64,000 nt of DNA. Source: Aphrocallistes beatrix. Lineage: Eukaryota > Porifera > Hexactinellida > Sceptrulophora > Aphrocallistidae. The notes beneath the pieces were generated by a model. It searched no databases, was not told where the DNA came from, and saw only the letters and a program-made list of their open reading frames with translations. Positions 1 to 64,000 of the stretch are shown here, piece after piece (within the stretch, counting starts at the first letter, position 1; every line of letters begins with the position of its first letter). Made by a program: the position numbers and the translations under genes. The stretch spans positions 2,542,001-2,606,000 of the forward strand of contig OY725503.1 of NCBI GenBank assembly GCA_963281255.1, written 5' to 3'.

Positions 1-1505
1 GTACGATCGATATCTTTCTGGTTTAGCCAGTTGTTCCGGATTGATTTAAGGATATGAACGAAATCGAATAGTAAGATGAGTATTGTGTTAGGATCAAGAA
101 AATGGGGAACAATTGTCTCCAAAGTGTGCGTTGGGGAAAATATCTTGAATATGTTTACGTTCATGGGATAGTTATCTGTACACACAACTTTAACATACAA
201 TTCACAACGCTCGATATCTTCTATCACTTGCTTGATAACAGGGAATATATCCATCGCAGATGTATTTGAACAAGGTAGTAGACGAACGATGGTTGACCAC
301 TTTTAGATAAGCTAGAAACCATAAAAGCAAATATAGTTTTTGCTGGCTCAGTAACATTTTGTGATGATCCTATAATACTCCCTCCTTTATAAGTGAATTC
401 TGACTTCACATGGAGTTCGTCCATTTGGACTATCATATTTCGTTCTCTTTGGTTGAAATCAGAGGTAGCCTTTTCCAAAAAATTAATATATTCACTATCA
501 AGGCCAAACTTAGTATATAAACGCTGAAGTGTTGAGTAATGTAGAAGAGAAAGTGAGTCAAGAGATTGCAAATAATGGTAGCACGACGGAGAGATAAGTT
601 GGCACTTGAGTGCTACTACAATAGTCCCAATGTTGTAGGTGCGATGAGTTTTCGGACGAAACAAATTATCCAACTGACACAGAATAAATTGGAGGGAAGA
701 AAGCAGTTGATTATCCTCTTGACAACCATCTAGTATTACCTGTGAATTCGACAACTTATCAACTGTTAGACGCAATTGTTTAGTCACTTCAACTATCTGC
801 TGTTTAAATGTAGGGGTAGATAATTCTTGTCTGGTTTTCAATACCGATATCAATATCCCGAATATCAGTAATCTGCTTTATGTATAAGTAGATTTCTTTT
901 TGTTATAGAAGCCCTTTGTACATAAGGCTTCATTTATCGAGAGAGAACGTTCGATATAATGAGCACCGGTAACATCCGATATAGCAGGTTGAATTAAATA
1001 GAGTTGATTCTCATCAGAGTATCCACTGTTTTGGAAGAGCAATACGGACAAGCTTAGATTTTAAATCTTCAAATCCAAGTACTTGAAACTTCTCTTCATC
1101 AATTGTTTTCTGCCTCATACTCAGTTCCATCGCAAGAGCCAGGTGATCACGATCTTTAGTGTTTTTGTCTAACCGAGCTGACGGAGTACGTGTACATTGG
1201 ATTGGTTTGGATAAGTAACTGGGACAACCAGGCAAAAAACATGGAACTGCAAGTGGGGATAGTCTAGGGAGAATGCGTTTTTCTTGCAGGATGGAACCGT
1301 CTGGTTGAGGGATACTGAAGAAATTCTCCACATCTTCATCACGGAAATGCTTCACGCAGACATAAATCTTCTTAATTTCCTCAATAAATTCTCTGTGGAG
1401 AAATTGTTCCCATTGAGAAACTATGTGAGGTGGACCATTAGGCATCTTAAAAATGGGTGTGTGTGGTTCTCCGTCATAGTTACTCCTACAGCCAGGAGCA
1501 GACAT
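1..1505 (-). pseudogene. THAP-domain P-element-like transposase, broken and cut by window edge
   Basis: This is a decayed transposase of the P/THAP9 type, read on the minus strand from 1505 down past base 1. The N-terminal stretch (1505-1014) has a THAP zinc-finger layout: an early GCRSNYD cysteine, a tryptophan followed by EQF, then VCVKHF (the C-x2-H pair) and a proline-rich PCFLPGCPSYL tail. The frame then shifts near 1035 into a linker. A second open stretch (853-224) carries MDELHVKSEF, matching the first catalytic Asp block of P-type RNase-H domains. After a further shift near 256 the frame reads VCTDNYPMN and FDFVHILKSIRNNWL, the second Asp and the conserved VH.LKN.RNNWL block. At least two frameshifts make it inactive. 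DNA at 1735-1797 (ATCCATGGTCCAG and GGCCTTATATA) resembles the subterminal sequence of the related element at 15683-17963, so the 5' end of this element probably lies there. Confidence 0.85.
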
Positions 1506-1798
1506 TTATTTGGCATCGAGATAGAAAATGCGATAGAAAAGTATAATTTGAACAAAAATAAACAATTTAATGTAGGAATTAGGCAAATGGAAGAGTGATC
1601 GGAGAGAAAATACATATTTTTGAGGAAATATACAGACAGAGTATTAATAAAATGGATCTAAATCGTGATAAGATATATTACTAATATATTATCGAAAGAA
1701 AATATAAAAATTATGGTTCATTAATATAATAGCCTTCCTTTAATCCATGGTCCAGGTTCACAAATTTGGTTCACAGGCCTTATATAACGTAGGTCACG

Positions 1799-4773
1799 GT
1801 TGAATCTAGATTATATATTATAGTGATGTATATTACCGACATTGTGCGTTTGAAAATAATGTTTCTGAAGATTTTATAAAGGGTTTAGATTGCAAGTAAA
1901 ACTGAAGAAATTGCATTATAGAAAGGGACAATATACTCAATAAAAATATTTCGCCGACTTGAACTTGTGTGTACCTTTATTTAATATGCTATATATGCAG
2001 TAATTATATATCATATATAATTCAATGTATATAGATTCTTTTTATTGATAAGATTTCATGCTTCACAGTTTTTGTTATCATTTGTGGTAGTGAAATTTAA
2101 GCTTCATAGAAATTGAATCCATTTTGTGTTTCTAGTATGTACTTTTGTCTGAATCAATAAATACGTAGCTAATTATATTATAAAAACTCAAATAAACAGA
2201 ATTACAAATCTCATTCTTTCTATTCTTGACAGTTATGGCAATGCCAAATGAAGTATCATTTCTTTGCGATGGTTATCGCATTGATAATCCTTATCGTGTT
2301 TGTCGGTTGTGCTTCAACCGAACTTCATCCAGAGGAATACCGAAAGAATATGTTCGCCAACCACTTACTCAGCTTGTAATAAATAGAGCACTTAAATACT
2401 ACCAAATTGACTTCATGCAAGAGCTCGCCGACACAACTAAGCCAAAGGTACTTTGTTCAGGTTGTCGGTCTCGTTTAGCTAACCTAGAAACAGGAAAATA
2501 AACAACTGAAAAATGGGAAGATGATCATGCTAAAATTGCGATTCTACCTTGTATTGAAGAGCAACAGTCTAGTACTCGTGGAACAATAAGGTGCAAAATG
2601 GAAAACCGCTGCTATGTTTGTCAGATCAATGCATCGTCACTCAATAATTTCTTGACTAAACTCAAAGCTAATGCGCCTCGACCTGGCAGACCCTTAGAAC
2701 AGTCGCCATCTGTGGCAATTTGTAGCAAATGCGGAATGTATTTGGACAATCACGACCTTAAATTTTGTTCCAGCGTTTTCAAATATCCTCAGAGCTCCGC
2801 AATAGCTGGAAAACTTTTTGCAGAAAGAGTAGAAGCCCGAGGCTACACAAGTAATGTGGCTGTTAACTATGTTAAAGAAACGTTGCAACTAGAAAGAAAG
2901 GATATTTCATGCTCTAGTAATAATCCTCCAATTGGTCTGAATCATCCTTATGATTCGAACAATAGACTAGCAATTACTACAGTTGGCTACGAAGGTAGAG
3001 GTTCTGTACTTAAGCAGTTGAGTGTTGAAGCAGCAAGAGATTTACAGAGGTTAGGCCATCTTGGTCTTGGGAAAAATTCTTATTGGGAACTAGGGAGAAT
3101 TCTACGCAGAGATGGAATTTCCTTTCCTGATGGTGGGATTAAACGCGCATGGGATGAAAAATGGGAGATATTTGGAAGTATTTTTACATCAATTATCCTT
3201 CCAATGGTAAATAAGAAATTGATACCTATCCAACAGCCTACTCCGTTCGGATGTTGTATTGACATCAATAATCTCCTCAACATTATTACTCATTCTCAGT
3301 CAGATTCTATCTCTAGATTGAAGCTTCAAGTTGACGGAGGGAAGGATTTCCTGAAGATGTCAGTGAACATTATATCAATGCATCCTAATAGCCTATATAC
3401 ACCACTCCAAATAGTATACTTTCAAACTTTGTCGTTGCAATGGGAAACGCACCGGAGAATTATCATAATTTGAGGGAACTGTTTACATATTCATCTATTC
3501 GCAAATTATTTGAAAATGATATTCCCATACAGATAACTTGCGATTTTAAAGTAGCGGCTTTGGTCTTGGGTATTCAACAAGCATCGAGCAACTACCCTTG
3601 TCCATTCTGTTTATGGCGAAATGGTTCACTCTGTACAGGCTTACCAGACAAAGCTAGGAAACACCAGGATCTAATGGTTGATTTAGTTAGAAAACGCCAT
3701 AACGTCATAAATAACCCAATAATTTCCTGGTCCGAGTCACCAATGGAAAAAATAGCCCTCGCTCCATTGCATATTCTTCTTGGTTTGGTAAACAGACTAT
3801 ACAATGAAGCAAGACCAAGTGACAGTGCATCAATTCGAAGGGATCGTCAGCTTTACAAGCATCACTGCTCAGCGCTCTGTCGATATATGGTACACCGATC
3901 TGAATATTGGAATGCTACTCTGGAGGGTAATTCCTGTTCTAGACTGCTGGATCATTTGGATGATATACCATTTGCTGATAGCTCAGTTAAATTCCTAAAT
4001 GCATTGAAAACATTAAAACAAGTGAAGGATAATTGCTTAGATAAGATAAGGAAAACCGGATGGCGTGAAAGTATACAAGCGTTTAGAGAAGCTTGTCGTG
4101 ATGCAAATTTACCATGGTCGCTAAAATCTCATATTCTGTCTGATCACTACGAAGAATATTTCAATCGTTTTGAAAGTATACCAGATGCCGGTGCAGCAAT
4201 TAGTTCAGAACAGAGTGGAGAAATGCTTCATTCACGAATACAACAAGTTTGGAATCTTCGATTCAAGACAGGAAGAGAAAATCCTTTATATCCTCAGCGT
4301 CTTGTCGATTGTAAAGTGACTTACAACTACAACCTACAGTGGGACAAATTTACTAGATCAACAACAAAGGTAGAATTGAGTAATAATAAGGAAGGAGAAA
4401 ATTATGAGGACAGTGATGACGAGGAAAGATTAGTGCCTCATAATTGAGAAACTGATTCTGAAAGCTCTGATTCAGATTAAGAATGGTTATTCCATGCTCC
4501 ATTCAACTCCTTAGATAATTAAGTTATTTAACTAATTATATGCTTCTATATACGTATATAACATATTAAATTAGGTTACTCATTGATATTTTTAAAAAAG
4601 TATACAAATTCAAGTCGGCGAAATATTTTTATCGAGTTTATTGTCCGCTTCTATAGTGCAATTTCTTCAGTTTTACTTGCAATCTAAACCCTTCATAAAA
4701 TCTTCAGAAACATTATTTTCAAACGCACAATTTCGGTAATATACATCACTATAATATCTAATCTAGGTTCAAC
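1799..4773 (+). mobile_element. Unclassified DDE transposon with about 168-bp terminal inverted repeats
   Basis: Bases 1799-1965 and 4605-4773 are near-identical inverted copies; both outer ends read GTTGAA, then (A/C)TCTAGATTA or its variant, and the inner ends read CGCCGACTTGAA. The pair encloses one transposase gene on the plus strand. Total length is 2975 bp. No convincing target site duplication was found: ATAACG follows the right end and also occurs near, but not at, the left end. Mismatches between the arms are few, so the insertion is fairly young. The left end lies directly beside the terminus of the THAP/P-type remnant. Confidence 0.85.
2235..4447 (+). pseudogene. Transposase of unclassified DDE family with two N-terminal zinc knuckles
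   Basis: The gene lies inside the TIR pair at 1799-4773. From the ATG at 2235 the protein has a CRLC...CSGC cysteine pair, then CYVC...CSKC, resembling zinc-binding modules of a transposon family common in invertebrate genomes. The frame is broken once by TAA at 2499-2501 and then continues unchanged to about 3390. There a single frameshift moves it to the frame that runs to 4447. Candidate catalytic residues are Asp in KLQVDGGKDF, Asp in ITCDFKVAALVLGI and Glu in SSEQSGEMLHS. The motifs YPCPFC and the SEQ..E..H..W pattern recur in this family. After the stop at 4447 an acidic tail (ETDSESSDSD) is still readable. Only one nonsense and one shift break an otherwise full-length ORF, so it decayed recently. 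The family name is unknown to me; KDZ-like transposases are a possible relation. Confidence 0.75.
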
Positions 4774-5334
4774 ATAACGAAGAGGATAATATAACATTTT
4801 TGGAAAATTGAATTTATTTATTTTGGCGGGATAATGTCCGGACATGATCAGTCCTTAGATTATATTATATAAAATCATGAAAAATAGTTGTTGTCTCAGG
4901 TTCTAAATTGATACTGTTTATTCAAGTGTTTTTTTAAACACGGAAATATGAAAAATAGCAATATAAAATATATGTTGACAGCTATGTGGGACACTAAAAA
5001 ATGGCAAAATTTAAAACCCTACATTTGACTGATTTATCAAAGTTTTGTCTATAAATATCATTTAGTGTGACCGAAACATGTATAATCAGGTAATTATAAA
5101 GCGAATTTAATCGATTCATACCATACTCAGTATGGAAACAACCGGACATATCAAAGCGACGGACAGATCACAATTTACGTGTAAAATGCAATATGAAATG
5201 AGGAAAATCCAATTTCTGAAAAATTCTGACGTTACCAGATCAAATCAAAAACGGATTCCGGCACTACTAATATGCTAGTTACTTAGAAAATAATTGTTTT
5301 CGTTGGTAATTTTTCTAATTTTTTCGTAAAGAAT
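4774..5334. other. No gene seen
   Basis: AT-rich sequence between the TIR transposon and the large palindrome. I see no coding motif, RNA gene or clear repeat here. Confidence 0.5.
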
Positions 5335-7045
5335 TTACACCTGTGATATATCACTCAAAATTTTATGCCTTTTGTGAAAATATAAAATTGACATGACGAC
5401 TCTCAATTTCTGCCATTTTGAAAATGCTTTTATGTCTTCCTCTTTAATATCACTCATTCTTACAACATTCTGCTATTGATATGTGCATTCGGAATTATAA
5501 GTATATTTGACCGCAGACAGACTAAACATAAACAGTGCAATGCTGTTGTTGCTATGTAATAGGAATGCAATAAATGTCACTTATGAGTTGAAAAGTTAAT
5601 TTTAGAGGACTAATATTTGCTAAACAATCCGATATTTAGTCCGACCATAGCACTCTGTATATAAGGGCTTCCATCTAAATCTCAAAAATGGACCAGGGAT
5701 GCGGTCGAAGATGGTTGATCAAATACATGATCTGCCAAAAATCATGAACAACGCAGAATAGAGCTTCGAAATGTAGTACCAGCATATATAAATATGACGC
5801 CAAAGTATCCATATCCGTTGTTAAAATTTCGATTAGTCATCATATGTTTGCACAATAGGTTATATTTGGGACACATTTAGTGAATTTCAGAGGTTGTTTA
5901 AGGGCACTTCTAAGTGGTTGTTTTATTATAGTTTTTTGTATAGAACAGAGCTGTGAATGGGTTGATGTGAAAAGTGAATATTTTTCATGGAATGTTGCTA
6001 CATTCCAGCGTTGCTATGGAAACGCATTTTGATCAGTTGAGGTCATATCTTGAAAACCGCAATAACTATGCATTCAAATTTGATCTTATTTGATAGCCAA
6101 TAGACTACTTCCTATAAAATGCCATGACAAAATTTCCACGTATAGATTCAATGGTTAACGAGTTATCAGACTATTTATCACTTTGGTCACATTTGGTAAT
6201 TTGTTTAACGTAAACCATTGAATCTAGACGTGGAAATTATGTCATGGCATTATAGGAAGTAGTCTATTGGCTATCAAATAAGATCAAATTTGAATGCATA
6301 GTTATTGCGGTTTTCAAGATATGACCTCAACTGATCAAAATGCGTTTCCATAGCAACGCTGGAATGTAGCAACATTCCATGAAAATATTCACTTTTCGCA
6401 TCAACCCATTCACTACTCAGTTCTATACAAAAAAACTATAATAAAACAACCACTTAGAAGTGCCCTTAAACTACCTCTGAAAATCACTAAATATCTCCCA
6501 AATATAACCTAATGCGCAAGCATATGATCACTAATCGAAATTTTAACAACGGATATGGATACTTTGGCGTCATATTTATATATGCTGGTAATACATTTCG
6601 AAGCTCTATTCTGCGTTGTTCATGATTTTTGGCAGATCATGTATTTGATCAACCATCTTCGACCGCATCCCTGGTCCATTTCGAGATTTAGATGGAAGCC
6701 CTTATATACAGAGCGCTATGGTCGGACTAAATATCGGATTGTTTAGCAAATATTAGTCCTCTAAAATTAACTTTTCAACTCATTAGTGACATTTATTGCA
6801 TTCCTATTACATAGCAACAACAGCATTGCACTGTTTATGTTTAGTCTGTCTGCGGTCAAATATACAACAGACTTATAATTCCGAATGCACATATCAATAG
6901 CAGAATGTTGTAAGAATGAGTGATATTAAAGAGGGAGACATAAAAGCATTTTCAAAAGGGCAGAAAATGAAAGTTTTCAGGTCAATTTGTTATTTTTACA
7001 AAAGGCATGCAATTTTGAGTTATATATAGAAAGCGTTTACAGGTA
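5335..7045. repeat. Large imperfect palindrome (foldback), arms about 0.83 kb
   Basis: Arms 5335-6165 and 6212-7045 are inverted copies with a short centre around 6190. Inside each arm, CATAGCACTCTG (left, near 5650) and its complement (right, near 6712) mark the same CATAGC terminus and GGACCAGGGATGCGG subterminal motif used by the P-type foldbacks at 10104, 33510 and 15683. Here, however, the sequence outside those termini is also inverted, for more than 300 bp on each side. This is either a foldback nested at the centre of an older palindrome or a longer element variant. No target duplication could be defined. Confidence 0.8.
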
Positions 7046-7553
7046 TAAAAATGTGAATAACTCAAAGAGAACATATGGAAACCAAATTAACTTTTTTAGA
7101 CAATGAATTATGAATATAAACAGTAAAATATCCAAAAATAAAACAGTTTCCAAAATATACATTTTTGTTACTTCATAGTTCCGGTTTGCTTCAGGAGTTG
7201 GTTTCAGTTCCAGTTTTCACAAAGAAAAGGAACTCAAAACTTAATTTACTCTAGTTTTTCGTATTCTCCATATGTAAAAACATAAGTATTGTAATTTATG
7301 AAAGAATTTGATGAATATTTTTCGAGTTATTCGAGTTTAAAATGGGATGGTGATTTTACCATTGTGAAAATCCTTGGTCAAACAGCAAAAATTCAAAAAT
7401 TTGTGACGTCATAACTCAAAACCCACATGACCGATTGATCTGAAATTTTCACAAAAGTGAAGACATATCAGTGCCCTGTCGCACAGCAAATTTCAGACCA
7501 ATCGGTTGATGGTGGTGAAATGATTGGTTTTTTGACATGGAATTCCCCATATA

Positions 7554-8303
7554 CAGGGTGGCCCATAAATTCTGTCCCAAGCTTCATTAGGTATAAATTT
7601 TTTAATACTCAAACAGTCTTAGTTATTATGGTCTTTAGAGATTGTTATTCAAATATTCTCAATGATTTTAAAAGATTTTTCGAGTCTAAGAACTGGAACT
7701 GTGTTTTGTATGGTGAGTTTTGTGGAAAAAATATGTGTCCTGGCTCGCAGCGAAATTCGAGAATCAGGGTCACTGCTTCTGTAAAAATGTCTCTATAATC
7801 GATATTCCATGACGATTTAGCACCAGATACCTTTCATTCATCATGGAAATATTTCACAAATCCAATGAATGCTTTATCAGAAACGAGATAAAGTTATTAT
7901 TTAACGAGTTAAATTAGGTGCATTTTGCAAAATCACCAAAAATGGCACTTTTTTTCACATCACTAAAAATCTGATCCAAATGGTTCTCAATATACACTGA
8001 TCTAAACGTCCTATATTTCTACAAAATTAGAGTGTTCGAGGAAAATGTGAGAGCTAATTTGTCCTAGAATTTATAGACTCTAGAAAGATAATTTGAAAAG
8101 CAGTGGGCCCTGATTCTCGTTTTTCACTGCGAGTCAGGACACATTTTTTCTCGACAAAACTCACAATACAAAACACAGTTCCTGGTCTTAGTCATTGAGA
8201 ATATTCGAATTACAATCTCTAAAGACAATAATAACTAATATTGTATGAGTATAAGAAATTTTATACCTAATAAAGCTTGGGACAGAACTTATGGGCCACC
8301 CTG
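7554..8303. mobile_element. Tc1/mariner-type foldback MITE, TA-flanked (copy 1)
   Basis: The ends read CAGGGTGGCCCATAA and are flanked on both sides by TA, the Tc1/mariner target duplication. The arms are long inverted repeats of about 250 bp or more around a short centre. There is no transposase; open stretches inside are incidental. A second copy lies at 47723-48486 with the same termini and interior, including its own TA flanks. Confidence 0.85.
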
Positions 8304-8329
8304 TAATAGATTATATATCTTCAATAGTT

Positions 8330-8875
8330 TTTAAGATATGACATCGCCCTCTTTCGGGACCATAAAGATATTATGCCCGAACTTTACCTATAATAAGCGA
8401 TATCTCAAGAACAAATGGTCGGATCCGAACAAATCTTTTTTGAAACGATCAGAATTTTATTTCTGATCGCTAAATATCTGAGATCAAATTTGCGATTTCC
8501 CGAGCATTATATAAATGAACTCCCTTATAAAACTATTTTGTTTGGATTTTATTTGCCCATTCTTTTAAATCTTTGTGTTATATAATCTCCAAAGGTGCCA
8601 AAACAATGTTAAGGTTCATATCATTAAAAAATATCAAATAAGTTAAAAACTAATTGGTAAATGAGTCAAAACCCTCCAATAATTTTTCAATTTTTATTAA
8701 CGCTAAACGAGTTACCTCACAAAAATCAAAATAAATTCCGTCCAAATAGTGCAATCAGATGGTAGACCGATCAGTAATACAATGAAATTTGCAATAAAAA
8801 GTTTTTGTTTTTTTACGCCAGGCAAGGTTTTTCGAGGGCGGTATCCTTAATGATTAGAGAAGCGAACTTTTGATA
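8330..8875. repeat. Dispersed 0.55-kb repeat (copy 1)
   Basis: This stretch is collinear with 58885-59445: both start at AATAGTTTTTAAGATATGACATC-like sequence and end at GAGGGCGGTATCCTTAA. No coding capacity is conserved between the copies. A short piece of the start also appears near 35510. The class is unknown. Confidence 0.7.
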
Positions 8876-9228
8876 AACTACAATTATGCTCACTCAAATG
8901 ATTTTGAAACCGATTTTTTTGCTTACATTATTATACCTGTTGTCTATTTTTCAGCGAAGAATTTTTCACTTTCTAGTAATTATTTATACTTTTGTAGGTC
9001 AGAAAGCCATATTATGATAAATCATGACGTCGCTTGAAGTGGGACCTAAATTACATAATCACAAACCAAGATCTTCAAAAATGATTCCAATGCAATCAAT
9101 ATTTTTGAATATCCCAAACAAAGACATTAGTACACCAACATGTATTAATAAAGTAGGCCATTGTATTATTTAGTATTGAATCTTAATTTTATGTTTTAAG
9201 ATCATGCTATTACTTGTAATACTCAAAT

Positions 9229-9246
9229 TTTTTTTTTAAATTTTAG
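9229..9246 (+). promoter_or_regulatory. Probable 3' splice site upstream of COMMD4
   Basis: A run of T followed by AAATTTTAG ends 10 bases before the COMMD4 ATG. It fits a splice acceptor joining a non-coding first exon, which I could not locate in 8876-9228. That stretch otherwise holds nothing I recognise. Confidence 0.5.
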
Positions 9247-9256
9247 GTTCTATATA

Positions 9257-9856
9257 ATGAAATTTCGATTTTGTGGTGATCTAGACTGCCCTGATTGGGT
9301 ACTTGCAGAAATCAGTGTTCTATCTAAGATGACCTCCATTAAAATCAGACAACTTGTTTTGCAAATCATAAAATTTATTCTTACTGGGGAAGTGAATATT
9401 GATTCTTTCAATAAATTAATTTATGACTCAAAATTCGAATCTTCTGATATAAAAGCTTCTTTTGCTGCAATATCATTTATTTTAAAAAACTCGACACGAT
9501 ATGCTGTTGACAGTGGCACCCTATCTAATGAATTACAGCAATTAGGTCTTCCTAAAGATAATAGTAATGCGTTGTGCAAAATTTACGCCGAAAATCTTGA
9601 GAAATTGAGTCTCGAATTAAAAGATCGAAGTCTTAGAATTTTTCGTCTGAGAAAGGTAGATTGGAGAGTCGATTATATTTTAAATTCGAACATTCTAGAT
9701 GAGATAAATGAACCAAAATTTGAAATAAAACTTACCGCTGTTCAAAATCTTAGTGGCAATAAGAAAACATTGTTTTTCAGCATATCTAGAATTTGTCATC
9801 AAACTCTTTTAGCTGATTTGAAGAATGCTCTGAAAATAATGGAATCCACTCTTTGA
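9257..9856 (+). CDS. COMMD4: COMM domain-containing protein 4 (COMMD4-like)
   Basis: This is an intact 199-codon gene, the only clear cellular gene in the window. COMMD proteins assemble as hetero-oligomers in the Commander complex, which recycles membrane cargo from endosomes and influences NF-kB and cullin-ligase activity. The N-terminus RFCGDLDCPDWVLAEIS and the block ELQQLGLPK are hallmarks of COMMD4. The C-terminal COMM domain spans about residues 133-199 and begins with the conserved VDWRVDY tryptophan block. Length equals that of animal COMMD4. The ATG is fixed by the conserved M-K/R-FRFCGDLD start. A T-rich tract ending in AAATTTTAG lies 10 bases upstream (9229-9246) and looks like a 3' splice site, so a non-coding 5' exon is likely. 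The whole coding region is one exon, which may reflect intron loss or an old retrocopy. No poly(A) tail or TSD was noticed. Confidence 0.95.
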   Translation: MKFRFCGDLDCPDWVLAEISVLSKMTSIKIRQLVLQIIKFILTGEVNIDSFNKLIYDSKFESSDIKASFAAISFILKNSTRYAVDSGTLSNELQQLGLPKDNSNALCKIYAENLEKLSLELKDRSLRIFRLRKVDWRVDYILNSNILDEINEPKFEIKLTAVQNLSGNKKTLFFSISRICHQTLLADLKNALKIMESTL

Positions 9857-10103
9857 CCTGGTATCAAAATTTCAATCTATTGTATTTATTATATATATAC
9901 TGGTAGAAATATATTACTTCATAAATAATTTGTATTAAACTATTAACGTAAAGTTGTCAATATTTCTCTAATTCTAATTTCATTACATCTGAAAATATTT
10001 AATATATATTTAGTGAGATAAACGTTTATTCTACATACAGTAGACAATGGATATAGTGATATTAGATATAGTTATATATTGGATATAGTGATATTAGATA
10101 TGG

Positions 10104-11172
10104 CATAGCCTACTATATATATGGCCTAAGAGTAACTTAACCAGGGATGCGGTAGAAGATGGATGAAGAAATACATGAGCTGCCTTAAATCATTAACAAA
10201 GCACAATAGAGCTTAGGAATGTATTACCAGCATATATAAATATGGTGTCAAAGCACCCATATTCGTTGTTAAAATTTAGATTAGTCATCAAATGATTGCG
10301 CAACAGGCTATATTTGGGTCAAATTTAGTGATTTTCAGAGGTCGTTTAAGGGCACTTCTAAGTGTTTTTATTATAATGTTTTTCGCATAGAACTGAGAAG
10401 TGAATGTGTTAATACGAAAAATTTGGAATTTTTTCATGGAATGTTCTTACATTCCATTGTGCTATGGAAACGTGTTTTGGTCAGTTGGGGCTATATCTTG
10501 AAAACAGCGATAGCTAGACATACAAATTTAATCCCATTTGATAGCAAATAGGCTACTTCCTATTAAGCTATAATACAATTTCTATGTCTTAATTCAATAA
10601 TTTACGAGTTATTAGACAATTTATCATATTGGTCACATTTGGTAATCTGTCGAATATCTCGTAAACCATTGAATTAAGACATAGAAATTGTATTTTAGCT
10701 TAATAGGAAGTAGCCTATTTGCTATCAAATGGGATTAAATTTGAATGTCTAGCTATCGCTGTTTTCAAGATATAGCCCCAACTGACCAAAACACGTCTCC
10801 ATAGCAACACTGGAATGTAAGAACATTCCATGAAAAAATTCCAAATTTTTCGCATTAACACAGCCACTTCTCAGTTCTATGCGAAAAACATTATAATAAA
10901 AACACTTAGAAGTGCCCTTAAACGACCTCTGAAAATCACTAAATTTGACCCAAATATAGCCTGTTGCGCAATCATTTGATGACTAATCTAAATTTTAACA
11001 ACGAATATGGGTGCTTTGACACCATATTTTTATATGCTGGTAATACATTCCTAAGCTCTATTGTGCTTTGTTAATGATTTAAGGCAGCTCATGTATTTCT
11101 TCAACCATCTTCTACCGCATCCCTAGTGCCAAATTCGCAAGTTACTCTGAGGCCTTATTATAGTAGGCTATG
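10104..11172. mobile_element. P-type (Galileo-like) foldback element, copy A
   Basis: The ends read CATAGCCTACTATA and are exact inverted copies; the arms run about 510 bp to a short centre near 10630. The flanking 7-mers are GATATGG (10097-10103) and GATATTG (11173-11179), matching at 6 of 7 positions and so a likely 7-bp target duplication. The subterminal CCAGGGATGCGGTAGAAGATGG is shared with the other members. It encodes no protein. Confidence 0.85.
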
Positions 11173-11312
11173 GATATTGTTATATATTGGATATAGTGAT
11201 AGTTTGTCCAAAATTTCCTTGTCCCCGGAACTATTACTAGATCCAATATCTGTTGTATATGAGAATTTGAAGATTTATTGTTCAAATCTTGCTCGAAGCA
11301 TAATTATTTAAA

Positions 11313-11798
11313 TCAAGCCCGCTTCGCTTGCTTGCGCTGCGCGACTGGCGGATACTTTGTGCCCGCCAGAGGCGCGTTTTGGGTACCTGCGGTCAGATTG
11401 ATTAATTATAATGGATATGGCATCTCTAAATACGTCTGTCCTACTGTTATGATCGATATCGCTCGAAAAATCACCAAATTTGTCAGTTTTTCAATTTGTG
11501 ATGCGTGATGATAACGTCATAACAGAGTGATTAGTCATCATTTGGATGAGAGTTGTATCATATATGAGATATATTGATGTACACATTCTAATTTCACCTT
11601 TCTATCACCTAAAATGACTGAGTTAAGGTCGAAAAATTTCTCATTATAAAATGCTGACAATGATGTCATAATTCCACGATGAGTCTACATTTTCGTCTGA
11701 GCACAGAGCTTAGCAGAGCCATAACCAAAAGATCCCACATGCCAAAAATCTGCTTTCTGTGCATAGCAGTTTCTTCTATCTATTCGTTGTATATATAT
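11313..11798 (+). repeat. 0.5-kb hairpin repeat (HINE-like), copy 1
   Basis: This is a member of the most abundant repeat in the window. One end begins near AAGCCCGCTTCGCTTGC with GC-rich hairpins; the other ends at a (TA)n tract after TTCGTTGTA. The GC-rich hairpins at one end and microsatellite at the other resemble Helentron-associated (DINE-1/HINE) elements, but this class is inference. Confidence 0.75.
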
Positions 11799-13110
11799 AT
11801 ACAGTGTGTCGGAAAATTATTGATACTAAGTTTTTACTTAATGTAGTATCAAACTAGTACTTGGAAAGAGTATTATTATTTCAGGATAACTTCATTTATG
11901 TATTTTCTTACTATGTATACATTGTTTTGAGTCACACTATCATATCATGTGATTACCCAGCATATGTTCTAGAATGCAAACTTATTCTTTGTCTTAGTTT
12001 TTGTCAAAATTCCAACCACAGTTTGCTATGGTATAGCAATGTTTTCTTCTATACCGCTTGATTAGTTATAGAAATATCTAAGTATATGCATATCTTGTAG
12101 TCGTGCAATTCTTGAGGTTTTGTTCAAATGATTCGGCAAGACGTAGGCACTGAAAGTCAGAATTAGTGGTGCGTCAGTGATTAGACTACAAAAATCAAAT
12201 TTCTCGAAAAAAAAATTAAATTTGATAAAATATGATTGTATTTGTGGCCAATCCCCACAAATACCACTAATTATTAGTTAATCCATTACTTTAAACAAGT
12301 TAAGTTCAGAATTGTGAATTTTATATGCGAAATTCCACTTTTTACCTTGTTATTCTCTCCGAGCGTCTATCACACCCCTAATTCTGACTTTCTGATCCTA
12401 TATCTTTCCGAATCTTTTGGACAAATCCTCAAGAATTGCAGAATTGCAAGATATGTGCATACTTAGATATTTCTATAACTAAATTAAGCGGTATAGAAGA
12501 AAACATTATTATACTATAGCAAATAGTGATTGGGATTTTGACAAAAACAGATACAAAGAATGAGGTGCATTCTAGAAAAGATGCTGGGTAATCACATGAT
12601 ATGATAGTGTGACTCAAAACAATGTATATCTTATATATTAAAATGCTAGGATTTGTTTGTTTGTTTGTCCGAATTGATTGAAGAATTGGGAAGTCGTAGA
12701 GATACGAAAATTGGCATGTAGGTGTCAAATGATAAATCTAGGATTAAGTTCGAAAATCTAAGCAAAATTTTCACATCTCTGCAAAAAAAATGGAAAACAA
12801 TTTTTAACACCTTCTCTATACAATACTACAAGTATGGGCTTCACTCTCACAATATAAATCATTATAAGACACTATTGAAGGCTGTCATTGTTATTAATAC
12901 TTCAAAGCAATAACTTATATAAATGACTCAATTATATATGATAGTGTATGGCAGTAAAAAGGTTATTTGTATATTTTCACACGATTTGACGAATTTTGAA
13001 AATTATGCTAGAGATTAGCTTCCAACGGTTGACAAGGGGTTTTTAGGGGTGTAGATTTCGAATATCTAATTTTCAGATCGATTTAAATTATTTGTTTAGT
13101 TTTGTTTACA

Positions 13111-13615
13111 ACAAGCGCGCTTCGCTTGCTTGTGCTGCGTGGCTGGCGGACACTTCGTGTCCGCCGGAGGCTCCCTTCGGTCGCCTGGGGTCACATTGGT
13201 TAATTATAAGGGAGATAACATCTCTAAATATGTCCATCTTAGTGTTAAAACCGATTTCACTCGAAAAATCACAAAATTTGTCAATTTTAAATTTTTTGAT
13301 GCGTAATGATGACGTCATAACAAAGTGATGAGTCATCATTTTTTGATGAAAGTTGCATCATATGTGAGGCGTGTTAGTATACAGATTCTATTAAAATTTC
13401 AGCCTTCTATCTCCAATAATGGCTGAGTTATGCCCGAATAACTGTGTTGCTTAACTTTTGAAAATGTGCCAATGACGTCATAATTCCATGATGAGTCGAC
13501 ATTTTGGTCTGAGCTCTGAACTTACTCGAGCCATAGCCAAAAGACTCCCACATGCCAAAAATTAGCTTTCTGTGCCCGCCAGTTTCTTCAATCAATTCGT
13601 TACAGATATATATAT
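13111..13615 (+). repeat. 0.5-kb hairpin repeat, copy 2
   Basis: Nearly full copy from ACAAGCGCGCTTCGCTTG to TTCGTTACAG followed by (TA)n. The hairpins GGCGGACACTTCGTGTCCGCC-like and the CGCC...GGCG pair are clear. The TGACGTCA-type motifs in its middle recur in all copies. Confidence 0.8.
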
Positions 13616-13628
13616 ATATATATATATA

Positions 13629-14088
13629 CAGTCGAACCTGCTATAACGGCCACTCTATATACCGGTCACCTGTCTATAGCGGTCACCAATGAACAGTCCC
13701 GTCCGAAATTCCATAATATTTAACCTGTGTATAGCGGTCACCTGCTCAACGCGGCCAGCGGCCACCCTTTTGTAGTTCCTTACTGACCCTAAAACTGTGT
13801 ATAACGGCCATCACACCTATCTATAACGGCCACTACCTGTCTATAACGGCCGCCACCTGTCTATAACCGCCATCACCTTTTTCACCTTTTTATGTGTTTA
13901 TTACATACAGGACATGTTACGAACGATAAACAAGTTTCATGCAATTACTTCAAGCAATGGAACTACACGTAGTAACTATGTTTCATTCTAGATAGGGTTA
14001 AGACAATCACCTGTATATAACGGTCACCTGTGTATAACGGCCAATTTTGACCAGTCCCTTGGGTGGCCGTTATATACAGGTTCCACTG
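13629..14088. mobile_element. MITE with internal TATAACGGCCAC tandem repeats
   Basis: The termini are CAGTCGAACCTGCTATA (left) and its counterpart TATACAGGTTCCACTG (right), flanked by TA. The interior is built from many degenerate copies of CTGTCTATAACGGCCACCA. TA flanks and CAGT ends point to the Tc1/pogo group. A shortened relative lies at 15240-15480. Confidence 0.8.
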
Positions 14089-14464
14089 TATATAAATAAA
14101 TATACAATAATCGAGTTTTAATAGTAAGGATAGATACATAAAGTAAACAAATTACAAAAATAGGCTAGAAACTAGCTTCCAACGATTGACATGGGGTTTT
14201 CAGGGGTGTAGATTTCGAATATAATATTTTCAGATCGATATGATAAATTATTTGTTTACTTTTGTTTACATTAGATACATAAAGTAAACAAATCTCAAAA
14301 ATATGCTAGAAACTTGCTTTCAACGGTTGACATGGGGTTTTTATGGGTGTAGATTTCGAATATCATATTTTCGGATCCATATGAAAAATTATTCTTTGAC
14401 CTTTGTTTACAATATATATACGTATAAAGGAAAAAAATTTAAAAATAGTTTAGATTAAGTAACT

Positions 14465-14541
14465 CCAGGCGCCCGCAGGGCGACTCTGCGGACACGCAGT
14501 GTCTGCAAGCCGCGCAGCGCAAGCAAGCGAAGCGGGCTTGT
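14465..14541 (-). repeat. Hairpin-repeat fragment, copy 3
   Basis: Only the GC-rich end is present, in reverse: CGCCCGCAGGGCG, CACGCAGTGTCTGC and GCGCAAGCAAGCGAAGCGGG. It joins the resumed arm of the 11802-14654 MITE. Confidence 0.7.
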
Positions 14542-14670
14542 ATAGAAATAAAATATATACTTGAAGTTATCCTGAAATTATAATACTCTTTCTAGGTACA
14601 AGTTTGATACTACATTAAGTTAAAGCTTTGTGTCAATAATTTCCGGACACACTGTATTTTTATATATATA

Positions 14671-14858
14671 CAGTCGACTCCGCTTAATAGGGCCACATCG
14701 GTCAGAGGACATTTTGCCCCGATTAAGCGAAGAACCCTATTAACCGAAAATATTTTGTATTAGCTTCTATGTGCGAGAGCTATTCCGGTCCTGCCAAAAG
14801 TGGCCCGATTAAGCGGTTGACCCTATTAAACAGTGGCCGTATTAAGCGGAGTCGACTG
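14671..14858. mobile_element. 188-bp MITE with CAGTCGACTCCGCTTAATA ends (copy 1)
   Basis: Both ends carry CAGTCGACTCCGCTTAATA in inverted orientation, flanked by TA. The same element is at 26454-26641. Probably a pogo/Tigger-type non-autonomous element; inference from the TA flanks and CAGT ends. Confidence 0.85.
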
Positions 14859-15239
14859 TATATATATATATATATATATATCTGTGGCGGATCCAGGGGG
14901 GATAGTGGGGATATATCCCCCCCACCAGACTTTTGACCTCTCAGTCTTTCGAATTCATTCTGATTTTTCTTTTTCATACTATATTTTCAATCATGTCTTT
15001 GATTTATAGCCTTTTTACAATTGGTTGTTGCTTCTCAACTTCTCTCGGTTGTGAAATTAGTATAATGTACATATATATAGCTAGGTCAGGAGGAACTGAT
15101 GAAACTGATTTGCTTGTATAACTCTGGACAGGTTTGATCACTTTTCAATTTTCCCTGATCATTTTTAATTTGCTTGCGTGTGGCCTGATAGCTATTTGTA
15201 CTTTGACTTTTTTATTGACTTTTTTTTTGTAAACGACTT

Positions 15240-15480
15240 TTTACATATCTATAATGGCCACTACCTGTCTATAACGCCCATCACCTTTTTCACCTTTTTA
15301 TGTGTTTATTACAGAAATGTTACGAACGATAAACAAGTTTAATGTTATTACTTCAAGTAATGGATTTCTAAATACTTGATATTTATTGCACTACGTTGAT
15401 TCCTTTTGGGGATTAAGACAATCACCTGTATATAACGGAACGACCAATTTTGTCCAATCCCTTGGGTGGCCGTTATAAAA
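15240..15480. mobile_element. Degenerate copy of the TATAACGGCCAC MITE
   Basis: Contains CTATAATGGCCACTACC, TATGTGTTTATTACA, ACGAACGATAAACAAGTTT and GGGTGGCCGTTATA in the same order as 13629-14088, with an internal deletion. Confidence 0.7.
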
Positions 15481-15943
15481 ATATATATAACCTCTACAGT
15501 TTTAAACTATTTCAATCTGTATTACGATATTCGTAATCAGTCACTTCACTATATTTAGACATATTCTTTCCTAGCAATGAAAGAAAGTTTCAGGGATGTA
15601 GCAACATTTCAATCTCAAATTTATTTCCTAACCTTATTGAGTGACCCCTCTATTCCGCACGTGAAGCTAGGTATAGTTATGCCATAGCATTCTATATACT
15701 AAGGCAATGGCACTCTATTCAAAATCTGGACCATGGATGGCAATTACCATCGGCTTTCAAAATATCAATTATTGTTATACTGCCTTTCATTACTATTCTA
15801 AAGTACTCTAATGTAACATTTGATTGATTTTAATGATTTCGCTTTAATGGTAAAATCACAATCAATACACTGCTAAATATAAATAAATAATTAAATAAAT
15901 AAAAGATAAAGTGTGACAATTCATTTAGAACTAGACTAGATTC

Positions 15944-15946
<3 letters not shown>

Positions 15947-15975
<29 letters not shown>
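15947..15975. repeat. (CT)n microsatellite
   Basis: A run of about 14 TC units inside the P-type remnant. Confidence 0.9.
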
Positions 15976-16002
15976 AAAACAAAAGAACATAGAAAAAAAT
16001 AT

Positions 16003-16188
16003 AGTCAGGACCGCTTATTGTGAACCACCAGGGGGCCAAGAATCTGTTCATAATAGAGATACTTCATATTAATTAAGCGAACTTGATTCAATACAAATCC
16101 TATCTAAAAAAGGAATTCGGACCAGGAGGTTAGTTCATAGTAAACGAATGTTCATATTAAGCGGGTTCATAGTAAGCGACCCTGACTG
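16003..16188. mobile_element. Small MITE with AGTCAGG-CGCTTA ends
   Basis: Left end GTCAGGACCGCTTATTGTGAA and right end TTCATAGTAAGCGACCCTGAC are inverted copies flanked by TA. Nested in the P-type remnant. Probably pogo/Tigger-type. Confidence 0.75.
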
Positions 16189-16199
16189 TAGTTATATAT

Positions 16200-17225
16200 A
16201 TTTTAGCCTAGTGTTATCTCTATTTCATCATTACGAATGTAGACTTCAGAATAATGACATGACGCTCCAAATCGTTAAATTAGAAGCAACTTCTAGAATT
16301 TTAGTATACTCACTCTCTAAAACAATACTCTTTTTTATCTTAGCATTAGTGATATTATGAATGGCATTATTCACGTGTTGAATCGAAGGGGTGGATGAGG
16401 AAATTACCTTCTCATTTTTAATAATTTCAAATAATTCGACTTCATTAATGATATTTTCCAATGACATGGTATCGGTTAGTGAGTGGCAGGATAGTTAAAT
16501 TTTGTTTGTTTCCTTATAAAAAGCCTTGTAATATAAATTTTCATTAATAATTATTGAACGTTCGATTGTAGAAATTTCATTATGATATTGTATCTTAAGA
16601 AAAAAGATGACCGTTGAATTTGGTCAATAAATAACCCACCGACAGGGAGTTCGACTAGATGCAATTTAGAATTAATACAATTAAGAGTAGAAATAGTAAA
16701 CTTAGCTTCTGTTTCTTTGAATTCCGCAATACTTTTCTGATATGCTTCTTATATCCTCCTTTACTCCTTGTCATATAGAGATAGTCTTTGACAACTAACA
16801 GTAGCGTCCGTCAGATAACTAGGACAGTTAGGAAAGATGCTAGGGACTGCACCCTTCTTGAGACCCACTAACCACTTTCTTCCTTTCCGTCTCAATCATC
16901 CTCAATCCATCTGAGAATTGAATGATCATTTCGATGTCTTCTTCATGGAAATGGTGTATGCAGACCTTGAAATAAAAAAACAAACTACAATAGACTATTG
17001 TGATTAAAGTGTATTATCCAACATACCCTCAATCGTTTGTTCATCTCGTTATCCAACATAGCCTCAATCGTTTGTTCATCTCGTAGTCTTCTCTCCGCCG
17101 AGGTATAGCTCGGAACCATTTTTCACGAGTTACATTGTCAGCAGGAAAAGAGAAAACAGGTTGGATTCATCTTATCACAATAGTTTGACTTACAACCAGC
17201 ATACATGCCAACCTGAGTCATGATA
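16200..17225 (-). pseudogene. THAP-domain transposase fragment
   Basis: Minus-strand pieces of a THAP finger are readable in three frames. GCKSNYCDKMNPTCFLF at about 17210-17150 is the first cysteine block. KVCIHHFHEEDI at about 16965-16930 is the C-x2-H block. AVPSIFPNCPSYLTD near 16860-16800 is the proline-rich tail. The order and wording match the THAP protein at 1014-1505 (GCRSNYD, VCVKHFRDEDV, PCFLPGCPSYL). A further short open stretch (16467-16249) may be linker. No RNase-H domain is present. The remnant lies within TIRs at 15683-17963, tying the THAP protein to elements ending in CATAGC. Confidence 0.75.
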
Positions 17226-18564
17226 AAATCGGGACGCAGCGTTGTAAAAAAAGCGGGACATAATGGGGAAATTTCATTTAAAAGCGGGACACTCGATAAA
17301 ATGAGGTCAAGAGGAGGGTGAAAAAAGCGGAACGTCCCGCCAAAAACGGGACAATTGGCAAGTATGAACCAGGTACCAGACGAGCCATGTTGAAAAGTAT
17401 GCTGTGAATCGAGTAATAGTGAGAATAGGGTAGAATAGAGCAGACGTGCTGTGAAGATGAATGTTGAATAGTCAAGCGATGTGCAGATAGGCGATTTGAG
17501 TGAGTGACAATATTTTGAGACCATTTTGAAATATCATAAAAATATCGTTTTTAATTATTATGGGTGACCAAAATGTGGTTAGTCATTTTATTCAGTGACG
17601 TTTATTAGACAGAAGTTGACACATATTGGTAAATTCACAGGCTTATTTCTAAGTAATTACATCAGTGCATATATTTCCTGAACCCGAGGTTAAAAAAATC
17701 AAGATGTTGTCATTGTAAGGTGATGTATTCTTATATTTTTCACGCATAGATAGATGATGCAAATATCCAGGAAAATGAATTATTTCAGTTTCGGAAAATT
17801 ATTCCAAAATATCTTCTAAGTAAGTAGGGAGTATATTAATTTATCATATTTAATCATAAAATCATAAAACTTGATAAATTAATTGTCTAGAAAGTTCGAT
17901 GGTAATGGCCATCCATGGTCCAGATTTTGAATAGTTTTTTGCCTTAGTATATAGAATGCTATGGTTATGCATATATCGATCCACCAAACTGCCTTTTAAC
18001 ACCATTTGCTAGATTTACTTATAATATCCTTCTTTTAAAACTCGATTAATGTATATAGATGAAAAGTACAGTGCGCGTGTCCATTAGGTACAGTGCGCAT
18101 GTCCATTAAGTACAGTGCGCAAGTCCATTAAGTTTAGTCTGCATGTATGTTGTTGGGCCCCTTGGGTTGAATTCCCACCGTCCCGGTTTCTGAACATAGG
18201 CATATTTCTTGGTATTGGTCACTGGATTCATGGCAAAGTGTACTGTTAGATCCTAGATACGAATGAGAACGAAGATATTTACGTTTCTTTTCTTCTTATT
18301 CCATTTGTTAGGGTTTCTAATGTGGAAAAAAAAAACACTGGCTTGGAATACAATTTTGTCTAAAAGATCGCAGTGGGATGTGTGAGCAGAATTCTACTTT
18401 GAAGAAAATTCTTTCTGAATGCAGCGAGTTACCAATTCCCCAAGGTACTTGATTATTCAACAGTTTCAACACTAGCAATCCCTTTTGAGCTCAGCAAGAA
18501 CTTACAGTGAACAGATTACAAGGGGAATCTTGTTGCCCATAGACCCGAAACCAGACACTGCGCA

Positions 18565-18969
18565 TTGCAAACGCAAAAGTTATTTTTGAACTCTTGGCCG
18601 AGTCGATCCGAGCCGATTACTGGATTATTTCCTACATCTCTTCTTAGAGAAAATGAAAAGAAAGCCCTTGTTCAACTTTCCCTTGGATCTCCAATTGAAT
18701 TATGTATACTTTTTGTGATTATCGACAAAATGTATACATTTAGAATACTCATAAATTCTCTTTCTGAAGTAAATGAACAATTAACGACTGCATTCACTCT
18801 CCATCCAGTACTAGCTTGCCTGTTTAGAGCAATCCTATCCAAAATTGAAGAGCTTTATAATTATAGAGAACGCAGGAAAATAGTCGATGCGGCAACTTAT
18901 GACGATTTCAATCAGTACTTTCTAGGCATAACAAGACGTTACAACTTACAAGTAATTACGCCCATTTAA
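18565..18969 (+). CDS. Unrecognised ORF, 134 codons
   Basis: An open frame with plausible amino-acid composition (for example a leucine-rich run ending in ITRRYNLQVITPI) but no motif I recognise. The first ATG is at the start of the frame. It lies just upstream of, and in the same direction as, the KDZ-like transposase remnant and may be its N-terminal part. It may equally be a chance ORF. Confidence 0.3.
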   Translation: MQTQKLFLNSWPSRSEPITGLFPTSLLRENEKKALVQLSLGSPIELCILFVIIDKMYTFRILINSLSEVNEQLTTAFTLHPVLACLFRAILSKIEELYNYRERRKIVDAATYDDFNQYFLGITRRYNLQVITPI

Positions 18970-19029
18970 TACACATTTGTATATCATCACAAACATTGGT
19001 TAGAAAAACTATTATAATGTTAACTTACT

Positions 19030-19560
19030 TATTGCCATATTGTGAAGGCGAGAAGGAAGAGAAAAGTATTAAAGGATGTACCAAAAATTTTCCCAAACAC
19101 CAAACACTCTCCCCAGGGCTCTTAGTTTTATTTGCAAACACAAAGTATGCTACGGGTTTGAAATACTTCGGAGTAAAGAGTCGACAACTACAGTGTTTAA
19201 TTTACTGCTGACTTTATTTGAAACCCCCACGCATTATTATATATGATAATACTTGTAATCTGCGCAACACATGTATAATCAGGCTAGTGACTTCACAAGT
19301 TTCATACTGACTGTGAAAAGGATTTCTCCTACTTTGAAATCATGTATAACCCTGTCTAAAACAGCAAGCGTTTTTTTTTCAAAGATACAACATTTTTGGT
19401 AGATCGCTTTGAAATATTCATTGTTGCAATGCATTTTATTCTTTGAAATTTGTCAAAAGCGAAAATTTCAAAAGTATTAACTCAAAAGTTTGCGAGCAGC
19501 TATTCTCTACCCTCAGAAGAATAGCAACACAAGTCTCATTTATGCGAATAAAAACGTATT
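19030..19560 (+). pseudogene. KDZ-like / CxC-type DDE transposase remnant
   Basis: Several frames together give the order expected for the Kyakuja-Dileera-Zisupton-like transposases. First comes a Lys/Arg-rich stretch, then ICKHKVCYGFEILRSKES, then IIIYDNTCNLRNTC (the Asp of the catalytic core), and finally INSKVCEQLFSTLRRIA (the Glu block). At least three frameshifts separate these pieces. Classification rests on motif memory, not a search, so the superfamily is tentative. No TIRs were identified. Confidence 0.5.
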
Positions 19561-19645
19561 TTACAATATAGTATGCTATTTTATGTACTGCTTGAATAAA
19601 CAAGAATTAAAAACCATATAAATTATAAATATATGATTCTACTAT

Positions 19646-19836
19646 TTACTTATCCTTTGCTAACTTCTTTGATTGGCATTCTCTACATTTAAATTTGACC
19701 ACCTTCTGAGTTGTATATGTGAGGTCAACGCATGGTTTGTGGAACTATGATTTACAACCTGGACACGATATCATGTTCTTTGAAGCGAATTCTGGTAACC
19801 GACACATACACCATAATGTAATAGTATAATCGTACT
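19646..19836 (-). pseudogene. PHD finger fragment with nonsense mutation
   Basis: Minus-strand translation gives a C4HC3 PHD-like pattern: WCMC at the start, then CPGCKS, a stop, FHKPC, and CREC at the end. The stop (TAG, complement of 19745-19747) sits where PHD fingers have the conserved Trp before the FH pair, so it is a TGG-to-TAG change. The fragment ends at a stop at 19646-19648. It lies directly beside the left edge of the gypsy element; on the other side of that element is a minus-strand ORF (25853-26422). Both may belong to one interrupted gene or transposon, since PHD fingers occur at the C-end of some Ginger-type transposases. Confidence 0.6.
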
Positions 19837-19843
19837 TTACACT

Positions 19844-20078
19844 TGAAACACTGATTAGGAATCTATTAGCATGGATTCTAGAATATTCTTTAGTAACTGA
19901 ACTACTTGTAGATTGTAGCTCCCTATTGAGCTTCCTATCAGGGAGTCAAATAGCATATTTAGTACTATATTGGTATGTTCTCGATGTTAAGTGGTGTGTG
20001 TAGGTATTACTACTACTAATTCATTATATCGCTATCGGTTACGTACATGCTGAGACTTACAGTTAAGCAATTACGACA
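19844..20078 (+). repeat. Left LTR of the gypsy element
   Basis: Begins TGAAACACTGATTAGG and ends TTACGACA. It matches the right LTR along its length with scattered substitutions and small indels (the right one is about 20 bp shorter), so the element is not recent. Confidence 0.85.
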
Positions 20079-20092
20079 CTGACGAGATAAAA

Positions 20093-21970
20093 GATGGCAG
20101 CATCCCATCATGGCTCTTTCGGGGAATTTGACAGTGGTAGTGAGGATTGGGCTTCTTATACTGAGCGGCTCCAACGACATTAAGCAGTCAATGAGATAGA
20201 GGCTGTGGGGAAACAGGGCTATTCTTCTGAGCTGTTGCGGGCTCCAGACATACCAACTGATCAAAAACATGCTGGCGCCTGAGAAGCTGGCCGATAAAAC
20301 TTATGCAGAAATTGTGCAGTTAGTAAAGGATCATTTAGATCCGAATATATCGCTAATTGTCCAAAGGTACATCTTTCATTCCCGTTCACGCAAAGAGTCT
20401 CAATCAGTAGCTGCATTTGTCGCTGAGCTAAGGAGATTATCAGAACACTGGGTTTGGAGATGGGCTACAAGATATGTTGCGTGATCGCCCACAATAGCAC
20501 GATGGGTTGCTTTAGCATGAAATTTCATACTCTTCAATTTGTCTAAAAAGCTGTTTACCATATTCTAATAATATGAGCACCCAGAAATTCATCAAAACTA
20601 TTTGCTTTAGACAGTCTTGTTCTTTAATTTTGGCATTCCAAAGTCAGGTAACCACAATAGATAAAATTAGAAATTCTTTGTGTTCAAAAGCTGAATTTTG
20701 AATTCAAATTCTTATTCAACGAAAATTGATTCAAGGCATGATTATGGGCTCTCAACTATGTTCTATTTTGAGCTCTCTTTAAGATGCAATACATAAATAA
20801 ACAAGAATGTACAGTGGGATGCAAATATTTATAGTATGAAACCATTGTAATTTTTATGAATTCAAATCTTTTTCATCATCTCTTAAAGTACCAGTACTAA
20901 TTTTGCATATTGTTGCGAGTTGAAACTTTGATATTTTATTGTTGAGTAGTCGATCTCGAATAAATAAAATGATTTCCAGCCCTACCGGAGTTTTCCCTAA
21001 TAACCATTTAAATGTTTTTTCCAATCGACCGCCGTTAAATCCTTCAAAAATAGGTTGAAAATTTTCCAAATTTTATTTTATGGTTGATTAGCAATTGGAA
21101 ATTATAAGACTAGCACACACACCAGACATAATCTCAAGATTCAATAATGGATTAGAGTTAGAACGATTATCGGAAGAGGTCTTAAAGTGAGTAGTAAGTT
21201 ATTCCGTCGATATAGAGAAATTTTATCTCACAAGTACATCCTTGAAGATTACATTAAGGATGTTTTACCCGATTGCTGTGTCAGAATGACCCACTCCTCT
21301 TATTTAATTAAGGATAAAAATCAATCCCAGACGCTAGCGTGTTTAATTGAAGACATTAGTGATTTGTAAATTCACTTATCTTGCCAGAAGATGATTAAAC
21401 ATCTCATTATCTTGGATATATTGTAATTTACAAATATTTTGTAAATTGTAGCATAAATGCGATGACGTCATACTTTGCGAATCTTGAAGCCTTACAAAAT
21501 TTCTGAACATCTCAATCGAATTAATAGGTTCGATAACCTATAGGTCAATAATACTTTTTTATACCCTATCATTAACAAAAAGTGTCAATGCCACCAAAAT
21601 GAGGTTTCGTGCCACTGTGATCGCCTAGTCTGTGGGATCAATGATGGACACATTCAGCGTAGACTACTTGCGGAGCCGGAGTTGACGTACAAGCGGGCTT
21701 TCGATATAGCACAAGCTGAGTCAGCGGAACTATTTGTGCCAATCAAGGAATGCTCCCTCACTCAGGTCAACATCTATGCGATTTGGGACGTATAAGGCCA
21801 GGTTATCGAAGCAATTGGAGAAATCGATATGGATCTCGTTCTAGACTCTAGTTCTAGTACATTGTCCCTCTAGTAACTAGAGGGACAACGTGAAAGATTA
21901 AATCTGACAGTTGTAGAAGAAGATGCACCAAGCCTCTTAGGGAGAGACTGGTTAGCAAAACTTAGAATCA
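20093..21970 (+). pseudogene. Gypsy gag and protease-end fragment, split by a 1.1-kb insert
   Basis: The gag part reads EDWASYTERL, LAPEKLADKTYAEIV and VAAFVAELRRLSEH, typical of Ty3/gypsy capsid. It is cut at 20489 and resumes at 21617 in the same sense (RLVCGINDGHIQ). The piece EDAPSLLGRDWLAKLRI at about 21920-21970 is the short segment found between protease and reverse transcriptase in such elements. There it is broken by the P-type element. Frameshifts and stops are present throughout. It is described here only as a relic. Confidence 0.8.
20490..21616. mobile_element. 1127-bp insertion in gag with exact 9-bp TSD
   Basis: GTGATCGCC occurs at 20481-20489 and again at 21617-21625; removing the insert plus one copy restores a continuous gag frame. 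The ends (CACAATAGCACGATGGG and the complement of TTTCGTGCCACT) share only a weak AGCACGA/GGCACGA match. Two short ORFs inside (20854-21069 minus, 21187-21369 plus) are unrecognised. A 9-bp duplication fits MULE-type elements, but no transposase was found. Confidence 0.7.
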
Positions 21971-21977
21971 GCTGGTG

Positions 21978-24375
21978 CATGGCCTACTTAATATACGGCT
22001 ATATATGTCACCGAGAAGGCCATAAAACGAAGAGGCTATTTTCTAATTCCCGTTCTAGGCCAAAATATGCTTCATACAACAACAAATTTGACTTTGTATA
22101 AGGTATTAAGTTATGGAGAATCCAGCGGAACCATTTTTAGGATTCCCACGTTTGTGGTTAAGTAGTTTTGGCGCCATTTAATGATGACGGTAACATTATT
22201 TGTATTATGATATTGAACTATCATGATATTAGAACTGTTTCAATCAATCAATCAATAATACCAGTATTAACCATAAACTATTTGAAAGCGAATGTAATAT
22301 CAAATGTCCAAATACTATATAGAAGTCAGCATAGCATGCATCATGCAATAATAATGAATTCCATTGGTTGTGTTGCCACCATTGAATGATATGGAGTGTC
22401 TATAAATATATGATTCTCTCAAATCCATTATCTTTTTCTCACGCCAGTTTATCATCAGTTTATCATCTTCATTATTATTATAAATTTCCAGCTGATCCAA
22501 TATTGTCAAGAAAATGGGCTGAATTATTGAATCGGCGAGATTTTCAGATCACAACCAATTCAGTAATTTGTATAGATCATTTTGAAGAAAGATTTATCAT
22601 TCAATATTCCACAAGCTCTACACTTAATCATTCAATGCATCCGATTCCGACCATTCATCCCAGTTTCATTCCTTCGAGTCTTGCAACTGTCCCGAATAAG
22701 TCTCGAAAACCCCCCGACACTTCGAATCTATCAGTCAGATGAGTTAGAATCCTTCAAATCCAAATTTCAACTAAGCTCATTTGCAGATGTAATCAAAGAC
22801 CTTAAGACCGCTAAGGAATATAGTGAATTCCAAATAGATGTTTCTGACAAGTGTTACATCATACAGAGTCGTGATATATTCTGGAATTGCAACTGTCAAA
22901 GAGTGCATACACATTGATAGTAGTTTTTACATCAAACTCAGCTATGAAGGTTGTCCCATTCCCCTTCCTGGTTACATTAGCTGTGCAGAAGGTTGTAAAT
23001 TGACCTCGCTTGATATGCTTACAAATCTCCCTGTGTATTGCAGAAATTCTGATTCAATCTACGAAACAAAGGTTATAAGAGAGCTTATGCAACTACAGTT
23101 TTACAATTCAAAAGCAAGAACCCCATATTCCAGTACAGTATTAAGATTTGCCCTTCTTATGCGATATACTTCCAATTCAGCATATCGATACTTTAAAAAA
23201 TTTCTTCCTCTGCCTAGCTATAGTCTATTGAGTAAACTAAAGTCTTTATCTATTGATACAAGTAAAGCTTTGCTTACATTGAAAGAAAATTCATTATTCA
23301 GTGAAGATGTAATATTATTGCTTGATGAGATGTACTTGCAACAAGAAGTACAATATGTTGGCTTTAAGTTAATTGGATGTGATTCTGAACTTAAGTTGTA
23401 TAAATGCATTATATGCTTCATGGTCGTCTCATTAAAACAATCTACACCTTACATACTCAAAGCAATTCCATTGACAAAAATTAATCACAATTTTGTTCAA
23501 GATGGTATACTCAACTGCATATCCATGCTCAATCAAAATTTTAATATCAGAGCTGTAGTTTGTGACAACCATTCCACCAATGTCAGCGCATACAAACATC
23601 TAAAGAGTATATATCCTTGTTTAATACGCGATAACGCAATGACGAATCCATCTAATCCGGAAAAAATATACATACCTCATATTTGATACGGTACATCTTA
23701 TCAAAAACATTCGAAACAACCTCCTAGCAAATAGATTTTTCCAAGTACCTGCCTTAGAAATGTCCCTGATGGATGTAACCATTAAAACGACTCCAGGAAC
23801 TATTCAATTGTCAATATTCCACCGCATTTTTGAAAAACATACAGCGATCGAATGTTATATGAGAAAGGCACCAAAAATTACATATAATGTTCTACATCCT
23901 GGCAATAATAAGCAGTCTGTCCCGCTTGCTTTGGCAATTTTTGTTATAACAACAATCGCAGCGATTCGTCAATACTTTCCCGAAGATATACCAGTATCCT
24001 CCTTTCTATCTTTAGTTTGGGTATATATCAAGAAGAATATCGATTGTGAAACTTGTAAAATAGCCCTCAGCAACGATCCTGTAACGAGTGCATATATTGA
24101 TGAACAAAATAAAGGCGGTCTTGAGTTGCCAGCATCATCCCTGAATAACTACACACAACGTGCTTTCTCAAAACTCGACCACTTGGAACAAATTATTCTT
24201 GAGTCAGATCTGCCTTCTAAACCTTTGACCCAATGTGTTTTATATAATCTATCATCAGAATGGGATGATTCATTTGTTTGTATGAATCACTCAATAATTG
24301 GCCGCCAGAAGGTAAATTCCATCATTTCTAATTGCTTTTTGAAGAATTTAGCTAAAGATGTTAACGAGACTAGTA
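21978..24375 (+). mobile_element. P-type transposon with THAP transposase, inserted in gypsy
   Basis: The left end at 21978 begins CATGGCCTACTTAATATACGG and continues for about 59 bp, nearly identical to both ends of the foldback at 45730-47702. Downstream is a THAP/P transposase on the plus strand. The matching right terminus is absent: gypsy RNase H resumes at about 24376 directly after the transposase frame. The 3' end of this transposon and the gypsy reverse transcriptase were therefore lost, probably by one deletion. Confidence 0.8.
22390..24370 (+). pseudogene. THAP/P-type transposase, nearly complete
   Basis: A THAP finger is partly readable at about 22470-22700 (KFPADPILSRKWAELLNRRDF, SVICIDHFEE, then a proline-rich tail). 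The first cysteine pair upstream was not found and may sit in another exon or be lost. The catalytic part spans 22838-23686 with LLLDEMYLQQEVQYVGFK (first Asp) and AVVCDNHSTNV (second Asp). A frameshift near 23680 leads to FDTVHLIKNIRNN and the C-terminal domain to 24370. Two or three shifts break the gene. It is the best-preserved P-type transposase here and the likely source type for the foldbacks with the same terminus. Confidence 0.85.
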
Positions 24376-25580
24376 AGAGAAGGGCTCCCAGCTAGACAAG
24401 GAAGGTCTTGCAATAATGTTTGCGGTTAAGAACTTTCATCAGTTCACAATTCTCCAGCGTATCTTTGATCGGAACAAGCCAGTACCCCTTTCGCATCAGC
24501 TAGATTGCAGAGATGGGCATTACTTCTTAGGCCGTATGATTACAGGATAGAGTACAAAGGTGCCGAAGGAGTTCAACATGCAGATGGGTCGAGTCGCCTG
24601 CGAGTGTTCCAATTCCGGGAGATGCCATTTTGCTCTTACAGAATTAGGAGCTATCTTCATTAAATGCAACGAAAATAAGACATCTTACAGATTGTAACAC
24701 AGTATTAGCTAGTGTCCGTCTAGTCATTTTACAAGGAAATAGTATGCCCCAATGAAGATTCTTTTGTGCCCTACCAGAACAAACGGGACGAACTTAGTGT
24801 ACAAGACGGGTGCATCTTGCGAGGAAGTAGATTAGTAGTTCCTATCAAAGGAAGGGAACTCGTATTGGATCTGCTTCATCAAGGGCACGGTGCGGCATTC
24901 TCCAGTGCAGAATTCCTGGACTTTGCGAAGCGTAATGGTATTAGACCTACAAGGACTGCACCGTATTACCAGTCGTCAAATGGGCAAGTAGAAAGGGCAG
25001 TCCAGACGTTCAAAGATTCCATGAAGGGAAGTTCATCAGACACAATTCAAACCAGAATTTCAAGGTTTCTCTTTACTTATCGGACGATACTCCATGCAAT
25101 TACTGGGCTTTTACCTGCAGAGTTGCTAATGGGCTGGCAGTTGCGAACTCACTTGAGCCTTCTAATACCGGATATAGTATCTTCAGTAACGAGGAGGCAA
25201 GAATATCAGAAGGAACGATATGACACACACTAGAGAAAAGTCGGTAACGGAAGGTAGTGAAGTTCTTATACTCGATTTTCCAGCGAATAAATCTAAATGG
25301 ATGAAAGGCGTAATAAAAGGTACAAGTGGCCCTATGTCATGTACTATAGAAATGTAGGACGGTAGAATTATATGTCGACACTTGGATCACATAAAGCCAT
25401 ACCTTGTAGCAGATAGGAATTCCGAATACATAGAGCGACAGGATGACAACTAATATCCGCTATCAGATCTGGTTCCTATAATCACCGAACAGTTAACTCC
25501 TAAACAAGCTCCGGATATACAGCCACGCCGGTCTAGTCGGATTCGCAATCCTCCGCAACGTTATGAACCAGAAATCTGAC
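24376..25580 (+). pseudogene. Gypsy RNase H and integrase relic
   Basis: RNase H C-terminal motifs are readable across frames: SQLDKEGLAIMFAVKNFHQF, RIFDRNKPVPLS, RPYDYRIEYKGAEGVQHADGSSRL. The integrase part (24766-25233) begins in the zinc-binding region, then jumps to SSAEFLDFAKRNGIRPTRTAPYYQSSNGQVERAV, the catalytic-Glu block. The first catalytic Asp segment is deleted. A Pro/Arg-rich C-terminus (RRSSRIRNPP-like) precedes the 3' LTR. It is non-functional. Confidence 0.8.
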
Positions 25581-25633
25581 CTTCTAGAAATGCACCTTCA
25601 TTACTCGCTTACTTCATTAGGAAGGAGGAGTGT

Positions 25634-25848
25634 TGTAACACTGATTAAGAATCTATTAGCATGGATTCTAGAATGTTCTTAGGTAACTCAATTAGATTGT
25701 AGCTCCTTATAGAGCTTCCTAGTGAAATAGCATATTTAGTACTATATAGGTATGTTCTCGATGTTAAGTGGTGTATGTTGGTATTACTACTAATTCATTA
25801 TATCACTATCGGTTACGTGCTGAGACTTACAGTTAAGCAATTAGGACA
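25634..25848 (+). repeat. Right LTR of the gypsy element
   Basis: Begins TGTAACACTGATTAAG and ends TTAGGACA; direct copy of 19844-20078. Confidence 0.85.
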
Positions 25849-25852
25849 GCAC

Positions 25853-26422
25853 TCATTTGTATATGAGAAGATAGCCCGGGAGCGTAGGCAGGGATAATAA
25901 TTTTTCTGTTGGAAACAATTTTGTATTTAAAGGAGTTAACGGAATGACTTCAGTTATTCTTGAAATTGAATGTGGAGAATTGCCGAAAGATTGAGGAGTG
26001 ATCGGAGAGCATGAGTGACCGAGGCGTAGTGATCGGGTTGAAGGTAGAATAATTGGTGTGGAGGGAGTGGAATTTAAGAGATGAAGAGCAAGGGGAGATG
26101 ATATGCAAGAACTAGGGGAATTGTGCTTTAATTGGTCACTGTAAATTATAGAGGGGATAGGCGAATGATTCGAATTGAAATCTTCATAATCAAATTCCAC
26201 CAAGGGATCTTTCTTTGTTATTAAATGTATTGGTGACCTGTCCCTGAATCCCTCAAGGGTTCTGAAGAAAAGTGGTCTATGATCGGTTCGACTACAGTTA
26301 TAAGTGTAGCTTTGTCCAAATTTTTGACTTTTTAGCAAGAGGGATCTTTTCGGGCCAAAGGCAGGTTTGAATTCATCTTTTCCCCAAATGTTATGCAGTT
26401 TTCCTATAATATGTAATAGCAT
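25853..26422 (-). CDS. Unrecognised Ser/Pro-rich ORF, 189 codons
   Basis: An open frame from an ATG at 26422 to TGA at 25853-25855, five bases from the gypsy LTR. The first 60 residues contain KLHNIWGKDEFKPAFG and KRSLLLKSQKFG; the rest is rich in Ser, Pro and Thr. AAGTTTAG just upstream of the ATG resembles a splice acceptor, so it may be an exon. Across the gypsy insertion the same strand continues into a PHD-finger frame (19646-19836), shifted by one base. I do not recognise the family and no function is assigned. Confidence 0.45.
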   Translation of the reverse strand: MLLHIIGKLHNIWGKDEFKPAFGPKRSLLLKSQKFGQSYTYNCSRTDHRPLFFRTLEGFRDRSPIHLITKKDPLVEFDYEDFNSNHSPIPSIIYSDQLKHNSPSSCISSPLALHLLNSTPSTPIILPSTRSLRLGHSCSPITPQSFGNSPHSISRITEVIPLTPLNTKLFPTEKLLSLPTLPGYLLIYK

Positions 26423-26453
26423 CTAAACTTTATTCTTGTAAACATCCAAAATA

Positions 26454-26641
26454 CAGTCGACTCCGCTTAATAGGGCCACATCGGTCAGAGGACATTTTGC
26501 CCCGATTAAGCGGAGGACCCTATTAACCGAAAATATTTTGTATTAGCTTCTATGTGTGAGAGCTATTCAGGTCCTGCCAAAAGTGGGCCGATTAAGCGAC
26601 TGACCCGATTAAACAGTGGCCCTATTAAGCGGAGTCGACTG
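26454..26641. mobile_element. 188-bp MITE with CAGTCGACTCCGCTTAATA ends (copy 2)
   Basis: Same length and almost the same sequence as 14671-14858, flanked by TA. Confidence 0.9.
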
Positions 26642-26883
26642 TATAATATCATTATCTATTCATGTTGTATATTTACGTCAGATATATGGAGCATAGTAAA
26701 GAATATCTACAGTGGAATTCACTTATTATATAAGAAACAACAAATACAAGTCAAATAGTCTGCTAATGATATAAGATAAATAATTGGAAACTTACTAGTT
26801 TTCTGAGCCCATGATAAAATCTACCGCAAGGTATTGACATTGTGAGATTTAAGATCTTGTTTTACCAGCTCCATCATCTCAAA

Positions 26884-27090
26884 TTATTTACTAGGAAAGT
26901 CAGATTCGTAGGGTTTGGAGAAATTTTCTTTAGAATCAGAAACATGCTTCCTGAATTGATCATTGCCTACTGCTGATAGTGAACCCTTCCAAGAGTAGAC
27001 CACTGCTATAGATTCGTCAGTCACCTTTTGAAACCTACCGATCGAGTCTAGCAAATGTTTCCTTGCGTTTCCCTTGGTTATACGTGGCAT
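26884..27090 (-). CDS. Small unrecognised ORF, 68 codons
   Basis: Starts with ATG at 27090 and reads MPRITKGNARKHLLDSIGRF; no known domain. It lies upstream of, and on the same strand as, the 189-codon ORF and could be a first exon of the same gene, but no in-phase splice junction was found. Confidence 0.25.
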   Translation of the reverse strand: MPRITKGNARKHLLDSIGRFQKVTDESIAVVYSWKGSLSAVGNDQFRKHVSDSKENFSKPYESDFPSK

Positions 27091-27324
27091 GACCGCTCAC
27101 ACTGATTCTCTAATTCGTTTGTTTTGTTTTATCACGAAATTAAGTCCAATGCTATTTATTAGTTTTGTATTCGAAGAATTCAAATTTCAAGTGATTTTGA
27201 GCATTTTAGCTTCCATGTGTACCCCCCGGTACAGTGACATTTTAAGAAAGGAATGTGGCCAAATGAGCGGTAAACTAGGCCTTTTTTGTAAGAATCGTTG
27301 TAAGAGCAAAGTGAAAGTGAGCAT

Positions 27325-27525
27325 CAAAATGGCTGAGTTCTAGTCGAAAACCTGAAATTTCTAGTTATAAAAGGTGACAATGAGGTCATAATTCCATGAT
27401 GAGTCGACATTTTCGTCTGAGGTCTGAACCTAGTGGAGCCATACCCAAAAGACTCCCGCATGCCAAATTTCAGCTTTCTGTTCCAGGCAGTTTCTTCAAT
27501 CAATTCGTTGCATATATATAGGGCG
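27325..27525 (+). repeat. Hairpin-repeat fragment, copy 4 (microsatellite end)
   Basis: Carries the part from AAAATGGCTGAGTT to CAATCAATTCGTTGCATATATA. The GC-rich end is missing; the DNA before it (27185-27320) resembles the duplicated segment at 46648-46920 in reverse. Confidence 0.7.
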
Positions 27526-28140
27526 TTAGGATCTTTCGATCCATGATTCGAAAGATCCGGATCGCGATCATTTTTTTGAGAATCCAGATCGGATCTAAAC
27601 TTTTAGTCCAGGTCCACTGGGGTCAACCGCGAAATTTGAGAAGTATTAACTTTTTTAGTGGTTTTGAGTTTTGGAGGTCCCTTTGGCCAAAATTAAGTCC
27701 ATGCCACTTTGGCGTGTTTGGACATATAGAGGAGCAAAACAAGGGGTCACTCGATGGGGTACTTGGAGGTTTGAAATTGGAATGTTGCACATTCCTGCGT
27801 CGTCAAGGAAAATATCAGCTCGAAAATGGTCATGTGACCCGACCCCTCTTTCCAAATTTAATGTTGAATTCTTTCTCCAAATTTAATGCTGATTACGAAT
27901 ATCAACATTAATTGAGTATGTTATGACTGGTCCAACCGAGATTGGCAGGGATGGGCATTTACAGTCAGGGAGTGGTCACGTGTTTTTCAAAACCGGTGCC
28001 AGGCGGGGCCAAAGAAAAAAAATTCGGGGACCTTGATATGATTTTGGCTTAGGTGGTCGAATGAAATCCGGGGCCGCAAAATCAAACTCGAGGCAAATGC
28101 CCCCGGATCCCCCACGCCCTAGGACCGCCCTTGTTTACAT
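27526..28140. repeat. hAT-MITE end plus unclassified repeat
   Basis: 27530-27610 is the same end as the hAT-type MITE at 36485-36978 (GGGCGTTAGGATCTTTCGATCC). The rest (about 27620-27960) recurs in reverse at 29345-29780 and in pieces at 31735-31895 and 33010-33120. A GC-rich end at 28020-28140 (GGGGCCGC, GCAAATGCCCC) recurs reversed at 34595-34680. No gene is supported. Confidence 0.6.
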
Positions 28141-28370
28141 TATATCCAAAAATTATTTGCAGTCAACTTTAACTTTGTGTAATATAATAAACATATTTTT
28201 AGGAAGAGTATTATAATTTCAGGATGATTTCATTTACGCGTTTTCATCCTATATATACACTATTTTGTGTTACACTACCATATCATGCTGTTAAACAGCA
28301 CTTTTTCTGGAATGCAAACTCATTTTTTTGTCGAAATATCAATCACAGTATAGCAATGTAATCTTATATA

Positions 28371-28849
28371 CAGTGGAACCTCCGTAATCCGACACCTCTG
28401 TATTCCGACATTTCTCTAAACCGACATTATTTCTGTTCACGGATCGTTTTTCTATAGAAAACAACTTCTATAATCCGACAATTTAATGATTTTCCAGTAA
28501 TGCAAATTCGACCTGTATAATCCGACTATTTTTTCGTCTATCAAATAATGTCAGATTATGGAGGTTATTTTACCTCCATAATCCGACAAATTATTCGTCT
28601 ATCAAAAAATGTCGGATTATGGAGGGGTTATTTTACCTCTTTGATCAGACAAATTATTCGTCTGTCAAATATTGTCGGATTGTGGAGGTTATTTTACCTC
28701 TATAATCCGACATTTTGCTGATTTTCCACAAATGTCGGATTATGGTTATTCGATAAACCTGGTTATTCGGTTATTCGATAATCCGACAATTTACTAATCC
28801 GACATTTTTTTCGTCTCCCATTGAATGTCGGATTATGGAGGTTCCACTG
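28371..28849. mobile_element. MITE built of AATCCGACA tandem units
   Basis: Ends CAGTGGAACCTCCGTAATCCG and its complement, flanked by TA. The interior is a run of degenerate ATAATCCGACAA / TGTCGGATTATGGAGG units in both orientations. Probably Tc1/pogo-type. Confidence 0.85.
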
Positions 28850-29940
28850 TACTAATGAATTTAGTTATGCAAATACTATCATTTAGTTGTGTAATCTTTT
28901 AGTATTTTTTTAAAGGATTCAGCAAGATGTAGTAAGCTTTGAAAGTCAGAATTTGGTGCATAATTGACTTTAGCACAAAATGACAATGCAAAAATTTTAA
29001 TTTCGCCCTTAGAATTCACAATTTTATTTACCTTGTTTGAAGTGATAGTTTAACAAATAATTACGACTCCTAGTTGGAATTAAACTAAAGTACGATTACA
29101 TTATATTAAAACTATTTTTCCTTTATATGTATCTTACTATTTTTCAGAGCCCAAATATTGTTGAATGCTTTAACAAATGCTCAAAAATTACACCACAAAA
29201 TATATAGGCTTACTTATATATTTGGATAATTAAATATAGGATAACTCAGAAATGATGTAATCCTGAAATTATAATACTCTTCCTAAACAGATGCACAATA
29301 TTACACAAAGTTTAAGTTCATTGCCAATAGTTTGGGACATACTATAAATGCCCATTCCTGCCAATCTCCGTTGGACCAGCCATAGCGTAATAAATTAGGT
29401 TAATGTTGATATTTGTATTCAGGATTAGATTTGGAGAAATTTGAGGGGTCTCATGATCATATTCGAGCTGAATATTTTCTGGACGACGCAGGAATGTGCA
29501 ACATTCCATTCTCAAACCTCCCAGTAGCCCCATCGTGTAAACCCTTGTTTTGCTCCCCTATATTCCATGAGTTCAAATAAACATAAATCAACACTCTACA
29601 TGATCATTTAGTAGGAATTCCTGAATGTGGAATTGTCCGAATTATTTAGGCGCCCCAAAAATATTTAAGCTTGTATAAAAAAAAATCCCCAAACATGCCA
29701 AAGTGGCATGGGCCTAATTTGAGCAAAGAGACCCCCAAGAACTCAAAACCACCAAAAAATTGAATACTTCTCAATTTTATCGGTTGACCCCGAAATCCAT
29801 GATTGGTCAAATTTCCAAATCGGCATTAGTCCCAATTAATTTGACATGTTGTCATTATTCCAAATATATTTGGATGTCAAATTTCAAAATTGTCCAAATT
29901 TGGAATTCTTTCAAGTCATACCATTCACAAATAGTTGTTA
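28850..29940. repeat. Interspersed repeat debris, no gene
   Basis: 28150-28370 and 29250-29345 are parts of an element whose ends (ACAGTATGTCCCAAA-type) also occur near 33117; 29345-29780 is a reverse copy of the 27.6-27.9 kb repeat. No supported coding region. Confidence 0.5.
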
Positions 29941-29947
29941 ATAATTT

Positions 29948-30118
29948 ACAAGCGCGCTTCGCTTGCTTGCGCTACGCGGCTGGCTAACATTATGTGTTCG
30001 CCTGAGGCGCCCTTTGGGCGCCTGGGGTCACATTGATTAATTAAAGGGAGAAAGCATCTCTAAATACACCTGTCCAACTTTTATAATCGATATCGCACGA
30101 AAAATCACAAAATTTGTA
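29948..30118 (+). repeat. Hairpin-repeat fragment, copy 5 (GC-rich end)
   Basis: From ACAAGCGCGCTTCGCTTG to CACAAAATTTGT, then cut by a piece of P-type foldback arm. Confidence 0.75.
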
Positions 30119-30290
30119 GGATGAGCATTAAGAATGTATTACCTGCATATATAAACATGGCATCAAAGTACATATATCCGTTGTCAAAATTTCGATTAGT
30201 CATCATATCTTTGCCCAACCGGTCATTTTAAGCACAATTTTGGCAATTGTATAAGCTGTTTTAAGCCTACTTCTAAATGGTATTGACCCT
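30119..30290. repeat. Fragment of P-type foldback arm
   Basis: Matches 33607-33775 of the foldback at 33510-34548 (GAATGTATTACC, CATATATAAACATGGCATCAAAGTA, TTCGATTAGTCATCATATC). Only one arm segment is present. Confidence 0.75.
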
Positions 30291-30296
30291 CGCCTG

Positions 30297-30414
30297 GCTA
30301 GGTCTTAAAAGTATGAATAGAGAAAACCCCACTTTCATTTTCACTTTCAGTTCACTTTCAATGTACTTTCATTTTCACTTTCAACATTCCTAGCTAACCG
30401 CGGGTTAAGGTGTG
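30297..30414. mobile_element. Short TTAA-flanked MITE with GAAAGTGAAA units (copy 1)
   Basis: Begins CCCTCGCCTGGCTAGG after TTGA and ends GCGGG before TTAA. The interior has repeated ACTTTCA. Relatives are at 58761-58876 and 60275-60375. TTAA plus CCC ends suggest a piggyBac-type element. Confidence 0.65.
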
Positions 30415-30579
30415 ATTTTGGCTATGCATTATCCTTACTGTTAAAACTTGATTAAGGTGTATATATGTGTAAATATAGTATATATATCCTTACTATTAAA
30501 ACTCGATTAATGTATATTTATTTATATCCTTACTATTAAAACTCGATTATTGTATATATATATATATATATATATATCT

Positions 30580-31070
30580 GTAACGAATTGATTGAAGAAA
30601 CTGCCGGGCGCAGAAGGCTGATTTTTGGCATGTGGGAGTCTTTTGGCTATGGCTCCAGTAAGTTCTGAGTTCAGAGCAAAATGTCGACTCATCATGGAAT
30701 TATGACGTCATTGTAACATTTTTAAAAGTTAAGCAACACAGTTATTCGAGCATATCTCAGCCATTATAGGAGATAGAAGGCTGAAATTTTAATAGAATCT
30801 GTATACTAACATACCTCACATATGATTTCATCAAAAAATAAAGACTCATCACTTTGTTATGACGTCATCATTACGCATAAAAAGTTTTAAAATTGACAAA
30901 TTTGGTGATTTTTTGAGTGAAATCGGTTTTAACACTAAGATGGACATATTTAGAGATGTTATCTCCCTTATAATTAACCAATGTCACCTCCAGGCGACCG
31001 AAGGGAGCCTCCGGCGGACACGAAGTGTCCGCCAGCCGCGCAGCGCAAGCAAGCGAAGCGCGCTTGTATT
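30580..31070 (-). repeat. Hairpin repeat, copy 6
   Basis: Full-length reverse copy, from CTGTAACGAATTG to GCGCTTGTA, preceded by a (TA)n tract. The motif AAAACTCGATTA with TCCTTACTATT occurs three times just upstream (30447-30555). Confidence 0.8.
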
Positions 31071-31107
31071 TATTAATATACGTGTATATATATATATATA
31101 TATATAT

Positions 31108-31604
31108 ATATGTAACGAATTGATTGAAGAAACTGCCAGGCGTAGAAGGCTGATTTTTGGCATGTGGGAGTCTTTTGGATATGGCTCCACTAAGTTCTGA
31201 GCTCAGAGTGAAATGTCGACTCATCATGGAATTATGACGTCATTGTCACCTTTTTTTAATTAGAATTTCAGGTTTTCGACCATAACTCAGCCATTTTAAA
31301 TGATAGAAGGCTGAAGTTTTAATAGAATGTGTATATTAATACATCTCACATATGATACAACTATCATCAAAAAACGATGATTCATCACTCTGTTATGACG
31401 TCATCATTACGAATCAAAAATGACAAAATTGACAAATTTCGTGATTCTTTGTGCGATATCGATTATAACAGTAGGACAGACGTATTTAGCGCTGTTATCT
31501 CCCTTAAAATTAATCAATGTGACCACAGGCGCCCAAAGGGCTCCTTCGGCGGACACTATGTTTCCGCCAGCCCCGCTGCGCATGCAAGCGAAGCGCTCTT
31601 GTAC
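31108..31604 (-). repeat. Hairpin repeat, copy 7
   Basis: Second full reverse copy, head-to-tail with copy 6 and separated from it only by a (TA)n tract. Differences between the two show they are independent or old insertions rather than a fresh tandem duplication. Confidence 0.8.
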
Positions 31605-31889
31605 TAATAAATCTAAACTAATTTATAATATTAATTATGGTAAGTAGTAATTTATTATTGATCAAGTAAAATAAATTAAATATATTTCTTCTTTTTGAGC
31701 AGAATTGAGGCAATTAATGTCAGAGTATTAGGAGCAAAGAAGTTTTGGGTTCTTAGAGGTCCCCTTAACCAAAATTAAGCCTATCCCACTTTGGCATGTT
31801 TTGGCAATTTTCTTTGCAAGCTTAAATATTTGGGGGCGCCTGAATAATTGACAATCATTCTGGAAATCCTACTAAATGATCATGTAGAG

Positions 31890-33030
31890 CAGGCGTGTCA
31901 AACTGATGCCCCGCAGTTTGCTCAGGGGGTGGCTCGCCTGCCAGTTGCGAAAAAGTATCTGAAATATGATATAATTTATTCATTTATCAATTATTAATGA
32001 AACCCAACTAGTTTTGATAGATTTTAATGTGATTCACTTGTTATATTTTCATTATTTTGATAACACAATATACCGTTCTCTAAGAGCGTTAAATATAAAT
32101 ATCAGGATAATTGCTTGAATAATTCAAAAACTTTTGTATCTCTTCATCCTTCAATACATTAGACACGATTGGCTTATTTGACGAAAGTCAAGTGACGAAA
32201 AGAGGATAGTCTTCATTTTCAAGAGGAATGGATCTGAAAGTATTTGTTTGATGAATCATTTGGGAACCTACTTACTTGATCTTCCAAGAGGTATTGGGTG
32301 TGATGAAATATTACAATCTGAAACGGCACTATGAATCATATCACAAGGTATAGTATGGACAATTGACTAGAAAATTGAGGGACGACGCATTTGCCAAACT
32401 ACGTGATGGTTTACTGAAGCAACAGGGTGTCTTTCGAAAACCTATTCAAGATAACAATGCTGTTGTCAAGCTAGTTATGTAATTTCGCGGAAAATCGCCC
32501 ACCATTCAAGACCATCCTTTGATAGAGATTTTATCAAGGACTATCAAAGATTCAGTGGCGATTCTTGATCCCGACAAAAAGAATAATTTTGAGATGGTTA
32601 GTCTTAACATGAATACTGTGGCGTCGAGGAGCGAGGACATGAGAAAAACATTGCCGTGCAATTATCAGAAAAGCAGCGAAGTTTGTCCCTTTCTCGCTTA
32701 CTTTCGATGAGAGTTATGACATCACAGACACTGCTCAACTCTCCATTTTCACATGTGGGATAACCGACTACTTTGAAATCCATGAAGATTTTCTTGGACT
32801 AGTTTGTCTTAATGATTGTACCAAGGGTATTGATGTGGCTGAAGCTGTTGTAAAAGGGTTGCTGAGAGAATTCTCAATGTATTATAGAGGAAACTATCAG
32901 GTATCACGGCAGATGGAACACCAGCGATGATGGGAAAGACAATGTCGCAGCAGCAATTATATAGAAATATGTTCATCGAGATCACTCCAAGCAAGATGTT
33001 CTCAGTGTTTTGACCAAATTTCTCCAAATT
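31890..33030 (+). pseudogene. hAT-type (ZBED/SCAND3-like) transposase remnant
   Basis: The left edge CAGGCGTGTCAAACT is typical of hAT ends. Downstream, broken frames give KSPTIQDHPLIEIL, NTVASRSEDM, then TDTAQLS-like and GITADGTPAMMGK motifs in the order found in the ZBED5/SCAND3-like hAT domain. Several stops and shifts are present, and the C-terminal dimerisation domain is missing. The right end merges into the repeat at 33.0-33.4 kb. Confidence 0.65.
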
Positions 33031-33502
33031 TAATCCTAAATGCGAATATCAACATTAAAACTTAATTGAGTTTGTTATGGCTGCTCCCAACGAGATTGGA
33101 AGGGATGGGCATTTACAGTATGTCCCAAATAATTCGCAATGAACTTTAGCTTTCTGTAATATTATGCATATGTGTATTAAAATTTCAGGATTACTTCATT
33201 TCTGAGTTTTCATCCTATATATACACTATTTGATACAATCATACCATGCGGTTAACCAGCACCTTTTCTGGGTAACAAACTCATGTTTTTGTAGCAATCA
33301 TTTTGAAAAACCCAGTAACTGTCTACCATAGGATAGCAATGTATTCTTAAATACTACTAAATTTAGTTATGCAAATATCTACTTAAGTCTGTTTATATAT
33401 TATAGTTGTGTAATTTTAGAGTATTTGTTGAAGGATTCAGCAAGATTTAAGCTCTGAAAATATAGTCAGATTTATCAAGGAAAATTTTTTTTTGTAATAT
33501 GA
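33031..33502. repeat. Repeat debris, no gene
   Basis: 33010-33120 matches the 27.6-27.9 kb repeat end, and 33117-33480 matches parts of 28.15-29.34 kb. No coding motif. Confidence 0.5.
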
Positions 33503-33509
33503 TATAATT

Positions 33510-34548
33510 CATAGCCTACTCTAATAATGCCTCACAGTAAAACAACCAAGGATGCGGTAATAGCCGAATGGATTAATACACGATTAGCCTAAAATCGTTA
33601 ACCATGTAGGATAGGCATTGAGAATGTTTTACCAGCATATATAAACATGGCATCAAAGTATATATATCCGTTTTCAAAATTTCGATTAGTCATCATATCA
33701 TTGCGCAACAGGTCATTTTAAGCACGATTTTGGCAATTTTCTAAGCTGTTTTAAGCCTACTTCTAAATGTTATTAAGGTAGTATTTTTGTGTATAACTAA
33801 GATTAGTACGAGTTGATTTGAAAAGTTTAGAATTTTTCAATGGAATGTTGTTACATTCCTATGTTGCTATGGTAAAGTATTTTCATCAGTTTGAGCCATA
33901 TCCTGCAAACTGTAAGAACTAGATCTTCAAATTTGATCGTATTTGATAGGCAATTGGCTACTTCCTATTAGGTAATAATACAATTTAAACTTCTAAATTC
34001 ACAGACTATAGAGTTATGCGACAATTTAGTGTTTTGGTCACATTCTTTAAATCAACCCATAACTCAAAACTCGTTGGATTTAGAAATTCAAGTTGTATTA
34101 TCACCTAATAGGAAGTAGTCCATTGTCTATCAAATACGATCAAATTTGAAGACCTAGTTCTTACAGTTTGCACGAAATGGCCCAAACTGATCAAAAACTT
34201 TACCATAGCAACGCAGGAATGTAACAACATTCCATTAAAAAATCACCTCGTACCAATCTTGGTTCTACACAAAGATCACACCTTAATACCATTTAGAAAA
34301 AGGGTTAAAACAGCTTAGAAAATCGCTAAAATTGTCCTTAGAATGACCTGTTGCGCAATGATATGATGACTAATCAAAATTTTTCTAACGGATATATGTA
34401 CTTGATATCATGTTTATATATGCTGGTAATACATTCTTAATGCCTATTCTGCATTGTTAACGATTTTAGGCTAATCGTGTATTGATCCATTCGGCTACTA
34501 CTTCATTAATTTTCTGTCTACTGTGAGGCATTATTAGAGTAGGCTATG
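33510..34548. mobile_element. P-type (Galileo-like) foldback element, copy B, perfect 7-bp TSD
   Basis: Both ends begin CATAGCCTACTCTAATAATGCCTCACAGT in inverted orientation. TATAATT flanks both sides exactly (33503-33509 and 34549-34555). Arms are about 490 bp around a short centre near 34030. No coding capacity. Subterminal CCAAGGATGCGGTA is the family motif. Confidence 0.9.
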
Positions 34549-34599
34549 TATAATTACTATACTTTATAAATTGATAAAAACATTGATGAATTGATAGGG

Positions 34600-35090
34600 C
34601 GATCTCAAGGGGGGGGACATCCAGAGCATTTGCCCCGAGTTTTATTCTGCGGCCCCGGATTTATTTTGACCCAATTTTGAAACTTTAAAGTCCCGAGATA
34701 TAGAGATTTTAAGTTTAGATGTTTAGAAGAATGTAAAATGAGTTATTAAAAATTAACAAAAACATTTACAGACATTTTTTCGCATTTATACTGATGATTA
34801 GGTATTTTCGAACCAAATATTCACGTAAATAGCAAAAGTACACTGATAATCAACAAAATTCCTTGATGCCACTAACCCCGAATATTTTGAGATAATTGTG
34901 AATACTAATTCATATTCCTAGCACTACGACGTATAATCCATTAGTTTAGAATGAATAAAGAGCTTCCAAAAAGTATATTAGGAAGTTAGAACGAAAGTAT
35001 ACGCCCTTTAGTTTCCAAGTTAGGATTTTCGAAAAATGCTACGTCATCATATGACAAAATCTAAAAAGTCTACATTCCATATGATGTAGT
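34600..35090. repeat. Dispersed repeat (copy 1; copy 2 at 58325-58640)
   Basis: From CATTTACAGACATTTTTTCG to CTACGTCATCATATGAC the sequence is collinear with 58325-58640. Class unknown. Confidence 0.7.
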
Positions 35091-35099
35091 GCAATTATT

Positions 35100-36476
35100 A
35101 TCAAAGAATCATATATGCACCCTCATAAAAAGTATATTCGGAAGTGAGAGCAACGAATTTGGGCTTATATTTACAGAGATAGAGAGATATCACTTTTTGG
35201 ACCCTAAATGGGGTTTTTTTTACCGAATATGGGAGGTCTAAGTCCAGAACTTTCAAAATATTCATCAAAAGTTCTCCAACTTTTCTGTATACATTATTAA
35301 CGACAATTGTATTCATTATTTAGCATAATAGCCACATTTGGATACATTTTTCATGATTAGATTCGGCACTTTCTAATATATTCAAAGTTCTCCATAGAAT
35401 TTGTATCACAATCAGGTCAATGATAAGTCGAGAAATATTCATTTTTTGACAAAGGAATGTTTGAGGAAACTATATATTTTTGCTTATATCCTTTCATTAA
35501 AGATTATAATAGATTATATATCTTCAATAATTTTTAAGACTATCCTTAAGATATATTTAAGACACAAGCACTACGTTTGATTTTAAATTCGATTTTAAGT
35601 TTGATCTTAAGTTCTTAGTAAATTGGCTCCTGATTGTATATCCTGTGACTCCCTGAACCAATACTTCGTCTGCGATTTTAAACTCAAAAGGATGTTATGC
35701 GCCATTATTTTGTTTGAATTTTATTTCATTGGAAAGTGAAACTTGAGATCTAAAAGGCGGAAATTTTATTAGTATGGAAAAATAATTGAATCAGGTTTGC
35801 ACAATTTTCTTATATTGGCATATTTTCGCGTTCCAATCTCAAAAATATTGTGCAGGAATGCAGACTTGTCAAGGTAACTGGCATTTTGTAGGTGCAAAAG
35901 TAACAGTTTGTAATATTTAGTGCAAACAAAAAGTCGCTACATTTCTGTCATGTTCGACATTCGAAATTAATTTAAGGCCATAACTTGCAATATCACGATC
36001 TTCAGCTCCTTTATGTTTGGCTATAGATATGATATGCTTTAATATTACATATAAGTGAGATCGTTAAGCCTCCAATTGTAAATCAGCTAAACTTTTGCGT
36101 GAATCAGAAGTGTTTTCTATGAAATTGCATCCTTGCAAGCCAAGCACATTGTCAACTGTTCACCCTCACAAGATGGGGATAAACTGGGAATTGTTGGCAA
36201 GGAGTTTGCTGGAATATTTGTAGATACATAATTACGTTTCTTGGGAAAGTATCAGCCTCAAGTAAATTGTTTTGATTGTCATAATTCAATATCTTGATTT
36301 TTATTGAAGGATTTTCTATACAATTTTAATTTCGCCTACTTACTCCTAATGGAATTAAACCTGGATTCTTCATTATTGAACATATTAATGTTTTTTCGGG
36401 CTCCGTTAGGAGGATCCTCGCTGTTATTCAGAAATTCATAAGATTCTTGATTATTCATTTCGAAATTGTACTTGGT
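35100..36476. other. No gene seen
   Basis: AT-rich; short open frames only, none with a recognisable motif. 35500-35540 holds a fragment of the 8330-8875 repeat. Confidence 0.5.
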
Positions 36477-36484
36477 GTTGCACA

Positions 36485-36978
36485 TAGGGCATTAGTCTAT
36501 CCTCAAAAAAAGGATCTAGTTCCAGATCCCGATCCTAAACTTATAAAAGGATCTTTGATCCGATCACGATCCTAATGTTATAAATGGATCTTCGATCCGA
36601 TCACGATCCCCAAAAAGATCTTTTCAATAATAGTCAGAGGACTATCATTTTTAGTACAGCTCCTGGAAGGAGATGCCTTATGAAATGAACGGCGTGCAAT
36701 GTCCGTCCGTCTCCGGTAGCCCGGAGCTTACTTAGTGCTTAAGTTAGTATTCAAACCATAAAACACAAAATATATTTAATCAACATAAATTTCAACACTT
36801 TCAGCTCCAACTTGGGGATTAAAAAGAAAAAGGATCGGATCGAATTCAGTACAAGTTTCGATCTGATCCCGATCCCGATCCTACTTTTAAAAAGGGTAAT
36901 CGATCTGATCTCGATCCTCAAATAAAAAAATCGCGATCCGGATCTTTCGATCATGGATCGAAAGATCCTAATGCCCTA
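36485..36978. mobile_element. hAT-type MITE with perfect 8-bp TSD
   Basis: Ends TAGGGCATTAG and CTAATGCCCTA, flanked by GTTGCACA on both sides (36477-36484 and 36979-36986). The interior is rich in GATCCGATC-type palindromic units. The 8-bp duplication fits hAT. A fragment of the same family lies at 27530-27610. Confidence 0.9.
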
Positions 36979-37291
36979 GTTGCACAGTTGAGTGATGGAA
37001 GGAAAATTAGAGAGATATTGGTTTAAAAATTAGTCGAAAAAGGCAAATATCACTGTTGTAACTTGTAATTACTGCTAATAAATGTCTTTGTACTATAACA
37101 AATTAGTTCAATGAATACGACTTAAAATTAATAATTATAATATTTGATCGAAAGTGGGACTTTTGTTAATTTGTTCGGACATTAATTATGGAAAGTTTAT
37201 TCAGGGAAAAAAATAGTTTCACCTTAAACCATCCAGGCAATTGCTAATATCAACCTTTGTTATATAAACTATGTACTCTATATAGCCACTA

Positions 37292-37540
37292 TACACAACC
37301 TACGTAACTATAGCCTATTCACGGTACGAATTTACTTCACCATGGATTACTTCAAGTCTATTTTGTAAACAAACCATGATGTTTGAAATAAATTTGACTA
37401 CGATTAAATGCAGTGTACACAGCCTACGTATCTATAGCCTATTCACGAAACGAATTTCACCTCACCATGGATTACTTCAAGTCTATTTTGTAAACAAACC
37501 ATAATGTTTGAAATAAATTTGACCACGATAAAATGCATTG
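37292..37540 (+). repeat. Two tandem copies of a 125-bp unit
   Basis: The unit runs from TACACA.CCTACGTA to ACGAT.AAATGCA and is repeated once with few changes. It contains CTATAGCCTATTCACG and CACCATGGATTACTTC, which resemble the terminal and subterminal motifs of the P-type elements. It lies just before a THAP remnant and may be its 5' terminal region. Confidence 0.75.
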
Positions 37541-37654
37541 TATAATATAGGATAAGTATCATTGCTATTCTATATTCTATTACCAACAATATTTCATAGA
37601 TTTTCTTCCTACTAGAATTCCCAATTTATTCATCCACACGTATATTTTCTTAGC

Positions 37655-38150
37655 AGTATGCCAAATAGGTACTGTGTAGCCAACTTCTGCTCCAATTACG
37701 ACGCACTGATTACGTTCCAATGTTTGAAATGTTGAATCATTGATCCAAGAAAATGTAAGATGAATGGCGAAGGTTTCTCCATAGAGATGATGCATGGAAA
37801 TTGGCGAGTCTTCATCTGTGCGAGACATTTCTGTGACAAGGATATACTACTTCACTTCGATATTCTTCAGGGTGTCGGTACAGTGAAGAAGTTTCCAGAT
37901 AACCTGGTCTTCGGAAAATGCTAAGCCCATCAATCTTCTTAATTGTCCTTCATATTTAAGTGTAAATTGGGACTCCCAATTGTCATACATCCTGATGAAG
38001 CAGCCGGACATGTCCGCGAGGAAGACGAGGCTATGGGAGAGCATGGAACTGTGATATGGAGGATAGAGTTGGGACCTAGAACTGCAGATGACCAGGACTA
38101 CTTTAGCAAGTTTATTGTTGTGAGAGCGCGCTTAAAAGAAGTCAGCTGAA
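37655..38150 (+). pseudogene. THAP-domain transposase N-terminal remnant
   Basis: Plus-strand translation gives NRYCVANFCSNYDALITF near 37660, then RVFICARHFCDKDI near 37800 (the C-x2-H block), then PINLLNCPSYLSVNW near 37930 in a shifted frame. These match in order the blocks GCRSNYD, YVCVKHFRDEDV and GCPSYL of the THAP protein at 1014-1505. Stops and shifts break it and no catalytic domain follows. Confidence 0.7.
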
Positions 38151-38328
38151 GGTATGCGAGCACCTCACATCTTCCAGACAGGTACGGGGATCAATTTACT
38201 ATTAACCTGTTGAATACGACATTCGCAATAGCGGCTACAAGTACTTCTTACTCATAGTTGGATCTCTTTTCACACTAGGTCAAGGAAATCGCGTTGAAAG
38301 ACCAGACCGCCTAGTCCATCGTCGAAAA

Positions 38329-38754
38329 GTATGTATGTATGTATGTATGTATGTATGTATGTATGTATGTATGTATGTATGTATGTATGTATGTATGTAT
38401 GTATGTATGTATGTATGTATGTATGTATGTATGTATGTATGTATGTATGTATGTATGTATGTATGTATGTATGTATGTATGTATGTATGTATGTATGTAT
38501 GTATGTATGTATGTATGTATGTATGTATGTATGTATGTATGTATGTATGTATGTATGTATGTATGTATGTATGTATGTATGTATGTATGTATGTATGTAT
38601 GTATGTATGTATGTATGTATGTATGTATGTATGTATGTATGTATGTATGTATGTATGTATGTATGTATGTATGTATGTATGTATGTATGTATGTATGTAT
38701 GTATGTATGTATGTATGTATGTATGTATGTATGTATGTATGTATGTATGTATGT
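38329..38754. repeat. (GTAT)n microsatellite, 426 bp, about 106 uninterrupted units
   Basis: A pure tetranucleotide tract. All long open frames over it (alternating Met-Tyr-Val-Cys on one strand, His-Thr-Tyr-Ile on the other) are artefacts of the 4-base repeat. Confidence 0.98.
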
Positions 38755-39123
38755 CCGTACGCGCTACTGCGAAATCTAACAGTCCGATTTTTACCAAATT
38801 TCGCATGTAGGATCTCATTATGGTGTAGATGTGCACCGTCAACATTTTTTCGCAAAATCTCATCACTTCCGGTTTCTATAAGTATATATTCATATTTTAA
38901 CACCATCACTGCAAAGCTTTGTTCAAAGAAATAAGCAAGATCTCAACGACTAATGTAGGTTATTTCACCATGTAGGACCGATTGTCGCGATCTGAAAGTA
39001 ATAACATGACTATTTTATGAGTTATTAACATATTGATATCTAGTACATATGTTCACACATTTTAAAAAAATTTAGATTTTGAGCTAAAAGCGAGTTCTCA
39101 ACGGCTAATATAGGATATTTTAA
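38755..39123. other. No gene seen
   Basis: Unannotated AT-rich sequence with loosely repeated phrases (TCCGATTTT..CC, CAACGGC/TAATATAGGATATTTTA) that reappear at 39465-39620. Confidence 0.4.
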
Positions 39124-39465
39124 TACCGTATTTCCCTGAATAAGCGCCGGGGCTCGAATAAGCGTCGGACGCTGGGGCATTTTAGTTCTCTGAACATCAT
39201 ATCAAACTAGTATTCTCAGTAGTGGCATAGATACAAGTGCTTTTTTAAACATTACATTATCCTTTTTTAATAGAACTAACATTTTCAATTGTCGCAAAAA
39301 TAAAAGTGCCAGTCAATGTAGTAAACAAAAAAAAGAGCGCCGGGACAAAAATAGCGAATTAAAAAAATAAGCGCCGGGGCTTAAATAAGCGCCGGTTCGA
39401 ATAAGCGCCGGGTCTAAAGGGTGTACGAAATAAATAAGCGCCGCGTTATTCGAAGTAAAACGGTA
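39124..39465. mobile_element. MITE with ACCGTATTT ends and AAGCGCCGG units
   Basis: Left TACCGTATTTCCC and right AAAACGGTA are inverted ends. The interior contains six or more copies of AATAAGCGCCGGGG. Superfamily unclear. Confidence 0.65.
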
Positions 39466-39625
39466 TGTAGATTCCGATTTTCACACTTTGAAAGTGGTAA
39501 TCTAAGTATTTTATGAGTTTCTAACATATGTATATATACATTGTTTCACACCTTTTGAAAAAAATCTTTTTTTGAGCGAAATACGAGCTGTCAACGGCAA
39601 ATATAGGATATTTTAAGGAGTAGAT

Positions 39626-40499
39626 GTTGCAGTGCAAACGCGAGATTGGTGTACACTCGTGTACACTGGTGTAAATCCGGGTTTCCATTAAGGTTGACAA
39701 TCTCGCGTTTACACCAATGTAAACGCGAGTACCTATATAATTAAATATTGTGGTTGATTTATTACTCTAAAATATGATATGATGAGACGTATACTAATTA
39801 CATCTTCTAATCTGATTTATTCTCGTGTGCAATTCGATTTCAATAAGTATTATAATCTCGGTTTGCAATTCTATGATCTAGACTAAATTGTCAATAAACA
39901 TATCTACTTATGGCATTTTGCAAGAACATCAAACTCGACATCTGCTCATGCACCATTCCAAGCAATTTAACAGCTGTCAGATTTACTGTAAACAGGAAGA
40001 AATATCTCTCGAGATGACAAAGACATTTAATGGATACTTATTTTTATGTTGTCCACATCATACATTTATTTTAGGTTTTCATCACACTTATAAAATCGTG
40101 ACTTATTTCAGTATGATGCAGATTGCAAATTCTACAATTAATCTTCTTATTTATTCATGGCATGCTACATATAATCTTTAAAATTAACACAATGCAATTA
40201 ATTACTACAGACTCTCGAAATCCAAACAAATTAAAAGAGAAAATTTTAATACGTAATAAATTTGTTAATTAATATAGTATACTGTTTTAACAATAAACAA
40301 TTCATCATATCGTATTCTAGAGTAATAAATCAACCACAATATTTAATTATATAGGTACTCGCGTTTACACTGGTGTAAACGCGAGATTATCAAACTTAAT
40401 GGAAACCCGGGTTTACACCAGTGTACACCAGCTAGTTGGTGTACACGCGTTCACACTGGTGTACACCCGTGTATACCAATCTCGCGTTTGCACTGCAAC
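39626..40499. mobile_element. Foldback element with GTTGCAGTGCAAACGCGAG ends
   Basis: Inverted ends of about 170 bp, rich in the units GTGTACACTGGTGTA and TTTACACCAGTGTAAACGCG. TAGAT flanks both sides (39621-39625, 40501-40505). The 500-bp centre has one 97-codon open frame (39888-40181) without recognisable motifs, possibly chance. Confidence 0.8.
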
Positions 40500-40505
40500 A
40501 TAGAT

Positions 40506-41640
40506 TCCGATTTTCCCACCTAGAATGCCCTAAAATCAGTATTTCCCGATGTATTCCGATATTCACATTTCATGTTCATTCGAGTCGCTTCCTGGAGCTG
40601 CACTATCGGTCTGTCGACCGAATTTTGTATTATTTGAAATTTCAGTTTAACTCAGTCATTATAGGTAGAGAGCTGAAATTTTAATAGAATGTGTATATTA
40701 ATATATCCTTACTATTAAAACTCGATTAATATTTAATTGTTTATACATGTTGCAGTCCAAGTGCGAATTTAGAATAAATAAATAAAAACTGTCCCTCTGA
40801 CCTCTTCCACTAATCTTTTGTTGATTTCCTTCAATGGGCCCGTTTCTCTGCCACATGTGCCACTTATGGCACATTAGAATGTGTTCCAATACTTTTGGCC
40901 AGGCAGTGTAGTCCAAGTGCGAATGGTATTATGCTCGACGCAATTGGGTAGCTAAAATCACTAATGGGGCTAGCAACTGCTCTTCTTTATACCAATACAC
41001 TATGTTGTTATATTTATAAATAGGAATTCAGGGTCTTGAGGTAATTAAATTTGTGTACTACTAACGTAGAGTGGTGTTAATTAGCTTTTAAACATTAATA
41101 TTATTTGAAAGCATTTCGTCCAAGCACTTATAAATAACTTAGTCAACTTTTAATAACACATAACAATAAGAATTAACTTCTCTAGTAGAAGTTACTGAAT
41201 AATATGGATCTGAATAAAAAGAAAAAACACAATATATATTCGAATAGTAGTCGGCCTTCGATAATCACCTCCGTCGAATAATCGTCCCCCCAAAGAGTGT
41301 ACTAAACATTTTATGTGCCTATTAGAAAGAAGATTAACAGTAAATTCTACAATTTCTTGATTCACTCGTGTGGTAACATTCATTCAAAACTCTCATATCT
41401 CTGAACTATTCATTTATTTCAAGTGGTAAATGAAGGTAAAAATTAAGATTCGCCCGATACATTTCGAGTATATACAGCAGTGTTCTCAGCGTGGATTCGT
41501 TCGGAGAGCCTAAAGGGGTGCTGGAAAAATTTTAACGGATTAAGTGGGTGGTAAGGTTAGAAGAGCGAAGCGTTCTGTATTGCATTACATTGAGATATTG
41601 TGTTTGAAGGTACTTCATCCATTTGTAATATATTCTTTGG
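40506..41640. other. No gene seen
   Basis: Contains a short hairpin-repeat fragment at 40645-40710 (ending in ATCCTTACTATTAAAACTCG) and otherwise unannotated AT-rich DNA. Confidence 0.5.
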
Positions 41641-41645
41641 ACATA

Positions 41646-43509
41646 CACTCGAACCTCTCTTATCCGGGCACCGGAGGGTGCCCGGATAACAGAATTTGCC
41701 CGGATAAGAGAGGTGCCCGCGCCCGTAACTCAGAAATCAACTTGAATGGCAGTTTATAGTGTTACAGTCTGTTTCATAATTATTTACAATTTTTCAGGTG
41801 ATTTTGAATGACCATAACTTACTATGAAATCTGTTAGGCAGTACTTCGATGCAATTTTTTTCAACTATACACTCATCCTAACGATTTCTATTGATACCTT
41901 TCCAACTCTTTGATACTCAACTTTTTTTTTTTAAATTTTTTCACTTCCGGCGGGCTTTTATCTCTCTTTTTGGTCTCGAAGTTAATTCTGACAAGCTAGT
42001 TAAGGCAATTCAACTAATTTTCAGCGAATAATGCAGAAACAACGTAGAGAAGATGTAGCTAAGCTCATTGAAACTTCAAAACTTCCAATGAAGGACATTG
42101 CTTCTATGTGCGGTGTCACCCTAAAGACGGCCTATAATGTTAAGCAACGAATTTCAGCGGGCGAAAGCATTGAGCACAGGGGCGGAGCTGGGCCTAAAAG
42201 GTGCCTCAACAGAGGAGACAGGATCTCACTCTCTCTAAATATTAAAAACAATCCCCGAATTTCTTTGCGGACTATGCAGAGTAGTCTAAAGGTTTCACGA
42301 GGCGTTGATGTGTCGTGTTCAACGGTGAGGAGATGCATCAAAGAGATGTCCTATTCCAGGAAAACTGCAATCAAAGAACCAAATATTACTCCCTCCCATG
42401 AAGCATTGATAGTTTTATGGGCTAAGAAACACAAGTTCATCAATTGGAACAAGATCTTCTTTACGGATGAGTGTTCCATTTGGCTTTGCGGCGGGAAAGT
42501 ACAGATGTGGACCAAGGGTACTCAAAAGCCCGTCATCAACATTCCGAGACATTCACCCAAGATCCATATTTGGGGAGGGATATCTACTCGAGGAACTACT
42601 CCTGTGCATATTTTTAGAGATAATTTCAATTCTATCGCATATTGTAATGTGATAAATGAATGTTTGACAGAGACAGCAGACCTACTCTACCCAGACGTTT
42701 GGAAACTCCAGGAGGATAATTCGAGCATTCATAAATCCAAGCTCTCTGTCTCATACAATGAGGAACGCGCCATTAGATGTATAGATTGGCCATCCTGCAG
42801 CCCTGATTTGAATCCTATAGAGAATTTATGGGCTGTTCTGAAGAAAAGGATTCTAAACAGGGCTCCTAAGACGATTGAAGATGTAAAAAACTATGTAGAT
42901 ATAGAGTGGGGAACCTTTGATCCTGAATTCATTGGCAACTTCACAAAATATATGCGTAAGCGGTGCGACCTTGTGATAGCTGCTCAAGGCAAAAAGATTA
43001 ACTATTAAACCATATCCTATTTAATTGTTTCTAAGGGGCCATAGAACCAAAATATAACTTAAATGAGTACATATCAACTTGACTTTTCAAGTTTGCATTG
43101 GGTATAATAATTGTAAATAATTATGAAACAGACTGTAAAACTGTCAATTTGTATAATGGGTGAGTTTAAACAATATCTAGTGCCCGGAACTTAGAGGTTA
43201 TCAAAATTTGAGTTCCGGATAAGAGAGGTGATTGTAAAATAGATATTCTATAAAGGAAAAGAAACTATTCCATTGCGATTGATTAATACATTTTAAGCAG
43301 TATTACCCCTGAATATATTAGATGTCGCAATTATCTTCCAAATTCATTAACAAAGTTCATTAAATAATATTACATGATAATGATTGCTGGAATTGTGGTT
43401 AATAATTGACTTGAAAATAGGACAATGCATATTGACTAAATGTCGAAAGGGCTGCCCGGTTGAGAGAGCTGTCCGGATATCGGAGGTCCGGATAAGAGAG
43501 GTTCGAGTG
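41646..43509. mobile_element. Complete Tc1-like transposon, TA-flanked
   Basis: Ends CACTCGAACCTCTCTTATCCGG and its exact complement, flanked by TA at 41644-41645 and 43510-43511. A second internal copy of the end motif (CCGGATAAGAGAGGTG) lies on each side at about 41698 and 43217, giving the IR/DR-like arrangement of paired transposase sites seen in some Tc1 elements. It encloses one intact transposase gene and was inserted into the decayed Ginger/KRBA2-like element. Confidence 0.92.
42031..43008 (+). CDS. Tc1-like DD34E transposase, intact
   Basis: A 325-codon open frame starting at ATG, within the usual 320-350 range of Tc1 transposases. Residues 1-110 form the helix-turn-helix DNA-binding part (MKDIASMCGVTLKTAYNVKQR; a second block at ISLRTMQSSLKVSRG). 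The catalytic triad is Asp146 (FFTDECSIW), Asp229 (LQEDNSSIH) and Glu264 (SPDLNPIENLW), with 34 residues between the last two. The glycine-rich IWGGIS block is present at about 180. No stop or frameshift interrupts it, and the TIRs and TA duplication are complete. This is the best candidate for an active transposon in the window. It would cut and paste the enclosing element at TA sites. Confidence 0.95.
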   Translation: MQKQRREDVAKLIETSKLPMKDIASMCGVTLKTAYNVKQRISAGESIEHRGGAGPKRCLNRGDRISLSLNIKNNPRISLRTMQSSLKVSRGVDVSCSTVRRCIKEMSYSRKTAIKEPNITPSHEALIVLWAKKHKFINWNKIFFTDECSIWLCGGKVQMWTKGTQKPVINIPRHSPKIHIWGGISTRGTTPVHIFRDNFNSIAYCNVINECLTETADLLYPDVWKLQEDNSSIHKSKLSVSYNEERAIRCIDWPSCSPDLNPIENLWAVLKKRILNRAPKTIEDVKNYVDIEWGTFDPEFIGNFTKYMRKRCDLVIAAQGKKINY

Positions 43510-43511
43510 TA

Positions 43512-45060
43512 CTTCGAATTGATTCCTCGTATAAAGAGATTCTATTGTCCCTTGTCTTGTCGATATAGTATACAAATCATCCTCTTTATTTAAAATAATA
43601 CCTAACAAATTCTTGCTTCCCAATGTTGTCATGGTATCTGGCGATGAGATTTGTATTAAAACACTGTCTCCAAAATGGGCAGGAGGAAGTCTATTTATAC
43701 TTGATTTTAACATACGCTGATGTTGCTGGGTTTGTTTCTTTTTAATTTGTGCCGCATTGCTTCTGCATCATTTTGATTTCTCTTCAAATCACATTTATTA
43801 CACACGATTGAACTGCCACATCCTTCCTCTCCAATACTGCGACCACAAATAATATGAACATATCTAAAGCAATATATACAAGTATGTGCTCCAGATGTCT
43901 CTAGCTCACAAACTGGACACACCATGTTACTGATAGTGTATCGCCGGTGCAATGCATGTACTGTTGGTATTATCAGAATTTTCTGAACAACTATCAGTAA
44001 CGGGAGGAACATAGAACTGTAGTCCTGAGGCTCATACTCATATGCTTTTAATTATCTGTACACACTAACAATTTAGAAGAATAAGCAGGTTTAGAATTAT
44101 TAGTCATTATTTGTTCATAATCCTCTTCTGTCAATATGCTGCTGGAAAGTTAATCCGGAATACCTTGTTGGGAAAGGGCAATAGGAGGTTTAGTGTTGAA
44201 GACTGCTTGGAACGGTGACATTCCTAACCCACTATGGTAACTGATATTGTTTTTACTGTATGTACTTCTTTAATATGTTTAACCCGACAAGTTGATTGCC
44301 GCTACTAAAGCAAAGCGGTGGAATGCGTATTGATGTCCTTGTTTGCACTCTCATCAATCCTACCAATCCTTGAGTTTCAGGATGTCGAGGTTTCCCATGG
44401 ATAATTTTTGAAGAAGACCAGTACTGATTTAGAGTATTGAACAAAAATTCCTTTTAAAATTCTCTACCACTATCAGACTGGAATATATGTCCCAGGATAT
44501 GTCCAGCAAAACATCAGCTACTTCTGTAGCTGTCTTAGTTTTAAGAGCGCGTATCCTCACAAACTTGGTGAAATGATCTTGATAAACAAGCAACTATTTA
44601 TGGAAAGTATCCTCAGGAAAAGTAGTCGAAAAGTCAATTAAATCCACTTGACCATACGATAAGTATGGAGAAGAAGCGATGGACATAACGACCAAAGACT
44701 TTAGGGGTTTCTTAGCTTTTTTTATTTTACATAACTCACAATATGAAACAAATATTTGGCATATATGTTTAGTAATGCCGTGAAACTCCTGCGATATACG
44801 TGCATAGAGTCTATCATGTCCGCAGTGATCCATTTCTATTTGGATTCGCTTTAAAGTTTCAAACATGTCCTCCACAGGAATTACACGTTTATTAGATCCG
44901 TTATCTTTTCCTCTTAAATAAAGAATGTGTGAAGATTGATATTGTACGATAGTAAAACGAGCATTCAAACGGATCCATTTGAAATGTTCAGGAGTATTTT
45001 TCAAAAGTGGTGGTGTGCGCAAAATACGAATCTTATCATCAATATCTTGTTTTGTGAAAA
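43512..45060 (-). pseudogene. Ginger/KRBA2-like integrase transposase, decayed
   Basis: Minus-strand pieces appear in the order of the KRBA2/SCAND3-type integrase. The zinc-binding HHCC part is at 45022-44700 (MDHCGHDRLYARI, then SYCELCKIKK). The first catalytic Asp is in YGQVDLIDFS (about 44630). The second is in FQSDSGREF (about 44480), and HGKPRHPETQGL near 44380 marks the Glu block, itself frameshifted. Further down are a cysteine-rich finger (CPVCELETSGAHTC..C....C; 43930-43790) and a C-terminal piece RLPPAHFGDSVLIQI, SRQGTIESLYTRNQFEV (43700-43530). Many stops make it dead. The Tc1-like element sits at its 3' end. Confidence 0.8.
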
Positions 45061-45729
45061 GTTGTGTTATATTTGGGGGTTAGCTGTTTAATATCCACCA
45101 AGAAATCAGATTCATGACCCATAAGTTAGCAACGTGGAAACAATCTAACAATTAGATAAAGATGAACAAGTTGGTTTATACAATGAAATAAATTAGGAGT
45201 TAAATCAATCAATGTGATATCAGTAATATATATCAACTAATAGGGCCACCTACGTATATTCAGGATGAGTGATAAATCTAAAGATGATAAACCAATACTA
45301 ACAAACAGCTGAATTTAAACAGAATACCATGATTTGTGTCATTAAAATCAGCATAGCACCTCAATAAATAAAATAAATTAATACAATGACTTGTACTATT
45401 TTAATCAAAAAAATCACTTTAACATTTTCGCGATCATCACTGTCCTTGATAGAATTTGATTATAAAAAGATACATGACAATTCGATACACGATAATTAGA
45501 TACAGATAATTCGATACACGACAGTTCGATACAAATTTGATTGGATATTTATTATACACTTAAGATTATGAATGTAACCATTCAAATTACAGTATCTTGT
45601 TTTGTAGATGTCATCTTAGTGTTTGTAATATGACAGTTCTAATTTTTTGCATGTGTCAATACTTTGTTTAAGTAACTACATTAAAGTCGTTAACCTTTTT
45701 AGTGTGCTTCCTATATTATTATATTGGAT
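45061..45729. other. No gene; short tandem GATAC repeat
   Basis: 45468-45535 holds four or five degenerate copies of AATTCGATACACGAT. Nothing else recognised. Confidence 0.5.
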
Positions 45730-47702
45730 CATGGCCTACTTAATATACGGCTATATATGTCACCGATAAGGCCATAAAACGAAGAGGCCAGTTTTAGCAA
45801 AGTCAAAATTTAATTAGACCGATAAATCTAAAACCGCTTCCGATAGACGTTTGAAATGTATTATTACCATATACAGACATTATATCAGAGTATCCAATTC
45901 CGCTGTCAAAAATTTGATATGTCATCATGTGATTGCGCAATAGGCCCTTTTTAGAGCGGTAAATGTTGCTGTTCCAGGTCATATTAAACATCGTTATCTG
46001 CATTTCTAATGCTTGATTTTTTGATAGAGCAACAATAGGAAGACCTCGAGCGAAAAATCTGAAAATTTTAGTTAGATGTCTATGCATTCCTCAGTTGCTA
46101 TGGAAACAAAAAATTACATGTTTAAGCCATAACTCGAAAGGTATAGATCGTAGAGTCTATGAAATTACACCATTTAATCCGTAAACTATTACTTCCTATA
46201 TGAGAATAATACTATACACATGTCTATTTCCAATAAGTTCTGAGTTATCTAGGATTTTATCATGATCTATAGAGAAGTAATGAGATGTGACAAAATCCTA
46301 GATAACTCAGAACTTATTGAAAATAGACATGTGAATAGTATTATTCTCATATAGGAAGTAATAGTTTACGGATTAAATAGTATAATTCCTTAGTCTGTAC
46401 GATCAATACTTTTCGAGTTATGGTTTAAACGGGACGCCGGAATTAGACCAACGCAGAGGTAGGAATTAGACCAACGCTTTTTTAAAGTTAGGAACAAGAC
46501 CAACGCAGAGGTAGGAATTAGACCAACGTTTAAGGTAGGAATAAGACCAACGTAGAGGTAGGAATTAGATCACTTTTTAACAGTTAGTAAACATGTTGAT
46601 TTAGAATTGAAAACAATGCAACCATACAAAATTTTTTCCTTTGCACCTAACTCAAAAGGCTTACTTTCACTTTGCTCTTATAATGAATGTTTCCGACATA
46701 AAATGCCTGCTTTCGCTCTTATTTGGCCACATTCTTTTCTGAAAATGTCACTGTACCCCCCACCACATTGAACTGAAAATGCTTCAGATCACGTTCAATT
46801 TCAATTTGCTCCTAACTCAAAAGGCTTACTTTCACTTTGCTCTTATAATGTTTCCGACATAAAACGCCTGCTTTCGCTCTCATTTGGCCACATTCTTTTC
46901 TGAAAATGTCACTATACCCCCCACAGGGAACTGAACGTTGGTCTAATTCCTAGCATCAGGCTAGTTGGTCATATTCCTACCTAAATGTTGGTCTTATTCC
47001 GCTGCCCCGTCTAATTCCTACCACTGCGTTTGTCTTGTTCCTAACTTTTAAAATGTTGGTCTAATTCCTACCTCTGCGTTGGTCTAATTCATTTCTCTGC
47101 GTTGGTCTTGTTCCTAACTTTAAAATAACGTTGGTCTAATTCCTACCTCTGCGTTGGTCTTGTTCCTAACTTTAAAATAACGTTGGTCTAATTCCTACCT
47201 CTGCATTGGTCTTGTTCCTAACTCTAAAAAAGCGTTGGTCTAATTCCTAGCATCATGCTAGTTGGTCTTATTCCTACCTAAACGTTGGTCTTATTCCGCT
47301 CCCCCGTTTAAATATGTAATTTTTTGTTTCCATAGCAACTGAGGAATGCATAGACATTCAAACTAAAATTTTCAGATTTTTGGCATGAGGTCTTCCTATT
47401 GTTGCTCTATCAAAAATCAAGCATTAGAAATGCAGATAACGATGTTTAATATGAGCTGGAACAGCAACATTTTCCGCTCTAAAAAGAGCCTATTGCGCAA
47501 TCACATGATGACATATCAAATTTTTGACAGCAGAATTGGATACTCTGATACAATGTTTGTATATGTAATAATACATTTCAAATGTCTATCGGAAGCGGTT
47601 TTAGATTTATCGGTCTAATTAAATTTTGACTTTGCTAAAACTGGCCTCTTCGTTTTATGGCCTTCTCGGTGACATATATAGCCGTATATTAAGTAGGCCA
47701 TG
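45730..47702. mobile_element. P-type (Galileo-like) foldback element, copy C, perfect 7-bp TSD
   Basis: Both ends begin CATGGCCTACTTAATATACGG; ATTGGAT flanks both sides (45723-45729, 47703-47709). The first 59 bp differ by about one base from the left end of the THAP-transposase element at 21978. Arms are about 520 bp with a centre near 46270. The right arm is interrupted by a TTAA-flanked MITE (46439-47307). Without it the element is about 1.1 kb, like copies A and B. Confidence 0.92.
46439..47307. mobile_element. TTAA-flanked MITE of GGAATTAGACCAACG tandem repeats
   Basis: Ends ACGGG.CGCCGGAAT and ATTCCGCTCCCCCGT are inverted copies with TTAA on both sides (46435-46438, 47308-47311). The arms are arrays of a 20-25 bp unit GTAGGAATTAGACCAACG, forward on the left and reversed on the right. 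The centre has two direct copies of a segment (46648-46758 and 46808-46920). TTAA flanks suggest piggyBac or Kolobok type. Confidence 0.8.
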
Positions 47703-47722
47703 ATTGGATCTATGATCCAATA

Positions 47723-48486
47723 CAGGGTGGCTCATAAGTTCTGATACAAGCTTCTTTAGGTAAAAATTTCTAATACTCAAACAATCTTAGTTATTATGGT
47801 CTTTAGAGATTGTAATTCGAATATTCTCAATGGTATTAAAAGATTATTCGAGTCTAAGACCTGGAATTGTGTTTTGTATGGTGAGTTTTATGGGGGGGAA
47901 ATGTGTCCTGGCACGCAGCAAAAATCGAGAATCAAGGTCACAGCTTCTGTAAAAAATGTCTTCATAATCGATGTTCTATGACGATTTAGGACCAGATACC
48001 TTTCATTCACCATGGAAATATTTCATAAATTCATTGAATTCATTATCAGAAACGAGAGAAGTTATTATTTCACGAGAGCAAATTAGGTACATTTTGCAAA
48101 ATCGCCCAAATTGCACTTTTTTTCACATCACCAAAAATCTAATCCAAATGGCTCTCAATATGTACTGATATAAACATCTTAATATTCTACAAATTTAGAG
48201 TGTTCGATGGAAATGTGAAAGCCAATCTTTCCTAGAATTTGAAGACTCTAGAAAGATCATTCGAAAAGCAGTGAGCCCTGATACTTGATTTTCGCTGCGT
48301 AGGATACATTTTGCCCCCATAAAAATCACCATACAAAACACAGTTCCAGGTCTTAGACTCGAAAAATATTTTAAAGTCATTGAGAATAATCGAATTACAA
48401 TCTAAAGACCATAATAACTAAGATTGTCTGAGTATAATAAATTTTATACCTAATGAAGCTTGTCACAGAACTTATGAGCCACCCTG
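47723..48486. mobile_element. Tc1/mariner-type foldback MITE, TA-flanked (copy 2)
   Basis: Ends CAGGGTGGCTCATAAGTTCTG; TA on both sides. Same family as 7554-8303. Confidence 0.85.
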
Positions 48487-48514
48487 TATAATAATCTAGT
48501 ACCAGGTTGGACAA

Positions 48515-48960
48515 TAAGTTTTGAGACTCATATATTTACATACAACCCTGACCATTAATACTTCTTATATTGATAGCACTATTGGTATATGTATTAGTTT
48601 CTTTCAAAATATCTATTTGTTTTCTTTAGAAGTGTATCACTTGTGAGGATTTATTTACTGGCTATTTGCTATTTTATAGAAATCATAGAAAAGTTGGAGT
48701 ATCGGGCAGTAATCAAATTCTTAACAATGGAAGGGAACTCTCCCACAAAGATCCATGAAAGGATGGAATTAGTTTACAAAGACAAATGCTCTTCTAAAGC
48801 AACTGTTGCAAGATGGTCTGCAGAATTTAAGCATGGTAGAGAATCACTTGAAGACGATCCAAGGACCGGGGCCCCATGTTCCTCTGTTAAGGTTGGCCTT
48901 TCCTATAATAGCTAACTTTTGACTTTTTCAAACGATTCATTTAATTTTTTCAGTGCAGAT
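48515..48960 (+). pseudogene. Mariner transposase N-terminal fragment
   Basis: A mariner-like end, TACCAGGTTGGACAATAAG, lies at 48520-48540. From about 48690 the frame reads EYRAVIKFLTMEGNSPTKIH, then SKATVARWSAEFKHGRESLEDDPRTGAP, the paired helix-turn-helix region of mariner transposases. It stops at 48913-48915. The next segment of the same domain is found 1.7 kb away at 50636-50757, so the gene is split by inserted elements. Catalytic domain not found. Confidence 0.8.
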
Positions 48961-49485
48961 TTGAATCGCAGAGTTATCTGCAAAACTGCATTAATAATTG
49001 AAATAATTCAACAGATAAAAATTTTTTAAAAGAAATTTGGTAATCTTACAAAGAAGAAATCGGACACAATATGCTTACAATCCTTTAGAAACTTTTCAAA
49101 TTCATTCATAAATCGATGATCTAACTAATGAACAGACATATTTTTGAAATTTTGAAAATTGTTAAAAAATCACACCAAAACATCCGAGGCATTTTAATTT
49201 TAGTAATTTTATCTTTATTTTTTTCATAATTCTCTTTTTATTCCTAATATCAAAAACATATCTGTTCATTATGTTCTACTCTTCGAGATCTATCAAAAAC
49301 CGTTGAGTTTTCGCCCCTATGTTGAATTTACAAAAAGTTATCACCTTTATAATTGCTGAAAAAGAAAGTATCAGAAAATAGGATTTAGAAAATATTTGTA
49401 TAAGTCCCTCAATTTCCATTAGTTTTAACTGCTTTGGAATATGAAATAACATGCAAATATCCTTATTCGACAACTTATAGCAGTA
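48961..49485. other. No gene seen
   Basis: AT-rich sequence between mariner fragment and pogo-like MITE; no motif or clear repeat recognised beyond imperfect self-complementarity around AACAGATA and TATCTGTT (49130 and 49260). Confidence 0.4.
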
Positions 49486-49488
49486 CAG

Positions 49489-49996
49489 GCAGCCCTCGCC
49501 GTTCGCGGGTTTGCCATTCGCGGTTTCGACTATTCGCGGAAATTTTTTTAAGTCTTGTTTTGCTATCCGCGACTCGTTCCCTCGATTATGGCAATAGCAT
49601 TTACTGTTTCTATTGCTCTATACTAATACTAAACTCTATTGTTTCTACGTACACTTATAATTTTCTACTAAATAATTACATCAAGCATAAAAGGAAGTTG
49701 GTTGGTGATTGAAAGGCTAGACATTACTATTTAGGTATGGTACTTAGGTTTGCTACTAGGGGATCTATATCTTTCATTTATCACTTCATTTATTATTACC
49801 ATTTCACTTGTGCCAGTGTTTGTAACAGTATGACAGCTTAACTGTTGAATCAATAACATATTTAGCAAACTGTATCTAGCGTCGTTTTTATAATCTAGGA
49901 ACGTACCCCCACGATTCTCATTGAAATAACGTCTTGCCGTTCGCGATTTTGCCATTCGCGAAATTCTCGGGAACGTAACCCCCGCGAACGGCGAGG
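49489..49996. mobile_element. Pogo/Tigger-like MITE
   Basis: Left GGCAGCCCTCGCCGTTCGCGGG and right CCCGCGAACGGCGAGGGAT are inverted ends with TTCGCG repeats inside each arm. Ends resemble those of Tigger-type elements. About 0.5 kb with no transposase. Confidence 0.75.
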
Positions 49997-50132
49997 GATA
50001 CCAATACTTAACTTAAATATGGTATATTCGAATTTTTAACCATCAAAAGTGTGAAAAACTGGTCATTGATGACTGGCCACCCAAAAATAACCACATTCGA
50101 TAATATCCGCCGGAATCCCAGATCAATAACTT

Positions 50133-50398
50133 CTTTGAACCATGTCAGGTCATCATTTTAATTCTAAATTCGTGCTCAGTACTAAATTTCCTGCAATTTG
50201 ATATATATATTGACCATATTTGGAGAATCTTTTGGATGTCCGTGCATAGCAACCTCTAGGAATTTTTTCACATTCCTGTCCGTTGGTAGGAAGCCGCAGC
50301 CAGAGAATTTCTCCAAATGTGTCAATATATATATCAAATTGCTGGAAATTTAGTGCTGAGGACGAATTTAGCATTAAAATGATGATCTGACATGGTTC
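50133..50398. repeat. Palindromic MITE
   Basis: Left arm from ATAACTTCTTTGAACCATGTCAG and right arm ending CTGACATGGTTCAAAGAAGTTAT are inverted copies about 120 bp long, meeting near 50265. Confidence 0.8.
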
Positions 50399-50635
50399 AA
50401 AGAAGTTATGGATATGAGACGTTACGGTTCAAAAATGTGTCCTTTTTTGGGCGACACCAGGTGGTATAAGTGGCTATAAGTGGCAAATATTAGCATTTAA
50501 ATTCTAAAAATCGAATTAATGTTTAGAGAACCCCTTTAGGGATCTAAAAATGATTTAAAAGGTCTTTTAGCGAATTTTTGATAAAAAATAAAATGCCCTT
50601 AGGACAGGCCAACATTAATGCTGGAACCATATAAT

Positions 50636-50757
50636 TAGTGGACGACATCGTGATAGACAAGCGAAGAGTCTCTCTCCGTGACATTGCCGATATAGTATTA
50701 GATATTTCAAAGGGAGCAGTACAGACAATTCTCCATCAGCATCTCAACATAAGCAAA
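50636..50757 (+). pseudogene. Mariner transposase second fragment
   Basis: Translation gives KRRVSLRDIADIVLDISKGAVQTILHQHL, the second helix-turn-helix of mariner transposases. It ends abruptly at the start of the L2 retrotransposon, which inserted into it. The downstream catalytic part was not found after the retrotransposon. Confidence 0.75.
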
Positions 50758-52490
50758 GTTTGAACCAAATAGGTTCCAAGCATTTTGACTCCTCAAATCC
50801 TATCCCAGCATCCCTGGTCAAATCATCTCTACCCATCCTAGCGCCCATCCTTACGAAAATCGTAAATGGTTCCCTCTCCACTGGTCATTTTTCTTCTCCC
50901 TGGAAGCGCGCCATCATCTTGCCCAAACTTAAAAGACCAAATCTTGATCCCATCTTCTCTAATTATCGTCCACTTAGCAATCTTTCTTTCATTTCTAAGA
51001 TCACTGAGAGGGCCGCTTCCATCCAGGTCGTGAATCATCTTACATTACATGATCTCTTCCCCGGGACGCAGTCTGCCTATCGTAAACACCACAGTACGGA
51101 GACTGCACTCCTGAAGGTCACAAACGACATCCTCCTCAGCATGAATCGCCAGCACGTATCTCTTCTGGTTCTTCCTGATCTTAGTTCAGCCTTCGACACC
51201 GTCTACCATACCATCTTACTCCACCGTCTCCAGTCTCATTTCGGCATTTGCGGCTCTTCTCTGTCTTGGTTTGAATCTTACCTCTCTGGTAGGACTCAAT
51301 TCGTCTCGATTAAGGGTTCTAATTCCTCCAATATCCCGGTCCAACACGGAGTTCCTCAGGGTTCTTGTCTTGGTCCGCTTCTCTTTAGCCTCTATACTAG
51401 TCCTCTATTCGACCTCATTAGGTCCCACCTCCCCGACATGCACTGCTATGCCGACGATACTCAGGTCTATCTTTCTTTTAAACCCGGTTCCATCTCTTCT
51501 GAAGAATCTGCTTTCTCCGCCATCCAATCTTGCATCTCCGCGATCCGTTCCTGGCTCCTCACCAACAAGTTGCTTATCAATGACACCAAGACTGAGTTCC
51601 TTATAATAGGGACTCGTCAACAACTATCTAAGGTTCAAACTGATAGCATCTCTGTTGGTGAGTCGAGAATCTCTTCTTCCAAAGAAGTACGGAATCTTGG
51701 AACTTGGCTCGACAATACCCTCTCAATGTCTACTCAGGTCAGCAAAGTTGCCTCATCCTGCTTCTATTACATCTATAACATCCGGCGTATTAGAAAGTAT
51801 CTCTCTAGGGAAGTCTGTGAAACTCTTGTCAATTCTCTTATCACATCTCGTCTTGATTATTGTAACAGTCTCTTGTATGGTTGCTCCTCATCCCTCTTAG
51901 CTCGACTCCAGCGAGTCCAGAACAGTGCAGCCAGGCTTATCTACAATGTCTCTCGTACCTTTTCGTCATCTCCTCTTCTTATTAACCTCCACTGGCTGCC
52001 TGTTAAACATCGTATCCTCTTCAAAATCCTCCTCATAACTTACAAAGCCATCCATTCTCTTGCTCCGGACTATATCATCCAGCTCATACAGGTTAAGTCA
52101 TCCAATCGTACTCTACGATCATCCAACGCCATCCTCCTTGAGCATCCTACTATCAAATCTTCCAAAACTCTGGGTGATCGTGCATTCACTTTAGCTGCGC
52201 CTGTTGAGTGGAATCTTCTGCCTCCGAGCATTCGGAATGCCCCCTCACTTCTTCTCTTCAAAAAACTCTTGAAAACTCATCTTTTCCGTATCGCGCACGA
52301 CACATCCACTTAAATTAATTTCAATGCATATACATACCTTACAAGCATACATACACATACATACGCATACATACACATACATACGTACATGCATAACACA
52401 CACCTACTTTTATTGAATTGTACAGCGCACTTGAACATATTAATATGGAATCTGCGCTATATAAATGTATATTATTATTATTATTATGTA
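50758..52490 (+). mobile_element. L2/CR1-type non-LTR retrotransposon, 5'-truncated
   Basis: Contains an open reverse-transcriptase frame, a short 3' UTR, and a tail GCGCTATATAAATGTATATTATTATTATT, typical of L2-clade 3' ends with an ATT repeat. No endonuclease domain is present, so the copy is truncated at its 5' end, as usual for target-primed insertion. It lies inside the mariner fragment. Its GC content is visibly higher than its surroundings. Confidence 0.88.
50760..52313 (+). CDS. L2-type reverse transcriptase, open but 5'-truncated
   Basis: A 517-codon open frame without an ATG at its left edge, because the element is truncated there. It begins inside the reverse-transcriptase domain. 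Visible motifs are WKRAIILPKLKRP, NYRPLSNLSFISK, LDLSSAFDT-like (LPDLSSAFDTVYH; first catalytic Asp), HGVPQGSCLGPLLFSLY and the polymerase centre CYADDTQVYLS. After the thumb, DYCNSLLYGCSSSLLARLQRVQNSAARL and LHWLPVKHRI mark the conserved C-terminal region of L2/CR1 elements. No stops interrupt it over 1.55 kb, so the insertion is young. It lacks the apurinic-type endonuclease and cannot be autonomous. Confidence 0.92.
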   Translation: MNQIGSKHFDSSNPIPASLVKSSLPILAPILTKIVNGSLSTGHFSSPWKRAIILPKLKRPNLDPIFSNYRPLSNLSFISKITERAASIQVVNHLTLHDLFPGTQSAYRKHHSTETALLKVTNDILLSMNRQHVSLLVLPDLSSAFDTVYHTILLHRLQSHFGICGSSLSWFESYLSGRTQFVSIKGSNSSNIPVQHGVPQGSCLGPLLFSLYTSPLFDLIRSHLPDMHCYADDTQVYLSFKPGSISSEESAFSAIQSCISAIRSWLLTNKLLINDTKTEFLIIGTRQQLSKVQTDSISVGESRISSSKEVRNLGTWLDNTLSMSTQVSKVASSCFYYIYNIRRIRKYLSREVCETLVNSLITSRLDYCNSLLYGCSSSLLARLQRVQNSAARLIYNVSRTFSSSPLLINLHWLPVKHRILFKILLITYKAIHSLAPDYIIQLIQVKSSNRTLRSSNAILLEHPTIKSSKTLGDRAFTLAAPVEWNLLPPSIRNAPSLLLFKKLLKTHLFRIAHDTST

Positions 52491-52702
52491 AGATTCAAAA
52501 GATCAAATTTGGCATGTGTTTAATTTTCTGCGAGAACCAAAGTTTTGACTGGATACTGACATTTTCCATTATCGAAAAGTATTGTTATTAACCATAGTAA
52601 GTAGCCTTCGTTATCAGACGAGTGAACTAGTGAGAAGGGCATGAAATTATGAATTACTTGTATTTGGTGACAATCATCGAGTTATTATATATTTGTGTTT
52701 AG

Positions 52703-55700
52703 AAAGTCTCCCAGAGTAGCCAAGAGGTGAATCTCGAAGTTCCCAGTCGTGGAGAACTCGAGTCAATCTTCACCAAGCATCACGATCGGTTAGACCACCC
52801 TGGAATAAACTCTACAGTTAACGAAATCCAGCAGAAATACACCTGGGTTGGAATGTATCCAGATATTGCCAATTATGTGAGTGAAAATAACTGAATGGGT
52901 GAATTGATTATTGTATGAGTATGATTATATTCACCGTTTTGTTTTTCAATCACACTCAGGGCCGGCTGACCAGGTGGTACGCACTTGCTGGACCACTTTT
53001 TGAGAATTTTATAGTGATGATGTTTGCCGTACAGTTATAATTTCACATCAACCGGGCTACTTTTGTGTCACGCCATGTTGTATACATTACCTTTGTACAA
53101 AGTTACTTAATTACTAATGGTTACCACTAATAGATATTTTAAAGAAATTAAGCTCTGTCGAAATTTACTCATTCTGCATTACGTAACGCACGAGCAAACC
53201 CCTACCCCTTCTGTCGCAGTCTGTCACACACTCCTTTTACAACCTCAAAGTGTTGACTAATATTTGAATATACGCTTATACGATTCTACTTGAAACTAAT
53301 CTTTTGTAAAGTCTGTTTCATTTGATTTCAGTATCATACAAACAGGGCCGTAGCAAGCTCATGAAAAGTGGTACGGCCATTCTTGGTGGATCAGACCGAT
53401 CGTAGCGAGCAACTATATGGGGTCTTGCGGGCTTGCCCGCCACAAATATTTTGAACCTTATAGGCTCAAATATCGATATCAGCAGTTCTTATCAAGCAAC
53501 AATAGTTCATTTTTGTAAATATTAGTGACAAATATTTAGGTTCACTTATTGAATACAAAATCATTAAGATGTAGGGGCCGTAAAGTGGCACGGCCACGGC
53601 CTTACCAGCCGTACCGGTTGCTACTGCCTTGCATACAAATAACACCTTGGTGAAGTTTGGACAATTGATATAGGTATATGCATGTAGATGAAGACCTGTA
53701 ACACCTGTCAGCAGACAGCGGCTTTACCACCACAGCCTCAAAGGAAGTTACAGCCCATTCCACCTCCAGACACTCCTTGGAAGCACATCGGAATGGATCT
53801 GATCTGCGATCTCCCTGAAACCTCGGAAGGTTATAAACATGTGCTCGTGACAGTGTGTTATCTTTCCAAGTATGTTGTTGCTAGACCCCTCAAAAGCAAA
53901 ACGACCAGTGAGGTAATTGCACAGCTCGAAGATATCTACCTAGAGTTAGGATTGCCGGATATCATTCAGCATGATCAAGGGAAGGAATTCACCTCCAAGG
54001 TAATATTTTTATCATATTAGTCAAGGTTAATACTCTTGTCATCACTTATTCTAATTTGTAGATTTTCCACGAGTTTCACCAGAAATTAGGTGTGCAAAAT
54101 CGAAGTACACGTGCATACCACCCAATGGCGAACGGATTGGTTGAGGCTCACAACAAGATCCTCAAAACGTAAGAGAACCCATCTCAATCTAATTATATTG
54201 GCTATTATTGATTCAATAATTCTTCAACTTGTAAATATATTAATATATCGACGTTTAATTATGTTACCGATATCACAACAGGCCCAGCGGGAGCGGTCGG
54301 GCCAATCGGGCCCGGGCCCGACCAAAAATTGAGCTCGAATATTTATGTCGATAACGATTTTTCTGTATCTAGCGCATCCTGTTTACATTGGAGCTCGGCG
54401 AACGCAACACGAACCGTGTTCGTGATAATTATACCCGTTGTCTCTAGTGTCATGTTAGTCTGCAATTTGAACATGACGCTCACCTCTAGTTAGCATCAAT
54501 AGTTTTAAAATTGCTATTCTTTAAATTTACTTACAATTGTTTGTATTTATAAATTATGAAACTAAGATAGTGTACACAGTAGATAATTTATTTTTTCGAA
54601 AGCTTGGTAATTTAACTTTTTGATTGTCTCAGTCTTATCACTAATGAATTCGACCCTGTAAAATCTTCAATTATTGCAAGTTACATTACATCGTAAATAG
54701 GAAGTTGAACAAGATGCAGATCCAGTCAGGCAATAGTTGGTCGCAACTACTTAAGTCGGCTGTCCTCTGCATGAACTCGACAATGAAGAAATCACACGGT
54801 ACCACTCCGTTCCGAGTGATGTGGGGTAGGGATTCGCGCTATCAAGACCTTGTTCCCTCCCTCAATGATGTCGCAATTTCAGCAGAGGAAGACATAGAAA
54901 CGGAAGAAGCAATATTCTCTCTCTATGATGTTCAGCCCGATGATTCAGATGCTTACTCTCCACCTCAAGAGCAGCCACAAGAGTCCATAGCTATTCTGGA
55001 TGATTACAGAAGGGCAACTTGTGAGCTTGCTGGAGAAAACATTGGTACTGAACAGCTGAAACAGAAGAGAAAGTACGATAAAAAAGTTACTCAACATAGG
55101 TGATGTTACTTGCTGTTCATAGTATAATATCGAGTTGATTGTTTTCTGCGTACGAGTTTACGATTCGCAATACGTATTAGTTAGTATAGGTAGTATGGCA
55201 CAAATGTGTCTAATAATAGTTTGTATTTCGATAAGGTGAACTCATATAGACACGAGATTGAAGAGGGCGATGAGATTTTATACACCAACATGCCCAAATT
55301 GAAGAAGATGCCCAATACCAAACTCCAAACTAAATATCTAGGTCCGTATACAGTCTCGCGAATAACCGAAAGCCATGCCGTTATTCCTAATCCCAAAAAA
55401 GGATTGATAAAAGAGAAGAAAATCCCGATTGATATCGCCCGGCCATTCTACAAACGCGATTTCCAACCTAATCGCCATCCTGTTCGTAAAAGAAAGTCGG
55501 AAGATACAATTGACCCTCCGAACAAGAAACAGCGAATGGTAACTTGAAAGCAATGATTTAATTGTAACAATGACTCAAACTAGTACGTCATCCATATTTC
55601 CTTTGTAGTCAGAACAACTGTTTGGATTCTCGAGACGGATCATTCTTACGAAACTTGATTACTTCAAGGTATGAGCGACCACCCGCCTTGATAATTTTTG

Positions 55701-56682
55701 ATTTACTTTGAAAAGTGTAAACATGAATATTTGACGTCTAATCATGTTTCTAATAATATTAGGTGTTAGAATGTGTTTGACAATGATTCCTTTTTTAGGC
55801 TATTCTCAAGCAAAATGTGCAAGACAACACATCCCTGTCACCCTTGCACAAGGACCTGCACAACAAAGTCAACCGTTTTCACGACTACGTTCCGAATACG
55901 CTCTTATTTTGTTTTCTCAAGGACACCACAGAAGATAACATGGTAATTCTTACAATATGCATTTTACCACCAGTGTCTAGTCTGTCAGCATTTTCGCTAT
56001 TAATTTTATCTACATCTAGAAAACAGAAATCCGACAACTTTTATTGAGTTGGACAACAGAACTCTACCCGAAGCCGAAGTTTGGAGACTCTCTTGCGGCA
56101 AAATACACATACAAAGTGTTGTACGGAATTGTAAGTAATAAGATACGTGTAATCATTTACTGATACTAGTTCAATAACCCAGCCTAGCAAGTCAAATCCA
56201 TAACGATTTTCCTCTTTAGCATCGTACTTTGATTCTGCTATATTTACTTTACATATCGTGCCTTTTGCCGCGTTGTTACGCCAGGCCCAATCTCATCCCT
56301 CATGCTCAGCAGTCTTGGTTGGAACAAATAGTACGGGGTGCCTCATTTTACTGTGTCCAAAAAATACTATAGAGAATGCTGTACTTCAGTAATGATGGGC
56401 GACTGACCCATCAATTATCCATACCGATATTTTTCTTAACTGTATTACCCGCGTATTGTTATTTCTGATCTTAACAACATGTTGGGGAATCTACATCTGC
56501 GTCAATTAATAACTTAAATGTAAGGTCTGTTGAAAAAATGTTTCTAGGCGATCCAATACCTGAACAGTGTCCTTTGGGAGACATTTCCTGATAACAGCAC
56601 ATCAAGACTGCTCCTGAACTACCTAAAGCGATTCCAAGGATATCCGTCGTGTCGGAGAAATGGCAGAGAGAGATGTGTATAA
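52703..56682 (+). CDS. Multi-exon integrase gene, Ginger1-like (9 exons, 5' end missing)
   Basis: Nine exons with GT-AG borders can be joined in frame. They are 52703-52876, 53688-53999, 54062-54168, 54701-55085, 55236-55538, 55609-55668, 55799-55942, 56020-56130 and 56548-56682. The first carries the HH part (TKHHDRLDHPG) of the integrase zinc finger, and the second the CC part (KTCNTCQQT). Catalytic Asp residues are in IGMDLICDLP and IIQHDQGKEF, and the Glu in YHPMANGLVEAHNK. Splicing out the 62-nt third intron sequence leaves exactly 35 residues between the second Asp and Glu. The exon at 55236 has the GPY/F-type motif KYLGPYTVSRI. The remaining exons (KTEIRQLLLSW, AIQYLNSVLWETFP) are unrecognised. 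The donor at 55086 (AAA|GTTACT) is weak; the better-looking GT at 55100 breaks frame. Exons upstream of 52703 were not found; mariner and L2 insertions may lie in the preceding intron. Confidence 0.75.
53343..53631. mobile_element. hAT-type MITE in an intron, perfect 8-bp TSD
   Basis: Ends CAGGGCCGTAGCAAGC and GGTTGCTACTGCCTTG; CATACAAA flanks both sides (53335-53342, 53632-53639). It lies in the intron between the first two integrase exons. Confidence 0.9.
54169..54700. other. Intron of the integrase gene with GC-rich hAT-like end
   Basis: A GC-rich motif CAGGCCCAGCGGGAGCGGTC followed by GGGCCCGGGCCCG near 54280-54325 looks like one end of another non-autonomous element. No TSD was fixed. 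Confidence 0.4.
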
Positions 56683-57131
56683 AGTTAGGACTCAATTTCC
56701 ATTCATCGAACGATCAACCAAGCAATTTCGTTGGAAAATCTATTTCCGAATTTCAGCCATGGGAAACTACTGAAATTCTTCGTGATGGAAATTGTTTTTT
56801 CCGATGCCTCTCTAAAATACTCACAGGAAGCCAGAATAGCCACCTCGACCTACGCTCAATAATTTGCCACTTTATTGCAACAGAGGGAACCACACAATTT
56901 GGCTGGTATTTCCATCAAAAGGGTGTAACTCCATGCGAGTACTTCCTGAATGAAAATCTAGTACATCTGGAAGATATGTGGGCAACCGATGCTGAGGTCA
57001 TGGCTGCATCTGCTATTCTCGATGCTGACATTTACGTCGCGAACGATGATTATATAAACGAAAGGACCTTGTTTCGAGAAGTTCGATGGAAATTACTCCG
57101 AGCAAGTAACAACCCAAGCGTCTCCATCTAG
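56595..57131 (+). pseudogene. OTU-type cysteine protease domain, truncated
   Basis: An open frame (no ATG at its left edge) contains the OTU catalytic block ILRDGNCFFRCLS with Asp and Cys, followed by HLDLRSIICHF and WATDAEVMAASAILDADIYV, in the order of OTU deubiquitinases found in transposons. The C-terminal His-containing strand is missing; the frame ends at TAG after about 180 codons. It overlaps the last integrase exon in another frame, so either a frameshift or an unseen splice joins them. OTU or Ulp1 protease and PHD modules have been described in Ginger1-type transposases, so an integrase-OTU protein is plausible. If catalytic, it would cleave ubiquitin chains. Confidence 0.7.
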
Positions 57132-57629
57132 TACATCACCAACTACGCAAGTCATTACCAACCAGTAACATCAATGGTCAACAGTCCTACACCTACATAT
57201 GGAAATGCATCCGATCACGTGCATACAATCGAATGAATTATCAAACAGCATTTCACACTTCAACACCAGTAGATCCATATAAAGTGTATTGCGGGAAGGG
57301 CAACGCAACTGATGAGTCTAAGCCGAGACGAAACACTGTGACTGGAATCTGAGAACTGATAAGTTCGAAAAGGATAAATTTTGGCATCCACTGTCTGATT
57401 GTCTATCACAGATATCTATAATTTAACTACTCGTATGATACTCGTAAATCATAAACCGCTCTCATTTACGGCACATACGACCAACGGGACACTCGATTGG
57501 CGGTACACCCGACCCAAGGCCCCAAGGCTTTATTATTTCACTTGGAGTAACCATCTGAAGTTAAGTCTTCCGACCTACGGTATACACGACTGCGTTTCAC
57601 TCAACTGTCGATGCACTCGATCTAATAGT
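57132..57629. other. No gene seen
   Basis: Possible 3' end of the Ginger-like element; no TIR recognised. Short open frames only. Confidence 0.4.
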
Positions 57630-57900
57630 AGTTGCATCTTATGTGAGATATATTAATATACACATTCTATTAAAATCTCAGCCTTCTATCACTTAAAACG
57701 GCTGAGTTATGCTCGAAAAACTGAAATTTATAATTCCTAAAGGTGACAATGACGCCACAATTCCGTGATTAGTCGGCATTTTCGTCTGAGCTCAGAACTT
57801 AGTGGAGCCATATCCAAAAGACTCTGACAGGCCAAAAATCAGATTTCTGTAACTGGCAGTTTCTTCAATCAATTCGTTGCAGAGATATATATATATATAT
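57630..57900 (+). repeat. Hairpin-repeat fragment, copy 8 (microsatellite end)
   Basis: From TATGTGAGATATATTAATATACAC to CAATCAATTCGTTGCAGAG and (TA)n. Followed at 57905 by the AATCGAGTTTTAATAGTAAGG motif. Confidence 0.75.
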
Positions 57901-57941
57901 CTACACATTAATCGAGTTTTAATAGTAAGGAGATATATATA

Positions 57942-58315
57942 TACAAGCGCGATTCGCTTGCTTGCGCTGCGAGGCTGGCGGACACTTTGTGTCCGCCAGA
58001 GGCTTCTTCGGTCGCCTAAGGTCACATTGATTAATCATAAGGGAGATAACATCTCTCACTACCCCTGTCATACTGTTATAATCGATATCGCAAGAAAAAT
58101 CACCAAATTTGAAATTTTTTAAATTTTGATGCGTAATGATGACGTTTTAACAGAGTGATGAGCCATCATTTTTTGATGATGGTTGTATCATTTTGAGATA
58201 TATTAATGTACACATTCCATTAAATCTCAGCATTCTATCACTTAATACGGATGAGTTATGGTCGAAAAACTGAAATTTCTAAGAACAATGACGTCATAAT
58301 TCGACGATGAGTCTA
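57942..58315 (+). repeat. Hairpin repeat, copy 9, truncated at the microsatellite end
   Basis: Begins ACAAGCGCGATTCGCTTG with both hairpins, and stops at GATGAGTCTACATTTT where the dispersed repeat of 58325 begins. Confidence 0.8.
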
Positions 58316-58324
58316 CATTTTCAA

Positions 58325-58640
58325 ATCATTCACAGGCATGTATTCACATTTATACTGATGATTTAGATATATTCCAAACAAATCTTTGGGAAAATAGCAG
58401 AAGTACATTGAAAATCCACAAGTTTCCTTGAGGCCCCTAACCCCGAATATTTTTAGATAATTGTGAATAATAATTCGTATTTCTAACAGTACAAATTATA
58501 ATCCATCAGTTTAGAATAAATACAGAGCTTCTAAAAGTATATTAGGTAGTTAGAACGACAGTCTACGACTTTTAGTTTCCAGGTTAGGGTTTTCGAAGAA
58601 TGCTACGTCAACACATGATAAAGATCTAAAACAAAATTAT
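58325..58640. repeat. Dispersed repeat (copy 2 of 34600-35090)
   Basis: Shares CTAACCCCGAATATTTT.AGATAATTGTGAATA and the following 200 bp with 34600-35090. Confidence 0.7.
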
Positions 58641-58760
58641 TACAATAAAGACAATGATATAAGTCGAAGAGATGTTTGAGAAACCTATATACTTCAGTAT
58701 TATCGTATATATCCTTTCATTTAAGATTATAATAGATTATAATAAATTATAATAGATTAA

Positions 58761-58876
58761 CCCTAATTGGACTTGGAATGTTGAAGTGAAAGTGAAAGTT
58801 AATTGAAAGTGAACTGAAAGTGAAAATGAAAGTGGGAATTTTCTATTTATACCTTTGACCCCAAGTCCAAGTAGGG
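58761..58876. mobile_element. Short TTAA-flanked MITE with GAAAGTGAAA units (copy 2)
   Basis: CCCTAATTGGACTTGG at the left and CCAAGTCCAAGTAGGG at the right are inverted ends; TTAA on both sides. The interior has repeated TGAAAG. Confidence 0.8.
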
Positions 58877-58884
58877 TTAAGATT

Positions 58885-59445
58885 ATAATAGATCTTCAAT
58901 AGTTTTAAGATATGACATCGGCCTCTTTCGTGACCCTAGAGAGGTATTATGCCCGAACTTTACCTATGATTAATCAATCACTCAAGAATAAATGGTCGGA
59001 TCTCAACAATCATTTTAACAATGTTCCGAATTTATTACTAATTCAACTATTGCTAAAATTTGATATAAAACCTGCCTTTACCCGAGGATTAGAGAAATTC
59101 ACACCCTAATATAGCCATTTTGATTGGACTTGATTGTTCTTTCTTCGAAAGCTTTGTGTTATATAATCTCCAACGGGACCAAAATAATGTTGATGTCCAT
59201 ATCATCCAAAATATCAAATAAGTAAAAAACTAATTGATGAATGCGTCGAAAAACCTCCAATAATTTTCAACTTTTTCAACTTCTATCTCCAGGTGGTTAA
59301 CTCATAAATATCCAAATAAATACTGTCCAACTACCACGTTTAAATGGTAGACCGCTCAGTAATATAATGGAATTACGTAACAATAAAAACTTTGCAGTTT
59401 TTATTTCCGTTAGGGAAAGTTTTTGAGGGCGGTATCCTTAAAGAA
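58885..59445. repeat. Dispersed 0.55-kb repeat (copy 2 of 8330-8875)
   Basis: Collinear with 8330-8875 over its whole length. A 65-codon open frame at its start is not conserved in the other copy. Confidence 0.7.
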
Positions 59446-60178
59446 CAAAATAGTTAGCGATTTTCGGAATACCATTAGTGCGAGAAAAATGAAATTTGGA
59501 CAGGTGTTAAATGTTTGTTAGCAGGTGAAGTTACTATACGGAAAAAATCATAAAAATACCCCACTTTTCTTCTACCACTGTCATGCAGTCGACCTCTAGA
59601 CATCCAACATATGCGCCGTGATACAAAGTGAGTATACAGGGTTGTATGCAGAGGGTGTGATGCCCAGAGATCTTCCTCCCTCCTGAATTTCACCCCTTCT
59701 AAATTCTGGTCATATATCACTCTTACATATGACTTGTGAGAAAAAAATAGTAATTAGTATTACCTATAAAAACTAATTTGGAGAATAATACGTCTAATTT
59801 TTTGAATAGAATATTTTATTTGATTATATGTTCTTGCAAAAACATATTCTGTTCACTTAAGTTTGAAATGCTTATATGAATCGTAATAACATAATATATA
59901 AGATTTCATATAACTATAAATTCCTTTGAATGTATGAATTCAGATGTTACATTCCATTTCGAGTTATTGGGCAGTAAGTCTGATCCTTTGATTAGATATA
60001 TCATCAATCGTTCAACTGCTATTAGAAAAATTTCAATGACTATAATACTAAATTCTTCTGATTGATGCCATATCTAGTTTTACTTAGAATGGAAACTACT
60101 GAAATTAATTTAATAAAATAGCTTGAATAAATATCTTTTTATGAAAATTGATTAAATCCTACATTTTAAAATTAGCAC
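59446..60178. other. No gene seen
   Basis: AT-rich; one 81-codon open frame on the minus strand (59475-59720) has no recognisable motif and no ortholog-like features. Confidence 0.4.
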
Positions 60179-60262
60179 TACAAGCGCGCTTCACTTAATT
60201 GCGGTGGACGGGCGGCGAACACTTCGTATCCACATGAGGTGCCCTTTGGGCGCCGATGATTC
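60179..60262 (+). repeat. Hairpin-repeat fragment, copy 10
   Basis: ACAAGCGCGCTTCACTT to GCCCTTTGGGCGCC; only the GC-rich end is left. Confidence 0.65.
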
Positions 60263-60274
60263 ATTCCTTATTAA

Positions 60275-60375
60275 CCTTCGCTTGCCTAGGAATGTTGAAG
60301 TGAAAGTTAATTGAAAATAAAATGAAAGTGGGATCATTTCTATTTATACCTTTGACCCCAAGGCATTCAAGGGTA
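60275..60375. mobile_element. Short TTAA-flanked MITE with GAAAGTGAAA units (copy 3)
   Basis: Begins CCTTCGCTTGCCTAGGAATG after TTAA and ends AAGGGTA before TTAA; shorter than the other two copies. Confidence 0.65.
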
Positions 60376-61199
60376 TTAATATACTTATTGGAAAATATTT
60401 TCAATGTACCTAAAATTTGCTATTTTTATTCAAAATATTAGTATTTCAAAAATATCGATTATCAATGTATAGTATATCCACCCTAAATAATCGTTTGACC
60501 TAGTCAGATCAAGTCTATCACTTTTTTTATTCATTCATTATGACGTCATCACATTCGAATCAGAAGATGAAAATGAGGTAAAACGGTTAATTAAGATTGA
60601 GATAGACCCATCAAATATATTATCAATGTATAGTATATCGACCATAAAAAATCGTTTGGCCATGTCAGATTACTTGGATATCCTTTGATTTTTCATCAAG
60701 ACGTCATCACAGGATAATCTGGATATGATAAACAGGTGAAACTGTTATTTAAGTTTGAGATAGACACATCAAATATATTGTCATTGTTAGTATTTCGACC
60801 ATAAACAATCGTTTAACCAAGTCAGATCACTTCTATCTCTTTTCATTTCCTCATGATGATGCCATAGCACCTGTTATGTGATGAGTTTTAACTACACGTT
60901 ATGTTTTCGTAGAATACTTATTTTTAGTAAACCTAAGATCGTGGTGCTAGCTCTAATACTTATACATACACTAGTTCGTGATAATCATTAGGCTAATCAT
61001 AGTGTATTACCAGGATAAATACAAATGGTATCAAAGTATCCATATTCATTGCTAAAATTTTGATGTCATATATCTGTGTCAAATTTAGTGATTTTCAGAG
61101 GCAGTTTATGGAGAGGCGCATGCATTATTTCTATTCCATATATAGATGCGTATTATACCTATTTTGAATTTAGACGTTAGTTCTACTTCCAAAATGGGC

Positions 61200-62200
61200 G
61201 TTGATTCTACTTTTTGAAAAAGTACGAGGGGCGTTCATTAAAGATTTCCCCTGACCCACTTCCGATGGATTTAGAGGAACAAGAATTGGCACAGTTATTA
61301 GTCTTTCTCTACATAGGTACCACCAAAAGTTACACACTTCTCCCATCGTTTTATGCAACTGTGGAAACCTCGCTTGTAAAAGTCGTAGGTTGCGTCTCAA
61401 GCCACGGCTTGACTTCGAAAATCAGTGTTTCATCATCTGGGAAACGTGTTCCCTTCAAAAATGACTTCATGATTGGAAAGAGGTGAAAGTCAGAGGGTGC
61501 GAGGTCAGGAGAGTAAGGAGAATGAGGAAGGATTTCATAGCCACAGGACCGCGCTTCCGTCTAGGCAATATGAGAGTTGTGGGCGGGGCGTTGTCTTGCT
61601 GGAGACGGACACCTTTGGTTAGCATGCCGCGCCTCTTGTGTTTGATAGCTTGTCCCAAATACCGTGAGCATGACCTTACCTGCAGAGTGTTGAACCCGTG
61701 CCTTCTTTGGGTCCAAGTGCTTCCATTGCATCGACTGGACTTTAGTCTCAGGGTCATAGTGATGGACCCATGTCTCATCCTGTGTAATGTCTGTTAAAAA
61801 GTCCGCCTGGTTTTCTTGGCACTTGTCCAAAAGAGCCTTTGAGCAATTGACTCGTTCCTGCTTCTGAAAAGGTGTGAGCAACCTAGGAATCCATCGTGCA
61901 GACACCTTATGCATGTGCAAATTGTCATGAATTAATGATTTTTTCTACAGATCCTACACTGATCTTGACATCGTGGGCTAACTGACGAACAGTTATACAG
62001 CGGTCTTCAAAAATGGCAGCCCCCACTTGACGAACAGTGTCCCCATCAATGGCAGAATGGGGTCGACCAGGAATGGGGGGCCGTTTCCACAGATGTCTGA
62101 CCACACTTGAACTGGCGATGCCAGTATTTAACAACTTCATATGATGAGGCATCCTCCCCATGAGTTGCTTTCATTTCCTTCGAAGGTTTCTTTCAGTGTG
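61200..62200 (-). pseudogene. Mariner transposase, frameshifted
   Basis: Minus-strand frames give the full mariner order. The second helix-turn-helix RCITVRQLAHDVKISVGSVE is at about 62010-61930. KVSARWIPRLLTPFQKQERV follows, then DETWVHHYDPETKVQSMQWKH (first catalytic Asp; 61800-61730), QDNAPPT (second Asp; about 61600) and SFLILLTLLTSHPLTF-type remains of the third-Asp block in a shifted frame. Several single-base shifts and stops make it inactive. ACGAGGGGCGTTCATTAAAG at 61227 is the likely 3' inverted end; the other end is missing. Confidence 0.85.
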
Positions 62201-62835
62201 CGACCTTTCAAATATAAAACCTGATCACTGCTCTGTACTCTACTGGCTCCAATGCCAGACTTTATTGAAATTTAACACCTGTAAAAGAGAAAGCATTGTT
62301 GGTTCAAAGCTCAAAATTACCACATGACTCATAGACATGTGTACATTCACAATCTCTACTCTGCGTGGTTACTGACTTTAGTCAGATCATGTATTTGTTC
62401 AACCATCTCCTGCAGCAACCCTATTCCAAAATCCACAAGTTACTTTTTGGCTTTATATGTCGTAGCCCACGGATTAGCCAAATGTTTATCACGAACTAGT
62501 GTATATATTAGAGTTAGCATCACGATCTTAGGTTTACTAGAATTAATTATTCTAAGAAAACATTACATGTATGTAGTTAACATTAACATCATATAACAGG
62601 TGCTATAACATCATCATGAGTAATGAAAAGAGATAGAAGTGATCTGACTTGGTTAAACGATTGTTTATGGTCGAAATACTACACAATGACAATATATTTG
62701 ATGTGTCTATCTCAAACTTAAATAACAGTTTCACCGGTTTATCATATCCAGATTATCCTGTGATGACGTCTTGATGAAAAATAAAAGAATATCCAAGTAA
62801 TCTGACCTGGCCAAACGATTGTTTATGATCGATAT

Positions 62836-62925
62836 ACATCCTTACTATTCAAACTCGATTAATATATATATATATTATATATATATATATTAATCGAGTT
62901 TGAATAGTAAGGACGTATAGTATAT
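62836..62925. repeat. Short palindrome TCCTTACTATT...(TA)n...AATAGTAAGGA
   Basis: CATCCTTACTATTCAAACTCG and its inverted copy flank a (TA)n centre. The same 22-bp motif borders hairpin repeats and (TA)n tracts at 14112, 18028, 30447, 30484, 30530, 40707 and 57907. Confidence 0.75.
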
Positions 62926-62939
62926 CGATCATAAACAAA

Positions 62940-63432
62940 TATGTATATATGTAACGAATTGATTGAATGAACTGCCAGGCGGAGATTTTTTTGCATCTGA
63001 GTCTTTTGGCTATGGCTCCACTAAGTTCTGAGCTCAGATGAAATGTCAACTCATCATGGAATTATGACGTTTTAGTCACCTTTTTAGAATTAGAAATTTC
63101 AATTTTTCTCATTATTCAGCCATTTTAAGTGATACAAGGCTAAAATTTTAATAGAATGTGTGTATTAATATATCTCACATATGATACAACCATCATCAAA
63201 AAATGATGACACATCACCCTGTTATGATGTTGTCATTACGCATCAAAATTTTAAAAATTGGCAAATTTGGTGATTTTTCGTGCGATATCGATTATAGCAC
63301 TAGGAGAGACTTATTTAGAGATGTTATCTCCCTTATAACTAATCAGTATGATCCCAGACGCCCAAAGGGCGCCTCTGGCGGACACAAAGTTTCCGCCAGC
63401 CGCGCAGCGCAATCAAGTGAAACGCGCTTGTT
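62940..63432 (-). repeat. Hairpin repeat, copy 11
   Basis: Full reverse copy from GTAACGAATTGATTG to AACGCGCTTGTT, inserted in the right arm of the large inverted structure. The arm sequence resumes at 63435. Confidence 0.8.
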
Positions 63433-63720
63433 GATAATATATTTAATGGGTCTATTACAATCTTAATTAACCGTTTCACCGAATTTACATCCGATTCGAA
63501 TGTGATCACATCATACTTGATCTGATTAGGTCAAACGATTATTTATGATCGGAATACTATACATTGGTAATATATTTTATTTGTTTACCTCTATCTTAAT
63601 TAACCGTTTCACCTATTTGACATCTGTTTCGGATGTGATGAGGTCATAATGAATGAATAAAAAGTGATTGACTTGAGCTGACTAGTTCAAAGGTTATTTA
63701 GGATGGATATTTTATACATT

Positions 63721-64000
63721 TATGATCATTCTCTATCTATACATCGATTATAAATAGCAATATTTATTGATTTTATATTTAGGCCCCTCTCTGTTGACGT
63801 AGAGTATGTAGTAAATTTTTGAATAGCTAATGGGGAAATTTTAGGAAGTGGCTGGAAAATTTAATATAGTGAAAAATGCTCTAAAACAACATATTTAATC
63901 ACTAAATTTAGGTTCACAAATATCCCTGAATGCTATCTCTTAGTTACGTTTTGACCTCAAGTGTTAGATTCAGTTGCATTTTTGAGACTAAAAATGCATT
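63721..64000. other. No gene seen
   Basis: AT-rich, unannotated. Confidence 0.5.

Follow-up and report, generated by a model that had tools for sequence, protein, structure and literature searches.

The window considered here (the whole stretch of DNA analysed, 64,000 nucleotides long) contains a transposase-bearing element and several gene-less foldbacks, and one of these foldbacks shares its terminus with the transposase element. The preliminary description saw in this a single Galileo-like family in a non-Drosophila animal. The host is indeed a glass sponge, its COX1 being nearest, among named sequences, to that of Aphrocallistes, but do the foldbacks form one family, does the transposase belong with them, and where do their arms come from? 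Table 1 lists the features; type A foldbacks carry the terminus of the element at 21978, whose lineage we call P-I, and type B foldbacks carry a terminus like that of a second lineage, P-II.

Table 1. Features of the P superfamily in the window (TSD, target-site duplication; a point in the strand column means no strand)
Feature	Position	Strand	Remark
P-I transposase element, right-truncated	21978..24387	+	homology to full-length relatives stops at about 24387
Type A terminus, 65 bp; left flanking 7-mer GCTGGTG	21978..22042	+	end comparison
THAP frame of the P-I element	22386-22742	+	Pfam match
Broken P-type transposase frames of the P-I element	22838-24395	+	Pfam matches
Type A foldback, TSD ATTGGAT	45730..47702	.	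interruption of about 0.88 kb at 46432-47307, with no arm homology
Type B foldback, P-II-like terminus, TSD TATAATT	33510..34548	.	71-72% to type B majority sequence
Type B foldback, flanks GATATGG/GATATTG (6 of 7)	10104..11172	.	87-88% to type B majority sequence
Type B foldback, centre of larger palindrome	5646..6720	.	80% to type B majority sequence
Larger palindrome around the preceding foldback	5346..7027	.	flanks are inverted copies
P-II deletion derivative related to L100, TSD GTTATGC	15683..17963	-	L100 terminus
Broken transposase fragments within the P-II derivative	16342-16983	-	
P-II transposase fragments	3..1505	-	THAP in 1014-1505

The likeness of the left 59 bp of the 21978 element to both ends of the type A foldback is as it had been described: positions 21978-22036 are identical to 47702-47644 on the minus strand at 59 of 59 bases (E about 1e-26) and to 45730-45788 at 58 of 59 (E about 5e-25). 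Comparison of genome copies corrects the length of the common terminus to 65 bp. When 30 ends of 15 type A foldbacks were set against five autonomous P-I ends, identity was 93-99% per 5-bp bin through bin 61-65, and beyond base 65 it fell to 18%, 5% and 1%, then stayed at 1-60% per bin to base 110, even though the autonomous inverted repeat continues to 193-240 bp. The first 24 type A bases, searched with at most two mismatches, match the genome at 94 forward and 99 reverse places, and the reversed pattern, used as a control, at none. Whole transposase-bearing elements elsewhere in the genome bear this terminus on both sides. Thus the proposed link between transposase and foldbacks through their ends holds, and the terminus at 21978 is not that of a separate foldback unconnected to the transposase. 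Both foldback types start with CATRGCCTACT. The start CATRGC, which had been claimed for all termini, is found in the five window elements named at the time, but it is not general in the genome, where the autonomous elements C3 and C14 open with CATAGA. Further inside the terminus, P-I has AGGCCA at about 56-62 and P-II has CCAGGGATGCG at about 47-57.

The 21978 copy itself is a transposase element by its domains and its left terminus; its right end, however, is missing, and because of this truncation it has no right target-site duplication. What follows to the right of about 24387 reads as a Ty3/gypsy-like pol. Pieces of the copy are 90-95% identical to C12:3175007-3179073 and 92-96% identical to C12:3395313-3398717. 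The window frames at 22386 and 22838 match THAP (PF05485), PF21787 and PF12017, all above the Pfam cut-offs; the first and second of these domains are above cut-off also in four further transposases (L036, L039, L042 and L032), and PF12017 is above it in L036 and L039 and slightly below in L042 and L032. Residues 235-640 of L036 align to the Drosophila P structure (PDB 6p5a, E 8e-6) with DEM opposite DEM, SD opposite SD and the E of PLER opposite that of IVEH, acidic positions which we take to be the catalytic residues. An exact 7-bp duplication around the transposase, with matching ends, is present in 10 of 25 P-I stretches and one at 6 of 7 in another, while one of the 25 has a rearranged end. 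In three P-I elements the frame is open over 859, 858 and 821 codons. The domains, acidic positions, inverted repeats and 7-bp duplications bear out the assignment to the P superfamily. Among nine autonomous elements the inverted repeats are 193-260 bp long in seven, and only about 62 and 67-69 bp in the other two (C16 and C10); by this comparison the minimal P end looks like about 65 bp. The inverted repeats of the Drosophila P element are 31 bp.

Type A foldbacks are about 1.1 kb long, with two arms of about 525 bp around a short loop, and 11 of 14 are self-complementary along their whole length at 89-97%, the other three being interrupted or rearranged. Loops are 31-35 nt in nine of 12 copies, and 54 and 79 nt in two. 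A hairpin with no spacer was rejected, since loops were measured in both types. The three exact duplications reported for the window (Table 1) are each present twice, and the 7-bp length is borne out well beyond it: where both ends of a type A element were read, 27 of 28 pairs have exact 7-bp duplications and one matches at 6 of 7, so that 8-bp duplications, or none, are not what this terminus shows. The further type A and type B pairs were picked for a mismatch-free pattern match at both ends, one type B pair and all others coming from the first 100 places listed, and such a choice favours well-kept copies. In 7 of the 23 type A elements of the first sample the partner end was absent from the stretch read; one partner was found later. 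Type A thus combines the features by which P-MITEs are known, namely no gene, P ends, an unlike interior and the duplication length of P-I, with inverted repeats that make up most of the element, as in a structural foldback. When the arms were sought in 12 autonomous elements, only chance-level matches of 13-23 bp appeared. Plain deletion derivatives of P-I found no support as an account of type A, because the arms are unlike P-I past base 65 and are not in the elements examined.

Type B is the larger class, with about 1,190 ends and a loop of median 27 nt (range 26-53, 18 of 19 copies measured). Its duplications are somewhat less regular: among 26 pairs 19 are exact, four match at 6 of 7, as had been described for the foldback at 10104, and three have no matching 7-mers. 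That several subfamilies coexist in the window is correct, as type A, type B and L100-type termini are all present, but they are not a single family: the foldbacks at 10104 and 33510 have the type B terminus and the element at 15683 that of L100. P-II coding sequence is present in the window too; positions 3-311 share 53-71% identity with the P-II proteins L097-L101, and the resemblance of 224-877 to the RNase H part falls short of the Pfam cut-off. Exact 7-bp duplications with matching ends were found in three of six P-II stretches (L077, L097 and L100), L101 matches at 6 of 7, and none was found in L098 and L099. The closest among these are the ends of L077, identical to type B ends at 33 of 34 and 31 of 34 bases; this 2.2-kb element (TSD CTTTAGC) contains fragments of a P-II transposase that match L097 at 64% over 275 aa. 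One L101 end matches at 87.5% over 32 bp. L097 (TSD CCCGAAG), with a 958-aa frame that matches THAP and PF21787 and gave no match to PF12017, is 77.6% identical to type B over 58 bp at one end and 72.3% over 65 bp at the other, the second end being the poorer. Among the P-II elements read, no intact one with the exact type B terminus was found, and the fit of type B ends to them is looser than that of type A ends to P-I. When a type B foldback was compared with all six stretches, the matches were confined to the ends and did not exceed 65 bp. The 5.4-kb type B element C2:7039461-7044883 was rejected as an autonomous element: the two pieces read hold a foldback arm and coding sequence that reads as gypsy-like, so we regard it as a nested insertion.

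The two lineages are far apart. P-I and P-II proteins share 24-28% amino-acid identity, which does not fit the idea of one Galileo-like family, and they fall into separate clades, each with database relatives, in a 24-row tree (with Drosophila P, two hymenopterans, a beetle, Oopsacas and unnamed proteins) whose branches are long and in which the placement of Drosophila P is unsure. For the arms of type A and type B homology, in register, is established at three blocks, though not along the full arm: 77.3% over 110 bp (114-223 of A, 113-222 of B, E 3.5e-21), 76.8% at 325-380 and 324-379 (E 3.8e-8), and 76% between 463-535 of A and the type B foldback at 10104 (E 5e-7); the reversed sequence gave no matches. 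Between the blocks identity is 38-64% per bin, which is partly the level of forced alignment for A+T-rich DNA, and at bases 33-65 of A it is 24%. Thus related hairpin bodies carry the ends of two P lineages, and exchange of termini would be the simplest account of this. The duplicated 7-mers differ as well, their G+C being 0.529 for the 27 of type A, 0.486 for the 10 of P-I and 0.340 for the 21 of type B, with p = 6e-4 for A versus B, 0.58 for A versus P-I and 0.052 for P-I versus B; a palindromic preference within these 7-mers was looked for and not found.

Could the same picture arise with no exchange? One ancient foldback may have had ends that drifted along with P-I and P-II since their split, and indeed the arms of the two types are old, with 38-79% identity per bin past base 66, and the first 11 bases are common to both. 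However, the two proteins have diverged far and have separate relatives, and it is hard to see how, with no exchange, non-coding arm would have kept 77% over 110 bp and the terminus 24% over 33 bases, and we think this unlikely. It is highly improbable, in our opinion, that P-I and P-II ends captured the same sequence twice, independently, as a hairpin body. P-MITEs of Anopheles do combine P ends with unrelated interiors, as the available text of PMC1562414 describes; here, however, the half-elements are nearly equal (547 bases in A, 540 in B) and two of the A-B blocks are in register within one base, as expected from one ancestral hairpin.

Alternatively, the foldbacks would be internal deletion derivatives, their arms being the long inverted repeats of a not-yet-found autonomous element; this is the origin given for Galileo foldbacks in the accessible part of PMC3573991. 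Most autonomous P-I elements (seven of nine) do have long inverted repeats, and those read (12 for the arms, six P-II stretches for type B) are part of the transposase copies. Yet in C12a and C12b, the autonomous elements that match, the inverted repeats (237 and 193 bp) are unlike the foldback arm in their inner part, and neither the 12 elements nor the six stretches contained more of the arm than the chance-level and end matches given above. We regard this origin as distinctly unlikely.

In our opinion the foldbacks are probably non-autonomous transposons of the P superfamily, with P-I likely mobilising type A and the body having changed ends at least once. The P-I transposase, with its THAP and P-type RNase H domains, most likely recognises the 65-bp terminus and would cut and paste the P-I element of 3-4 kb and also, as we infer, type A foldbacks in trans, giving 7-bp duplications. 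The body, unlike the autonomous P-I element past base 65 and with a loop mostly of 26-35 nt, would be a separate module; since a related body has P-II-like ends in type B, the ends, and the mobilising transposase with them, would have changed at least once. If one side acquired a new end, the element could become symmetrical again, because an arm and its mirror copy may overwrite each other. Such conversion is suggested, not proven: in all 19 type B copies and in 9 of 12 type A copies the two arms of an element are more alike than arms of different elements are on average, yet only 7 of the 19 and 2 of the 12 also surpass the best other copy. Palindromes extend into flanking DNA in two cases, at 5346-7027 in the window and at C3:3597378-3599374; in the latter the inverted copy takes in the element end and no less than 306 bp of flank, at 99.4% identity. 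Going further, we give even chances to the idea that the body is a persistent selfish module which outlives its transposase by exchanging ends (about 60-65 bp) between P lineages in which three quarters of the residues differ, with arm-to-arm copying making the ends symmetrical and its overshoot extending the palindrome.

If the related bodies with two P ends are read rightly, they suggest that gene-less elements can change helpers via their ends, and they would offer a natural experiment in which such transposons survive the death of a helper by adopting the ends of another. The count of ends further suggests that this genome of 100 Mb holds some hundreds of kilobase-long near-palindromes, and DNA of this class is known as fragile elsewhere. 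We found no paper on glass-sponge P elements or foldbacks in the literature searched, which covers few subscription journals; P-type foldbacks with 7-bp duplications are now placed in a sponge.

How do these elements compare with known ones? The Drosophila P element is very distant in sequence. According to the accessible text of PMC10983969, it makes 8-bp duplications, and zebrafish Pdre2/THAP9, likewise a P-type element of a non-insect animal, differs in its 13-bp inverted repeats and 8-bp duplications. The P-MITEs of Anopheles gambiae, as far as the available part of PMC1562414 goes, are similar in having P ends, an interior unlike any P element and several P subfamilies alongside, and one composite even has ends of two subfamilies; but their duplications are 8 bp, they are not described there as full-length hairpins, and their interiors have no significant identity to one another. 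Galileo is a further parallel, described in the accessible portions of PMC3688188, PMC3573991 and PMC4168063: it has a THAP P-type transposase, gene-less foldbacks and mostly 7-bp duplications, between species only about 40 bp at its extremity are conserved, and chimeric copies and arm extension are known. The Galileo-like reading therefore stands for the superfamily and the 7-bp duplications, but not for the arms. In Galileo, a Drosophila element, the foldback arms and the inverted repeats of the autonomous element (0.3-1.2 kb) are one and the same, whereas in the sponge, homology to the P-I element ends at 65 bp; Galileo favours GTANTAC, while type A duplications are richer in G+C; and, unlike Galileo as those texts describe it, the sponge foldbacks have the ends of two transposase lineages on related bodies.

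The foldback at 45730-47702 carries the ends of the P-I transposase lineage. Indeed, the left end of the element at 21978 agrees with both of its ends (59/59 and 58/59 positions), and THAP and P-type transposase domains lie in frames adjoining this terminus, as the preliminary description had stated. Its further point, that this terminus links transposase and foldbacks, cannot be proven from the 21978 copy itself, which lacks its right part (full-length relatives are similar to it only as far as about 24387), but it stands on genomic elements in which type A ends span a transposase. The assembly comprises 100.5 Mb in 28 contigs; genome counts are lower bounds, and the P elements examined are part of its 131 PF21787 matches. 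From 124 matches of a protein search the best 30 were taken and merged into 25 stretches. In 10 of these the transposase lies inside an element whose ends match and whose flanking 7-bp duplication is exact, one more has a 6/7 duplication and one a rearranged end; both ends with a duplication were not found in the other 13 stretches examined, window copy included. Among those best 30 matches the window copy is most closely related to an element on C12, 4067 bp long with type A ends at both sides, whose transposase is 91% identical to that of the window over 273 aa. The frame of this C12 element is open for only 637 codons; in three further P-I elements the frames stay open for 859, 858 and 821 codons.

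The type A sample of 30 loci represents 23 elements. Both ends lay within the stretch for 16 (15 exact duplications, one at 6/7), while the partner end of the other 7 was not found in the stretch examined. Twelve further pairs, chosen from the first 100 listed places for their perfect ends and hence biased toward well-kept copies, all have exact 7-bp duplications, and one of them completes one of those 7 elements. The 7-bp duplication is thus exact in 27 of 28 pairs, with a length of exactly 7 where counted. In the window, the exact duplications ATTGGAT, TATAATT and GTTATGC and the 6/7 agreement at 10104 were likewise recovered.

Most type A foldbacks that are uninterrupted measure 1.05-1.1 kb (0.68- and 0.93-kb pairs are also present). 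Their arms are about 525 bp long, and in 9 of 12 the loop spans 31-35 nt. Compared with autonomous P-I ends, identity is 93-99% per 5-bp bin to base 65, then falls to 18%, 5% and 1%, and further inside varies from 1 to 60%. The autonomous inverted repeat runs to 193-240 bp in matching elements, and to merely about 62 and 67-69 bp in those on C16 and C10. Since about 65 bp is reached from two sides, the foldback limit and these short repeats, the sequences point to a minimal P-I end of this length. Two motifs recur within it: CATRG...TACT as the outer block and, further in at about 56-62, AGGCCA, which is present in 6 of 7 aligned P-I subfamilies (manual count; one C14 end departs).

Type B foldbacks are numerous: their 34-base end has 599 + 595 matches in the genome when up to 3 mismatches are allowed (reversed control, 0), which would be about 600 copies if each has both ends. 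We examined 26 of them, 19 as whole copies and another 7 as pairs (perfect ends, first 100 places); 19 of the 26 have exact 7-bp duplications, 4 agree at 6/7 and in 3 the 7-mers do not match. The median loop is 27 nt (18 of 19 measured). At two loci, L080 and L083, the flanking 7-mers match at only 3/7; recombination between copies could be the source. One locus (L077, TSD CTTTAGC) has the B end at 33/34 and 31/34 positions with P-II fragments inside, and the two ends of a 3591-bp P-II element (L097, 958-aa frame, TSD CCCGAAG) match it at 77.6% over 58 bp and 72.3% over 65 bp. None of the P-II elements examined combines an intact sequence with the exact B end. Judged from these matches, the B end goes with a second transposase lineage, P-II. 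Protein identity is 24-28% between P-I and P-II, against 49-56% within P-I and 37-54% within P-II, and the two form separate, fully supported clades (24 rows; Drosophila P on long branches). Duplicated 7-mers differ in G+C between type A (0.529, n=27) and type B (0.340, n=21; p = 6e-4), which two different transposases would give, though numbers are small; P-I elements (0.486, n=10) are in line with type A (p = 0.58), and their difference from type B reaches just p = 0.052.

Features in the window (bare coordinates) and on other contigs
Location	Feature	7-bp duplication
5646-6720; 10104; 33510	Type B foldbacks; ends differ from type A	
5346-7027	Palindrome around type B foldback	
37658-38036	Two short stretches like N-terminal part of a P-II protein, L098 (29-41% aa)	
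38206-38934	Long tandem repeat; several frames are open and encode repeated Met-Tyr-Val-Cys / Ile-His-Thr-Tyr	
42004-43008	334-codon frame, putative Tc1/mariner-like transposase	
50682-52313	543-codon frame, putative LINE-like reverse transcriptase	
C2:7039461-7044883	Type B ends around putative Ty3/gypsy-like retroelement (two pieces read)	GATTAAA (exact)
C3:3597378-3599374 (C3:3597070-3599680)	Palindrome around type B foldback (L141, L142)	
C4:4656181-4658952	Type A foldback nested within type B foldback	GCTGGTG
C12:3175007-3179073	P-I element; contains ~480-bp self-complementary stretch unlike type A or B arms	TCTCGAG
C16:1997594-2001427	P-I element flanked on both sides by foldback arm sequence	
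C28:3140-4480	Mitochondrial COX1 (L102); 11 AGA + 11 TGA codons	

Under their two kinds of end the arms are related. Types A and B align in register at 114-223/113-222 (77.3%, E 3.5e-21) and 325-380/324-379 (76.8%, E 3.8e-8), and type A 463-535 also matches the foldback at 10104 (76%, E 5e-7); per-bin identity is 38-64% between these blocks and only 24% at bases 33-65. The type B foldbacks compared are 71-97% identical to their majority sequence, from which type A is more distant.

Ends shared up to a sharp limit, duplications, related arms and two lineages are what we see. In our opinion, type A foldbacks were probably moved in trans by P-I transposase and type B by P-II, and at some time the hairpin body would have changed its ends, in one direction or the other. 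Because each arm can template its partner, a new end acquired by one arm could become symmetrical. Two type B foldbacks are central in larger palindromes, with inverted flanks in place of direct duplications. The one in the window may have inserted at the midpoint of a palindrome that already existed, since its 7-mers GTCCGAC/GTCGGAC also agree at 6/7 as direct copies. On C3 the direct 7-mers do not match, and the inversion takes in the element end and 306 bp or more of flank (99.4% over 349 bp, reaching the edge of the stretch examined), the trace that arm-to-arm copying would leave when it overshoots.

The host had been taken for a non-Drosophila animal. The nearest named records to its mitochondrial COX1 are Aphrocallistes beatrix (93% aa) and A. 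vastus (87%), followed by other glass sponges (Oopsacas minuta, 82%); it is therefore a glass sponge near Aphrocallistes. In this gene TGA is decoded as Trp, and AGA apparently does not stand for Arg; AGR is read as Ser in glass sponges. Oopsacas proteins named P transposase are among the matches of a P-II protein.

We do not claim membership in Galileo, as one of its defining features was not seen here. The cited passages on Galileo describe P-type foldbacks that make 7-bp duplications, form chimeras and extend their arms (PMC3573991, PMC3688188, PMC4168063), and that on Anopheles P-MITEs describes foreign interiors bearing P ends (PMC1562414). Unlike either, the sponge combines full-length hairpins whose arms are other than the repeats of the helper elements examined with hairpin bodies that are related yet go with two transposase lineages, and it is in this combination that the difference lies.
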